Origin: Apostichopus japonicus
Taxonomy: Eukaryota > Echinodermata > Holothuroidea > Aspidochirotida > Stichopodidae
Assembly: GCF_037975245.1 (NCBI RefSeq)
Contig: NC_092569.1
Coordinates: 20,701,001 to 20,765,000, forward strand
Reading direction: 5' to 3'
DNA: 64,000 nt
Shown here: in pieces, positions 1 through 64,000 of the stretch
Position numbering within the stretch: the first letter of the stretch is position 1
Layout of the letters: every line of letters starts with the position of its first letter
Notes under the pieces: model-generated
The model's input: only the letters and a program-made list of their open reading frames with translations
What the model was told of the DNA's origin: nothing
Databases searched by the model: none
Position numbers and translations under genes: made by a program

Positions 1-360
1 TCTAATTAGCATTTTGAAATGGGGTCTTATATGATAGGAAATGATAACAAGTAAAAGTAAAGTCTTTATTATCACACAGGACACTTTTCGCGATCGATTA
101 TACTGTTGCCTGCTGGTAAATATCATTTAAAATTTCTAAAACTGTCATGAGATCGTTGATTGATGTTGAATGACAATGAATGTATGCAAAAAGATCAATA
201 TAAATGAGAGCACATTCATGTTTTTTTCCTAGAGCTAGAAAAGAACAATCGATAAAGCATATTGTTCTATAAGCTTGGAAAATCAAGACGGCTGACAGCC
301 TTCCTAGTCATATGAGTCTCTTCTAACGTATTTATGGCGGATTGCTTGACAGTATCTCCC
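1..360. repeat. Paralogous 3' flank of the FReD gene family
   Basis: This non-coding stretch is clearly similar to 58523-58880, for example in the shared text around the AATTAGCATT start and in the segment near 215-330. It lies downstream of gene 1, so the pair marks a duplicated downstream flank. A short open frame exists in both copies on the minus strand, but small indels put the two copies out of register, so I do not regard it as coding. Confidence 0.6.
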
Positions 361-1087
361 ATAAAATCTATCTTAATGTTAGTGTGCATTGATGATAAAA
401 TAAGCTATGACAAACACATTACAAAGTTCATGGCTAACGTAGTAAATGGTAAACAATGTATATTATATATGTATATTGTATAGATAGATTTTTTTCTCCC
501 CAATCTTCAAATATATATATTAGTATGTTTTGTCATTTCCTTCTTTTCTAGAGCTAGCTCATTTCCTTAATGATTATAAAACATATATACAAACTAAAAA
601 ATATAACATGTATCTATGGTAGATGTTGAAGTCAAAATTAACTAAATTTAATATAATTTCTTACATCTGACTACTGACTCTTTTGCAACGCAATCGATAA
701 TTAAAATTCAATATTTACCTTCTCTTTATCCTTATCTTGTGATAGGAGGGTGTAGAAGCCTTGTCAACTACAATTTTGAATTATAATAATTATAATCTGC
801 TGGTTTGGCAAAATTAAAGACGCAACCCACATTGTCACGATGAGGTGTTGTATAAACGAACCTTGAGTGATAAGCTTTTATTTACAATTCTTTATAAGCT
901 TAGCTTGTAGTGCTTTCATTATATAACCTGATGATGCATGTTCTTTAAGGAAAATTGTCACGATCCTCTCCAATCCTCTTTCTGGCTTCTAGCGATTACT
1001 ATTAGACATACATTGAGCAATATTTGTAAGGTCCATGGCGTAACGACTTCAAGGCAGATATGGTCGTTAACCTCTGTTAGTACAGCC
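361..1087. other. Non-coding region downstream of gene 1
   Basis: No gene is seen. Positions 700-1087 resemble the regions immediately downstream of gene 2 (23760-24262) and gene 4 (62820-63099), as expected for conserved 3' UTR and flank. A minus-strand AATAAA lies at 877-882, about 205 nt after the gene 1 stop, and is a plausible polyadenylation signal. Confidence 0.45.
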
Positions 1088-1338
1088 TCATAAGGGCTTA
1101 ATTTTCATATGCACTGCTACAACAGAACAGTTGTATTCGAGAGTATTTCTTTGAAACAAACATATTCCAGTATCCCAAGGGCCACCGTAGATTCCATTCA
1201 ACATAATAGCATGACAACCATTGAACCACCAGCCGCCGGGATGGAATTCACTAATAGCACAATTTTGAATAACTAAGTCATTGTCCTGATCGTAGGTAGT
1301 AAATTTCATATCCCGATGGTAATCCATGTAGTCATAAT
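1088..1338 (-). CDS. Gene 1 exon 10: C-terminal third of the FReD
   Basis: The exon begins in phase 1 after a TATCAAACAG acceptor and ends with a stop. It carries the family hallmarks DYHRDMKFTTYDQDND (calcium-site type acidic run) and GGWWFNGC, followed by NLNG-like LNGIYG and the terminal MKIKPL. The four cysteines are typical of the FReD C-terminal subdomain. The closest copy is gene 2 exon 9, with five residue differences by my count. Confidence 0.85.
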
Positions 1339-4300
1339 CTGTTTGATATAAAAAGAGAGTTTTTATACTAAGCTTCTTTAAAAATTCATAGGAAGACTTT
1401 TTACAAACTTATCCATTTCTTTTTACAGTTATTGTTACAGGCTAACTGAAAAAAAAACACAGATATGTCATATACTTTTCGGATGCAGTCTAAATGCTTC
1501 CTGTAGCCTAGACAAGCATGAAACCTCAATTTAGCATTGTGTACCTTTCAATTTTAGTTGAAGTATCCCAAGAACTTCGTTAGCATTTGCATATTAGTAA
1601 TTCCCCTTCGCACTCTTTCAAGTGTTTTAAGAGGTCTTGACAAATATGCTATGGCATTAAGAACAAACAACTATACATTTTACATTCAGTCAACAAAACC
1701 ATACCAAATTGAACTTGTCAGAGGCAGGTGATATTCGCGGAAAAATACGTACCAAAGCTCCCTGTGTAACTTCCAAGCGTTATCTCGTATTTTGTTGCCT
1801 CGGAGCTAATTCTAAAAAGATTGTAATGAAGATATTCACTGGCATCATTGGTGGTGTTGAACCAAATTTCAATTCTGAGTTGATGATCTCTCTCAGCTGA
1901 TATGACATGTATTTTCTCATTTCCAAGCCAGAAACTAGAATTGAGATCGCCAAATCCATCTCTGTAGGTTATCCAATCATTGAAAAATGACACAGAAGCA
2001 TCAACTCGCTTCTGAAACAGCTGTATAAAAAATAACCGCTTGTTTTAGAACGATACACAAGTTGAATATGTACAGTTTAACTGAAGGTGACAAGAGTTGC
2101 CTCTGGAAGAGATCTCATCATTGCTGAAATGAGTTTATGCGACGACGAAAGAATTGGGAAGACTTCATGATAATTAAGAAAAAACAAGGTTTGCAGAAGT
2201 TACTCAAGTGACGAACGTTTGGTATCGCTGGTCGAAATTTGACCCAGAGCGTAATATAAAGGGACTTATGCCGTCATTTAGTGAAGAATTTTGTTTGTAA
2301 AATGAGCGGCTAGTAGTAGCTTTGGGAACAATCTAAGATGGTAGTTAAAGATCGAAATATAAGTGAATGTTAGATTAAGTGGAATATAATCAACATCAGC
2401 GTCTTGTTTGCATGATCACAGGGTAATAGCAACTCCGCGGTTTAATTAGTAAGAGGACAGGAACATAACAGCGTGCAGCCACGTACACTGAAAATGTCGT
2501 CCAGCAATAGTGTTACAGACGTATGGGATAATATTAATAATATAAAAGAAAAAGCATCTGCAAAGGAACATTTACGAGTTATGGGAAATGTGAAATGACA
2601 AGTGTCTTGGTTTCGTGAAGAAAACTTACCATCCAACCACCTTTGCAATAAACTTGGAAAGGTCCATGTGCCCAAGAAGGCGGATGTATCAAATAAATGC
2701 CTTCTTCGGTGGACAAACCATTATAAACATCCTGACAGTTTGTGATTACTTGACAAGTCGTACCATTTCCCCAGTAGCCCTCTTTACATTCGCAAGATGA
2801 ACTTTGAACTTGTTTCTGGCATGTTGCATTATGACTGCAGGAGTATTCTTTACAGTGGAGAACATCATTTTCACATGTGCAACGTCTTGTGCAGTTTAAG
2901 TTAACATGCGATGATCCGTTCTGTGCAGAAATGTTAATAATTACAAGCAATGGGAAGATGAAGCTGTGCTGAAACGAGATTTTATTCAACGGCTGATATT
3001 GAATAATACGTCAGCGGAAAATGTAATTTCATATTAATTGTCTTTTTCAATCTAAATGTAATTGTAAAAATCTTTTCTGGTTTACCAAACGTTGGGACTG
3101 TCACACAAAACCATGAGAAAACAGAATTGTAATATAATTGCATGTCCTATATAAGGTAATGTTTCTGACCAACTTAAAGCTATCATGATAGTGAACTCCA
3201 AATGCAAATAAAATCAACCTTTTACACCAATAACGTTTAAAATGAATCTCCTTTTCTTATATCTATATCGCAAAAGGTTAAGGGGAACTTTTTCAACGCA
3301 ATCTGTACAGCTACATGAACAAAACATGTGCTTGCTATTTTATTTGTTGGTAGTGATGATATATAAGCTCTCAAACACATCTTCGTAGTTAAGGAAGTCT
3401 TGACATATCAGGAAAAATCACAACTGTCGAGTTGTGTGAAAATACCGAAATGACTCCTGTGGGCGAGAGGTAACACCCGCATTCTTCCAACGGTATGCAT
3501 GCTCCATCTCTGATTTGGAATCCATCTGGACATACGCACGTATAACCCGGTTCATCATTACAGCTCTTAAAACACCCATGGAGTCCTTCGGGATCATCGC
3601 ACGTAGTTTGGCATGAACAGTTCATCCATATCATGTTGGAAGGACAGGATTCTGAAGTATCATGAAATGTTCAATTCGGCCGTTGCAACAAGTGCTCTTA
3701 ACTATGAATACAACATCGTGACGGTTCTTTCAAATACTCATTTGGCCAAAGGTTTACAAAAATGAGAAATCCCTAGTTGATGTTTCTATATGCTATAGTT
3801 TCACCACTTGACTATGTATTGTCAGAGTGTTTCTAGCAAGTGTATTTTCAATCTAACCAAAGGTACTCTAACATATTGCGTAGAGTACGTATTGTGAGTG
3901 GTAGTTTGATTGGTGTGGCTATTTGAAATATTCTGATTGAAATATGAAACTAAGCTATCAAATATCTAGATACGTTATTGTAAATACCGTCTTATCGTTT
4001 ACACTTCATGTAATAGAGATACGGTAGAAACGTTAAACACTCGGGCAGTAGACTATTCACATATATCATAATATTTCTTACAATTTTGTCTACAATTTTG
4101 AACTGTAGAAATGTAGGCTTAATAGCATAGAGTTTTATATTACCTGTTGTAGGTGTCCGTGTTGTTGATACTTCATTTCTACGTGTAGTTGCTATGGTCG
4201 ATGACGGGTCAACGGTTGACATAAATAATTGCTTTTTATTCATAGATCGTGTTGTTTCATGTAAAATTCTCTCAGATAGCAAGTGACCTGTTGAGGACAT

Positions 4301-7142
4301 CGATGTTGTTGAAAATTCCTTTTTGTTGATAGTTGTCATTTTATCGGTTGACTGAAGCAACATTGTTTCATCTGTGGAGTACATGTTTGTACTTTTTCAT
4401 TGAATATGTTGTTGATCAAATGATAAATATCAAATTTTCTGATATTTCTAATAATCACAAATATAAAAGTTATAAGTGGACCTAAATATATTGTTGGTCC
4501 CGAGATAATTCAAAGCTAGACACATGAATGCGAACGTCAAATACTTAAATAGCAATGTTACAAGATTTTTTTTATTGATCCAAGCAACGTTACACCAACT
4601 ACATATGATGTTTACGTCAACAAGGATATTATTCTGTTTTATCAATATAAATGGTTCAGATTGACTCAATCCTGATAAAAAAAATACACCATATGTTACA
4701 TATACACCATATCTCTTTACCTGCTGTAGGCATCACTGTTGTTGACACCAAAGTCTCGAATCGCGTTGTCAATTCATTAGTTGACGGTGATATTCTCATC
4801 CCATCTGTTGAGTACACTGTAGTTGCTGATTGGTCACTCATATCCGTTCCCAATGTACTAATTGTATCTATAAACGAAACAGCGAAGGTGAGCTTTACAG
4901 TATGCATTGAAGTTCCGTTTTTTTTTTTATAATATATGCAAAACACATTACTTGATTTGTCTCAATGAACTTTACATAATATGATAGAAGAATCGGAACT
5001 AACTAACATTATTGTGCTAATCCATATAATCAGCTGTATTACTTTTTTATCCAGTAAACTAATTGTGACTTCTCTCATCTGTAAACGAAATGTTCAGTGT
5101 AAGCTGTTGTTCAATCGTTTTCAATATATGTTAACTCTTTAACATATGTAAACTAAGATAAATCTACATCAACTTTAACATGTTGGAAAAAAAATGTAAA
5201 CAGACTAAAGAACTAATATTGTCCTTTGCTAGTTGCTAAGACGAACATTTAAAATGCATCAGCATTTGAAAGGTGCATGTGAACATGTGAAGTTTCAAAC
5301 GAAACATTTATTGTATATTAAATTGGTTAAAATTCTTACACCTAAATATTACAATACTAGACAAAATATATGAAGAGAAGGGAATTACAAGTAAGCATCA
5401 CGTTACCTGTTGGGACCACCGATGATTTTTGAACTTCATTTTTGCTGGTGGTTGTCATTTTATTGGTTGACCGAAGCAATGTTGTTTCATCTATTGAGTA
5501 CATGGTTGTGAATAGTAATTCACTCGGTGTTGTTGCTAGTTTGTTTGGCAAATCATATATTGAATTAATGACAAAATATCACATTTTTTAAATATTGTAA
5601 AGAATTACATAAAGTTTTAATTGATCACGTAATATATTTTTAATCTCGAAATAAGTCAAAACTATACACGAATGGGCGTTATCATGCGTTTGTAAAATAT
5701 GTAAATAAGAATATTAACACACGACGTTACTTATTTTGTATAAGTCCAAGTAACGGTAGACCAACTACTTCTTGACAACATAATAAAGATGAGTATCATC
5801 TGTTTTATGTGGGATTCAGATACTGAGAAACGACATCATATGTTATCACGTTACCTGTTTTAGGCATCACTGTTGTCATTTCATCAGCTGACGGTGATAT
5901 TCTCATCCCATCTGTTGAGTACACTGTAGTTGCTGATTGGTCACTCATATCCGTTCCCAATGTACTTATTGTTTCTATAAACGAAACATCAAAGATGTGC
6001 GGTAATAATATGCACTGAGGTTCTTTGTTCTTTATCTCAGGTGTATTTAGATTCAAAATACATTACTTCATCTATCTGAATGTACCCTACATAATCTGAT
6101 AGAAAAATTAGAAAAAAAAACTCAAATGACATTATTGTTTTAAAGCATTTAATCGGTATTGCGTTGGAATCTATTAACCGAATTTTATAACAGAATTTAC
6201 CTCGTTGGTCTTGTTCACCACCTGCGTTCTTCATCATTAAATCTTCAAATTCGCAAAGACCTGAGAAAAGAAAATGAAAGTGAGTTATCAAGTAGCGATG
6301 AAACTGAAAGTTTGCAAAGATCAGATATAGATAAAATTGAAAAGCAGTGTATACCGATAACAAATACAAGCATATAGCCTAATGGTGTTAATGATCATAT
6401 AGTAACAAATTAATGTCAATGGTATCACATCGGGCTTTCGTCCAAAAAATTAAAAAGTAAAAGTAAAGAGAGGTTGTATTATTCTTTCTTGCGTTAAAAT
6501 TGTGATATTGCTATCTTTGTGACTGATGGTGTTGTGGTCGTCTGTGTTCATTTCTCCATTTAACACGTTTTATTGCTAAATTAATGTCCTCTAGAATAAT
6601 ACTGACGATTGGTAATATCGATTTTTTACAGTATTTTAGAATAAGATATCATTTTGGTAGTAGACTGTCATGCGTCGGTTGGAATTTAAAAAAAGTTCGT
6701 GTATTCCGATATTACACTATCAGGGCCTATTAGATTATATTAACCATGTCTTTCTCGCCACTCTCATATGAACATTTACTGAAAGAGAATACAATATGGT
6801 TGAATAATATGTGGGTTCAAAATATCCCACGACCTTATCAAAATTATCTTAATTTGGGAATAAGAATCGCTATGACCTTTGACATGATGAACTTATAGTC
6901 ACTGTGATTACGCAAGTGCCATTTATTATGAGGAAGTTTCGCCGTGTTTAGCAATGGCATAACACATGAATTATTCATTAATTGCACTGCAATTAATACT
7001 ATCTTAACCTTAAGTAATTAGATTGTACTAAAATGATAATTTCGTTTTGTTACTTACCCATCGCTATCACGAAATCGATGTTCTGCCTAATCAGTAATCC
7101 AGCAAGAAAGATGTAGGTCCATTTAACAAGGCAATTAGCCAT
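1088..7142 (-). CDS. Gene 1: secreted mucin-TIL-EGF-fibrinogen-related protein, 10 exons
   Basis: I assembled ten exons on the minus strand: 7142-7058, 6260-6201, 5974-5855, 5535-5407, 4867-4721, 4371-4144, 3651-3446, 2920-2630, 2020-1753 and 1338-1088. All have GT-AG junctions with matching phases and give a 594-residue protein. Order: signal peptide (about 1-28), acidic then Ser/Thr-rich stalk (29-256), TIL domain (257-325), VWC/EGF-like segment (326-385) and fibrinogen C-terminal domain (386-594). FReD proteins of this kind are usually secreted lectin-like recognition proteins. Calcium binding and glycan or acetyl-group recognition are family knowledge, not shown here. Sequons such as NGSS, NATC and NSSF suggest N-glycosylation, and the stalk suggests O-glycosylation. 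There is no membrane segment beyond the signal peptide. The weakest junctions are the acceptors of the 5535 and 4371 exons, and extra exons cannot be excluded. Confidence 0.8.
1753..2020 (-). CDS. Gene 1 exon 9: middle of the FReD
   Basis: The phase 0 acceptor TTTTTATACAG leads into LFQKRVDASVSFFNDW, then GFGDLNSSFWLGNEKIH. The exon ends in phase 1 at a GTACGT donor. The DGFGDL..FWLGN block is diagnostic of fibrinogen-related domains. Confidence 0.88.
2630..2920 (-). CDS. Gene 1 exon 8: VWC/EGF-like segment and start of the FReD
   Basis: The exon is phase 0 at both ends, from a TTTCTGCACAG acceptor to a GTAAGT donor. It encodes a CTRRCTCENDVLHC stretch resembling the segment that often follows TIL domains, then an EGF-like module ending GYWGNGTTC, then NCQDVYNGLSTEEGIY as the first FReD strand. 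The usual CDM..DGGGWTV loop is replaced by the short YCKGGWM across the splice. Confidence 0.85.
3446..3651 (-). CDS. Gene 1 exon 7: TIL cysteine-rich domain
   Basis: A phase 1 acceptor and a phase 0 donor (TCG/GTATTT) bound a 68-residue module with 11 cysteines in TIL spacing: ESCPSN, MNCSCQTTC, LHGCFKSC, YTCVCPDGF, GACIPLEECGC. TIL domains occur in serine-protease inhibitors and in large secreted matrix and mucin proteins. No reactive-site loop function can be claimed here. Confidence 0.85.
4144..4371 (-). CDS. Gene 1 exon 6: fused Ser/Thr-rich stalk exon
   Basis: This 76-codon exon is phase 1 at both ends, rich in Thr and Ser, and begins DETMLLQSTDKMTT. Its first half resembles exon 4 of this gene and its second half resembles gene 2 exon 5. 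The boundary reads SSTG followed by an unused GT, so it looks like two stalk exons joined by loss of the intron between them. The acceptor CTCCACAG was chosen because a stop lies just upstream in frame. Confidence 0.55.
4721..4867 (-). CDS. Gene 1 exon 5: Ser/Thr-rich stalk, type A
   Basis: A 49-codon phase 1-1 exon with the text TLGTDMSDQSATTVYSTDGM, nearly identical to exon 3 but with a longer tail (TTRFETLVSTTVMPTAG). The acceptor is CGTTTATAG and the donor GTAAAG. The repetition of type A and type B exons shows that the stalk grew by exon duplication. Confidence 0.7.
5407..5535 (-). CDS. Gene 1 exon 4: Ser/Thr-rich stalk, type B
   Basis: A 43-codon phase 1-1 exon carrying the type B signature SIDETTLLRSTNKMTT and ending VVPTG at a GTAACG donor. 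The upstream acceptor AAACTAG has a weak pyrimidine tract. A shorter form starting at the internal ATAG/ATGAA site would also keep the frame. Confidence 0.6.
5855..5974 (-). CDS. Gene 1 exon 3: Ser/Thr-rich stalk, type A
   Basis: A 40-codon phase 1-1 exon, TISTLGTDMSDQSATTVY onward, ending VMPKTG at a GTAACG donor. Its surrounding intron sequence also matches that of exon 5, so exon and flanks were duplicated together. Confidence 0.7.
6201..6260 (-). CDS. Gene 1 exon 2: short acidic spacer
   Basis: A 20-codon phase 1-1 exon (LCEFEDLMMKNAGGEQDQRG) between a TTTTCTTTTCTCAG acceptor and a GTAAAT donor. It joins the signal peptide to the stalk. The second exons of genes 2 and 3 occupy the same position and phase but share little sequence. 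Confidence 0.6.
7058..7142 (-). CDS. Gene 1 exon 1: signal peptide
   Basis: The ATG opens MANCLVKW, followed by a hydrophobic core and a small-residue end, with a phase 1 GTAAGT donor. The same MAN start and phase are seen in gene 3, which supports this start codon. Upstream on the minus strand is an ATTGGTT (CCAAT-type) element but no clear TATA box. Confidence 0.7.
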
Positions 7143-8449
7143 CTTCGAGTTGAAATAAATGTTCAGTACTCTTACAAGCTCAAACCAATAGTATTCTAAC
7201 CAGATGAGCTAGATCGTATCTAAAGTCGCAAACAGTTACCAGATAGAACTGTCTATTACAAATTTTATGCCAACCTCATTCGGTAATAAATATGAAATAA
7301 ATATGTAATTAAAGCAATAAATGTTTACTCCGCCGAATTCGATATTACAGCCTGCTGTTTTGCCATTTTAAGCACAAACAGGTTTATTAGTGACACTATA
7401 TTGTAAGGAAAAAAATTGTGCCACAGGAAATTTGTCAATTAGGTAGAGAATAAATATTCATTTAGGTTAAATTTCACATCTTTGTTCAAGAAAAGAGGGT
7501 AGTTTATGTCATTAAAGAAATTCGATACACTTTTGAAAATACAAAGCGCATATGAATTTAACAGGTAACATTACTTGGTAATGTTATTTGAAGCTTTAAC
7601 GATTCATAATTTGGAACAATTGTTGAGTATGTCTAGTAAATATACATGTTACTGCTTCCTCTGAAATCTTCTTCCAATGAAGTTGGGAAAATTGCTTTTT
7701 AATAAACTTTGCCCAAAAAACATTTCTTTCAATGTTAAATATCACATATAGTGCATGGCCATTGACGTCACACTAGCCCCGCCCCAAAAAAAAAAACGGT
7801 GAATATTATATTGGGAACATAATTATTAGATCCAGGGCATGTCGTGGCAGCATTAATTGCTTTATATCATTGAGTTGCAGTTGATCAATATAATTGCCCA
7901 AGAAAAACTGAGCGTACCTCTCAGTGATTCAGCTATCGACCGCTACTGTCGGAAAATCCCACGACAAGGTTGCTCTTCTCGTTAAACTTATTGCATACCA
8001 AAGCAGCCCTTAATTGTGAATGCCAGACGTAAGCTAAAGTCTACGTGATTGTAATTTCTGACAACCTGGCCCATCAAAACTAATCTCTGCTGAACAAAAC
8101 TCAAAAGTTACGGGAAGTATATCGATGTTGACCTTGGGTCGGCAGGATCATTGCCATGATAAAGTCTGCAGATGATCACCAGTCTAAAGTTGTTGTTTCT
8201 GGTACTCGTGACTTAGCTGTGAGGTGTTATTATTAATACTTTTTAACGCCATGACTAAGTCAGAATTATCAAATTCCATTTTTTTAATTGTTATAATCGT
8301 TCTTTTTATATTGGAAAATGTACTTACGTTATTGCTGTGTTAGTTCATGCAATCAGCTACACATTCTTCTGGCAACAAATTGTTTATCATTTTGTCTATA
8401 CCAGTTTTACGGACGTAACTAATAATATTGATGGACTAGCCACACTAGT
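7143..8449. other. Upstream region of gene 1, no gene seen
   Basis: No supportable coding region. A perfect TGACGTCA (CRE-type) palindrome at 7763-7770 sits beside a CCCCGCCCC box, about 620 bp upstream of the gene 1 start. This may be chance. Positions 7850-8330 have broken frames that could be the decayed upstream part of the LINE fragment that follows. Confidence 0.3.
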
Positions 8450-8830
8450 AATGACTTAACTGCAAATGAATTTGTCAATGTCTTTCCTGTAAATGAGAAT
8501 TGTGAGCCTTCTATTCTTCATATAAATGCACGCAGTCTTTACAAAAAATATTGACTCAATTAACAATATGCTGAAGCACTTTGGGAGTTCACCTAATTTG
8601 TTTGCAATATGAGAAAGTTTGATCAATAGCACAACATTATACGAATTGTATATTATTGATGGATATAACTTTGTTCATAACGTTATGATTGATAGAAAGG
8701 AGAGGGGCGTGGCTATTTACGTTAAAAGTAATATTAGTTTTGTAAACAGGGATGAACTCAGTACGCACCTCAATAATGACTCTGATCATATTTTCATTGA
8801 GGTATCATCGTACGTTATAAGGACAGAATA
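8450..8830 (+). mobile_element. LINE endonuclease fragment
   Basis: With a few stops and frame changes the translation reads PSILHINARSLYK, then NNMLKHFGSS, then DGYNFVHNV and GVAIYVKSN, ending DHIFIEVSS. This is the N-terminal half of an apurinic-type endonuclease domain as found in CR1/L2-type LINEs. No reverse transcriptase follows, so this is an isolated decayed piece. Confidence 0.65.
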
Positions 8831-8919
8831 AAAAATAAAAAAAAGTTCATCTCAAAGTGTCGCCCTAGTAACAGGTCTCCAAACCGTGATATAAGATGAA
8901 ATAGGTTCACACGACCGTT

Positions 8920-9048
8920 TGCGTCCAGTTGTGTGATGATCGCCGCACAGGCGTGAAACTCGGGTAACAACATGCTTTTAATTATCGTATAGGTATACTA
9001 TATTACGTACTTGTACATCGAGCACCTTTGCAGCAGGAATTCAACACC

Positions 9049-9056
<8 letters not shown>
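8920..9056 (+). ncRNA. Hammerhead-ribozyme-like repeat, copy 1
   Basis: Positions 8928-8971 can be folded as a hammerhead. Stem I pairs GTTGT (8928-8932) with ACAAC (8967-8971). The core-like GTGATGA is at 8933-8939. Stem II pairs CGCC (8941-8944) with GGCG (8950-8953). GAAA lies at 8955-8958, and a tiny stem III with loop TCGG leads to a GTA cleavage-type triplet at 8964-8966. Against this, the core C is a G, and the stem II base pair next to the core is T-T. A related copy at 22880-23012 keeps CT at the core start. The motif is probably a decayed ribozyme of a Penelope-like or retrozyme element. Confidence 0.4.
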
Positions 9057-9092
<36 letters not shown>

Positions 9093-9113
9093 AATTCAAC
9101 ACCTGAATCTGTG

Positions 9114-9200
<87 letters not shown>
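9053..9200. repeat. (TA)n microsatellite, interrupted
   Basis: Two TA runs (9053-9090 and about 9115-9200) are separated by a second copy of the GGAATTCAACACCTGAAT motif that also ends the upstream repeat. The tract directly abuts the GIY-YIG fragment. Confidence 0.9.
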
Positions 9201-9201
<1 letters not shown>

Positions 9202-9397
9202 CTGCAATGTTCGGAGGCAGGGTATCGTTTTTGTTGTTGATATTACTAAAACGTAAGCGACACCGAGAGACTGTTTCACCTACATAATTGCCCTTTTCAC
9301 AAAGAACGTCGCAATATATTATGTAAATGGCATTGCTAGTATCACAAGAGAAGGAAGAGGGTCTTAGACCATTGTCAACATTGGGAATTTCAAACAC
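9199..9397 (-). mobile_element. Penelope-like element GIY-YIG endonuclease fragment
   Basis: The minus-strand frame has [20 protein letters not shown] followed by [10 protein letters not shown], matching the GIY-YIG nuclease pattern (IYxIxC ... YVGET ... LRxR) that ends Penelope-like retroelements. Only the first part of the domain remains before the TA tract. The hammerhead-like repeat next to it is consistent with a Penelope origin, although it lies on the other strand. Confidence 0.55.
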
Positions 9398-9800
9398 AAT
9401 ACCCGGGGTAACACGGGGGTAAATCTGACACCCAGGTTTTCCGCTACGGAAATTACCGGTGGAGGTGGAAACTCAGGTAAGAAAGTTTGGAGGAAGTGAA
9501 TTGAAATCTGAGGTTGGGGGGCTGACGAAAAGCTAGCATGGGGTTTACCTTAAAGGATTTCCTACAGACTAATCGTCTATGAATGACGCAAACCCTGTTT
9601 GATAGAGCTCATAAAGGATATGATGAGCAGTTTATTATTTCTTTTCGCTTATCTTGAAACGTCCATATCATTGCTTTCAGCCGTGTCTTAATCTTTTTTG
9701 ACAAATCTAAAACATGTTACATTAAAAGGAGGATATTTCAATATATTATGATGTTACAGATCGTAAATCTCTACACACGTGTACAATACCTAAGGTGCTC
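9398..9800. other. No feature recognised
   Basis: Ordinary AT-rich sequence with a slightly GC-richer patch at 9400-9520. I see no coding or repeat signal. Confidence 0.3.
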
Positions 9801-9814
9801 CAAACAAAATTTCT

Positions 9815-9995
9815 TATGGATGTATGCATGCTCCATCTCTGATTAAGAATCCATCTGGATAAACACACAAACAATTTGTTTCATCATCACACCTCTTAAA
9901 ACAAACATTGAGTCCGTCGAGATTATCGCACGTAGTTTGGCATGAACAGTTCATCCTATCATATTGGTTGGACAGGATTCTGAGGTGTAATGAAA
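9815..9995 (-). pseudogene. Broken TIL exon of a FReD-family paralogue
   Basis: The minus-strand sequence starts like the TIL exons of genes 1 and 2 (ESCPTNM in the first frame). A one-base deletion then shifts it to MNCSCQTTCDNLDGLNVC and CVYPDGFLIRDGACI. A TAA follows HP, where the functional copies have LEECGC, and one cysteine pair is altered. Flanking sequence up to about 10085 matches the intron upstream of the gene 2 TIL exon. Confidence 0.75.
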
Positions 9996-10089
9996 TGTAG
10001 TTGACAGTCGAAACAATTGTTCTTAAGCATGGATTCAACAACGTGCAGTTTCTTTCAAATGCTCACCTAGCAACATGTTTAAACAAGAG

Positions 10090-11170
10090 CATCAATGACG
10101 CAGTATCTCAATACTGGAAGTTCTAATTTCGATACCTAGTTTCATATGTTTGCTCTGACTCTACAATTATCAATATCAATCATGGTACAACAAAAACAGA
10201 ACTTGCATTTACGCTACTTTGTCACGAAAAGTCTCTGCAGGTTACACTTTATCCTGCGAGTGTTGCCTTTAGCGCCCATTGCCTGTTTGTCGAGAGAACG
10301 GCGTTGCAAGGTTTAGTAAAGTCATAGAATATTTAAGAACTTGATTTTTATGTGGTACCCTTCATCTTGGGTCAGTTTCTGTTGGACTTTTTGGTCATAT
10401 AGTTTATGATGTATCAGGTTCCTAGACATCAATCAGCTTATCTTCGTGATGAATTGAAAAGTATTTATGGATACGTGAAATGTACATCTTATGTAGGAAC
10501 TTCTTGTTAATTTTTCTTCACACTGGTGAATATGAATGTACGATTTAGTGCAAAAGAATATAACAGGAATGTGTTTTTTTCAAGGTTAATCAAAGTTTAT
10601 TGAATCAAGGCAATGAATGAAATGGCGTGAAAAGTACTGAATTAAATTAAGAAGTCCAAAAAGTTACTATATCCCAAGTGCCCACATAGGAGAATTCAAC
10701 CTGCAGATGCAGAAAGAGTCCTGAAAATGAAAGAAAACAAAAATAAATGTTAACAGAACGTTGGATAATAGGAGACAATATACAAAGTCACATGACGAAT
10801 GACTTCACATTGCTTTTAAATGAACAAGCCCATATTACATAACACGTTGTAGAGGAACTTGTAAATGCATTTTCTCTCTGAAAATGTCAGAAACATACAG
10901 CATTACAGGGTGAAGAACTTCGAAACAAAGTGAAATATGCACATGCACAACCAAAAACCAACCAAACACTGTACGAAAATTCAGTGCACACTTATCTATT
11001 GGGCAAAGTAGAGAACCAATGTTCACTTGTCATTGACTCGACCAACCTGTAATGTAGCCTACAGTGACTTAATCCAGAATTAGCAGGTGGGCCTATGTAT
11101 CTGGGTACACCGGATAACATCACACAAGCGTAAAACTATACTAAGAACTAACCAGAGCCAACCAAGGAAG
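10090..11170. other. Non-coding, no feature recognised
   Basis: No coding or repeat signature. This is the left part of the approximately 10-kb insertion that separates the broken TIL exon at 9.8 kb from its matching upstream sequence at 20.2 kb. Confidence 0.3.
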
Positions 11171-11171
11171 T

Positions 11172-11265
11172 ACTAGGGTTGGGCGATATTTGCTTTTTAA
11201 CGTCACGATAAATAGTTAAAAATTTATCGCGATATTGCGCGATATTGCGCGATATTATCGCTATC
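11172..11265 (+). mobile_element. DNA-transposon-like left end
   Basis: The stretch begins TAGGGTTGGGCGATAT and continues with repeated GCGATATT and TATCGCGATA motifs. The reverse complement of 18176-18238 begins TAGGTTTGGGCGATAT with the same TATCGCGATA theme, so the two could be the inverted ends of one old element (hAT-like in appearance). Flanking bases do not give a target duplication. Confidence 0.4.
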
Positions 11266-12668
11266 ATGGCTGCTCTTAGTCGAGACACGTCTGTTCAGCT
11301 TCACTTAGATTCCAGTGAAGGAAAGTCAATTCTATTTAAACTGTTGAAGGAGAAATTCATCGATCCAGGAGAGCATCTTACGGCGGTTCAGGAACTACCA
11401 GGTAGATTATGGGATGTAACCTTCAAAACCGTAGATTTGAAGAAGAAGTTTTGGCCTGCTCTGTCCAGCGCAGATTGCTGCACCGCGACTACGTACACTG
11501 GTTGCACGACGCTTGTTACTGTGTTACATGTACCGTATGAATTGGGGGACAACGTTGTGAGGTACGTTCTAGGCCGATACTGTAAAGTAGTAAGAGGTCG
11601 TTTCCTCACACTCGCCGACTACCCACAGGTGTTTAATGGGATTAGACGTTACCAGGTGGAAATAACAAAGGATATCCCCTCATCATTAAGACTCGGTGGA
11701 AGGAACTGCTGGGTTAGATACAGAGGCCAGCCAAGAACCTGCTTGAAATGCGGAGTAAATGGTCACGAAGCAAAGAACTGCGACCAGATCAAATGTTACA
11801 ACTGCCATGAATTTGGACATGCAGCGAAAGATTGTACTACAGAAGTCAAATGCACGGTATATGAAAAGTCGGGGCACACCTCTCGTACCTGCCAAATTTC
11901 ATTTGCAAATAAGATCAGCCCTACCGCCAGAGCTTGGGTTAAGGGCCCTGCTGTCCTGCAACAAGAAGCAGAAACAGCCGAAAAAAGTGATGAGATAACG
12001 GCAAAAGGATCTGATGGTGACACCAATGCCGACGTAACAGAATCTATGTCATCAGCCTCAAGTTATTGGGCCACCCCCCAAGCTGAACCCCTCGACACCA
12101 ATGTTAATATGGACGATGATCATGGTATGACCCAGGACCCACAAAACACAGAGGAGAGTCTACCCATCACAGAAAGTCAGACGAATCTGTTCGAGAACGC
12201 AGAGGTAATAGAATCTATGTCATCAGCCTCAAGTAATTGGGCCACCCCCAAGCTGAACCCCTCGAAGAATCCAACAGTGGAAGAATAAAATGTCAACCAC
12301 CACCGAGAATATCGTCACAAGAGGACAGTGTTGAAGCTAACTCTTCCCGTCCCAGCTCAAGAACAAAGAGAAAAAGTGCTTCTCAACCTGAGTCAGTCAA
12401 GAGATTGGAGAGATCAAGGTCAAGCCTTCGCTTCCCCGCCGAGGACCCATGCGACAGTGTAAAGATGACTCAAATTTTCTTAAAGGATGAGCCATGGCAC
12501 TCGTGTTATGCGAAGCGGTGCCAGGAAAAATTTTCCAGGTATGATTTATTGATAGAACACGCGTCCAAAACCCACCCTAAGCTGAAACCTGCAAAGTATC
12601 CCTGTGCCTTAAAGTCATGTAAGTTCACGTGTGAGTCCCCCCCGGGATTGGATCACGCACATGGCTGA
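11266..12668 (+). pseudogene. LINE ORF1 (gag-like) with CCHC knuckles, frameshifted
   Basis: Starting at the second ATG (MAALSRDTSVQLH), the frame encodes a gag-like nucleic-acid-binding protein of Tx1/L1-type LINEs. Zinc knuckles are CLKCGVNGHEAKNC (residue 159), CYNCHEFGHAAKDC (177) and a third at 196 where the second Cys is Tyr (CTVYEKSGHTSRTC). A tandem duplication repeats ESMSSASS.WATP. In the second copy a run of Cs is one base shorter, which shifts the frame near 12245 and ends it at 12288. The true continuation (HPQAEPLEESNSG onward) stays open in the next frame to 12668 and holds a C2H2-like finger (CYAKRCQEKFSRYDLLIEHA). Confidence 0.7.
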
Positions 12669-12929
12669 CGAGCACCCACAATTTGCGAGTCAAAAGGAGA
12701 CAGAATTTTTCGACGGTTTTTTTTTAAAGAATGCCTGAACAAATCAAAGATTTGCACTCATCTTGTTCAGTTTTAGCGTACCTCATTAACAACGACTACT
12801 TTTGCTTCACTCAACGTAAATAGACTACGGGACAACCAGAAATGTTCACAGATTCCACAACGGACCAAGATTTTTAAATTTAATATCATACTGTACACGT
12901 CGTGTATATTTTATGTAGTGCTGTATAAT

Positions 12930-13535
12930 TCATATAGTACTCAACCTGGTGTTTTTAAACATCAAGGCTGTGCTTTCTATAACAGCGCTTTATGGGTCTT
13001 TAACATCACTTATAATCTTACTGATTGTTGTAGGGCTGTATATGTGCTGTATATGTCATGTAGGGCTGATCCTAAGGTTTTCAAGCGCCATTGTTGTTCT
13101 TCCCATAACAGTACTTTACGGGTATTTAACGCCAATTATAATCTTATTGATTGTTGTAGGGATGTTCATCCCACCACCCCTGGTCACAATTGGCTTCGTG
13201 CCAGCAAAGGCCAACGTCCTAGAATTGATGGGATCTATTCCCCGAAAGAATTTGTTGTTAACAAAGCGACTACGTCGCCCATCCCTTATTCTGACCATAG
13301 ACCTGTCCAGGACAATATGGAAGAATTACGGGCGTACTATAAGCTATGGTCTACTCCGAATACTGATTTTAATGCATTAGGTGATTGGTGGGAGAGTGTT
13401 AAAACCAGAACTAAAATGCTTGCTTGCCGTTTGACTTGGTACTCGCATTGCTCGTCAGAAAAGAAAACAGCTCACAGAGCTCCAAACTCTTTGTTTAATT
13501 TCAAATTGCCATGGCATTACCCGCTGATAACATAA
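12930..13535 (+). pseudogene. LINE ORF2 endonuclease remnant of the first LINE
   Basis: The frame contains NYNLIDCCRDVHPTTPGHNW, then GQRPRIDGIYSPKEFV and YSDHRPV. This is the C-terminal part of an apurinic-type endonuclease, with the SDH catalytic motif, in the style of Tx1/L1 elements. Further post-endonuclease sequence follows (ALGDWWESVKTRTK). The first part contains an internal tandem duplication with an offset of about 134 bp (units near 12936 and 13070). It probably belongs to the same element as the ORF1 just upstream and is cut off by the next LINE. Confidence 0.6.
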
Positions 13536-13599
13536 ACATTGAACGGAGTAATCTAGATGTCAACCATCTGGTACATACTCCATGTAAATACTTTGATAT

Positions 13600-14793
13600 T
13601 GATTCTTTTAACAAGTTATGTCTAGCAAAAAAAAACCGGTTTCACGATTTTCCATCATAATAGCCGAAGTCTTATCAAAAATTTCAACGGCATAACAACT
13701 TTTATCTCATTATTAAGTAACGACTTTTTCCATTATTGGTTTCACAGAAACGTGGTTCAATAATCGTAGTTCCCCCCTTACTCAATTAAATAACTATACT
13801 CTAGTAGAAAATCACCGTGACGAGAGAAGGGGTGGCGGGGTCTGCTTGTTTGTTAATAATAAGATATGTTTTAAGGAGCGGCTAGATCTCTCCATTTTTA
13901 ATGAGGGTATTGAATCTATATTTATAGAAGTAACTGAAACGCATACTAAGAAGAAAATGATTATTGGTTGTATTTATAGACCACCCAGCGGTTCAATTGA
14001 CGATTTCAATTTCAATGTACAACATGTATCTAATATAATAAGTCATCACAATTATGATTCATATATAATGGGAGATTTTAATATTGATTTATCTGATGTA
14101 AACAAATCAACAGGTTTTCTTAACTTATTGTACTCTACCGGATTCAATCCCACAATTACTAAACCCACTCGTATCACTGCTACCTCAGCAACTACACTTG
14201 ATAATATTGTAACAAATGTCGAATCCACAACCATACCAGGAATTCTTGTAACCGATATAAGTGATCATTTTCCAATATTCCTTTTGATTCCTACCAAGAA
14301 TAACAGACCAATGAACTTCATGTACAGGCAAAATTATAAACCAGATAACATCAGGCGTTTTAACTATGAAATTGAAAACAAAAACTGGAACGATGTTTTA
14401 AGCCAAACTGATGTTAATGCTGCTTACAACACTTTCTTTGAATCCTTTAATTTTACCTATAATAAATGTTTTCCAATATGTTATGTAGGCAAAAGGAAAC
14501 GACGTAAAAAGAAACATCCATGGATTACAACTGGAATGTTGACATCTACCAAAAGAAAGAACAAGCTCTTTAAAAGTTATTTAACAGCACCTACTGATGT
14601 TAACAAGGCTACGTATAAGCATTATCGCAATAAGCTTAACCATATTATTAGATTTTCTAAAAGATTGTATTTCTATGATAAATTCAAAAATAATAGAAAT
14701 AATATAAGTGTAACTTGGAATACAATTAACGAAGCTCTAAACACCAACCAAAAAAGAGGTGGATATCCTGCTGCTTTTAAAACTCGTGATTAA
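13600..14793 (+). pseudogene. LINE endonuclease domain
   Basis: Apurinic-type endonuclease of the second LINE. Motifs are NSRSLIKNFN, GFTETWF (13738), RRGGGVCLFVNN, IIGCIYRPP, YIMGDFNIDL and TDISDHFPIF, covering the catalytic Glu, Asn, Asp and His positions of the family. The frame is open from before 13738, so the ATG at 13846 is not the start. It runs to a TAA at 14791-14793, which interrupts what was one ORF continuing into the reverse transcriptase. Confidence 0.75.
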
Positions 14794-16474
14794 GAAATCA
14801 GCAACGAGAATGACATTGCCAGCTACTTTAACAAATATTTTGTAAACATTGGACCCTCACTTGCAAGAAATATTACAAATAAAGGTAGTACAAAATATCT
14901 TATTCATAATAATAACAGAAACAGTCAATCTATGTTCATTAATCCTGTCAGTGAAGAAGAACTTTCAATAGTTGCTATTTCCAGCCTGAAACCAAAAAAA
15001 GCAGCGGGATATGACGATTTTAAACCAGATATAATAAGAAATGTTATTCACTTTATCGTCAAATCATTGACTTATATTTGTAATTTCTCTTTTACTTCTG
15101 GTACATTTCCAGATAAACTAAAGATTGCTAAGGTATACCAATTTTTAAAAAAGGTGACCAAGATGTATATGAAAATTACCGTCCTATTTCCTTATTATCA
15201 TGTTTTTCAAAAATTATTGAAAGGCTTATGTACAATCGTATCTTTAAGTTTCTAACCAAGTTTAATATCCTGTGCAATGATCAATATGGCTTCCGCCCAA
15301 AGCATTCTACAGAACTTGCTTTGGCAAATGCTATTGAAAAAGTATGTACTAGTCTTGATAATACCAAAATATGTATTGGAGTGTTCCTTGATCTCTCCAA
15401 GGCATTTGATACTATTGACCATACAATTTTGCTAATAAATTATCTTTGTATGGTGTAAGGGGAACAACCCTTGACTGGTTGAGCAGCTATTTATCCAATA
15501 GACATCAGTATACTTCATATAAAAACTCTAAATCCGAACACGCTGTAACCCGTTGTGGTGTTCCACAGGGCTCAATATTAGGACCACTGTTGTTCATAAT
15601 ATATGTCAATGACATTTGCCAGGTGTCAAAAATTGCCAAGACTATTTTGTTTGCTGATGATACCAATATTTTCTTCGAGTTCGAAAACGTACATAGAATA
15701 CATGATACTGTCTCTACTGAATTAACTAAATTTACTAACTGGTTTGCTGCTAATAAGTTATCACTTAATGCAGACAAAACAAACTATATAGTATTTAATG
15801 GAAGAAGAACGCTTAACTGGAATAATGACATAATAATGGACGGTAAAGTAATTAAACAAGTATCCACTACTAAATTTCTAGGGGTTAATATTGATAGTAA
15901 ACTTTCATGGAGTGACCATATTACAAAAGTTTGCACCAGCGTTGCAAGAGGTGCAGGAATTTTAGCAAAGCTAAAACATTTCCTCCCCCAGAATATACTC
16001 AGAATGCTTTATCAAACTTTAATAGCACCACATCTGTATTACTGCTTGATTATCAGGTCTGGTACAAGTGTTTCTCATTTAAGTCACCTTAAAATACTTC
16101 AAAAGAGTGCAATACGTCATATATCTCACGCAGCACCGCGTGAACATACAAGCCCCCTCTTTAAGAAACTCAATTTATTGAAATTAGATGACATTATAAA
16201 AGTTAATATTGCAACTTTTACATACAAGGCTTGGAAAGAATCATTACCAATCAGTTTTCGAAATTTTATAAATAGGAACACAGATTTCCATAATCATAAT
16301 ACCAGAACGGCTAGCAACGCACATTATAAATCATATAAAACACGCACTGGTATGTTATGCCTCAGAAACCGTGCAACCAAAATTTGGAATTCACTGTCAA
16401 TAACTTTAAAAACTAAGAACACTAGCTCCACATTTAGTAAATGTCTTACTCAAGAAATTATCATGTCTTATTAA
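14794..16474 (+). pseudogene. LINE reverse transcriptase
   Basis: Three frame segments together give a full reverse transcriptase: SSLKPKKAAGYDDFKPDII, then YENYRPISLLSCFSKIIERL, QYGFRPKHST, FLDLSKAFDTIDH, YGVRGTTLDWLSSYLSNR, GVPQGSILGPLLF, and the catalytic FADD at 15650-15661. The thumb region and a C-terminal LRNRATKIWNSLS motif end at 16474. The catalytic residues are intact, but shifts near 15140 and 15440 prevent translation as one protein. Confidence 0.8.
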
Positions 16475-16674
16475 TTTCGATTTAGCTGCATAGTCGCATA
16501 GCAGCATATTCACATATTGAAGCATATACGTATTGTTCTTAACATTATTTTCACTATTTTCTATCTTTTCTTCATGGGAGTCTTCTGTTTTGTTAAGCCA
16601 GCATAGGCTTTTCAGAAGACTTCCATTCACATTGTAATATTTATGTGAAAAAACAAATAAATGAATGAATGAAT

Positions 16675-18175
16675 ATTTCGATAATTACGATAATTTTTCC
16701 TTGAGCACTGTTTTTAGTGTGTTCTCGAACACAAAAAACAACTGCCGATTTCTCACTGGTGTTTTCGCGCAGCGAACACACGAACCCCTGTTGCGTGCGA
16801 GCATAATGGTGTGGGGTCCAGGGGCCCGCCTCAGGGCCCCGGTGGGGTCAAGGGGTGGAACCCCTTGTGGGGGACCAGGGGGCGTGGGCCCCCGGAAAAT
16901 TTAGTATATTTGCGTGTCTGGCGATAAAAATTCGCAGTTGAGGATTCAAGATACTGACAATTTTTTTAATTTAGATTGTCACGAAACTGATGAAAATTTT
17001 AAAATGACAAGTTGTAGTAGCTATATTATGTGATAAAATGAAAAGAGATTTAATCTGTCTTACAAACTTTAAATAGTTTAACTTACAAAATTGTCGATAT
17101 TATGAAACAAACTACGTTCGGCAAAGCCCCGTTTGTAGACTGCCTAACAATGAACAGCGTGCATTATACGTACATCAGTTTACAACTGCAGTGTTTAACC
17201 CTACTTAAATATCACGGTAGGCTAAATGTGCTGCGAATTTTCCCAGGTACCTTGCCAAACAACCCCCTGTCTAACACCTGTTTGTTAACATTTTTGGTAC
17301 GTTTCGAAAAAAAATTCATGGAGTAAACTATTTTGGCTATATTTGGCCAGAATTAATTAGGTCAGTCAGTAACGGATCAGTAAAGTTATGCGAAATATTA
17401 TCTTAGACGTTCAAGAAAAGTAGGTAAATATCCCCGTAACATTAAGGTAAGTAAAACACACCTCAAGCCAACCGACTCCTCCCCATGAACAAAACAAGGC
17501 ACAGTCTATACCATACAGACATAGCACGATATCAAGGCCCCAATAGCTACGGTATGGCCATCTTTATGAAAGTAAACCTTGAAATACCATGTTTTAGGTC
17601 ACTTAGCATGATTTACTAAATGCTAAATATTGTTTTCATGTCCTTGTAGAAAACGTCAACTTCGCAAAATACAATTAGTTGAGTTTTGTTTGTTGTTTGT
17701 AGTTTTGTTGTTACGTGAGATCCGTAACTGACGAAGTGGTTAGGCTATTTACTATACAGTTAACTATGGTAGGATATTAATTTTTCCTTTTTTTTGGTGG
17801 AAATTATAGAAAATACTTTATTTTCCCCCCGCTTAACATTTAGCACGATATGCCAGTTTCGCGTAAATTTTTCGAAAATATTTTGCTCGATCTTTCGTAA
17901 AATTTGAAAGTTGTACCAATTAACTGTTCGTACACAATTGGTAATTTCTCTACTGATTTTCAGTTTTGTTCTCTATACAGTCAATGTTGTAAAGAACGGG
18001 TATTTTACGAATTTCAAAAGTCAGTAAAGGAAGTTGATAAACTTTATTTTTTAACCATGGAATGCTAAAATAACATTTACACATAAAACGGAGAAAGGAT
18101 AACCGCATTTTTTCCACATTTATTTTAAATTTCTTTCACAAGAAATTATCGTCATTTGTTCAAACCTCAAAATGT
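16675..18175. other. Non-coding region with a GC-rich transposon-like patch
   Basis: Positions 16795-16905 are strikingly GC-rich for the window, with short complementary blocks such as GGGGTCCAGGGGCCC and CCCCTTGTGGGGG. Such patches are common inside non-autonomous DNA transposons. The remainder is AT-rich, with no gene I can support. Confidence 0.4.
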
Positions 18176-18238
18176 ATCGTCTTAAAAAAAATTATCGCGA
18201 TAATATTAATAATAATTTTCGATATATCGCCCAAACCT
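18176..18238 (-). mobile_element. DNA-transposon-like right end
   Basis: This is the inverted counterpart of the left end at 11172. On the minus strand it reads TAGGTTTGGGCGATAT, then AT-rich sequence and TTATCGCGATAA. It abuts the first 164-bp tandem unit directly. Confidence 0.4.
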
Positions 18239-18240
18239 AC

Positions 18241-19068
18241 AATGTAGGCACCCGCTGTAAAAGATCGGCAAAAGACGTCATCACCGGGGTTCGAACCACC
18301 GATGCAAAAGACAGCCTCGCTCATCAGCTCGTACAGTGCGCCAAGCCATTGCGCCACTGTATGGACTGAGATATTAGGCCGATTAACTAATACTTACAGC
18401 TCCCCATGTAGGCACCCGCTGTAAAAGATCGGCAAAATACGTAATCACCGGGGTTCGAACCACCGATGCAAAAGACAGCCTCGCTCATCAGCTCGTACAG
18501 TGCGCCAAGCCATCGCGCCACTGTATGGACTGAGATATTAGGCCGATTAACTAATACTTACAGCTTCCCATGTAGGCAGCCGCTGGAAAGATCGGCAGAA
18601 GACGTCATCACCGGGGTTCGAACCACCGATGCAAAAGAGAGCCTCGCTCATCAGCTCGTACAGTGCGCCAAGCCATCGCGCCACTGTATGGACTGAGATA
18701 TTAGGCCGATTAACTAATACTTACAGCTCCCCATGTAGGCACCCGCTGTAAAAGATCGGCAAAAGACGTAATCACCGGGGTTCGAACCACCGATGCAAAA
18801 GACAGCCTCGCTCATCAGCTCGTACAGTGCGCCAAGCCATCGCGCCACTGTATGGACTGAGATATTAGGCCGATTAACTAATACTTACAGCTTCCCATGT
18901 AGGCACCCGCTGTAAAAAGATCGGCAAAAGACGTCATCACCGGGGTTCGAACCACCGATGCAAAAGACAGCCTCGCTCATCAGCTCGTACAGTGCGCCAA
19001 GCCATCGCGCCACTGTATGGACTGAGATATTAGGCCGATTAACTAATACTTACAGCTCCCCATGTAGC
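18241..19068 (-). repeat. Five tandem 164-bp tRNA-like units
   Basis: Five head-to-tail units of 163-165 bp start near 18241, 18405, 18569, 18732 and 18896. On the minus strand each has a tRNA-like core: an A-box-like TGGCGCGATGGCTTGG with a perfect GCGC/GCGC D-stem, then a consensus B box GGTTCGAACCCCGG forming a T-arm with one mismatch. Units 1, 3 and 5 share GACGTCATC while 2 and 4 share CGTAATC. The junctions alternate between CTCCCC and CTTCCC, so the array is built of dimers. It is probably derived from a tRNA-related SINE; it is not a functional tRNA cluster. Confidence 0.8.
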
Positions 19069-19079
19069 CGCAGTACTTT

Positions 19080-20180
19080 TTTTTAATATAAGCTTATTTA
19101 ATTTTCAAGTACTAATATATGTACCAGGCATGAAGGTATTGCCAGTGCTGAAAACCACTAGTGACAGTTCTAGTCTGTAGGACACTAATAATACCAGCAT
19201 AGGCTTAGTATTGTGTAGTTGTACTATCACTACCCTTCTACTAAGTGCTTAGGTCCTCCAAAATTAAAGGCAACGACATTGTATTCGTAAACAATGTCTT
19301 GAAATCAAACATCATTATTCATCATAAACACACGGTCCCGTAATATGAATACACTGCACTATAGAATACTAAAAACTATACTACTAGGCTACACACTATG
19401 GTAACGTGCATATACATGTACATATGCAATTAACTACGATAGGATACGTTGATGCCCGTTAACAAGTGCAACCTTAAAAAGGTCCTTTTAATTCAACCCA
19501 GAATGCTGGAACAACTCCGAATTTTGCCTTAAACCATTGTATAACTTGTTTTAAACAATCGACCGGACGATGGAGGTGGTACTCTCTTGAAAACGGAAAA
19601 TGTGCAATTCGAAAGATAAAGGATTTTACTTACGTTTCGTTTTTATTTTTCAAGCCGAGGCAAAGAAATTTCCGAATTTCATCCACATTGTGAGTCCGTA
19701 TTGTCGCAAACAGATATTTCATGAATATCCAACTTCTGTTGTTCAAAGTTTTGCTTGAAGCAATTCGATTGCTGCTTTATGAATACGTATTAAAACGGAT
19801 TTTCAGACGATATCCAAGCCGCAGTGTACTAAAATATAGTGATGGGCTTAGCTCCCACAATGCATTTCACCGCTTTTGCGAAGTGTTTAACGATTGCTCA
19901 ATAACACAAGTTTCGGAGCGTGTGCAAAAAAGGCTTGCACAACTGAATTTCATCCCGATTTGGCCCGATTTGGACATAAATCGGTGTCATAGAATGAGAT
20001 AAAATTCTCGAATAAAAAATAGTAACTTTTGTTGGCCTATATGATATATGCTTGCTCTGGAAATTCCACAGAAAAAGAACTTTGTATGAAGACTTTGTAT
20101 GAAGACATTTTTTTAAGAGAAGACAGAGTCCCACTTAATGTTACAATGTCTCTATACATGTAATGTATTGAGATAAAAGC
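19080..20180. other. Non-coding, no feature recognised
   Basis: Mostly AT-rich sequence. A 93-codon plus-strand frame at 19721-20002 has no family resemblance, and I leave it unannotated. Confidence 0.3.
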
Positions 20181-20664
20181 TACAAATTCCGAAGAGAGAT
20201 ATAATTTCGTAGAATAAATCTCTATCATGCTGTAAGGACTATTTTAAGTATCATTATGAGAGATTATATGATTAGCACAATCAGGATATCGTTACTTGTA
20301 GCATTTGATTTCTCAGGGTTTTTGTAACATGTGTATTAATGCAACATATTGCGAAGAATACGTGTTATGAGCGGTAATTTTATTGGTTTGACTATTGGAG
20401 TTATTCTGATAGAGAAATAAAACTAAACTATCAAATATATAAGATAAAGGCTATTGTACACGTTAAGTATTGTTATAAAATACAGAAATTTACCGTTTAC
20501 ACAAAAAATCACGTGATTGAAGTTCAGCGTTATTGTAAAGTGTAGTTTTCGCCAAAATCGAGAACTAAAATAAAAAGTGTTATTGATCGAAAAGTATTAA
20601 TGTCGTTTCGTGTAGAGTATAAAAATGTATTTCTATAGAATTATACGCAGAGACACAATATTAA

Positions 20665-20742
<78 letters not shown>

Positions 20743-20800
20743 CAGACCAATTTCTTTTAAAGTGAAACAATTTATGATTTATTCATTCTTAAATGTATAA
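20181..20800 (-). pseudogene. Intron and upstream flank of a deleted FReD-family paralogue
   Basis: Positions 20185-20455 match the gene 2 intron at 27060-27330. Positions 20505-20800 match sequence upstream of gene 2 exon 1 (31400-31640). The two parts are joined almost directly, so every stalk exon and the signal peptide exon have been deleted between them. It is the natural continuation of the broken TIL exon at 9.8 kb. A TA tract (20664-20741) lies inside the second part. Confidence 0.6.
20664..20741. repeat. (TA)n microsatellite
   Basis: Nearly pure TA dinucleotides inside the paralogous flank. The corresponding place near 31570 in the gene 2 flank has no expansion. Confidence 0.9.
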
Positions 20801-21610
20801 ATTTTGCATCGTGATTTAAGAAAATGAGTTTTTTCCAAGACGTATATTTAACTCACTATTTGTAATATCAACGAAGGTTGTTGTTTACACAGCCGACCTA
20901 AGATTCTTGTTAATTATGTATAACTTATCGTGTACGAAATCACTCATGTTTATGATCTTAAAATATATCATGAAAACAATTTTGTACAAATACCAATGGT
21001 TTGCAGTTAAATTGGTAAATTAGATTAGTCTAACTTCCGCAGACGAAAAAATCTTCCGCAAAAATTGGTAAGAAATAAAAGAGCAATATGATTATGCTAC
21101 ACACAATTTATTTCAAGATTTTAAGATCTGCACTAGTATTTACAAATGACAGTAAATTAACATAGATGAATCGGAAAATGCATCCTTCTTTTGCGAACGG
21201 GCGAGGTTACAATGTTAATTAATAACCGACAAAGACCATAAATATCTTTTCTTAGCTAAGGTGTAACGTTTACTATAAAACAATAAACAATTACGTTTGA
21301 ACAACTTTACTGCATTTTTATAATCCATAGTTTACAACTGTTGGAAAATGTTTGTAAACACCAAATTCTACAAAAGCTCGTATGGTTAAATGTAGCTAGA
21401 AATTACTTCGAATGTTCTTATAACGTTTTTTGGTTGCTGAAGTACGATCTGAATCCCATCTTAGTATAAATTTCATTCAGTTATATTGATTTTTGGTAAG
21501 ACTATGAAAAAAATTAATTATGCATAGTTCATATACAACATATAGGGAATGATATGTAACAGTAGTAACAAGACATGATTACTCGGCAAGAGGTTTTAAA
21601 GTACCACCAT
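20801..21610. other. Non-coding, no feature recognised
   Basis: AT-rich sequence without coding or repeat signal. Confidence 0.3.
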
Positions 21611-21619
21611 GTGTGAATG

Positions 21620-21852
21620 TATTTGAACTTTAAAAGCTCCTGCAAGCAGGGACTCGCAAAGAAGCCTCATTGGCTTATCAAAGCCACAAGCTGACCGAAG
21701 TCAGTCTCTTAGATTCATAGTGAACGTCCATGATTATGAATTGTAAATTGCCAACAACTCTATAACGTCATACATTAATCTTGAAGTGACTTGAACTCGG
21801 AACCTTATGATTGAAAGGCACCGGCGTTAACCACTGAGCTTACACTCCACAA
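21620..21852 (-). mobile_element. tRNA-derived SINE
   Basis: On the minus strand the head reads GTGTAAGCTCAGTGGTTAAC (A box) and about 35 nt later GAGTTCAAGTC (B box), with no foldable anticodon arm. A body of about 160 bp follows with GACTGACTTCGGTCAG and GTGGCTTTGATAAGCC palindromic blocks. This is the normal layout of a Pol III SINE. The family was not identified. Confidence 0.6.
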
Positions 21853-22436
21853 TGCCATGCCCATATGCCATGCCATGTCATATATATCACATCCCAAGAT
21901 ATATAGTTTGAAGTAATTACCGTATATATCAATCAACCGGCTAACGTTGAAGGAACAAAGATAAATCCTAACGACTGTCAAACTATGGTAGGATACCTCA
22001 TCAAGTGGACCGTGAATGGAACCTCTAATGACTGCGGCCACCAATACATCCTGTTTACCATTGCGACACGTATGCAGCCAACTTTAATAAATAAGTAAAA
22101 CTTAATTGTTAAAACATTCCATATAGGTAGGTTTTACATGATTACACTTCGTGACCTAATCCTTGAAAAATTGTAATTCCAAAACAAAGATCATGTTTAT
22201 TCGTTTAATGCAAATCATACCGCCTGAACAAATAAAAATATTGCTCGAATCCCCTCCTTGACAAAGCCATCAGATTTCCAAACGTTAATTCTAGCAATAT
22301 ATAAAACTAACCTGGTGAACATATTGTTCAAAGTTTGCAAATACTGCACTCCTTTTAACTAAGCAGCCTCCATATTTTATCACACTTTTTCCCTTTGACC
22401 CCTCCCTGACCGATTTTTTTTTAATAGCAACTCAAT
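21853..22436. other. Non-coding, no feature recognised
   Basis: No coding signal, only AT-rich spacer leading into the long TA tract. Confidence 0.3.
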
Positions 22437-22442
22437 CGTATA

Positions 22443-22500
<58 letters not shown>

Positions 22501-22507
22501 AATATAC

Positions 22508-22553
<46 letters not shown>

Positions 22554-22566
22554 GTATATATATACA

Positions 22567-22601
<35 letters not shown>

Positions 22602-22602
22602 G

Positions 22603-22634
<32 letters not shown>

Positions 22635-22638
22635 TATT

Positions 22639-22694
<56 letters not shown>

Positions 22695-22720
22695 AGAAAT
22701 GAATATGTAGCAACTAGTAT

Positions 22721-22783
<63 letters not shown>

Positions 22784-22820
22784 GTGTGTGTATATGTATA
22801 TTTGTATGTATATATATCAG
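22437..22820. repeat. Long TA/TATG microsatellite
   Basis: About 380 bp of TA with scattered TATG, TATT and TATAC variants, broken once by a unique stretch near 22695-22722. All reading frames through it are artefactual Tyr-Ile repeats. Confidence 0.9.
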
Positions 22821-22879
22821 ACAACTGGTCGACAACAGTCGTGAATGTAACTTAATTTCTTCCTAGCACGGTTGTGCGG

Positions 22880-23012
22880 TTTGTTGCTATGGCTACAGGC
22901 ATGAAACTCGTGTGACAACATGCTGTAGGTTACCGTATAAGTATACTATGTAATGTACTTGTTCTACTTCCATGTATTTAACACTTTTGCAGCAGGAAGT
23001 GAACATCTGAAT
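22880..23012 (+). ncRNA. Hammerhead-like repeat, copy 2 (decayed)
   Basis: Related to 8925-9056 from the core through GCAGCAGGAA and CATCTGAAT. It retains stem I (GTTG at 22883 with CAAC at 22916), CT at the core start, AGGCATGAAAC, and GTG in place of GTA before ACAAC. One core base is missing and stem II no longer pairs well, so it is a relic. Like copy 1, it neighbours a TA tract. Confidence 0.35.
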
Positions 23013-24262
23013 ATTTGTGTATGTGTGTGGTGTGATGAGTGTCAAATCACAATGATGAAAGAAGAAGACCCGAAAAAGAAGGGCACGGATTAATTTATGT
23101 GTAAATATCTAACAAAGAGTAAAATAATATTGAACCTCTTTTCAACAACAACAAATATTTGTCATCCAAAGATTGTTAAAGTTCTTTATTTACAAATGTA
23201 AGTCTTACACACTGTTTAACTAAACTTTTTATTAGTAAATTAATATTTCTGAATTCTAGCACATCATAATTTAGCCTTAATGTTAATTACCTATAAAGCA
23301 TCATGTTGCTCTACAGCTGATACCTTGTAAATATGTTGTTGACCGAGCTAGCAAATTTAACAAACTTGTGACATTGAAAGTATCGCACAATCCAGCTTTC
23401 CATTACGGCACTTTACCTTATTTTGCACATTTCCTTGAATCTCCTCAAGCAAATAGTGAACAGGTGCTACGCATAAATTTCGTATGCTAATAAGTCATTT
23501 TTTTAACGATGATACGCTAATCCCAAAAAATACTTTCTTAATAAAACTAGTATGTTGAGGTCCAATAAAATAACATAGAATAACAAGGCTATGTGATGCC
23601 AAAACCTTTTCGTTTGATATTTGAGAGGATCCCATCACAGTGAAGGTAATCTGCTTCATATAAGAGTTATAATCTGTATTACGAGGCAAATCCTCTCAAA
23701 TGTTCGCAAATTGTTTCCTTACATATGACTTCTGATACCAAAAATGTGTAGGTGAAACACAATCGATAAATTCACTATTACATTCCTCATCTTGTGAATA
23801 GGAGGGTGTAGTATCTTTATCAACTACAAGTTTAAATTTGAATATCATAATCTGCTGGTTTGGGAAAATTGAACAAACAACCCTCATTCCCTGTCATGAT
23901 GTGGTCTTATAGTAACGAAACTTGAGTAATAAGACTCACACTTCAGTTCTTCATAATCTTAGCTTCTAGTGTTTTAATAATATGACCTGATTATCAAGTT
24001 CATTGCATGTTCTGAAGGCCAAATCGTCACAATCCTCTTCCCTCCTCCTCCTCCTCCTCCTCCTCCTCCTCCTCCTCCTCCTCCTCCTCCTCCTCCTCCT
24101 CCTCCTCCTCCTCCTCCTCCTCCTCCTCCTCCTCCTCCTCCTCCTCCTCCTCGCCCTCACCGCTTAACATACAATCTCAAGCAAGCAAAATATTTTTTTT
24201 TTAGATCCGTGGGTATCACGATTTCACAGAAGAAATGGTCGTGAATATCTGTAAGTAGAGCC
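23013..24262. other. Downstream flank of gene 2
   Basis: Non-coding. From about 23040 it matches 62170-63099, the flank of gene 4, and from 23760 it also matches 700-1087 downstream of gene 1, so it is part of the duplicated gene unit. A CCT expansion found only in this copy lies close to the stop codon. Confidence 0.5.
24042..24152. repeat. (CCT)n microsatellite in the probable 3' UTR of gene 2
   Basis: About 36 CCT triplets, which would read as AGG repeats in the minus-strand transcript, begin some 110 nt after the gene 2 stop. The equivalent region of gene 1 (near 970-1000) has only a few C/T triplets. Confidence 0.9.
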
Positions 24263-31256
<6,994 letters not shown>

Positions 31257-31280
31257 CTTTCCTCAATGTTTAGTACAACG

Positions 31281-31288
31281 TATTTATA
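31281..31288 (-). promoter_or_regulatory. Candidate TATA box of gene 2
   Basis: TATAAATA on the minus strand, 25 nt upstream of the start codon. The spacing would leave almost no 5' UTR, so this is uncertain. Confidence 0.3.
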
Positions 31289-32340
31289 CAGTAATATATT
31301 TTCTGCATAACTCCTTGTTAATTTCATCAAAGTACTAAGTAACTTTAAACATCTTCGTGTGGCTACACATCAATATCGTCTGAAGGAACAACTCACATAG
31401 TTAACGTTCAGCGTTATTGTTTAGAGTCGATTCGCCAAAAACGAGAAAGAAAATGAAAAGCGTTATTGATTGAAAAGAAATGATGTCCTTTTTCGTATAG
31501 AGAATGAGGTCTTCTTCTATAGAACTATGAGCACAGACACATTATCAACAATCTCTTTATAATATAAAATCAATAATTAGACCTATTTCTTTTCAATTGA
31601 AATAATTTGATATTTATTAATTTTTAAATGTGTGATTAGTGAAATTTTAGCATGAAATCAAGAGCCAATACACTAGAGCACCAGGTAACTGTCACTCAAA
31701 CCATATCCCCTTGTGGATATTTTTATTAGAACGAAAAGAAGTGAAGTGTCGCGTGGTTCGTTTTTTTCTGTTTTAGTGACTCTGTCCTTGCTTCATTCCA
31801 CCGGGCGTATGACAAGCCATTTTACTTTTTATTCAATATTTGATGAAATCAACAATTTGTTCATGCTATCAGGAATTATCAGGAACTCCTACGACTTCCT
31901 GTAATACCTGTGTTGTGAAACATCATTAAAGATTCTTGTGAGGGAAACAAGAAATCATTAAATAGGTAGTCAAATGATATTCAAAAGTCATGTTGTGGCG
32001 ACTGATTATGTCCTTTGAAGCACATGGTAAGTACTGTCGTTTTTATCATATCATTCGACACAGGTTTGAGTGTGTTAGATTAACTTATACTAGCCTAGAT
32101 ATGTTAACGGTATCTGACGTACACATGTTTGAGATTGGGAAAGCTGGGCCTTTCAAAGCCATACCGAGACCAGCCTGAACGTACTTGGGTATACTATGCA
32201 CGAGGAAAACAAAATATTACATTTTTCGATCCGTCGGAACTCCTATTCCTGTCGGCAGGCCAGGGACCAGCACCGCCGCCACATGGGTCGATGTTGGTGT
32301 ATTTCTGTTTTGGTGACATATTTGCCTATATATAAGTATA

Positions 32341-32358
32341 CACACACACATACACACA

Positions 32359-32431
<73 letters not shown>
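32341..32431. repeat. (CA)n(TA)n microsatellite
   Basis: A short CA run followed directly by about 36 TA units. Confidence 0.9.
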
Positions 32432-32433
<2 letters not shown>

Positions 32434-33468
32434 GCCGCAGCACCGCACACACACAGTAGCCATTTCTGATTGTTACAGCGAGCTAGTTATCTCGTAGAGC
32501 TTGCCTAGCTAGAGTCTACAATGTTAAGACCTATCAATCATCATACAAACTCATTCACTTCGATTCAAAAGTATGAATGCTGATTATTTTGTTATAGGCT
32601 ACATTCAGTAATATGTTCCCTAGCAAAAAATGTCGTGTAAACTAGTGGTACGTTTCTTAATGAACTGTGATGTTCTGACCATTCAACTTCTGAAACTAAG
32701 TAATCAGTCTATATCTTAAATTATGTACAGGACAAAAAAGTTCATAGCACCCTAAAACAGCATCACAAAAGTACACGTCATAGGTTAGGCATACTTGTAG
32801 CAGTCAAATTTGTGCTCTACTGTTAGGCATTGGGCCTGTACCATGTTACAATTGGCATTTCCAGTGACAGTACGTCTAGGCCTAGTGTATGTTAGGTGGA
32901 ATTGACAAAGGACCCTAACTGCGGTAGGTTGTTATTCCTAACGTTAGCTAAAGATATTCTACCTTAGGCTTATGTATGCCTAGCCATATCCTGAACTCCA
33001 CTTTCGTATCACTCACCAAAATGCTCTGGTTGAATCAACTATTTTTTTCTGAAGTCGTATTATGACTTAATTACAAATTCTCATCAAATTCATGTCGAAT
33101 TCCTGCAATAATGCACATAAACTGTCTTAGCGAAGTATCCTTGGACTGACACATGTGGGTATTTCATGCTAAAATGATATCCAACTTCTCCGTTGACTAA
33201 GAACAAGAACCCACAAACATGTACGGTAAGCACTGTTTTTAACGCGAAGCTACACCAAAAAGTTCCGGTAATACATGAAAACTTTTTTGTTGACACAATC
33301 ACTGTACTGCATTAGTCGTGCACACCATAGATCGGTGAAGTGTATCGGGCAGTTCCGGTAAAGAGTTGAGGACGCTGGTCGTTTCCATTGCACATACCCG
33401 TCGGACTGTTATATTTTCGACAAGCAGAGCTCAGAATACTGATTGAGAAAATATAAATAAGGATGTTT

Positions 33469-33545
33469 TTGGATACCGCGGGAGTCGAACCATTAAAGGA
33501 GTATTCCAGTGGCATAAAAACTGTTACACCAACCGTAAGAGAAAA
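33469..33545 (-). repeat. tRNA-like fragment
   Basis: The minus strand has a perfect B box GGTTCGACTCCCGC followed by GGTATCC, and upstream an A-box-like GGTTGGTGTAACAG. The 5' acceptor half does not pair, so this is a tRNA-derived repeat or pseudogene rather than a tRNA gene. Confidence 0.35.
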
Positions 33546-34029
33546 ATATGTAAAACTATCGGTCAAGATCCCCGTTTCAATATCGTGTTTCTTATTCGAA
33601 ATTTGGTTGACTGAATGCTAATCAAAAGAAGGAAAGGTTCCATAATTTGTTTCAGGACCGATACAAACACCATCATTTAAGTTATTATTGCAGTTATTCT
33701 GAAAGGATGTAGTGAGGATAACATTGCGTTACAAGATATTGTTGCTGCATATTGCGGACGTACTTTTATTCAATCGTTCTCGTGTTAATGAAAAAATGTG
33801 TAACTAAGTTTGTAAACTTTTTCAGCCGTGACTACAGTTAAAGTGAAAATTATCAGCTAGTGAAATGAACTTGCAATAATTATTAATCTTTTTCTATTTT
33901 AACACCTATTTTAGACACCTTTCAAATGTATGTGTCTTCTAATGAGAAATGGCTGATGCACATTCGTTGATACGATGCAAAGAGTGTGTATATTTCTTAA
34001 TGTATACTTTTTATTACAAAGAATGACAC

Positions 34030-34260
34030 AGATGCCATGTCGTTTTTCATCACCATCAATATGTCCATCTAATATGGTTAAGATGAACTACACTTGTCAA
34101 GCCACTTGTCAAGATCCAGAAGGACGATATGGTTGCTGTAGCAACTTCACAAATGGTGCACAATGTATTTGCCCATATGGGTTTGTCTATACGGTTATAT
34201 CGACTGCGTACCCTCACAGGGTTGCGGATTTTACGACTACCAGACAGGCGTAGTACCAGT
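34030..34260 (+). pseudogene. Frameshifted TIL exon of a FReD-family paralogue
   Basis: One frame gives SICPSNMVKMNYTCQATCQD, PEGRYGCC and AQCICPYGFVYT. After a one-base loss near 34195 the next frame gives IDCVPSQGCGFYDYQTGVVP, ending at a GTGAGT donor in the same phase 0 as the working TIL exons. The acceptor is not recognisable in the expected phase. Confidence 0.7.
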
Positions 34261-35995
34261 GAGTACGGTATATCTTTTTACAAAGACATGTATGTACAAG
34301 GCTGGTTTTTTTAAATAACCACCATAGTTTGCCCGTATAATATATACATTCCTGAGCATTTTATTTACACATAACATTGTGTGTTAACGACGTTACATCG
34401 ACGCACTTGCAATCAAATCTCGAAATCAAATCCCTCAACCCCCAGAATACAATGCGTGTGGTAACTGCTATACATACGGTATGCACCTACATGTTTGGCT
34501 TACAGTGCACTGGCAAATAAGCTTTGCTTTTTGTAGTTACTGGATGATTGTTAATAAGTTATAAACAATTGGGTAATTATATATACTACAAAGATCTCGT
34601 AAGCAAGTTTACCCTAGCCAGGGGCGTCTCTGTGGCAGGGGAAACCACTCCTCAGAAAGTATTTTCCGACGGTCGTCATCTAATCAGGGTGGTCAGAGGA
34701 GCCTCTTCTTTGGGGGGGGGGGGCTGCAACATTACAGAGAAATTATTTTCTGTCATGCCAAAGCGACGTTAGTCGGGATTAACTGGGGTTAATCCTAAAC
34801 TTGTGTAAAACTTCTATAACCTCTTCAGGGCGATGATCCTCGTCTGTCGTGTAGATAATTGCCGTACGGAAAAGAATTCTACTTTTGCGGATAGTGAATT
34901 ATTCATATCGAAAGTTCGACATGTTATCGCAAAATCTCCGCGTTTTTCTGGAGATGATAGCGTTTCATCTCAAGCTTTTTACTCTTTATCTTACAATTTC
35001 GACATATTTTACATAGAAACTATGCTATCTTCTTCTCAAAATGTTTATGGTTTATGTCAAACATTGGATGTTCTATCTCCGTCGAATTTGTTGACATTTC
35101 ATCTCAGAATTTCGGCATTTTATCACACAATTTCGACATTTTATCATTTTCATGATTTAAGATAATTATATAAGATTCTGAATATCATGTCGAACTTTTG
35201 ACCCTTTTATCTATTCATGTCTACCGATCATCTCAAAATTTTTGACATTGTACCTACAAATATTTTATTTCGTGATATTTTCATGATAGTAGTTCGAAAT
35301 TTCGAGTTGCTATAGATTACTTGATTATTCATTTGTTTTCATTGTATAGCATCCACGAAGCTTGGGCTATGATCAAATAAGGGTTATTAAAAATTCATGA
35401 CATGAAAGAAGAATAAAAATGAATTCGTTTTGCGATAGTCTGCATGTATTTCTTTTTATCAGAGAGTGATCCAGACGTAGGATGCGGGAATAGGTGGGGA
35501 ATAGGGTTAGGCTGGGGTAAGGAATGTTACCCACCCATTCCAAGAACGCTTCCCTGTGTCAAGGTTGAGTAAATTCTTACATGGCAAGTCTAAACAGTGC
35601 CCATTTCCTTTGGTGAATTTCACACTTAAATTTGGAATATTTTACTTCCGTCATGGTACCAACCAAAATCATATAACCAATAGTGTTATATTAAATAAAA
35701 TCTTTTTACTCATTGAGTTCTTCGTCATTATGAGGGATATATGGGTGGGATATACGGTATCACTTTATGCACGAACATGAAACAGTTGTGAGATGTTATG
35801 CCTGGTGTGGCAGAAGTTAGACCGGTGGTGTGGAAAGGCCGCCGCTTCTTCCAAGGCCGAGTGGAAAATCATTGTTCGTAAAATTGTGGTGCTTTCCTGG
35901 CCATCTCACTGGCTACGTTGTCGGGCCCTGCTGCCCATCAAGAACATAACATTTTAAAATATCAATTTTGATTTCCTTTTGGACTTGCTCATTCA
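34261..35995. other. Spacer between the TIL and FReD remnants
   Basis: I found no VWC/EGF exon or middle FReD exon here, so these appear to be deleted. The region holds a G run at 34713-34724, a degenerate minisatellite (34906-35300) and GC-richer unassigned sequence at 35790-35940. Confidence 0.4.
34906..35300. repeat. Degenerate minisatellite, about 20-bp unit
   Basis: Repeated variants of ATTTCGACATTTTATCTCAA, for example around 35000, 35095, 35130 and 35240. Copies are irregular and AT-rich. Confidence 0.5.
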
Positions 35996-35996
35996 G

Positions 35997-36263
35997 GATT
36001 CAATGCAATAGACTACCATAGAGGCTATCCGTTCTCAACGATAATTATGCTGCTTCCAGTGCTGTGTGAATTGTTGTCTTGGTGGCTGGTGGTATAAATA
36101 TTGTTTCGACACTAACCTGAATGGAGATTTCAACCCATCTGACCTAACTGGAGTATGCGTTTTTGATAGAGCAAACAATGAACACTTCTGTGACATTAAG
36201 AAAACAGAAATGAGTTTAAACTTGTTGATTTCCTTAACTTCGGTGATCAATAAAAGTATTTAA
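35997..36263 (+). pseudogene. Broken C-terminal FReD exon
   Basis: After a CTCATTCAG acceptor the frame opens FNAIDYHRGYPFST, then shifts to DNYAASSAV and again to NCCLGGWWYKYCFDTNLNGD and LTGVCVFDRANNEHFCDIKK. These are the FReD C-terminal motifs spread over three frames. The usual MKIKPL end is replaced by a longer unrelated tail. It belongs with the TIL remnant upstream. Confidence 0.7.
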
Positions 36264-37241
36264 ACATCGAAAACTATGTAGTAACATGAGAACAAAGGAG
36301 AAACACCTTGTCATATATTTTCTGATGTGAACATCATGTAGCAGTAATAGATAATATTAAATTTGTTTAAGCGTGTTTATAGAAATATTGTTAGATGATG
36401 TGTGTGTGTCCTTTGTGAATTAGACGTTGAGACGTAACGACGATCGGAGTGAGGGGGGATATATAAGAGAAGGGCTGGTTGCCAAATTTAAAATACCAGC
36501 TTTGTCGATGCATAGGCCTATATGACTTCATCTCACGTATGACACTCATTCCGTTTACGCGATACAAGGTAAATGACTTTAAGAATCCGTGTTACATTGC
36601 ATTGTATTGGTATTTTTTTAGGCTCTCGCAATTGAACATTTTCATGCAGCAATGGGAGAAATTGCCATCTACATATATTACAATAAAAGTACTGATTTGT
36701 TAATGTTTTGTTCAGCTGTAATATTACTTTCATCAGTCAACAGGGAAAGCGAGTAAACGAAATTTGGAATATCCATAGCAGATGTTCATTCATGTTTTGC
36801 ATACTTAAAATACTATCAAAACTATTTTTATGTTTGATAACACCGTTTGATTAATTGATAATGCCCTAACCACGGTTAGCGCTTTGGTGTTTTTACCAAG
36901 TCTCTATGTTTCAACGTTCTAGTCTGTTGCAAGCAATGTATAATATATTACTCAGACGAGCGTAGCGGCCACGATTAAATCACAATAATAGTACACTTAT
37001 CGTTCGAATGAGAGCCCATGATGCTGAAAAGTATTGACATAAGTTAAAATATATGAAATAATTTAGAAGCTTAATTACTTATCCATTAACGAGACAAGGT
37101 AACATGCACATTCATATCTTCAGGGTAACTTAAGATGAGAATTCGTAATGGTAGCAAAGCCTTTCAATAGTAAATTTAATATATTGACACAGTAAATGTT
37201 CACGCCTCTTATCAACACAACAGCCGATTAACACTGAGAGT

Positions 37242-37496
37242 AGAGTAACTACTGTATATTTTAAAGTATTTTTTTCCACAGCTAAAACTGGATCATGCTG
37301 GTAAATCTGATTATTTGGTAGCATGTGCTAAGAACTGAGGATATGTGTAATCCCAAAGAATGCATCAAACTGGATTTGTTGCGATCACACATATCCTTAG
37401 TTCTTACTGTTATCCTTATTGCACACGCTACTGGTTTATCGCACGATCCAGTTTTTATTTTGGTTCAAATATTTAAGATTAATAATAGTTACTGTG
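37242..37496. mobile_element. Palindromic MITE, copy 1
   Basis: The sequence is one long imperfect inverted repeat. The left arm has ACTGGATCATGCTGGTAAAT and AAGAACTGAGGATATGTG; the right arm carries their complements (CACATATCCTTAGTTCTT and ATCGCACGATCCAGT), around the centre TGCATCAAACTGGATTTGTT. The other copy is at 39243-39504. Confidence 0.7.
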
Positions 37497-37787
37497 TTAT
37501 TTGTATGTATCGGGTGAAAACAAACATCGTCGCTTCGTTATACTCGTATTTACCAGAGCATTGATCCTCTTTTTGACGAGGCTTCACACAAAAAAAAGAA
37601 CAAAATGCTTACATCGATAATTAATGTAACAATTGACTGTTTGGCTGCATGTGCCGTCGAGACACTTTAATTTACAAATCCTCCACATGATTAATTGAAA
37701 ACAAAACCCATTATTACAAAATGCATAGACCTAAGTATGATGTATTAGTGTCAACACATTGAATACATCTAGATCCTCTATACTTTT

Positions 37788-37955
37788 TATAGTACAAATT
37801 AACACTTTCATGGCAAGTTTTATGATACAAATTAGCACTTTCATTGCATATTTATAGTACAAATTAGCACTTTCATGGCATATTTTATAGTACAAAATTG
37901 GCACTTTCATGCCAAGTTTAATAGTACAAATTAGCAATTTTAAGGCAATTTTAAT
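37788..37955. repeat. Minisatellite, about 33-35 bp unit, five copies
   Basis: Units of the form TAGTACAAATTAGCACTTTC followed by ATGGCAAGTTTTA, each with a few substitutions. Confidence 0.75.
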
Positions 37956-38752
37956 TTCATCTGTCTTACATTTAAGTATATTATACAGCCATAGTTGTTT
38001 TCACTTTGGTTAATGGCGGCTTGTTAGCTATGATTGCACTTTAATAGAGGATGAGTTATAAATTGAAACCAATTGTGTATTTACTGCATGCTGTCCTTTA
38101 AATGGCACTCATATTAACTTAGTAAGCGATTAAAAAAATGAACGTGAAATTGACCAGGAAGCCTGCTTCGGAAGTCAACAAACACAAGTTAATATTTAAC
38201 CAACCATGAAATGAATAGCGGAATATTTGATTATGTAGATCATAGTCGATAATTGTCGATAGCTGCACATCTAATCGACAGAAGTATGATCAGAATGAAC
38301 TAATATCTAACCTAATTTCCATATTATAAAATATTACTTTACAATATCAACTTAAAACTTGCCTTGGATATCTGATTGTTTATTAAGAATTAGTACAGGT
38401 TTTTTATCTTCTGGTTACCTGATGATGTGTCTGATGTGAGCGATGTTCGCCACAAAATCATTAAATCTTGTTTTCGTAACACAATTTCTTCATTAAACCA
38501 GATCAAATTCGATCAATGTTCATGAATAAAAAACAAGACACTAATGTTAAAGTACATATGGGCCTAAACTGACATATAACATAATTTGATTTCTAGTGCT
38601 CTAGTTTTATAGAGGAACGGATAAACTTTGGAGCAGTGGACTAGATTATTCACTGCCATAATGAAAATTGCAAACACACAAACCTCTTCCTGTATTACTT
38701 ATAGCACAGCGACCTTCCTTCTATAACAAAGCATTGCCAGAACTTCACGGAA

Positions 38753-38834
38753 ATGGCGAACTTTGCCAATCGGAAGCGTGCAATAACTGCTGTCTTACTT
38801 TATGCTAATATCGTCCACATATCGCTTGCTATGG
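38753..38834 (+). CDS. Gene 3 exon 1: signal peptide
   Basis: MANFANRKRAITAVLLYANI, then VHISLAM and a phase 1 GTAAGG donor. It has a positively charged N-region, hydrophobic core and small residues at the end. Confidence 0.7.
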
Positions 38835-41800
38835 GTAAGGTTTGATTATTTTTATTTTGTTTTATACATTTGGTGTATAATGTAAAAGGCGTATCAACTA
38901 AGATCTTCCATTAACTTAAAGCTAACTTGTCTGCTTATATAACTTGTATTAATGTACCATGATTTTTAAGTTTATCTTTCTCAAACAACTTTCTTATGAA
39001 AGTTGTAAGACATAAGTACACTTGCAGATAAATACACTCCCTTGAATATTGCGTTACTTGTTATCTGGAATTACATCTCTCCCAATATGTTGCTGCCAGC
39101 GATCACGGCTACTGGCCTAACCACAGTGATGATGACAACTAATATATCTGATATAAAATTATTCTAGACCAACCTTTGGATGTACTGATGTGATTGAAAT
39201 ATAACGAGCTTCTCTGACAACCGATTCACACACAGATTACATTAAGTACTGTAAAATTTAAAGTTTTTTACCACAGTAAATACTGGATCGTGCTGATAAA
39301 TCGGTTAAATCGGTAGCATGTGATATTAGGATTACAGTAAGAACTGAGGATACATGTAATCCAAAATAAATGCATCAAACTGGATTTGTTGGGATTACAC
39401 ATATTCTTAGTACTTACTGTAATCTTAATAACACATGCTACCGATTTATAGCACGATCCGCTTTTTACTGTGGTACAAAACTTGAAGATTTATAGTAGAT
39501 ACTGTGTTCTCTGTGTGTATGGGTGTCTCTGGGGTATCAGGCAGTTTTGGTGACGAGAGGTGATGAATATTAGTGTAAACGTTCCTGTTTTTTTCATTTT
39601 TTTCAACTTTCTTATTTCGTGCCATTGTTCTCAAAACAGGCATATGCGAGTTCGAGAATTACATGAAAGGTCTCTCCCATCGGAATCCTGAATTAAGTGG
39701 TAACTTTATTTATTGTTTTACACATTCTTAGCTGTTATTTATTCAAATTTGTTTAGCTGGGTTTTTGATATGAGACTTATCTGTTATCCGTTATTGCTCT
39801 TGATAAATACGTTATGAAGCAAAAACAACACAATTGTCAAATATAACTTGTGTATGAGAAATCATAGTGATAGACAACTCAGACAACAATCTAACGAAAG
39901 TCCTCTTCCATGTGAGAGATACTGTTGTTCAAAAGTTACATTAGGGCATTGTCATTTTTGCATTTGTGATGTCATTGCTCTTCTAATTTACCTTTTTTTT
40001 CAAGGTTTCAATGTAAAGTGTGTAATCTTGACAATGAAACCAATAACATCGTGAACTCTTATTAATAACTTCAATGTTTTAACTTCCATAATTTTTTCAT
40101 AATCTATCCATATTACATGGATAAAAATATTAATAAACTACCAGTAGATAAAGGATATAGTATGACAGTTCAAACCGTAGTTAGATGATACATATCTATA
40201 GGCTTGTCCCAGTCGTGTTTGTAAAAGTAACATTTAAACTCTGATAGCTCCCAAGCGAGATGCGAGCTAGTTGGAAAAGCTGTTTCACATTAATATTTCT
40301 GTCAGTATTAATGATGATTGTTGTTGTTTTTTCTCTTTGTGGTATGAAAAATATGTAAACAAGAATAATACAGTTATATAAATGTTTTGGTCTAAGTGAT
40401 AACACAAACTCTTAACTGTTTAACTGTTTGAATATTAACAGCAGCTATCTGTACCCGTTCCACATCAGAGAACCCGTTTTCCCCAAAAAATATATGTCAA
40501 TTTGACTTTTCACTTCCCTTCAAAGTGATGTATTTCTAAGTCCTTGTTAATCTATTTGAGTAATTTGTATACATGTTTTGTATACTAAATGAAAACGGAA
40601 GTCCGTGCAATTCTATTTGAGTAATTTGTATATAAGTATTTGATGTAAATGAAAGTGGAAGTCTTTGTTTATCTTCTATCACTATTTCGTGTCTAAACGC
40701 CATTGCATATTACAACATGTATTACAAAGATGATTTTTGAGTCAAGTTTCTATAACGCGTACCTTACATAAATGGTAATATATGTTTTTGTTTGAAAATT
40801 AACATTATAGTTTATTCTTCAATCAAATATGTTTGTTTTTAGAAGAAGGTGAAAACAATGTGTTTGATGAGACTTCTCCAGAGGTTTATTCTATGATGTC
40901 AAACACAGGTAGGTTCCTTTTAAATTAAATTAAGTAAGAATGTTTTAAACTCAACTAAAGTCTATTATAAAGAGTTGTGCGTTTATACTTTACAATAGGA
41001 AAGTTTGTAATATCTTTTTGTGTGAGTAAAAACTTAAGTATTTATATCTTCCGAATGTTCTGGACAGGTATCTGCCACGTAACGAAAACGCTCAACTATC
41101 TGCTAAATTTATTGTCCTTCTAATATATTGTACTGCAATTTGCAGGTATAGTAATTTCTGTTAAAAAATGGTGTTAAGCTATAATTATTCTTAGAGAAAT
41201 GATGGATAAAATCAATTCAGTCACATATTAATTACATAAAGAAAGAAAGTTTGTTTAAATTGATAGTATCATCTGACGCTTTGGTCACTTGCATTGGAAC
41301 ATTGACGTAATTTATGAACATATGTTAGTTGTGATAAACGTGAAAGGCAGTTGCAGTAGTGCTGAGACAGTTTCTCAGTATATTATAACTCGCTCATTCT
41401 TCTTTCAAAAAAAAAAGGAAATTTGTAGTTTCATCATAAAGCAATAACAAATTAACATTTTGATTGATTTCGACAATGTTTATGATGACGACCGTGTTTA
41501 AACTTTTCTACATCATACAAGTATTGATTGATTTGATTATTGCAGGAGTGTAGGAAATACAATAGATTTGGCTACATTTACGTGTCAGCGTTTCAGGGCG
41601 GTGCTGACATGTGACAAGTCAGTTATGAAACGTTTATAACACTCTGCATTATTCTTAACGTCGATCAGAATACTATTATTCTGAATTTAAAACAAGATGG
41701 CAGAAGCCAAATATTGACATTTTCTTAGTTCACAACATATTGGCAATGCGGTAATGGTATGCGATGTAAAGCAGAAAACTCTCATTTAACTATATAACAA

Positions 41801-44800
41801 AACAAAATCAAACATTTAATTTAATATGAACAAAAAGTCAAACATAAAATTTGACCGATTTGTAACATGTATTTGACAAACCGAAATGCAGCTTTGCAAA
41901 CAAAATATTCGAGTATTTGTAGTCTACAAAAGATAATACAACGTGTCAATAGTGTGCAGAGAGACACCTTTCAATGCGTTGTTTCGTTTGGGTATCCGTA
42001 TATAAGTCACTCTAATTTACTGGATTTTTAGCAAAATCACTTAGTTCAGATACACAACAATTTTTCAGTAGTATTTTGGTTAGCTTAATACAAGAATCAC
42101 AACGAATATATATAATTTTGGACACCTAGATTTAGTCCTACAACATTTATGGACAAATATAAGCTATCCAAGCCCATACGAATGGACCTATATTTGAAAT
42201 CGGATATAATACTAAAAGTTACTCACTATTGTTGCGGGACTCATGCACTCACGCACTCATTGTTGCGGGACGAGCTATTCTACATAATGTTAATATAAAA
42301 AATCGTGGTAGATCGAGGTCGGAGCAAATAAACTTTTTCTTTCGTTACTGAAAATAACTATAGATAAGTTTACACTCGATTACAGATTCGACATCACCCA
42401 AGTCGACTTTACAGTCCTCAACGAAATCAATAACCACAACAGGTTGGTATTATAATATAATACGCTGTGCAAATCACATATATCAAAAGCGGTGCTGTGT
42501 TATCAGAGCTATGTATTTCGGGATTTTTTTTTGGTTCTGTTCCTGCCTATCGTTGCAGAATAGTTTCTTTTAACTCTTCAGTTGGAGCATTGTTTATTAT
42601 TTTACAGCAATCTTAGTAATACATTGATCCAAGCTATTCACAGTAGGATACAGCCGGTAATTTATATAGCGTAAATAAATTAGCATTTCACTGTTTGCAA
42701 AGCATATATTTGTGTTAATTTTGTACTATGCTGATAGTACTTGATAGTGCATCCGTTAGAAATGTTATATTCATCAGCTACATTGGTAGAGTTTTCATTC
42801 AAAGAATGAAAGGAAAAAGTTCAAATTCATTCTGAAAATATCCAATTTAATGTAAACATGTAGCTAGACGACAGACAATAAATTTAGAACCAGCCTTTTA
42901 ATATGTTCATGGTAAATAAAATCACCGTGTATTTTAACAGGATGCTCTTTTTATATTCTTGACTGTTAGGGCGAATGCCGACAGCCAATTTTCTGCAATC
43001 CACGAGTTCACCGGTAACCACAGCAATAACTACAGAAGGTATTGCCAAAGCTACACACATCTTACATTTCCTACATGGATACAAAATATTCGACATACAA
43101 ATTTATTTGATTTCAGACTATTGTCTAATTCTGTATTCATTGTTCTTCGTTACCCTCAGTTATGTATAACTCAAGTTAAGCAACTTTGCATAACATAAGT
43201 TTACAGAGCTATACAAAAAAAATGTCTTGTAAAATATAGCACATACAAAAGAAAGGTAAACATGTAGCTAGACAACAGACAATAAATTTAATATCAGTCT
43301 TTATTCACGAGTTACTGGTTATATTAAGTTTTTTCCTTTTTGTTCAACTATTCGAAGACCATTTTCTTAGTACTATGATTGTTGTTAGATTCAATTATGT
43401 ATTTGTATATAGGCCTTTAGCTTTGGTATCATGTTTCTGAAAAAAAAAGATCATTTACTATACCAAACTGTTTTAGTAGTTTTATAATATAGGCATTGTC
43501 TCTTCTCGCTCATTGTATTTGACTGTTATTTTACCAAACTCTTGTAATATATAATTTCTTTAACCGACTGTGGAAAATTTTAGTCAGAGGGGTTTAATCG
43601 GAAGAAATGTATACGTCCGTTTCCGCATCATGACTCTCAAGTTACATCCTAACAATAAAAAATCATACATTACCATTTACTCTTAAAGCCTTTTAATATT
43701 TTCATGGTAAATAAAATCACCGTGTATTTTAACATGATGCTCTTTTTATATTCTTGACTGTTAGGACGAATGTCGACAGCCAATTTTCTGCAATCCACGA
43801 GTTCACCGGTAACCACAGCAATAACTACAGAAGGTACGGTCAAAGCTGCACACATCTTACATTTCCTACATGGATAAAAATTAATCGACAAATTTATTTG
43901 ATTTCAGACTATTGTCTAATTCTGTATTCATTGTTCTGCTTCGTTACCCTCAGTTATGTATAACTTAAGTTAAGCAACTTTGCATAACATAAGTTTACAG
44001 AGCTATAAAAAAAAATGTCTTGTAAAATATAGCACCTACAAAAGAAAAGTAAGTTTAATTGATAGGCATAAATGGACTGAATTTTTGTGAAAATTTCCTT
44101 AAATTCAGAACTGCAGAACTTAACTCTATTGTCGTTAGACTAAGTATATGGTACCATTTTTCTCGAGTTGGGTATGATGTGCGGTTGACGGGAGGGCCAG
44201 GTTCTGTGTTTTACTGTAAGCTCATTTCTTATCCTTCTGTATAAACTCAGTAGGTCAGACTTAAATCCATTTTTCACTGTTACTACTAGTATACGTGTAC
44301 AACATCGCACTACCACAATATGTGAATGATCGAAGCAGCTGACACCGAAGGGAAACTTGCCTTTATAAACCCTGATGAAATATGACATATGACATATTCC
44401 ATATTCCATTTTCAGGTGCGACCACTACGCCACAATGTCCTTTGAATCAAGTCTTTGCTGACTGTGTATGCCAGGGTACATGTGAAGACCCTAATGGGTG
44501 GTTTGGCTGCCATATAAACTGTACTGGAGGAAGAACATGCGTTTGTCCAGCCGGCTTCTTATTACTCGGACAGAATTGCATACCGGAGAGTGCTTGTGGG
44601 TGTTATCACGAAACGGGAGGAGTCATACCGGTATTCTTAAACTGTTATTAGTATATTCATCATGTGCGTTCCTTTACAATCTTATCCACCAAAACAGTCG
44701 TCTTTGTCCCAATAAAGTAGCAGTAGTAGGGTTTTACAAAACACAGATAAAAAGTAAGTTGCTCTACTTGCCAATGTCACATATTTGAATTTCATTGACG

Positions 44801-47209
44801 GAGACAGTGGACATAGTAGGTGATATTAGACAAATTATGTCACCTTTGCTATTTATTTGAAATTGTCATGCTACTAGTAGCTTTTACTGTTCTGGTAAAT
44901 GTACTGAACAGATTTGAGATTCGATAGTGATCAAGCTACGAATCTTGTGAATTCACGAAGTAATTAATCTACAATGGACGACACAAAATACCTGTTGATC
45001 TTATGATAATTCATTCTCTCCTTCTGTTCTTAAATCATGAAGTTAAATTAAAAACATAAAAAGTAGGTTTAATCAAGCGATATATTAATAGCTGTTCATG
45101 TTTAATACAAAAAAAATCATAGTGAGACCCGTCTTATTCAATAATCAATCCAAATTTGTCGAAAGTGTGTGCGAGGGAGACTATGCGATGATGGGATCAT
45201 ATTTGCTAACTATTTTGTGGAACACACCTCCAAAAAAAGAACTATTAACAAGCATATTGCTCCCCAGAGCCAATCAAAAGTGAAGCCAAGAACTGTCCAA
45301 GTAATACTCCGTCCACGCCCGGCCTGACTTAATCGAACACCTGTGCCCTCAAATATGTCTGGACGGACTAAATAAAGCTCATATGAAAAACAGTTCCTTA
45401 AAGTTGTAATGTTTTACCTTGAAAACAGACTAGAACACTATTCCAGAGATGTAATCTACGTAATATCATCATAGTGGCAACACTATATTCATATTTATTC
45501 ACCTTTTCTCTGTATTAAGAATGGCGGATCGCGGATCGTGACCATGGACTGCACGGAAACATGCTCATGTGAGAATAACGTTCTTGTCTGCATAAACTAT
45601 ACATGCAGTGAACATGCGATGTGCCAAAACCATAATGGCACTATTTCGTGCGATTGCAACGTGAACTATATGGGGAATGGGACAGTATGTGAACGTGTAC
45701 AGGATTGCCAAGATCTTTACGACAATGGCGTAATCAGTGAAGGTTTTCACTTGATATACCCGCTTACATGGTCAGGGGAACCTTTCGAAGCTTATTGCAA
45801 AGACGGATGGACTGTAAGAAGACTTTCTTTTGAGTTTATGTCCATGATAGTTGTCGTTTTATATAGAGAAATAACATGTACCATACTACACATTGTACTT
45901 CTATACTCCGCCCCTGAAATTTAATACGTGTGACTACGTAACCTACGTACTTCAACTTTAAAGAACAGAGTGTTGAAGAACAAGTATTATTTTGTGCTTT
46001 TGTGTTAAACATAATGTAAACAAAGTGAAACTATATATTTCCAAGGAGCAGAAAAAACTTTGATAATATGGCTGGGCTGCAAATATCCACTTAGAAATGT
46101 GAGGGGAGAGTGTCTTTTCCTGTTGATATATAGATCATTCATATATTCCATACAAACATCACAGAAGTACTTTTCTTGATTAATCTGGCTTCAAGTGGAC
46201 CGTGAATACTTCCTTAATGAGCCTCAACTAACAAGCATACTGATATCAACCTATTTTTTGGCTGTTGTTGTTTAGTTTTTTCAGCTCCGCGTCAGTCACC
46301 ACGGTCTTTTTTATGGCTGGGATTTATACAGAAATGGCATCCGTAGAAGCGATTCTAATTCACATTGGCTAGGAAACGAAAAATTAGCCAACATAACTGC
46401 CCAACGGGACTACACCATGAGAATGGAATTTAAGAACAGCAGTAGTAACATTACCCACCATCTTCAGTATGATCTCTTTCGAATTGGTTCAGAAGTCAAC
46501 AACTATGCACTAGAAGAGCTCGGCACTTATACAGGCAGCTTGGGTGAGTAAAACATTTTTATCGTAGCCTATAATGCAATGCACGGTATATGCCATGAAC
46601 GAAATTTGTAAACCTTCATGATAGAGTGTGGAACCTGGTTTGTTGTGGTCAACGATCGACTGGCACTTTCGATATTTAAGGAGCATTAGCATCGTATAAG
46701 CAAAAAACGTCAATTTTATCCAAATTTCTCAACATCGTCATCATTGTCGCCATCGTTATCTTCGTCATCTTTGTTTTCGTCTTCGTCTTCTATTGTCATT
46801 TTCATCGTCATTGTCATCCCCATTGGCACAATAGACGATGATGAGAGTTCTTTTAGTTTCGATTTTTCTCTGGAAAAAAAAATTTTTTAGAAGAAATATG
46901 TATGTTTATTTTTTGCTGGTTACCTTTTCCTTCTCATTGTACACAGAATATGACTACATGAGATATCATCGTGGTGTTGGTTTTTCAACATATGACAGTG
47001 ACAATGATAACAGTACATCACGAAAATGCACGGTACCACATATTGCTGGCTGGTGGTACAATGGGTATGATAATTTTACATGTACTACGGCGAATTTCAA
47101 TGGAAGGTATGGCGAACCGTGGAAAGCTGGACTGTGCATTTACGACAGGGAACGAATGATTGCTGACTGCGATATTGCTACAACTGAAATGAAAATCAAA
47201 CCTCTCTGA
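38753..47209 (+). CDS. Gene 3: secreted mucin-TIL-EGF-fibrinogen-related protein, 9 exons
   Basis: Plus-strand exons 38753-38834, 40843-40908, 42386-42442, 42970-43038, 43765-43833, 44416-44630, 45520-45813, 46285-46543 and 46947-47209 join in phase to 457 residues. Order: signal peptide (1-27), short acidic segment, small Ser/Thr-rich stalk (to 114), TIL (115-186), VWC/EGF-like (187-246) and FReD (247-457). The stalk is much shorter than in genes 1 and 2. The FReD is more diverged: the WW motif reads AGWWYNGYDNFTC, so the Cys directly after the Trp pair is moved. It is an older paralogue oriented opposite to genes 1 and 2. An AATAAA at 47362-47367, about 150 nt after the stop, is a plausible poly(A) signal. 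Confidence 0.8.
38835..40842. other. Intron 1 of gene 3
   Basis: Holds MITE copy 2 (39243-39504) and, at 40539-40664, two tandem 62-65-bp units sharing CTATTTGAGTAATTTGTATA. No extra exon was recognised. Confidence 0.4.
39243..39504. mobile_element. Palindromic MITE, copy 2
   Basis: A near full-length inverted repeat: CCACAGTAAATACTGGATCG and TCGGTAGCATGTGATATTAG on the left are mirrored by ACATGCTACCGATTTATAGC and CACGATCCGCTTTTTACTGT on the right. The copy is more symmetrical than copy 1, so it is probably younger. Confidence 0.75.
40843..40908 (+). CDS. Gene 3 exon 2: acidic segment
   Basis: A 22-codon phase 1-1 exon (EEGENNVFDETSPEVYSMMS) between TTTGTTTTTAG and GTAGGT. It lacks the cysteines of gene 2 exon 2. 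Confidence 0.55.
42386..42442 (+). CDS. Gene 3 exon 3: Ser/Thr-rich stalk
   Basis: A 19-codon phase 1-1 exon, STSPKSTLQSSTKSITTTG, with a GTTGGT donor. Its composition is what defines it as stalk. Confidence 0.6.
42970..43038 (+). CDS. Gene 3 exon 4: Ser/Thr-rich stalk
   Basis: A 23-codon phase 1-1 exon, RMPTANFLQSTSSPVTTAIT, with a GTATTG donor. Confidence 0.65.
43765..43833 (+). CDS. Gene 3 exon 5: Ser/Thr-rich stalk, duplicate of exon 4
   Basis: RMSTANFLQSTSSPVTTAIT with the same phases and a GTACGG donor. The near identity indicates a recent duplication. Confidence 0.65.
44416..44630 (+). CDS. Gene 3 exon 6: TIL domain
   Basis: A 71-codon module: CPLNQVFADCVCQGTC, WFGCHINC, RTCVCPAGFLLLGQNC and SACGCY. 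TIL cysteine spacing is kept. The exon runs from an ATTTTCAG acceptor (phase 1) to a GTATTC donor (phase 0). Confidence 0.85.
45520..45813 (+). CDS. Gene 3 exon 7: VWC/EGF-like segment and start of the FReD
   Basis: DCTETCSCENNVLVC and MCQNHNGTISCDCNVNYMGN lead to DCQDLYDNGVISEGFHLIY. The donor ACT/GTAAGA falls at the same place as in genes 1 and 2, after YCKDGWT. Confidence 0.85.
46285..46543 (+). CDS. Gene 3 exon 8: middle of the FReD
   Basis: LRVSHHGLFYGWDLYRNGIR, then SHWLGNEKLANITAQRDYTM and the GTYTGSLG end with a phase 1 GTGAGT donor. The conserved GFGDL is replaced by RRSDS, which marks this copy as divergent. Confidence 0.82.
46735..46825. repeat. Imperfect TCATCG-type repeat in intron 8 of gene 3
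   Basis: A run of CATCGTC, CATTGTC and TTCGTC triplet variants between the two final exons. Confidence 0.6.
46947..47209 (+). CDS. Gene 3 exon 9: C-terminal third of the FReD
   Basis: Opens EYDYMRYHRGVGFSTYDSDN after a TGTACACAG acceptor and ends TEMKIKPL with TGA. The DSDND calcium-site type motif is retained. Confidence 0.85.
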
Positions 47210-50200
47210 ATTACACGTCCATCAATACGTGTGATATGTTGATTGAGGCAATTTTTCGTTGCAAAAGGTGACAAATAGGTCACGAAACATTAAAACCAAC
47301 CAGCATTAAAAGTCACTGCGGGAATCTATAAAAATAATTTTTCAGTCAAATTAAATGTAGTAATAAATGTGACAAAAACATGATATTATATATCTGCTCT
47401 CAACAATACACATCGTGCTTAATACTTCTGTATTATTATAATCATCGTCTAGGTGTTGATGTCTGTATAAGTTATCTTTGACACTAAATATCCATTATGT
47501 ATACACCACTCAACGTCGAGTCAGTTAGTCTATGGGCAAGAATAAAAACGAACGGAACAGTTTAACCAGAGGGATTTACTAAGGATGTCATACATGGTAT
47601 TAATATCACCTAACGGTTTATGCAGTGTAATGGATAAAAGAGTACATGCTGAGCGTGAATATAGAATCACGCCATACGTCATCAATAAATAATAAAGTTC
47701 TTCAGTATGGTATAGTGTAGTATCAGCATGCCAGAGATTTATTCCAACTTACTGTCACCTTCAAGTGCTCTATATTCTGTGTTCAAACTGGTATAATGGC
47801 TCAACTTTGTTGCTTTCAATGTCAACTGATTGGTTGATTAACACATTAGTAATAATAAAATTCATAATTAACCGTATAAAATGGTCACTTAGACAATGGA
47901 TGACTAAATCATGAACACACAATTGCACTATTCATTTCAAGTTTGTGTTGTAGAAAGAAGAGAAGCCAGGGATATAGTTTTCTAAAAACTCATCTTTTCT
48001 ACACAATTTAGTGTAGACTACAATCTAAGCCAATTCAGGAACGATGACACCACGGATAATATTCCCCATCTCAATTTGTCCATACAATATCACGTACATG
48101 ATTAATAACACAACCTTGCCTTTACACCGTATCAAAAGGTTAATCTTTAGTCTATAGAAATGGCTCAAAATATCTCTAACTTTCTTCTGAAAACTTCTAA
48201 ACATTTCTTCTGACGAAGTTCCCTGACGCCTTACACGGGAGTTGGCTTCAACGACCTTATAGCGCGCAATACGCACCTTTTTTTTGTATAATATCCTTGA
48301 ATTTCCTCTTGCTATATAGACATTTATTGCATAGCATTTGATTTCATGTATATTATTACTTAAGACAACGTTGTGGTCTTTAATTGTTTTATTGGTTAAA
48401 GGTAAATGACGAAAACATGGTGAATATCTGTAATTAGAGAGTTATGGGACTTCCACATGTCTCAAAGATGTATCTAGATTGAATAACACTGGTCAAGGTA
48501 TGGTATAATTTTTAGTGACGGTTTTCATACGATGGTACCGCTATCTTGTGTTTTGTAATTGCAGCCTAGTAATAATGTAACCTTCGGAATAAAATAAAAA
48601 AATCAAACACAATAGGACTATGTGGAATATGCCAGTTTTACATATTCACTTATTTCAAAGAAAATCAAAGATATCGGTTAAGCCTACATTGTGTGTATCT
48701 AACGAGAGTGTGAGAGAGAAACTTGTTTTGGAACAACTTAGGGTTCACTTCTCCACGGTAGGTCAAGGTACGTTAAGAGTGAAGTAGTTTATATGTTAAG
48801 CAAATAAAACACAAATAAAAATCTGTTATTGGAATTTCTAAAAGAACTTTATTCTCTGCATGTATGAACAATACGATTACACATTTAAATTGAACATTTG
48901 AGATGATTTTTATATTGTAAATATTAACCTCTTTTCTCATATTTGTAACGATCGTAACCATTCCGTGGTGTTGTGGTTCCTTGGTATTGAATATTTACAA
49001 AACTGTTTCACGTAAAATGTAACTGCGGAAATGAATATTGACTCTCGAATTGATGCGTCTGTGCGATATAATAAATATATTGAAGACTCTTGCAAACTTT
49101 CCCTCTTGTTTGGATATTCTTTTTGTACAATTTGGTCACTTTAAGTCTTTCGTCTAAGCAACTACCTGTGTGAAACATTGTCAACATGTTTATATTACAA
49201 AAGCGGTCAAACTATTACTGGAACACTTACTTTTATTAGAGCAAGGTGAAATCATTACCGGTGTCTAATAATAGAAGTGAACAATCAGCACTTCGAACAA
49301 CAAATTTAACAAAATATATCACTTACATGTAGAGTTTTAAAAAAAAAAAAGTTTTGCAACTTCATGGAAACTTAACCGCAAATTTCCTGATGAAATCTGT
49401 TTTCCAAAGATAAAATACTTTTCAGTCAAATCGACAAGATTCACGTTGTATTTAGTATTTAGTCAGTACTGATGGCATATATACAATTGTCTTTATATAC
49501 CTGCCAATGACACAGGTGACTGTTGTAATATGCAAAATCTTGTTAAATATGGAATGATAAAACAGTCTCTAAAGAGACCACTATATGAAATACTGAAAGA
49601 CTAGGACAACAAATAAAAATGGACTGGAACTGAAACAGTGAAACTAGAAGCTATTAACATAAATGGTATGAAACTACTAGTCATATGCACTAGCAGAAAA
49701 AAGCAGTCAGAATGATGATCACCAATAACAAAATGACAAAACGTCCAATGATAGACACAGGCTCATAAAGATATTTTTGTCCAGAGTTAACCCTCCTCAA
49801 TACATGGGAACTCTTTATAGAGACTGGCTAGCGTTACAAACAGGAACACTACTTTAAGATTGCTACAATTGGAGACGTTATTGATGAAATTCGACTTGGA
49901 TTGGAATAGCTATAAGATTTTATTCACTTTAAACAATTTGTCATTTACAGCAATTCCAACAGGCAAGTTCCAAAAAGATGTTAAGTAAGATGTGTCTCTT
50001 TGGGATAAATGGCATTTGTTTAGATCCTATCTGACAGAAATGATAAAAAACATTTTTTTTTAATAGAGGACGATGAAGCGTTTGATGGAAATATTGTTTT
50101 TATTGCTGAAAGGTAGCCTACAATCACACCTTTACATTCATGTACTCCTTTTCCCCAATTTTTAGCTGTCTCGCACAGTTTCAACTAGTTAAATAATACG

Positions 50201-51900
50201 ATCAAAACAAACACCACCTGTCTCTCTGTTTACATGCAGATTCGAGCTGAAATTTTCAAAGAATCATTCTCTGTGGGCATGCGCTGAAGGCCACACTCTC
50301 CGCTGGTCTGTGTATGTAAACAGGGGCAACGGTTCACATTGTTTTGATGTCATTATGAATTAAATTTTGCTCATGCATTGTGCAAAAGCCAAAAAATCGG
50401 GAAAGAATTAGATAGACTAGTCAATCTATCACCACTGAAAGATATGATTCGGCTGTTTTGAACCATTCCTTTTTTTGTATCCAAACGCATAATTGGACTT
50501 TAAGTGTAGGTGGCCAAAAACTAACAGAGTTGTAAATGTGCTGGTGAAACTTGCTGTTAACTGTTGAAAATTCTGTCAAATCGTGGCATAGAAAAGAGTT
50601 AAAGGTACATTATTCTTGGTTTCAACTTTAACCAAATACTCTTAATACTATTGTCCGAAATTAGACACAATTCCTAAAATTTAACTTTTTTACCGAATTT
50701 GATCGTCTTCATAAAAAGAAAATGTTTTAAAAAGTTCCTTCTTCCTGCCAAATCATACCTTCTTCATGAATAAATGGGGTCGGCCATCCTGAAATGTCTC
50801 AGTTAGAAACCAGCGACTTACATCATAGTCCTTTAGCCACCTTTCTGACCAAAGTATTTCATTTGTTCCACACGCCTTTCATAGGAACATCGCATACACT
50901 GGAGGAAACATGAGAAACGTACTATATGCAAGGTTTCACCTGTTACTATGTTATCGGACATTTCATTATCTCTTTCTTTTTTTTTGAGAAACTTCGGAGC
51001 AGATCAATAGCTTTCTGTTCTCATGGGATGGTTTGAAGAGGAAGGGTATGTAACGATGGATGGGATGCTATGTTTTCTCAATGATATTATATGCAAATTA
51101 TAACTAAACCACACAATTTTCTTGATTCATTTGTACCTTACATGTAAGTTGTGAGTCGCAGCTCGATGCCGTCAGCTATTTTAGGTACGGAGATACATAT
51201 GCACCGCAGTTTCATTATTTATCAGCCTAATGCTTACATTTGCAGTACTGTACCACTACGCATATTCAGAGACATCGTCGCCCACAGATTTCTTATTAAT
51301 GTCATGCTCGTTTTCAATCTCTTGGTGAACTTTTCTCAGATTTATTGCATTGGTAGTCTAGTTGCATTTGTACCAAGTTACGCACACACGAATCTTCATT
51401 CAATATAAAAAAATAAAAAAACTGTAAGGAAACTGCTAATCCCATAAAAATCCTGTGTAAGAGAATGTGTAAAAGTCTCTGCTTCAGAGGCTGTAGAAGC
51501 AGGGAGTTGTTATGGAAGAAATGCTTTGTAGGTTTAGAACAAATTGGTGGATCAAACTCCATACCAACGTTAGTTGTTTTTAGCTACGTAGCTATGTTAA
51601 CTGATGTCATGCATTTCAATATGCCAACTTTATTTGCAGATAACCTTGTGAATTGGAACTTAAATTTAAATTACAGCATGATGAGTTAACATATATGGAA
51701 TCCTACAACGCTCTCTATTAAATATCTCGTTCGTGCTATCAATGTTCATTTAGATGTAACCCGAGGGATATTACTGCGTTGGTACATCCTCACCTCGCGT
51801 AACCTATAAGGGGTTTAATGATCGACAATAGTAAAGGCTAATTTAAGATTTTGCTCGATAGGTGCCATCTTATCTTTCCCACTTTTTTTGCCTGCATAGA
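47210..51900. other. Gene-poor region
   Basis: Beyond the gene 3 3' UTR I find no frame with family resemblance or splice-supported exon structure, nor a repeat I can name. Open frames here are short and unconvincing. Confidence 0.35.
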
Positions 51901-51980
51901 CACTTCATCGGAAATCAGTCCAGGATAGGCAACCAAGATACCAAGTTAACGAACCCACAGTACTGCGGAACTGATTGTAC

Positions 51981-52048
51981 CTCATCGGTTGAGGTCGTCC
52001 ATGTTGTTGGCAGTCCACTTACTGTAGAGCTCAACCTTTGTGGTTCAT
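51981..52048 (-). pseudogene. Possible decayed stalk exon
   Basis: After a TCTGTCTACAG acceptor the minus strand reads EPQRLSSTVSGLPTTWTTST, Ser/Thr-rich like the stalk exons. No phase 1 donor is available (GAG/GTACAA gives phase 0), so it is either broken or coincidental. Confidence 0.3.
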
Positions 52049-52730
52049 CTGTAGACAGAATTATTTGACCAATATATATATATATATCAGGCTGTTCTGG
52101 CAATTACTTACGAGAATGTGTATCCCTTTGGGATAGAATACACGTCTAAGGTAACCACAAAACTTACAGCCTGTTTCAATAAATCAATCATTGATATGAG
52201 AGCGTGTATTTATTGTTTATTACCTTAAATAATTGATAAAAAATTGACCTGTAAGTTGGCAAGTTAAAACATAAATGACGTCCGGTACTCTAACAGAAAG
52301 CAGTTCTAAACTGTTGCAGAATTAGAACAAGCCCAGGTTCGAAAAGAAAGGTAATGTCAATGCAAGCACATGCATTAACCTGGAAGTTAATTAGTAGTTG
52401 TACTGAATGTTTCCATAACACACTTATATTAAAATGTTTCAGCACGTTAACCGAAATGTCTTGGTTACGATCCAATGGCAAAGAGCGAAGGAGTTATATA
52501 ATGACGAATATGGTGTATTATATGGTTAATATGAAAATAAGTAGATATTCAGTACACAATACCGTATACAATAATTCAATCAACGTCATTACCGTTGAAA
52601 GATAAGTACAGATATTGGTCAGTTTTGAATCTTCCATTCCCCTTTGCATACCCTAGTCCACAATATCGTTATAATTTGATCTTCGACGTTAACTTAGTAT
52701 TGATACTACGATAATCGTTCAATATGATAT

Positions 52731-53827
52731 TGTTACGTTGGAATGCGAGAGGTCTCGATAACTAATTTTTAACGAGACACAAGCCTGGGTTCGTCTCCGT
52801 AAGGAACAGAGACAAATTGACGAGCCTAGAGATTTTAAATGAGAACGTAAACTATATTGAACAATGGATTTCGAACCAACAACAACAAGTGGTAATTACA
52901 AATATATAGAAAATTACTCACAAACTTAACAAGATAGGATACACTTTAAAACACGCTGGTCTCTTCCAACGGCGATATCCCTCAGCGGCCACGACCTTGA
53001 TGACGACGATTCTCGGTCCGTTGTACCGCGAAATTCACTGGTCCTCGACGAAGTTTCTCGCGATCCCAGAAACAGCAGTCACCTTCTTTCCGGCGATGCT
53101 CCAAAATAGAAGACGGACTTCCAGCCACAATAGAGTGAAGCACAAGTCGAACTTCTCGCCGACTAAATATTACCAGAGTCAGTCCAAAATCAGCTTTATA
53201 GCCACCAACTCCTGGCGTAACGAACTTCCTCAACGGAGACAGAAATTCTTCACCTTCTCCGAAATAAAGACTGAAAAACTGTACTTTCACAGCAAAGTCC
53301 CCTTCAAACTTCTGAATGGAAGTGTAGAATCAATCTTGTATCGATATCTCAATCCTTCAGAAACTACTGGTAGTTGAGCACTGACGATATATAGTAGAAT
53401 GGTATAATATGTGTCGTCGCTTGTATTCGTTCAGAAACTGAGAAAATCTCCGATCTGGGCGGGTTTATATACAATTCGCCATGTCAAGAATCATCTAGAT
53501 CTTTCTCGATACACCTGAGTAACAACGCGACCCGGTTTCTCTATTCTTGGAAGTCCTTTGCATCGCTCGCGAATATTCCAGAGAATCCACGAAGATGTGT
53601 ACAGCTTACACGCGATCTCACGTAAACCGACGTTAACCCGAGACCAGCGCGTCATCATGAGGAATATACTAGAACAATCGTGTATTATAACATTCTGACA
53701 CGGTAACCCGACCTAATTTCTCAAATACTGATTTATCACGTAGGCAATTTTAAATACTTTCTATCACATAACATCAGGTTCCTCACTAGCAGTAACTAGC
53801 GTTAGGCTACAATGGGCCCTCGTAACA
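52731..53827. mobile_element. Solo LTR, about 1.1 kb
   Basis: The element starts TGTTACG and ends CGTAACA, a perfect 7-bp inverted terminus of the TG..CA type, and is flanked by ATAT on both sides (52727-52730 and 53828-53831), which fits a 4-bp target duplication. No internal gag-pol is present, so it is a solo LTR, in style like Gypsy-group elements. Open frames across it on both strands have no protein resemblance. Confidence 0.65.
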
Positions 53828-53837
53828 ATATACTTAC

Positions 53838-53915
53838 CTAAAGTTTGCTCGCCACAGACACCAGGACAAGGCGTGCCATTGTCATAGTGTATTTGGTTGG
53901 TACATTTTAAAACAC
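53838..53915 (-). pseudogene. Orphan second exon of a FReD-family paralogue
   Basis: A 26-codon phase 1-1 exon with a good TTTCGATTGCAG acceptor and GTAAGT donor, reading VLKCTNQIHYDNGTPCPGVC. It matches gene 2 exon 2 (KCT....Y..G..C.G.C). No signal peptide exon, TIL or FReD exons were found on this strand nearby, so it is probably a leftover gene fragment. The solo LTR sits only about 10 bp inside the following intron. Confidence 0.5.
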
Positions 53916-56900
53916 CTGCAATCGAAACATAGTCCATTGTTATGTAATGTTAAAACTTGTGTATTATACATGATATTTCGAACTGCTAAATAAATACTAA
54001 TAAACCTTAGAAATATATGTTTAGCTTAAATAAAATTGATACAATATGTCGATTATTTACTTTACCAAACTTCTTACTATCGAAGTAATGATGCAAAGGT
54101 TCAGTAGAAGTAAAGATAACATCGCATACGTCAATCAATCCAGCATCATTTTAAATCTTAATAAAAAGAAAATCGATATTCTTGTTTTTCGTTTCATTCA
54201 AAATCCTCAATGGAAAGTTGGAGAACTCTGTGCAGGAATAAAAGCGTTACTTTGAGTGTAAAAATAACAGGGCAAAAAATGTGAACGCATGTCATCATCA
54301 GTTTTAAAGTAGCTACGTTTCAAACATCTTGGCACAATTATTTATTCAGGAGACGTTGCTATTGATACATAAATAATATGATAGCGTTTTTGACGTCTTT
54401 TTGAAATACAAAGACTGTTTTAAGTGAGCTACATTAACATACTTAAAAGAGAAATATATCCTAGACATTACTGCATGGAGAATACCTTTCTGCAGTTTAC
54501 TCTTTTCGACAGAAGCAACAAGAATGCTTGAAAAAAAGTGAAGCCGCTTGTTTCGTGACGTCTATTGAATTTCATCACATACAATTCCTATGCGCCGTTC
54601 AAGATAACTAAGGCAATATGTAGTCACAATTTTTCTTCCGAAACACTTTTCTAGCTCGGGAAGTTTTGAAAAAAGAGAACATGGATGCATTCGGACTTGA
54701 CTGCTATCAAATCAAGCCAGAATACACATTGGAGGAAATAAAGTATGCTTGCTAAACATGAAATTCCTGGAAATTCGGGGAAAGGTAGTTTTGACTAGTT
54801 ATTTACAGAGGGTGTAAAAATATTCCCTATAAGAATATATCTACTATGAGGTCATTACAAAACCCCAGGGCACATCTACTTAATTATCTCACAGATATAT
54901 TTACTTACCCTAACCTTCTACTCTCGATGAATGGATCAAAAATTTGAGAATAATGCAATATATCATATAGAACCACATATCAGTATCCATCATTTTAATA
55001 TAATATGCTACGAATTTATTGGAGATGTTCACTCTGGTCAGTCAATTGAGCTTAATGAATTTGGTCAAATCTGTGACCAATATATGAACTTGGTCAAAGC
55101 TTTGATCACTATTTCAAGCCCTTCCGCTATTCTTTCATAACAGAAGCAATATCATTCATTAACCTTGTTCAATTTCTTAATACCTTATTTGTGATTGTTT
55201 GTTTTGACCTATAACAACATATGATACTGATTTCCATATACTAAAAGCCCCAGATTTTGTTTTTTATAAGGAGTTTAAAGCATAAATGGTTACTCAGTCA
55301 GCAGCAGCTATAAGATCACAACAGATACCGATCGCCTATGAAACTGAACAGCAAAATATTTTCTGTTTAGTCTCAGTGGAAAATCGGCAATTTTCACTTA
55401 CGAGAGAAGAAACTTATATTGTTCACAACAGTGTCGAATCCGTATCACAAAACTATTGCAAGTTAAATCTGATATGATCTTGTTTTTACTTCAATAGTTT
55501 AAATGATCATGATTGAGATTTACTGGGTAATTATCAGATATTGGCCCGCAAAAAATAAGTTAAAAAGTATACCTCAATGATGATATGAAATGAACTTCTG
55601 GCATTGACACATTATCAATAAGCATATCACTAGGCGTAGAACAGGTGCAGTGGAACAAGAACGTGTCTTTTGCCCGCCTGTCAATTTTCTATCTTAGGAT
55701 ACACTGCACGGCATCTGTTGACTAATTGTAAGTTCTACATTAACCCATCGTTTACAGACTGCTTGAAATTCGAGAAAGTGGTATAAATTTCAAGAACAAA
55801 AAGGGAAATTGCCAATGTCCCATCGGGGCAACCGCAGTGTTTAGTCATTCTATGTTTCTGAATCAACATAGACTGAATGCCTCCCTCACACAATAAAACA
55901 CTTGCACATATCATTACGAGGTTTATTACGAGATTATAATTATTTTTTACGAGATTTTTACAAGTCATGAATTACTCAGTGTGATTTGTTCAATGATGTT
56001 TTGTTTAGTTGGTCCCTGGTAACTTAATCTGCAGAAAGGACGACTGCTTCAATTTAGTTCTTCCTTCTTCTTGTAATATAGCTACTTGCATGGGTAACGA
56101 CAACATTTTGTATAATAGTATGTACTTTAGCCACACAATAATGTATATTTCTTAGTTTCAATAAGCGTTATCTTGTAGTAAGGAAACAATGGTCCACACG
56201 TTTCATAGGCGTTTATGTCAGATCAAACTGTTGAAGAGAGAATTGTAGGAAAGCCATTTGTGTGGGTTTTTATTGTCAATTGTTGTTTTCATGCTATATT
56301 TCTCAACTAAATTATTCAAGAGCTTCTTAAGTATTTTGTTCTTCATTACCAGTGTCATTTATGTACTAGTTGTTGCCAGGCAACTGCAAATTCAATACTT
56401 ACTAACTCTGTCTTCGCCAACTTTTCTTAATTTATGTATATGGAACGACCGCCTTTGTTGCCAAAACCTATACAGAAGCATGCATAGGCCGTCTGATAAA
56501 TACGTCTATATGTTCTACTACAAAGCTGATTGCTACCTGTCAATCGTCGAGTCGGAGGCGATGATTGCGACAATTATATCGACAAAATGCCGGTCGGCAG
56601 TCGAAGGTACGTTCGTCGAAGGTCAAAGGAAAACTGTCGGTTCGACACCGTCGAAGGTACCTTCGAAGGCTATCTTTCTACAAAAAAAAATGTCTCGGCT
56701 GTTTCTCCATCTGTTATTCTTTCTAACTTTAAATACGAAAATTGTATTCCCTACTTAAATGCAGCTTATGATATTTTTTCATGTAAGATTATTCCACAGA
56801 TGCTACATCGCCGGATTTGAGTGTTATTAATGCCTTCTAATGTAACCTCTACCTTTCGTGGTCGACCTGCCTGTTATCTCTCTTCACATTGTTTAGTAGG

Positions 56901-58022
56901 AAGGGGGTGCGAAACTACACTTCGTCTTTAATATTCAACTTCAACAATCGTTTTTAAGCTGTAGCACTCGTTATTCCACGTTTTTTATTTAAAATACGGT
57001 CATTTCATGTGATAAAAAAATATTTTCCCCGCTGTGACGTGAATTGCTATGATTGAGGGTTATACCCTGATACCATTTACCATACTTGAGACCATTTATA
57101 TATTTTTAGTACAGAAAATACAAGTACTACACATTCAAAGGGCTACTCGAAAAATAAGTATTGTTGAGATTGTAATGCAATGAACTGATAGTCAGTTTGA
57201 ATAAATAATGGCAAGGGCCATTTCTGATCAGAACTAAGGCACAAGCTCTCAATGGTTGCCCACCCTCTCACTCTAACCCTTTTTTGCATCAAAGCACCCT
57301 TCGGCTAACCGAACTTTCTCAAAGAGCAGGGGCCACTACTCTCATCGATTACCTAACTTATAATCCTTCCTCTCCCCTAGTACCAACACGCAGTTTTGCG
57401 ACCTAGCTGTTTGCCGCTTCGTCCACGAATAATGTAGTACAGAAACATGACCTTTACTTGGATGACAATCAATACTATTGCACCAGACTACAAGATCTTA
57501 TACATTTCTATGTTCCAACTCGTAGGTTGCCTTCTATTGGTAGATAGCAGGGATCTTTAAAATACTTTAATTGCCGTTTCGAGGGTCGACGTAAATCACA
57601 GCTGTTTATAATGTAAAGATTCATTAGTTTTAAATTAAACTTCCTTGTGATATGCAAATCTAGAGATAGATGGTGCATTTGAAAGCTTTACTATTACAAA
57701 TCAAATGGTGTGAAGTTCATTAACTGCAAAATGAATCACTGTAGTAACAGACTAAGAACAGTTGTTACCTGTTAGAATATTACATATTTTAAATCATTTA
57801 AATGCAAAACAAACTTCTAACACGTTTAGTTTCTGTGAAGACTTAACTGTTGGATAGAAAAATTATGGTGTAAAACTGCCTTACATATATTCTCACTATT
57901 GTTGCTATAAGTTTAATATATGTTACCCATTTATGTCAGAATGAAGGTAAGAAAACTGAATGCTGGAACTTACAGTAGACAGACTGAAAAGGAACAATTA
58001 CACAGATGTCTCTAACAGATTG
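53916..58022. other. Gene-poor region
   Basis: No supported gene. A 166-codon frame at 56258-56758 has hydrophobic stretches but no recognisable family and no splice support. A locally repetitive GTCGAAGGTA segment lies at 56610-56670. Confidence 0.35.
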
Positions 58023-58107
58023 GACTAGTGACATAGATGACTTATCCGTCGTATCAAATATAAGTAGGGCTTGATCCCTGGTCACATGTTCGAATCATGC
58101 CGTAGTC
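58023..58107 (+). repeat. tRNA-derived sequence
   Basis: An 85-nt segment starting GACTA and ending TAGTC (complementary acceptor ends) with a T-arm-like CATGTTCGAATCATG and a degenerate A box. The anticodon arm is not convincing, so it is probably a SINE head or tRNA pseudogene. Confidence 0.35.
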
Positions 58108-58522
58108 AAAAATGTATTTCTTTTTTCGCTTGAAAACATGATAAGTGGTTAAATGATAAAGTTTAATATATTATATTTGTGTTAACTTACAAAAGCTATC
58201 CACTAGCGTATGATTTAAGAAAATGTCAAGACGAAAGCGAGAACTATAAACGTTGACGAAGCCGTTTACATCGCTGGCGATTTAATACTTTACGAAAGTA
58301 AGGTGTGTGTTTTCTTTTTTAATCATTTTAAATCAGTAAACTTGAAATAAAGCATTTACCGTCTCAGTTAAGAAAGGTCAAACCTTCCTTTCCTATGGTA
58401 ACATCTGTATAACTTCGCCAGATCAGAGACTTCTCTTAAAATCAATGCCTTTGTAAGTTCGTGCGAATAGTTTTGTTTTCAATGAAAACATGTTATGATA
58501 GGTGCCTCAGATATTAACTTAT

Positions 58523-58880
58523 CCTAATTAGCATTATAAAATGGGGTTTTATATGATAGGCAATGATAACAAGTAATAATAAAGTCGTTACTTTTACATG
58601 GAACACTTTTTGCAATCGATTATAGTGTGGCCTGCTGTGTATATCTTTTCAAATTTCTAAGATTGTCACGAGATCGTCTTGATGTTGAACGACAATGAAT
58701 GTATTGAAAAAGATCATTATAAATGAAAGCATAAACAACATTCGTGTTTTTTCCTAGAGCCAGAAATGAGCAATCGATAAAGCATATTGTTATATAAGCT
58801 GGGAAAATCAAGAAGGCTGCCAGCCTTTTCTAGTCCTATGAGTCTCTTCTAATGTATTTATGGCGGGTTGCTTGAGACCT
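58523..58880. repeat. Second copy of the duplicated downstream flank
   Basis: Matches 1-360. It presumably once lay just downstream of gene 4 and is now separated from it by the LINE relic at 59.1-62.0 kb. Confidence 0.6.
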
Positions 58881-59109
58881 TGAAAGTTGCATGGATTCAT
58901 GATGGGAAACAAGTCAGAGCTTTAACCCCAGTAGCCTGTATACAAAATTGCTAGGCCAAAGTTGAATCGATTCAGGCCTAGCCTGGGCTCGCCAATTTTG
59001 AAAAACTGCAAATTCGCATATTACTACCTTGACAGAATGGATTCATAACTGCCAAATCTAACCTTGATTAGTTGAAATCGAATGGATTAAGGCCTAGGCT
59101 AGGCCACTA

Positions 59110-62000
59110 TAGTGCAATTACTAAATGAGTCTTTTAACTGCTCGTAAGAAATAAAAGCTTTTCCTCCATCTCATTTCCGTGTTTGTAATATTTTACTGAA
59201 GATGAAGTACTTGAGATGAAATATGAAAAATGATTTGGGTGATTCACAGAAAAATGATACCCGAAGCATACGTCATTCTTCGAAAATATAAACTGACTGC
59301 CAACAATAGCTTTCTCCACATGTAAAGTGAATTTCGATCTAATAGGGCAATCCCAAAACAAATGTAACAGGGTCTCATCATAGCGACCACAAAAGTGACA
59401 TCGCGGATTATCGATTTGCCCTATTTTAGGGCGTTAGTGGTTTGTTCCAATAATGCGATGGAGGAAGCGAAATTGGAAATATTGCATCTTGGAATCTTTG
59501 ACAGAGTGAAACGGGGCTAGAAAAGTATTCTCCCATTGGGTAGCTGTGCTATTGAAATAAAGATTCCATTTGGCTACAGCCGCAGGAGGAGCATTGACAC
59601 GATAAATAAGGTTAATATAAATGTGTCTAGACACAGAGGGAATAAACTGGGGATAATCACTAGAGCTATCAACAATATCCCCGTTAACCTCCAAAAGTCC
59701 ATCCTTCCATGCTCTAGAGATAGAGGAAATAATGCCATAGTAAACAGTAAATGGACAATAATTTAATCTATACTTCTCTTTGAAACGCAGCATTGACAAT
59801 GGACGATTGTCATTGTCAAACAGATGCTTCACCTGCCTGATCCTTTTTTGGAACATTGAGTTGTAAAATACCATCTTATTGTTAATTTTAATCAACGAGT
59901 TGCTCCAAGTTATCTATACACCATAATTGGAATAAGGCCTAATAAAAGAGTGCAATGACCATGCATGACAGACGTCATAAATAAATGAATTACTAATATG
60001 AATTTTATAACTACAGTTCAAAAAAAGATTTGCCTTACTTTTTCAAATGAAAATCGAAAAACAGTTTCCAGATGTTATCGCTACTGTCGTTATATCTGTT
60101 CACCCACGTGCACTTAAGACTATATATAAAATAATGAGTATGTGTGACTTTTAGTCCACCTAAACTTTATAGTACCAATCATAGAGGAACGGTGATTTTT
60201 TTGGGTTTCCAACTCCAAATGAAACGAAAAAATAATAGCATTTATTTCTTTAATAAACTCCTGTGGGGAATTTGAAAGAATTTGAAAGAGATAAACCAAC
60301 TGTGAAAGACCGAGTGTTTTAACAATGGTAACTTTTCCAATTGGAGTAAGGTCCCTCTGCGAACAGACACTCAGTAAACGTTTGAGCCTCGAAAGCTTAG
60401 GAGTGAAATTCAAACTAAAAAGGTCTGATCTGTTATTGGTAAACGAGAGGCCTTATAAAGCAACAGGACCATTAGACCAGTGCAACCTAAATATGTTACG
60501 GAACCATGGTCCCCTCTGTGTCTTTCTACCTACTGAAAAAAGGGAATATTTGTCCATATTGACTTTTAGACTCAACGACTTCTCAAAAACTACTAAAAAG
60601 TACTAACAGTTTATTTTAAAGAATAATAACTACCGTCTACAAAGATGGTCGTACCGTCCGCATATTGTAAAATGTTAATGTTGTTGTCAAATAGGGATAT
60701 ACCATAGATAGCAATATTATCATTGACTCATCAATTGAAACCATGGAAAGGTGTATTCAGGAAGTTTGTTTTTCAGTTGTGTATGGTCTACCTCAATGCC
60801 AGCTTTCCAGACTTCAACGCATTCAAAGTACTGCTGCACGTATTGTTACTTTGTGAAGAAAATCCTATTCATATAACACCTATACTTCGAGAACTTCATT
60901 GGCTACTAATTTCCTGAATAATCATCTACAAAGTTCTGATCATTGTTTTCAAATCACTGAACAAAGTGGTTCCAATCTACATCTCTGAGTTACTAGAGCT
61001 TTACTCACCATCACGGAAACTTTTTTCCAGCAACATGTTTCTTCTTCGGGAACAGAGATCCAGACAATAATGGTGTGATAGGTCTTTGAGGTTGCTGCCC
61101 CTCGTCTTTCAAATGCACTACCACTTAAACTGAAGTCGTTCATCAGCATTTTGACTTTCAAAGAACTCCTTAAAACTCATCTCATACGTAAAACTTTCAG
61201 TGATTTAGATTTGATTAAAGTTTTTCTGTTCTTTTACCATATCTTTTGTTTTCTCTATTTTGAGCATTGAGTATCCCGCAGGGAGGATATGTGCGCATTA
61301 TATATCGCTATTATAACCTCAGCACATATATTAAATATATAAGGGCTTAAGGGACAACCTTGGCGTACCCCGCGGGGTGAGAAGGAATGAGTAGCCTATC
61401 CATTGTTTATGATTCTGGCGGAATTGTTAGAATACAAAGTTTTTACCCAGTTAATAACACTTTCCCCAATACCAACGAATCTAAGAAAGGTGAAAATAAA
61501 CTCCCATATCACACTGTCAAATGCTTTTTCGATGTCCACGAGGAACAGTAAACCTATTTTGTTACTCGTGTTACAATACTCAATCAAATCTTAAACGAAG
61601 CGGATGTTTTTTTCCCAATAAAGCGGTTTTTAAGGATACCTGTCTGATTATTGCTAATCACTTTGGGGTGAACAAGTTTAATTCTTGTTAATAATACTTT
61701 AGCGAATATCTGGTAAGGAGTGAGATTGGACGATAGTTCTAAATAAAGTCCTTATCCTTGCCATGCTTTGGAATTAAGGTAATCATTGCACGTTCCTGAT
61801 CGGCAGACAATTAAAACTTAGTATTAGCGTGAAAATTGATTAATAGTCCATCGTTACCAGGGGATTTACCAATGGAAAATGAATTCAGAGCAGACGTCAG
61901 AAGCCCATCACAGCAATCTGCTTCATCCGTACTCAGCTTATTAGAATATACAACATGCGCCATTTTGTGTAATTGGGACACTCCGTTAGACTATGCTCCA
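59110..62000 (-). mobile_element. L1/Tx1-like LINE ORF2 relic
   Basis: In minus-strand order the pieces are GKSPGNDGLLINF, NYRPISLLTPYQIFAKVLL, ISNNQTGILKNRFIG, LLFLVDIEKAFDSVIWEFI, RGVRQGCPLSPYIFNIC, then (after an insertion) LQYADGTTIFVDG, RDLTPIGKVTIVKTLGLSQL, FQFRFLHRIIGTN and a zinc-binding CHFCGRYDETLLHLFWDCP. This is a full reverse transcriptase to C-terminal zinc-finger layout. The catalytic YADD reads YADG (about 60685), and there are several frame breaks, so it is dead. Confidence 0.75.
60745..61311 (+). mobile_element. CR1/L2-like LINE 3' fragment inserted in the L1-like relic
   Basis: Plus-strand frames give LSRLQRIQSTAARIV, HITPILRELHWLLIS, FKSLNKVVPIYISELLELYS and AAPRLSNALPLKLKSF. 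This is the conserved C-terminal region of CR1/L2-type reverse transcriptases, followed by a short tail with GTGCGCATTATATATCGCTA. It separates the PLSPYIF and YADG motifs of the L1-like element. Confidence 0.7.
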
Positions 62001-63099
62001 GTCGTGTTTATCAAGACAATTATCAGTATCATTGTGTTTATAATAGTGCAAATACATCATAGTTTATAACTTAGAGCAAAATTCTACTACTTTAACCTGG
62101 ATATACCTACTTCATTCTTTTAGTGCTTTTCAGTAGGCTTAACAGATTGAAAACAATTGGAGCATTTCCAGCAGCAGCAAATTAAGATGATGAAAGCGGA
62201 AAATCCGAAAAAGAAGGGAACCAATTGAGTTATGTGTAAACATCTTTCAAAGAGAGAACTTTTATTGAACCTCTTCTTCAACAAAAACAATGTCAATACT
62301 TAAGTTCATTTCATTCACGGTTTTTAAAGGTCTTTTATGCACAGATATAGTAAATTAAGATTCTGCATTCTGTCACATCATAATTTGGCATTAATTTTAA
62401 TTCCTCTATAAATGCCTCCTTTGTCTTCCAGCTTATACCTTGAAAATATGTTTGGTGACCGAACTAGCACATTAAACGAACATGTGGTATTGAAAGTATG
62501 GCATAATCTAGCTTCCTATTACGGCACCTTACCTATGTACACATAATCTCTCCTTTAGTGAACGAAGGTGCAACAAGTATTTTCGAATCATAATTAGTCG
62601 TTTCCTTAACGATGATACACTAATTCAAAAAGTATGTTTTAATAAAAGTCTTATATATTTCGAGTACAAATTCATAATAACAGAGAATACAAAGCAATGT
62701 GGTGCCAAACCTTGTTGGTTTTATTTTGGGATTATCGCATAACAGTGAAGGTAACCAGCTTTTATCAAAAAGTTTTAATCCACATTACGAGATGAAAGAA
62801 GTTCCTTGTAAAATGTCTGGTTTGGGAAGATATGAAGATCCAACCCTCATTCTTAAGTCATGATGTGGTCTTATGGAAAGGAACCTTGAGTAACAAGCCT
62901 ATCTTTTCACTTCTTCATAAGCTTCTAGTGTTTTATGTTATGTAATATAACCTGATTATTAAGTTTATTGAATGTTCTTTAAGATTATTCGTCACAATCC
63001 TCTCCCCTCCTCTTCTTTGCTCCTAGCAATAAGACATCCAGCAAGCCAAGGTTTTAATGATCCGCGGGTATTGTGACTTCACTAACTGTTAGTAGAGAC
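62001..63099. other. Downstream flank of gene 4
   Basis: Non-coding. From about 62170 it parallels the gene 2 flank at 23040-24262. It lacks the CCT expansion. Confidence 0.5.
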
Positions 63100-64000
63100 T
63101 CACAGTGTTTTCATTTTCATATCTACTGCTACAACAGAAAAGTTGTAATCGAGTGTAATCATTTGATGAAAAACATATACTTGTATCCTAAGGTTCACCG
63201 TAGATTCAATTCAACATAAAACCATAGCAAGCATTGAACCACCAGCCGCCGGGAGTGCCTTTCATTACTAGCACAACTTTGTAAAGCTATGTCATCGTCC
63301 TGATATATCTCGATGGTAATCCATGTAGTCATATTCTATTTGATATAACAGAAAGCTATAATAAGCATCTTTTAAAATCATGACAATACTTTTGTCAAAC
63401 GTACCAAATTATCTTTATATAGTTAGCTAGGTAATGTGAGACACGTAAATAGTATGTTGATTACTATTTTTTTTAAATACCATTGTTAATATCTCACATA
63501 TTAAGTGAAAACAAGGTACAGACATTGTGTCTAAGGCTTCGGTTACCCTCTTCAAGAATGAAGGTAACAATTATTGGCCGAAACCTATGATTGTGTAACT
63601 GTCGATGCTTTGTTTAAGCATTTACAGATAAGTAATTCACCTTCTCTCTCTTCCACAAGTCCTAAGCGGACCTGATACATACACTGCAACTTAAAAAACA
63701 AATAACTATACGTCTTACATTCAGTCAACAAAACCAGACTAAATTGAACTTGTCCAGTGGTTTTGGCTTTTCGAGGAACAACACGTACCGAAGCTCACTG
63801 TGTAACTTTCAATAGTTATTTCGTATTTCGTTGTCTCGGAACTAATTCGAAACCGATTGTATTGAGGATATGCACTGTCATCGTTGGTATTGTTGAACCA
63901 AATATCAATTCTTAGTTGTTGATCTGTCTGAGCTGTTATGACATGCAATATCTCATTTCCAAGCCAGAAACTAGAATCGAGATCACCAAATCCATCCCTT
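63100..64000 (-). pseudogene. Gene 4: FReD-family member with a broken last exon, cut by the window end
   Basis: Two exons are visible. The middle FReD exon (63789 to beyond 64000) is open, with RDGFGDLDSSFWLGNE, RFRISSETTKYEIT and a GTACGT donor. The last exon (63335-63100) starts correctly (EYDYMDYHRD) but has lost about 17 nt just after it, which shifts the frame. It also carries TGA in place of the Gly of LNGIYG and TAG in place of the Trp of the PWDTG motif. The protein would lack the C-terminal FReD subdomain. Upstream exons lie outside the window, so whether any product is made is unknown. Confidence 0.7.
63789..64000 (-). pseudogene. Gene 4: middle FReD exon (open, partial)
   Basis: Undamaged within the window. 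It differs from genes 1 and 2 at many more positions (for example ITAQTDQQLRIDIWFNNTND), so gene 4 split off earlier than the gene 1/gene 2 pair. Confidence 0.7.

Follow-up and report, generated by a model that had tools for sequence, protein, structure and literature searches.

A 64,000-nucleotide stretch of contig NC_092569.1 of the sea cucumber Apostichopus japonicus (the window) contains three genes, A, B and C, that belong to a very large sea cucumber family of composite proteins, probably lectins; of the copies detected, most are on a single contig (C9). Judging from sequence, we lean towards the view that the family is a germline-encoded set of secreted lectins that serve in recognition, in which a fibrinogen-related domain (FReD) would serve as a head carried on a TIL–TILa–EGF neck and a stalk.

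Three genes of one design

Gene models for A, B and C were built from splice sites read by eye (Table 1). Each encodes, in order, a putative signal peptide, a Ser/Thr-rich stalk, TIL, TILa, EGF and the FReD, and all three share one series of exon phases: 0-1 for exon 1, 1-1 for exon 2 and the stalk exons, 1-0 for the TIL exon, 0-0 for the exon carrying TILa, EGF and the start of the FReD (FReD-1), 0-1 for FReD-2 and 1-stop for FReD-3. The spliced models thus bear out the claim of the initial annotation that the window holds three complete genes with matching phases. Its further claim of a shared signal peptide holds in part: an N-terminal hydrophobic exon, judged by eye, is present in each gene, from which the proteins are probably secreted, but the first two exons of B gave no blastn match to the 5' exons of A at E<1e-8. 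The exon it had termed VWC/EGF-like does contain EGF, but is in all three genes a single open exon that combines TILa, EGF and the beginning of the FReD.

Table 1. Coordinates of family genes and exons in the window
Feature	Position	Strand	Remarks
Gene A	7142-1088	minus	594 aa
A exon 1, putative signal peptide	7058..7142	-	spliced model, phase 0-1; peptide judged by eye
A exon 2, short CEFE exon	6201..6260	-	resembles C exon 2 by eye
A Ser/Thr stalk, four phase 1-1 exons	4144..5974 (5974-5855, 5535-5407, 4867-4721, 4371-4144)	-	model junctions provisional
A TIL exon	3446..3651	-	Pfam TIL 26.8 bits
A TILa/EGF/FReD-start exon	2630..2920	-	Pfam TILa 25.7 (under cut-off), EGF_3 30.6
A FReD exon 2	1753..2020	-	Fibrinogen_C 157 bits over spliced domain
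A FReD exon 3, putative Ca2+ motif, variable stretches, stop codon	1088..1338	-	spliced model, Pfam
Gene B	31256-24263	minus	623 aa
B exon 1, putative signal peptide	31175..31256	-	spliced model; differs from A and C
B exon 2, cysteine-containing	30938..31033	-	spliced model; differs from A exon 2
B stalk exons	27680..29888 (29888-29637, 28872-28612, 27844-27680)	-	spliced model
B TIL exon	26724..26929	-	Pfam TIL 22.9 bits, under cut-off 24.5
B TILa/EGF/FReD-1 exon	25905..26195	-	Pfam TILa 27.5, EGF_3 30.5 bits
B FReD exon 2	24927..25194	-	Pfam
B FReD exon 3	24263..24513	-	Pfam
Gene C	38753-47209	plus	477 aa
C exon 1, putative signal peptide	38753..38834	+	spliced model
C exon 2, CEFE exon	39640..39699	+	spliced model
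C stalk exons	40843..43833 (40843-40908, 42386-42442, 42970-43038, 43765-43833)	+	spliced model
C TIL exon	44416..44630	+	Pfam TIL 28.7 bits
C TILa/EGF/FReD-1 exon	45520..45813	+	Pfam TILa 35.7 bits; EGF_3 26.9, under cut-off
C FReD exon 2	46285..46543	+	Pfam
C FReD exon 3	46947..47209	+	Pfam
Partial family exon, TIL	34062-34187	+	
Partial family exon, FReD-3	36057-36218	+	
Partial family exon, TIL	9820-9954	-	
Partial family exon, FReD-2	63799-63999	-	cut by window edge

The domain search that the initial annotation had proposed found all three of its domains in every gene, some below threshold. Pfam Fibrinogen_C matched with E-values of 6.7e-46, 3.5e-46 and 2.2e-27 in A, B and C (157, 158 and 97 bits; cut-off 22), which places a C-terminal FReD in each and makes all three FREPs in the broad sense. 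TIL, TILa and EGF_3 each match all three genes and each falls under its curated cut-off in one: TIL in B (22.9 versus 24.5 bits), TILa in A (25.7 versus 27) and EGF_3, which overlaps the TILa match at the latter's end, in C (26.9 versus 28.5). TIL is followed directly by TILa, an arrangement of the von Willebrand TIL-TILa (TIL-E) type. In the same search no Ig family, FN3, collagen, VWD or C8 domain reached E<=1 for any of the three genes, and there is a single EGF region.

Ser and Thr together make up 39%, 35% and 42% of the stalks of A, B and C. Compared with 569 stop-free windows taken from the rest of the stretch (mean 0.143, maximum 0.825), 16 of 17, 11 of 19 and 6 of 6 of the 40-residue stalk windows, respectively, lie above the 99th percentile (0.325). 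This supports the Ser/Thr richness noted at the outset, but with proline at only 3-7% "mucin-like" is a loose term; from composition, we infer that the stalk is O-glycosylated. The stalk regions contain internal duplications: 6154-5399 against 5031-4280 in A (67%), 29908-28775 against 28892-27747 in B (95.7%) and 42892-43259 against 43687-44052 in C (94%). The window also has a 164-base tandem repeat; a tRNA search of the window prompted by it (bacterial settings) found none.

A family concentrated on one contig

Three genome searches for the diagnostic fused TILa/EGF/FReD-1 exon together place it, broken copies included, at no fewer than 294 positions, at least 272 of them on C9, a contig comprising 5.6% of the genome. 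Among the best 150 matches of each search, 144, 144 and 149 are without an internal stop. The description of A, B and C as a cluster therefore understated the family. TIL, TILa/EGF and FReD-2 exons recur in order at 8 of 14 distant loci (L039, L043, L044, L065, L067, L068, L069 and L070). In the DNA read, four of the others (L004, L040, L066 and L071) have no TIL exon upstream, L042 has only a partial one and L041 has no FReD-2 downstream. Among 30 close loci (L009-L038) TIL was found at 26, but not at L012, L013, L021 and L038. In some members, a FReD without its third exon stands directly before TIL.

A constrained head with variable stretches

By sequence the FReD is closest to ficolin-2 (E 3.7e-37), and all 17 A-type copies compared have in its last third the same putative Ca2+ motif, DQDND. 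Of 28 named A-type copies, pN/pS was computed from those with a full-length, stop-free exon of common length in the fetched DNA: 0.22 for TIL (21 copies), 0.55 for TILa/EGF (26), 0.30 for FReD-2 (26) and 0.39 for FReD-3 (17). An earlier, cruder dN/dS, in which close and distant copies were mixed, gave 0.16, 0.39, 0.65 and 0.30 for the four exons in order. Purifying selection acts on the cassette from TIL to FReD, yet parts of the head are variable. By permutation test, amino-acid changes are clustered in FReD-3 (p 0.004) as well as in FReD-2 (p 0.003); synonymous changes in these two exons show no clustering, and neither do amino-acid changes in TIL (p 0.27). Three patches of FReD-3 have a pN/pS of 0.92 against 0.09 elsewhere; since they were picked after looking, the Fisher value of 9e-6 is no test, and the permutation value is the one to be relied upon. 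The clustered FReD-3 stretches presumably flank the ligand pocket, going by ficolin and FIBCD1 structures, and the most variable parts of the head are probably those that would bind the target.

Twenty FReD-3 stretches were fetched: a full exon was recovered from 14, one was split by a stop and five gave no match. For the loops, 48 loci were scanned and 45 full-length FReD-3 matches obtained (none at L004, L066 or J68); 40 of the loci were fetched for this set, 30 of them at most 5 kb downstream of a TILa exon on the list, the other 10 unpaired and with an uncertain neck. The loops are rich in Tyr, Ser and Asn in many copies, although the copies were found by similarity to one query and their loop composition is therefore not a random sample. 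A tree-based count over 14 other copies of equal loop lengths, 12 of them paired with a listed TILa exon, gave loop omegas of 0.58, 1.01, 2.04 and 0.47, against 0.25 for the scaffold. The loops do not significantly exceed neutrality (P 0.41 for the fastest, P 0.60 for loop 2) and relaxed constraint therefore fits as well as diversifying selection. Positive selection on the loops is thus not demonstrated: for two codons pairwise counting gave a ratio of 4.45, which the tree-based value (2.04, P 0.41) failed to bear out.

The acetyl-group pocket of FIBCD1 we take to be formed by Tyr405, His415, Tyr431 and Ala432. Aligned by eye, the 17 A-type heads have H (11), Y (3), F (2) or T (1) at the position of His415 and F (12) or Y (5) at that of Tyr405, the positions of Tyr431 and Ala432 being left unaligned; on this alignment the pocket residues are not all kept. 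The A-type heads also appear, by eye, to have an additional cysteine pair near the end. An AlphaFold model of the 97-residue exon of gene A (with B and C as alignment) reached a pLDDT of 33 and was set aside.

Relaxed constraint after duplication would also account for the loops if the family consisted of tenascin-like proteins of the matrix that act in wound and gut regeneration, with heads that bind matrix or cell receptors. We regard this as possible, though improbable. Contigs of Cladolabes schmeltzii with TILa and FBG are filed as tenascin-like, as are A. japonicus proteins with EGF and FBG (Ba 2015, via PMC5897022, in the part of that text examined), and loop omegas not significantly above 1 are in keeping with it. 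Against it, A, B and C have no FN3 match at E<=1, the changes cluster along the head and are not spread, and, in the portion of PMC11401434 examined, no tenascin-like protein is reported from two sea urchin proteomes or an NCBI echinoderm search.

A neck that resembles FCGBP

The best solved match to the TIL–TILa–EGF neck is FCGBP (8rde; E 8.8e-12 summed over repeats, 3.2e-5 for the best single stretch). If neck and stalk built a gel in which the heads cross-linked glycans, the family would be one of structural mucus or adhesive proteins. The likeness to FCGBP, the Ser/Thr-rich stalk and the vWF D, C8 and TIL domains of sea star footprint proteins (PMC9382459, in the part examined) are consistent with this; we nonetheless consider it unlikely, as VWD and C8 went unmatched in A, B and C at E<=1, and hundreds of paralogous exons with varied heads seem beyond structural need.

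The initial annotation took TIL to be protease-inhibitor-like, and an active inhibitor that the FReD would direct against microbes or parasites can be imagined. Gene A has, by inspection, all ten TIL cysteines, and Pfam matches TIL in each gene. However, TIL is paired with TILa, no solved TIL protease inhibitor is among the 31 sequences that match the neck at E<=1, and the pN/pS of TIL is the lowest of the four exons, with no clustered change. The likeness to FCGBP and the lack of any listed inhibitor leave the inhibitor reading unsupported; we set it aside as very improbable on the search for solved relatives and the TIL pN/pS.

That stalk and TIL exons come from genes other than those of the FReD exons is scarcely credible, and this artefact was set aside: although A, B and C are known here from models of genomic DNA alone and no TIL was found upstream at four of the 14 distant loci and four of the 30 close ones, a single exon holds TILa, EGF and the start of the FReD, which means that the models did not create the fusion. 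That exon recurs across the genome, TIL lies just upstream and in order in A, B, C and 8 of the 14 distant loci, and FBG and TILa are reported from C. schmeltzii contigs (PMC5897022, as far as examined).

Relation to known systems

FCGBP is a mucus protein, a long repeat protein of VWD-type assemblies that is not known to carry a FReD head. The match to this IgGFc-binding protein (8rde, 8r0t) covers query residues 3-118 of the neck; its chain has 2587 residues, and for A, B and C neither VWD nor C8 was matched at E<=1. Molluscan FREPs are large families of secreted FReD proteins for which a role in recognition has been proposed. Their FReD is preceded by one or two Ig-like domains; in place of Ig, the present family has TIL–TILa–EGF with a stalk or a shortened FReD. 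The head is shared with ficolin-2 and FIBCD1, and DQDND is identical to ficolin-2 in alignment, but A, B and C gave no match at E<=1 to a collagen-like region such as precedes the FReD of ficolins, parts of the third FReD exon are different, and the A-type heads have the extra cysteine pair noted by eye. Tenascins combine tenascin-type EGF repeats, FN3 repeats and a FReD; here there is no FN3 match at E<=1 and one EGF region.

The expansion of A. japonicus FREPs was published in 2017 (Zhang et al., PMC5638244): as here, the proteins have a FReD, and they are the most expanded family and lie mainly on one linkage group (LG02). Architecture beyond the FReD was not found in the part of the text examined, and the same holds for the TIL–TILa–EGF neck, the stalk, the shortened N-terminal FReD and the loop variation described here. 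The C. schmeltzii contigs share FBG and TILa in another holothurian, but are named tenascin-like only, the part of PMC5897022 examined yielding no description of order, TIL, stalk, copy number or genes. Our literature text searches did not find the TIL–TILa–EGF–FReD architecture with stalk described as a family. "Under-described", as the family had been called, is accordingly fair for the architecture but not for the FREP expansion or the FBG/TILa contigs, both published.

Proposed function and significance

The suggestion of a secreted recognition or mucus family stands as far as multi-domain, probably secreted proteins with a recognition-type FReD are concerned, and lacks support as to the inhibitor. 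In the recognition repertoire that we favour, TIL–TILa–EGF would be a stiff, disulfide-bonded neck of the von Willebrand/FCGBP kind without inhibitory activity, and the O-glycosylated stalk would keep the heads apart. Each head would bind Ca2+ and, in a pocket that the variable stretches line, a surface ligand specific to the paralogue, perhaps a glycan of microbes or of damaged self. Deployed in coelomic fluid, mucus or healing tissue, the repertoire of heads may agglutinate, opsonise or clear bound targets. In those parts of the sources examined, a FREP EST of H. glaberrima is up in intestine after LPS (PMC2702171), the coelomic fluid of H. tubulosa contains many FREPs (PMC12119288) and one coelomocyte cluster is marked by a fibrinogen C domain gene (PMC11244903).

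A bolder version, which we offer only tentatively, is that one chromosome holds an antibody-like germline repertoire: hundreds of composite FReD lectins, in which the Ca2+-binding scaffold is fixed and the pocket loops vary, would be joined to N-terminal modules of phase 1-1 that can replace one another, either Ser/Thr stalk exons or a FReD lacking its third exon. As 3' cassettes, the lectins would be exchanged between neighbours or homogenised.

The FREP expansion of sea cucumbers has been connected with regeneration, a link that the 2017 genome paper makes (PMC5638244), a molecular account of the encoded proteins not being found in the text examined. If the heads bind different targets, a deuterostome that lacks antibodies would have in this family a large recognition repertoire encoded in its germline. 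The architecture, the diagnostic exon, the contig map and the list of variable positions make the choice between defence and regeneration directly testable.

A shared exon plan in genes A, B and C

Models of genes A, B and C, built on splice sites judged by eye, have one series of exon phases in common. In a Pfam search, which the initial annotation had proposed, every model matched TIL, TILa and EGF_3 as well as Fibrinogen_C; the fibrinogen-related domain (FReD) scored well over its cut-off in all, and TIL, TILa and EGF_3 each fell narrowly under their own cut-off in one gene. On these hand-assembled models, the claim of three genes with common domains and phases is borne out. TILa, EGF and the start of the FReD lie together in one exon (the fused exon) of A, with counterparts in B and C; because a single exon encodes them, the TILa/EGF part of the neck (TIL-TILa-EGF) and the FReD head belong to the same gene.

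Stalk windows exceeded the 99th percentile for Ser+Thr, taken from stop-free frames in the rest of the window, in 16 of 17 cases (A), 11 of 19 (B) and 6 of 6 (C). We infer that the proteins carry signal peptides and that the stalks are O-glycosylated. Stalk exons have been duplicated together with their introns, with unit-to-unit identities of 95.7% in B, 94% in C and 67% in A.

A and B share 94.4% identity, counting introns, over a stretch that starts shortly before TIL and runs to the 3' end (B carries about 100 bases more). Their stalks are only 65–75% identical, and sequence comparison found no match between their 5' exons. Recent duplication or conversion of the 3' cassette onto differing 5' parts would explain this contrast. 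The partial TIL and FReD-3 exons in the window are probably remnants of additional family members.

Features of the window
Feature	Position	Strand	Remarks
Gene A	7142-1088	-	594 aa; splice sites by eye
Gene B	31256-24263	-	623 aa; splice sites by eye
Gene C	38753-47209	+	477 aa; splice sites by eye
Fused exon of A	2630-2920		TILa, EGF, FReD start
3' cassette of A	3761-1023		
3' cassette of B	27039-24197		
Partial family exon	34062-34187	+	
Partial family exon	36057-36218	+	
Partial family exon	9820-9954	-	
LINE-type retroelement-like ORFs	11212-16474	+	CCHC-knuckle, endonuclease-like, reverse-transcriptase-like (ORF list, by eye)
Tandem repeat	18242-19067		164-base unit, five copies, 96% matches; holds GGTTCGAACC, a B-box-like stretch; no tRNA called (ARAGORN, bacterial settings)
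TA microsatellite	22439-22817		long
ATA microsatellite	27388-27647		long; within gene B intron

Genomic distribution and variant architectures

The genome (671,581,487 bases, 35 contigs; the window is C9:20701001-20765000) was searched with the fused exons of gene A and of family loci L044 and L040, taking the best 150 of 1427, 1234 and 1532 first-look candidates, respectively. Together these place the fused exon at no fewer than 294 sites, broken copies counted, at least 272 of them on C9, a contig making up 5.6% of the genome, and at least 33 within its 20.6-21.2 Mb interval. The cluster described initially is real and larger than first described. Among the best 150 matches to each query, 144 (A), 144 (L044) and 149 (L040) lacked an internal stop. 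Two similar blocks of family exons on C9, at 35.02-35.09 and 35.58-35.66 Mb (about 0.58 Mb apart), run opposite to the block at 20.6-21.2 Mb; the pair could be a segmental duplication or an assembly effect.

A TIL exon was seen at 26 of 30 close loci (L009-L038) and not found at L012, L013, L021 and L038. Eight of 14 distant fused-exon loci have TIL, fused exon and FReD-2 in order (L039, L043, L044, L065, L067, L068, L069, L070); at L041 TIL is present and FReD-2 was not found, at L042 TIL is there only in part, and at L004, L040, L066 and L071 no TIL was found within 0.4-1.5 kb of upstream DNA. Since TIL is seen at many loci and not at every one, the fused exon is the mark of the family, TIL being common and seen in part of its members. 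A genome search with Fibrinogen_C gave at least 169 matches out of 2736 candidates; six of the first eight loci (L002, L003, L005, L006, L007, L008) have FReD exons, and their 1.5 kb flank showed no TILa/EGF.

Within about 490-1240 bases of upstream DNA, half of ten distant TIL-matching loci (L039, L044, L067, L068, L070) showed an extra FReD-2 exon some 210-890 bases before TIL; none was seen at L041, L042, L043, L065 and L069, and no upstream FReD was seen before TIL in A, B or C. In upstream-extended L044, L068 and L070 (J44, J68, J70) this exon is accompanied by its own FReD-1, with no third FReD exon found in the stretch up to TIL. In J44 and J70 the phases permit splicing of the upstream FReD-2 directly into TIL; the hand-spliced J70 protein has two Fibrinogen_C stretches in Pfam, with TIL short of E 0.1 and EGF_3 narrowly under cut-off.

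Neck and head

In von Willebrand-type proteins, too, TILa comes after TIL. The nearest solved relative of TIL-TILa-EGF is FCGBP (8rde, query residues 3-118; E 8.8e-12 summed over several repeats, best single stretch E 3.2e-5); every other hit at E<=1, 30 sequences in all, is a chain of FCGBP, Notch, NELL, LDL receptor or uromodulin. TIL has a pN/pS of 0.22 (21 copies), the lowest among four exons tested. On these three grounds we read TIL-TILa-EGF as a putative structural neck; the closeness to FCGBP and the low TIL pN/pS also argue against the protease-inhibitor character initially proposed for TIL.

The head has ficolins as its nearest solved relatives. Among copies close to gene A (A-type), amino-acid changes are clustered in FReD-3 (p 0.004) and in FReD-2 (p 0.003), with no clustering in TIL (p 0.27), in TILa/EGF (p 0.51) or among synonymous changes. 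In FReD-3 the amino-acid changes concentrate at residues 22-32, 40-46 and 62-76, patches which, picked post hoc, have a pN/pS of 0.92 against 0.09 elsewhere; the adjoining DQDND, a putative Ca2+ motif, is invariant in 17 of 17 copies.

A shared scaffold is seen in 45 FReD-3 exons from further loci, which encode 42 distinct proteins (of 40 fetched, 10 had no demonstrated TILa exon in front). Length and sequence vary behind DND, ahead of the WW motif and behind NLNGxY. By ficolin and FIBCD1 structures, these loops presumably sit around the ligand pocket. Tyr makes up 29% of the residues in the loop before the WW motif, but 11% of the scaffold and 7% of the FReD-2 exons. For 14 copies with equal loop lengths, the tree-based omega was 0.25 for the scaffold and 0.58, 1.01, 2.04 and 0.47 for the loops, none significantly above neutrality. 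The last FReD exon of L044 (3714-4019 of that locus) is the longest, with 102 residues where the other 44 parsed have 71-88; a long insert rich in Cys and Tyr separates its WW motif from NLNG.

Relation to described proteins

Among the open-licence PMC papers listed by text searches, we recognised none that describes TIL-TILa-EGF-FReD as a family. C. schmeltzii contigs that encode FBG and TILa, named tenascin-like, are reported in a 2018 transcriptome paper, which also cites EGF + FBG proteins in A. japonicus (PMC5897022); a 2023 review repeats the tenascin-like report (PMC10381214). A sea star skeletal protein carries four FReDs (PMC5460417). In A. japonicus, the expanded FREPs have been placed for the most part on LG02; they include 21 genes in a tandem cluster and are up-regulated during regeneration (PMC5638244). 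A part in the regeneration matrix is the main rival explanation. The family is one of FREPs, a known kind, with a variant architecture, and secreted recognition is the best reading of it, one that we hold to be somewhat probable.
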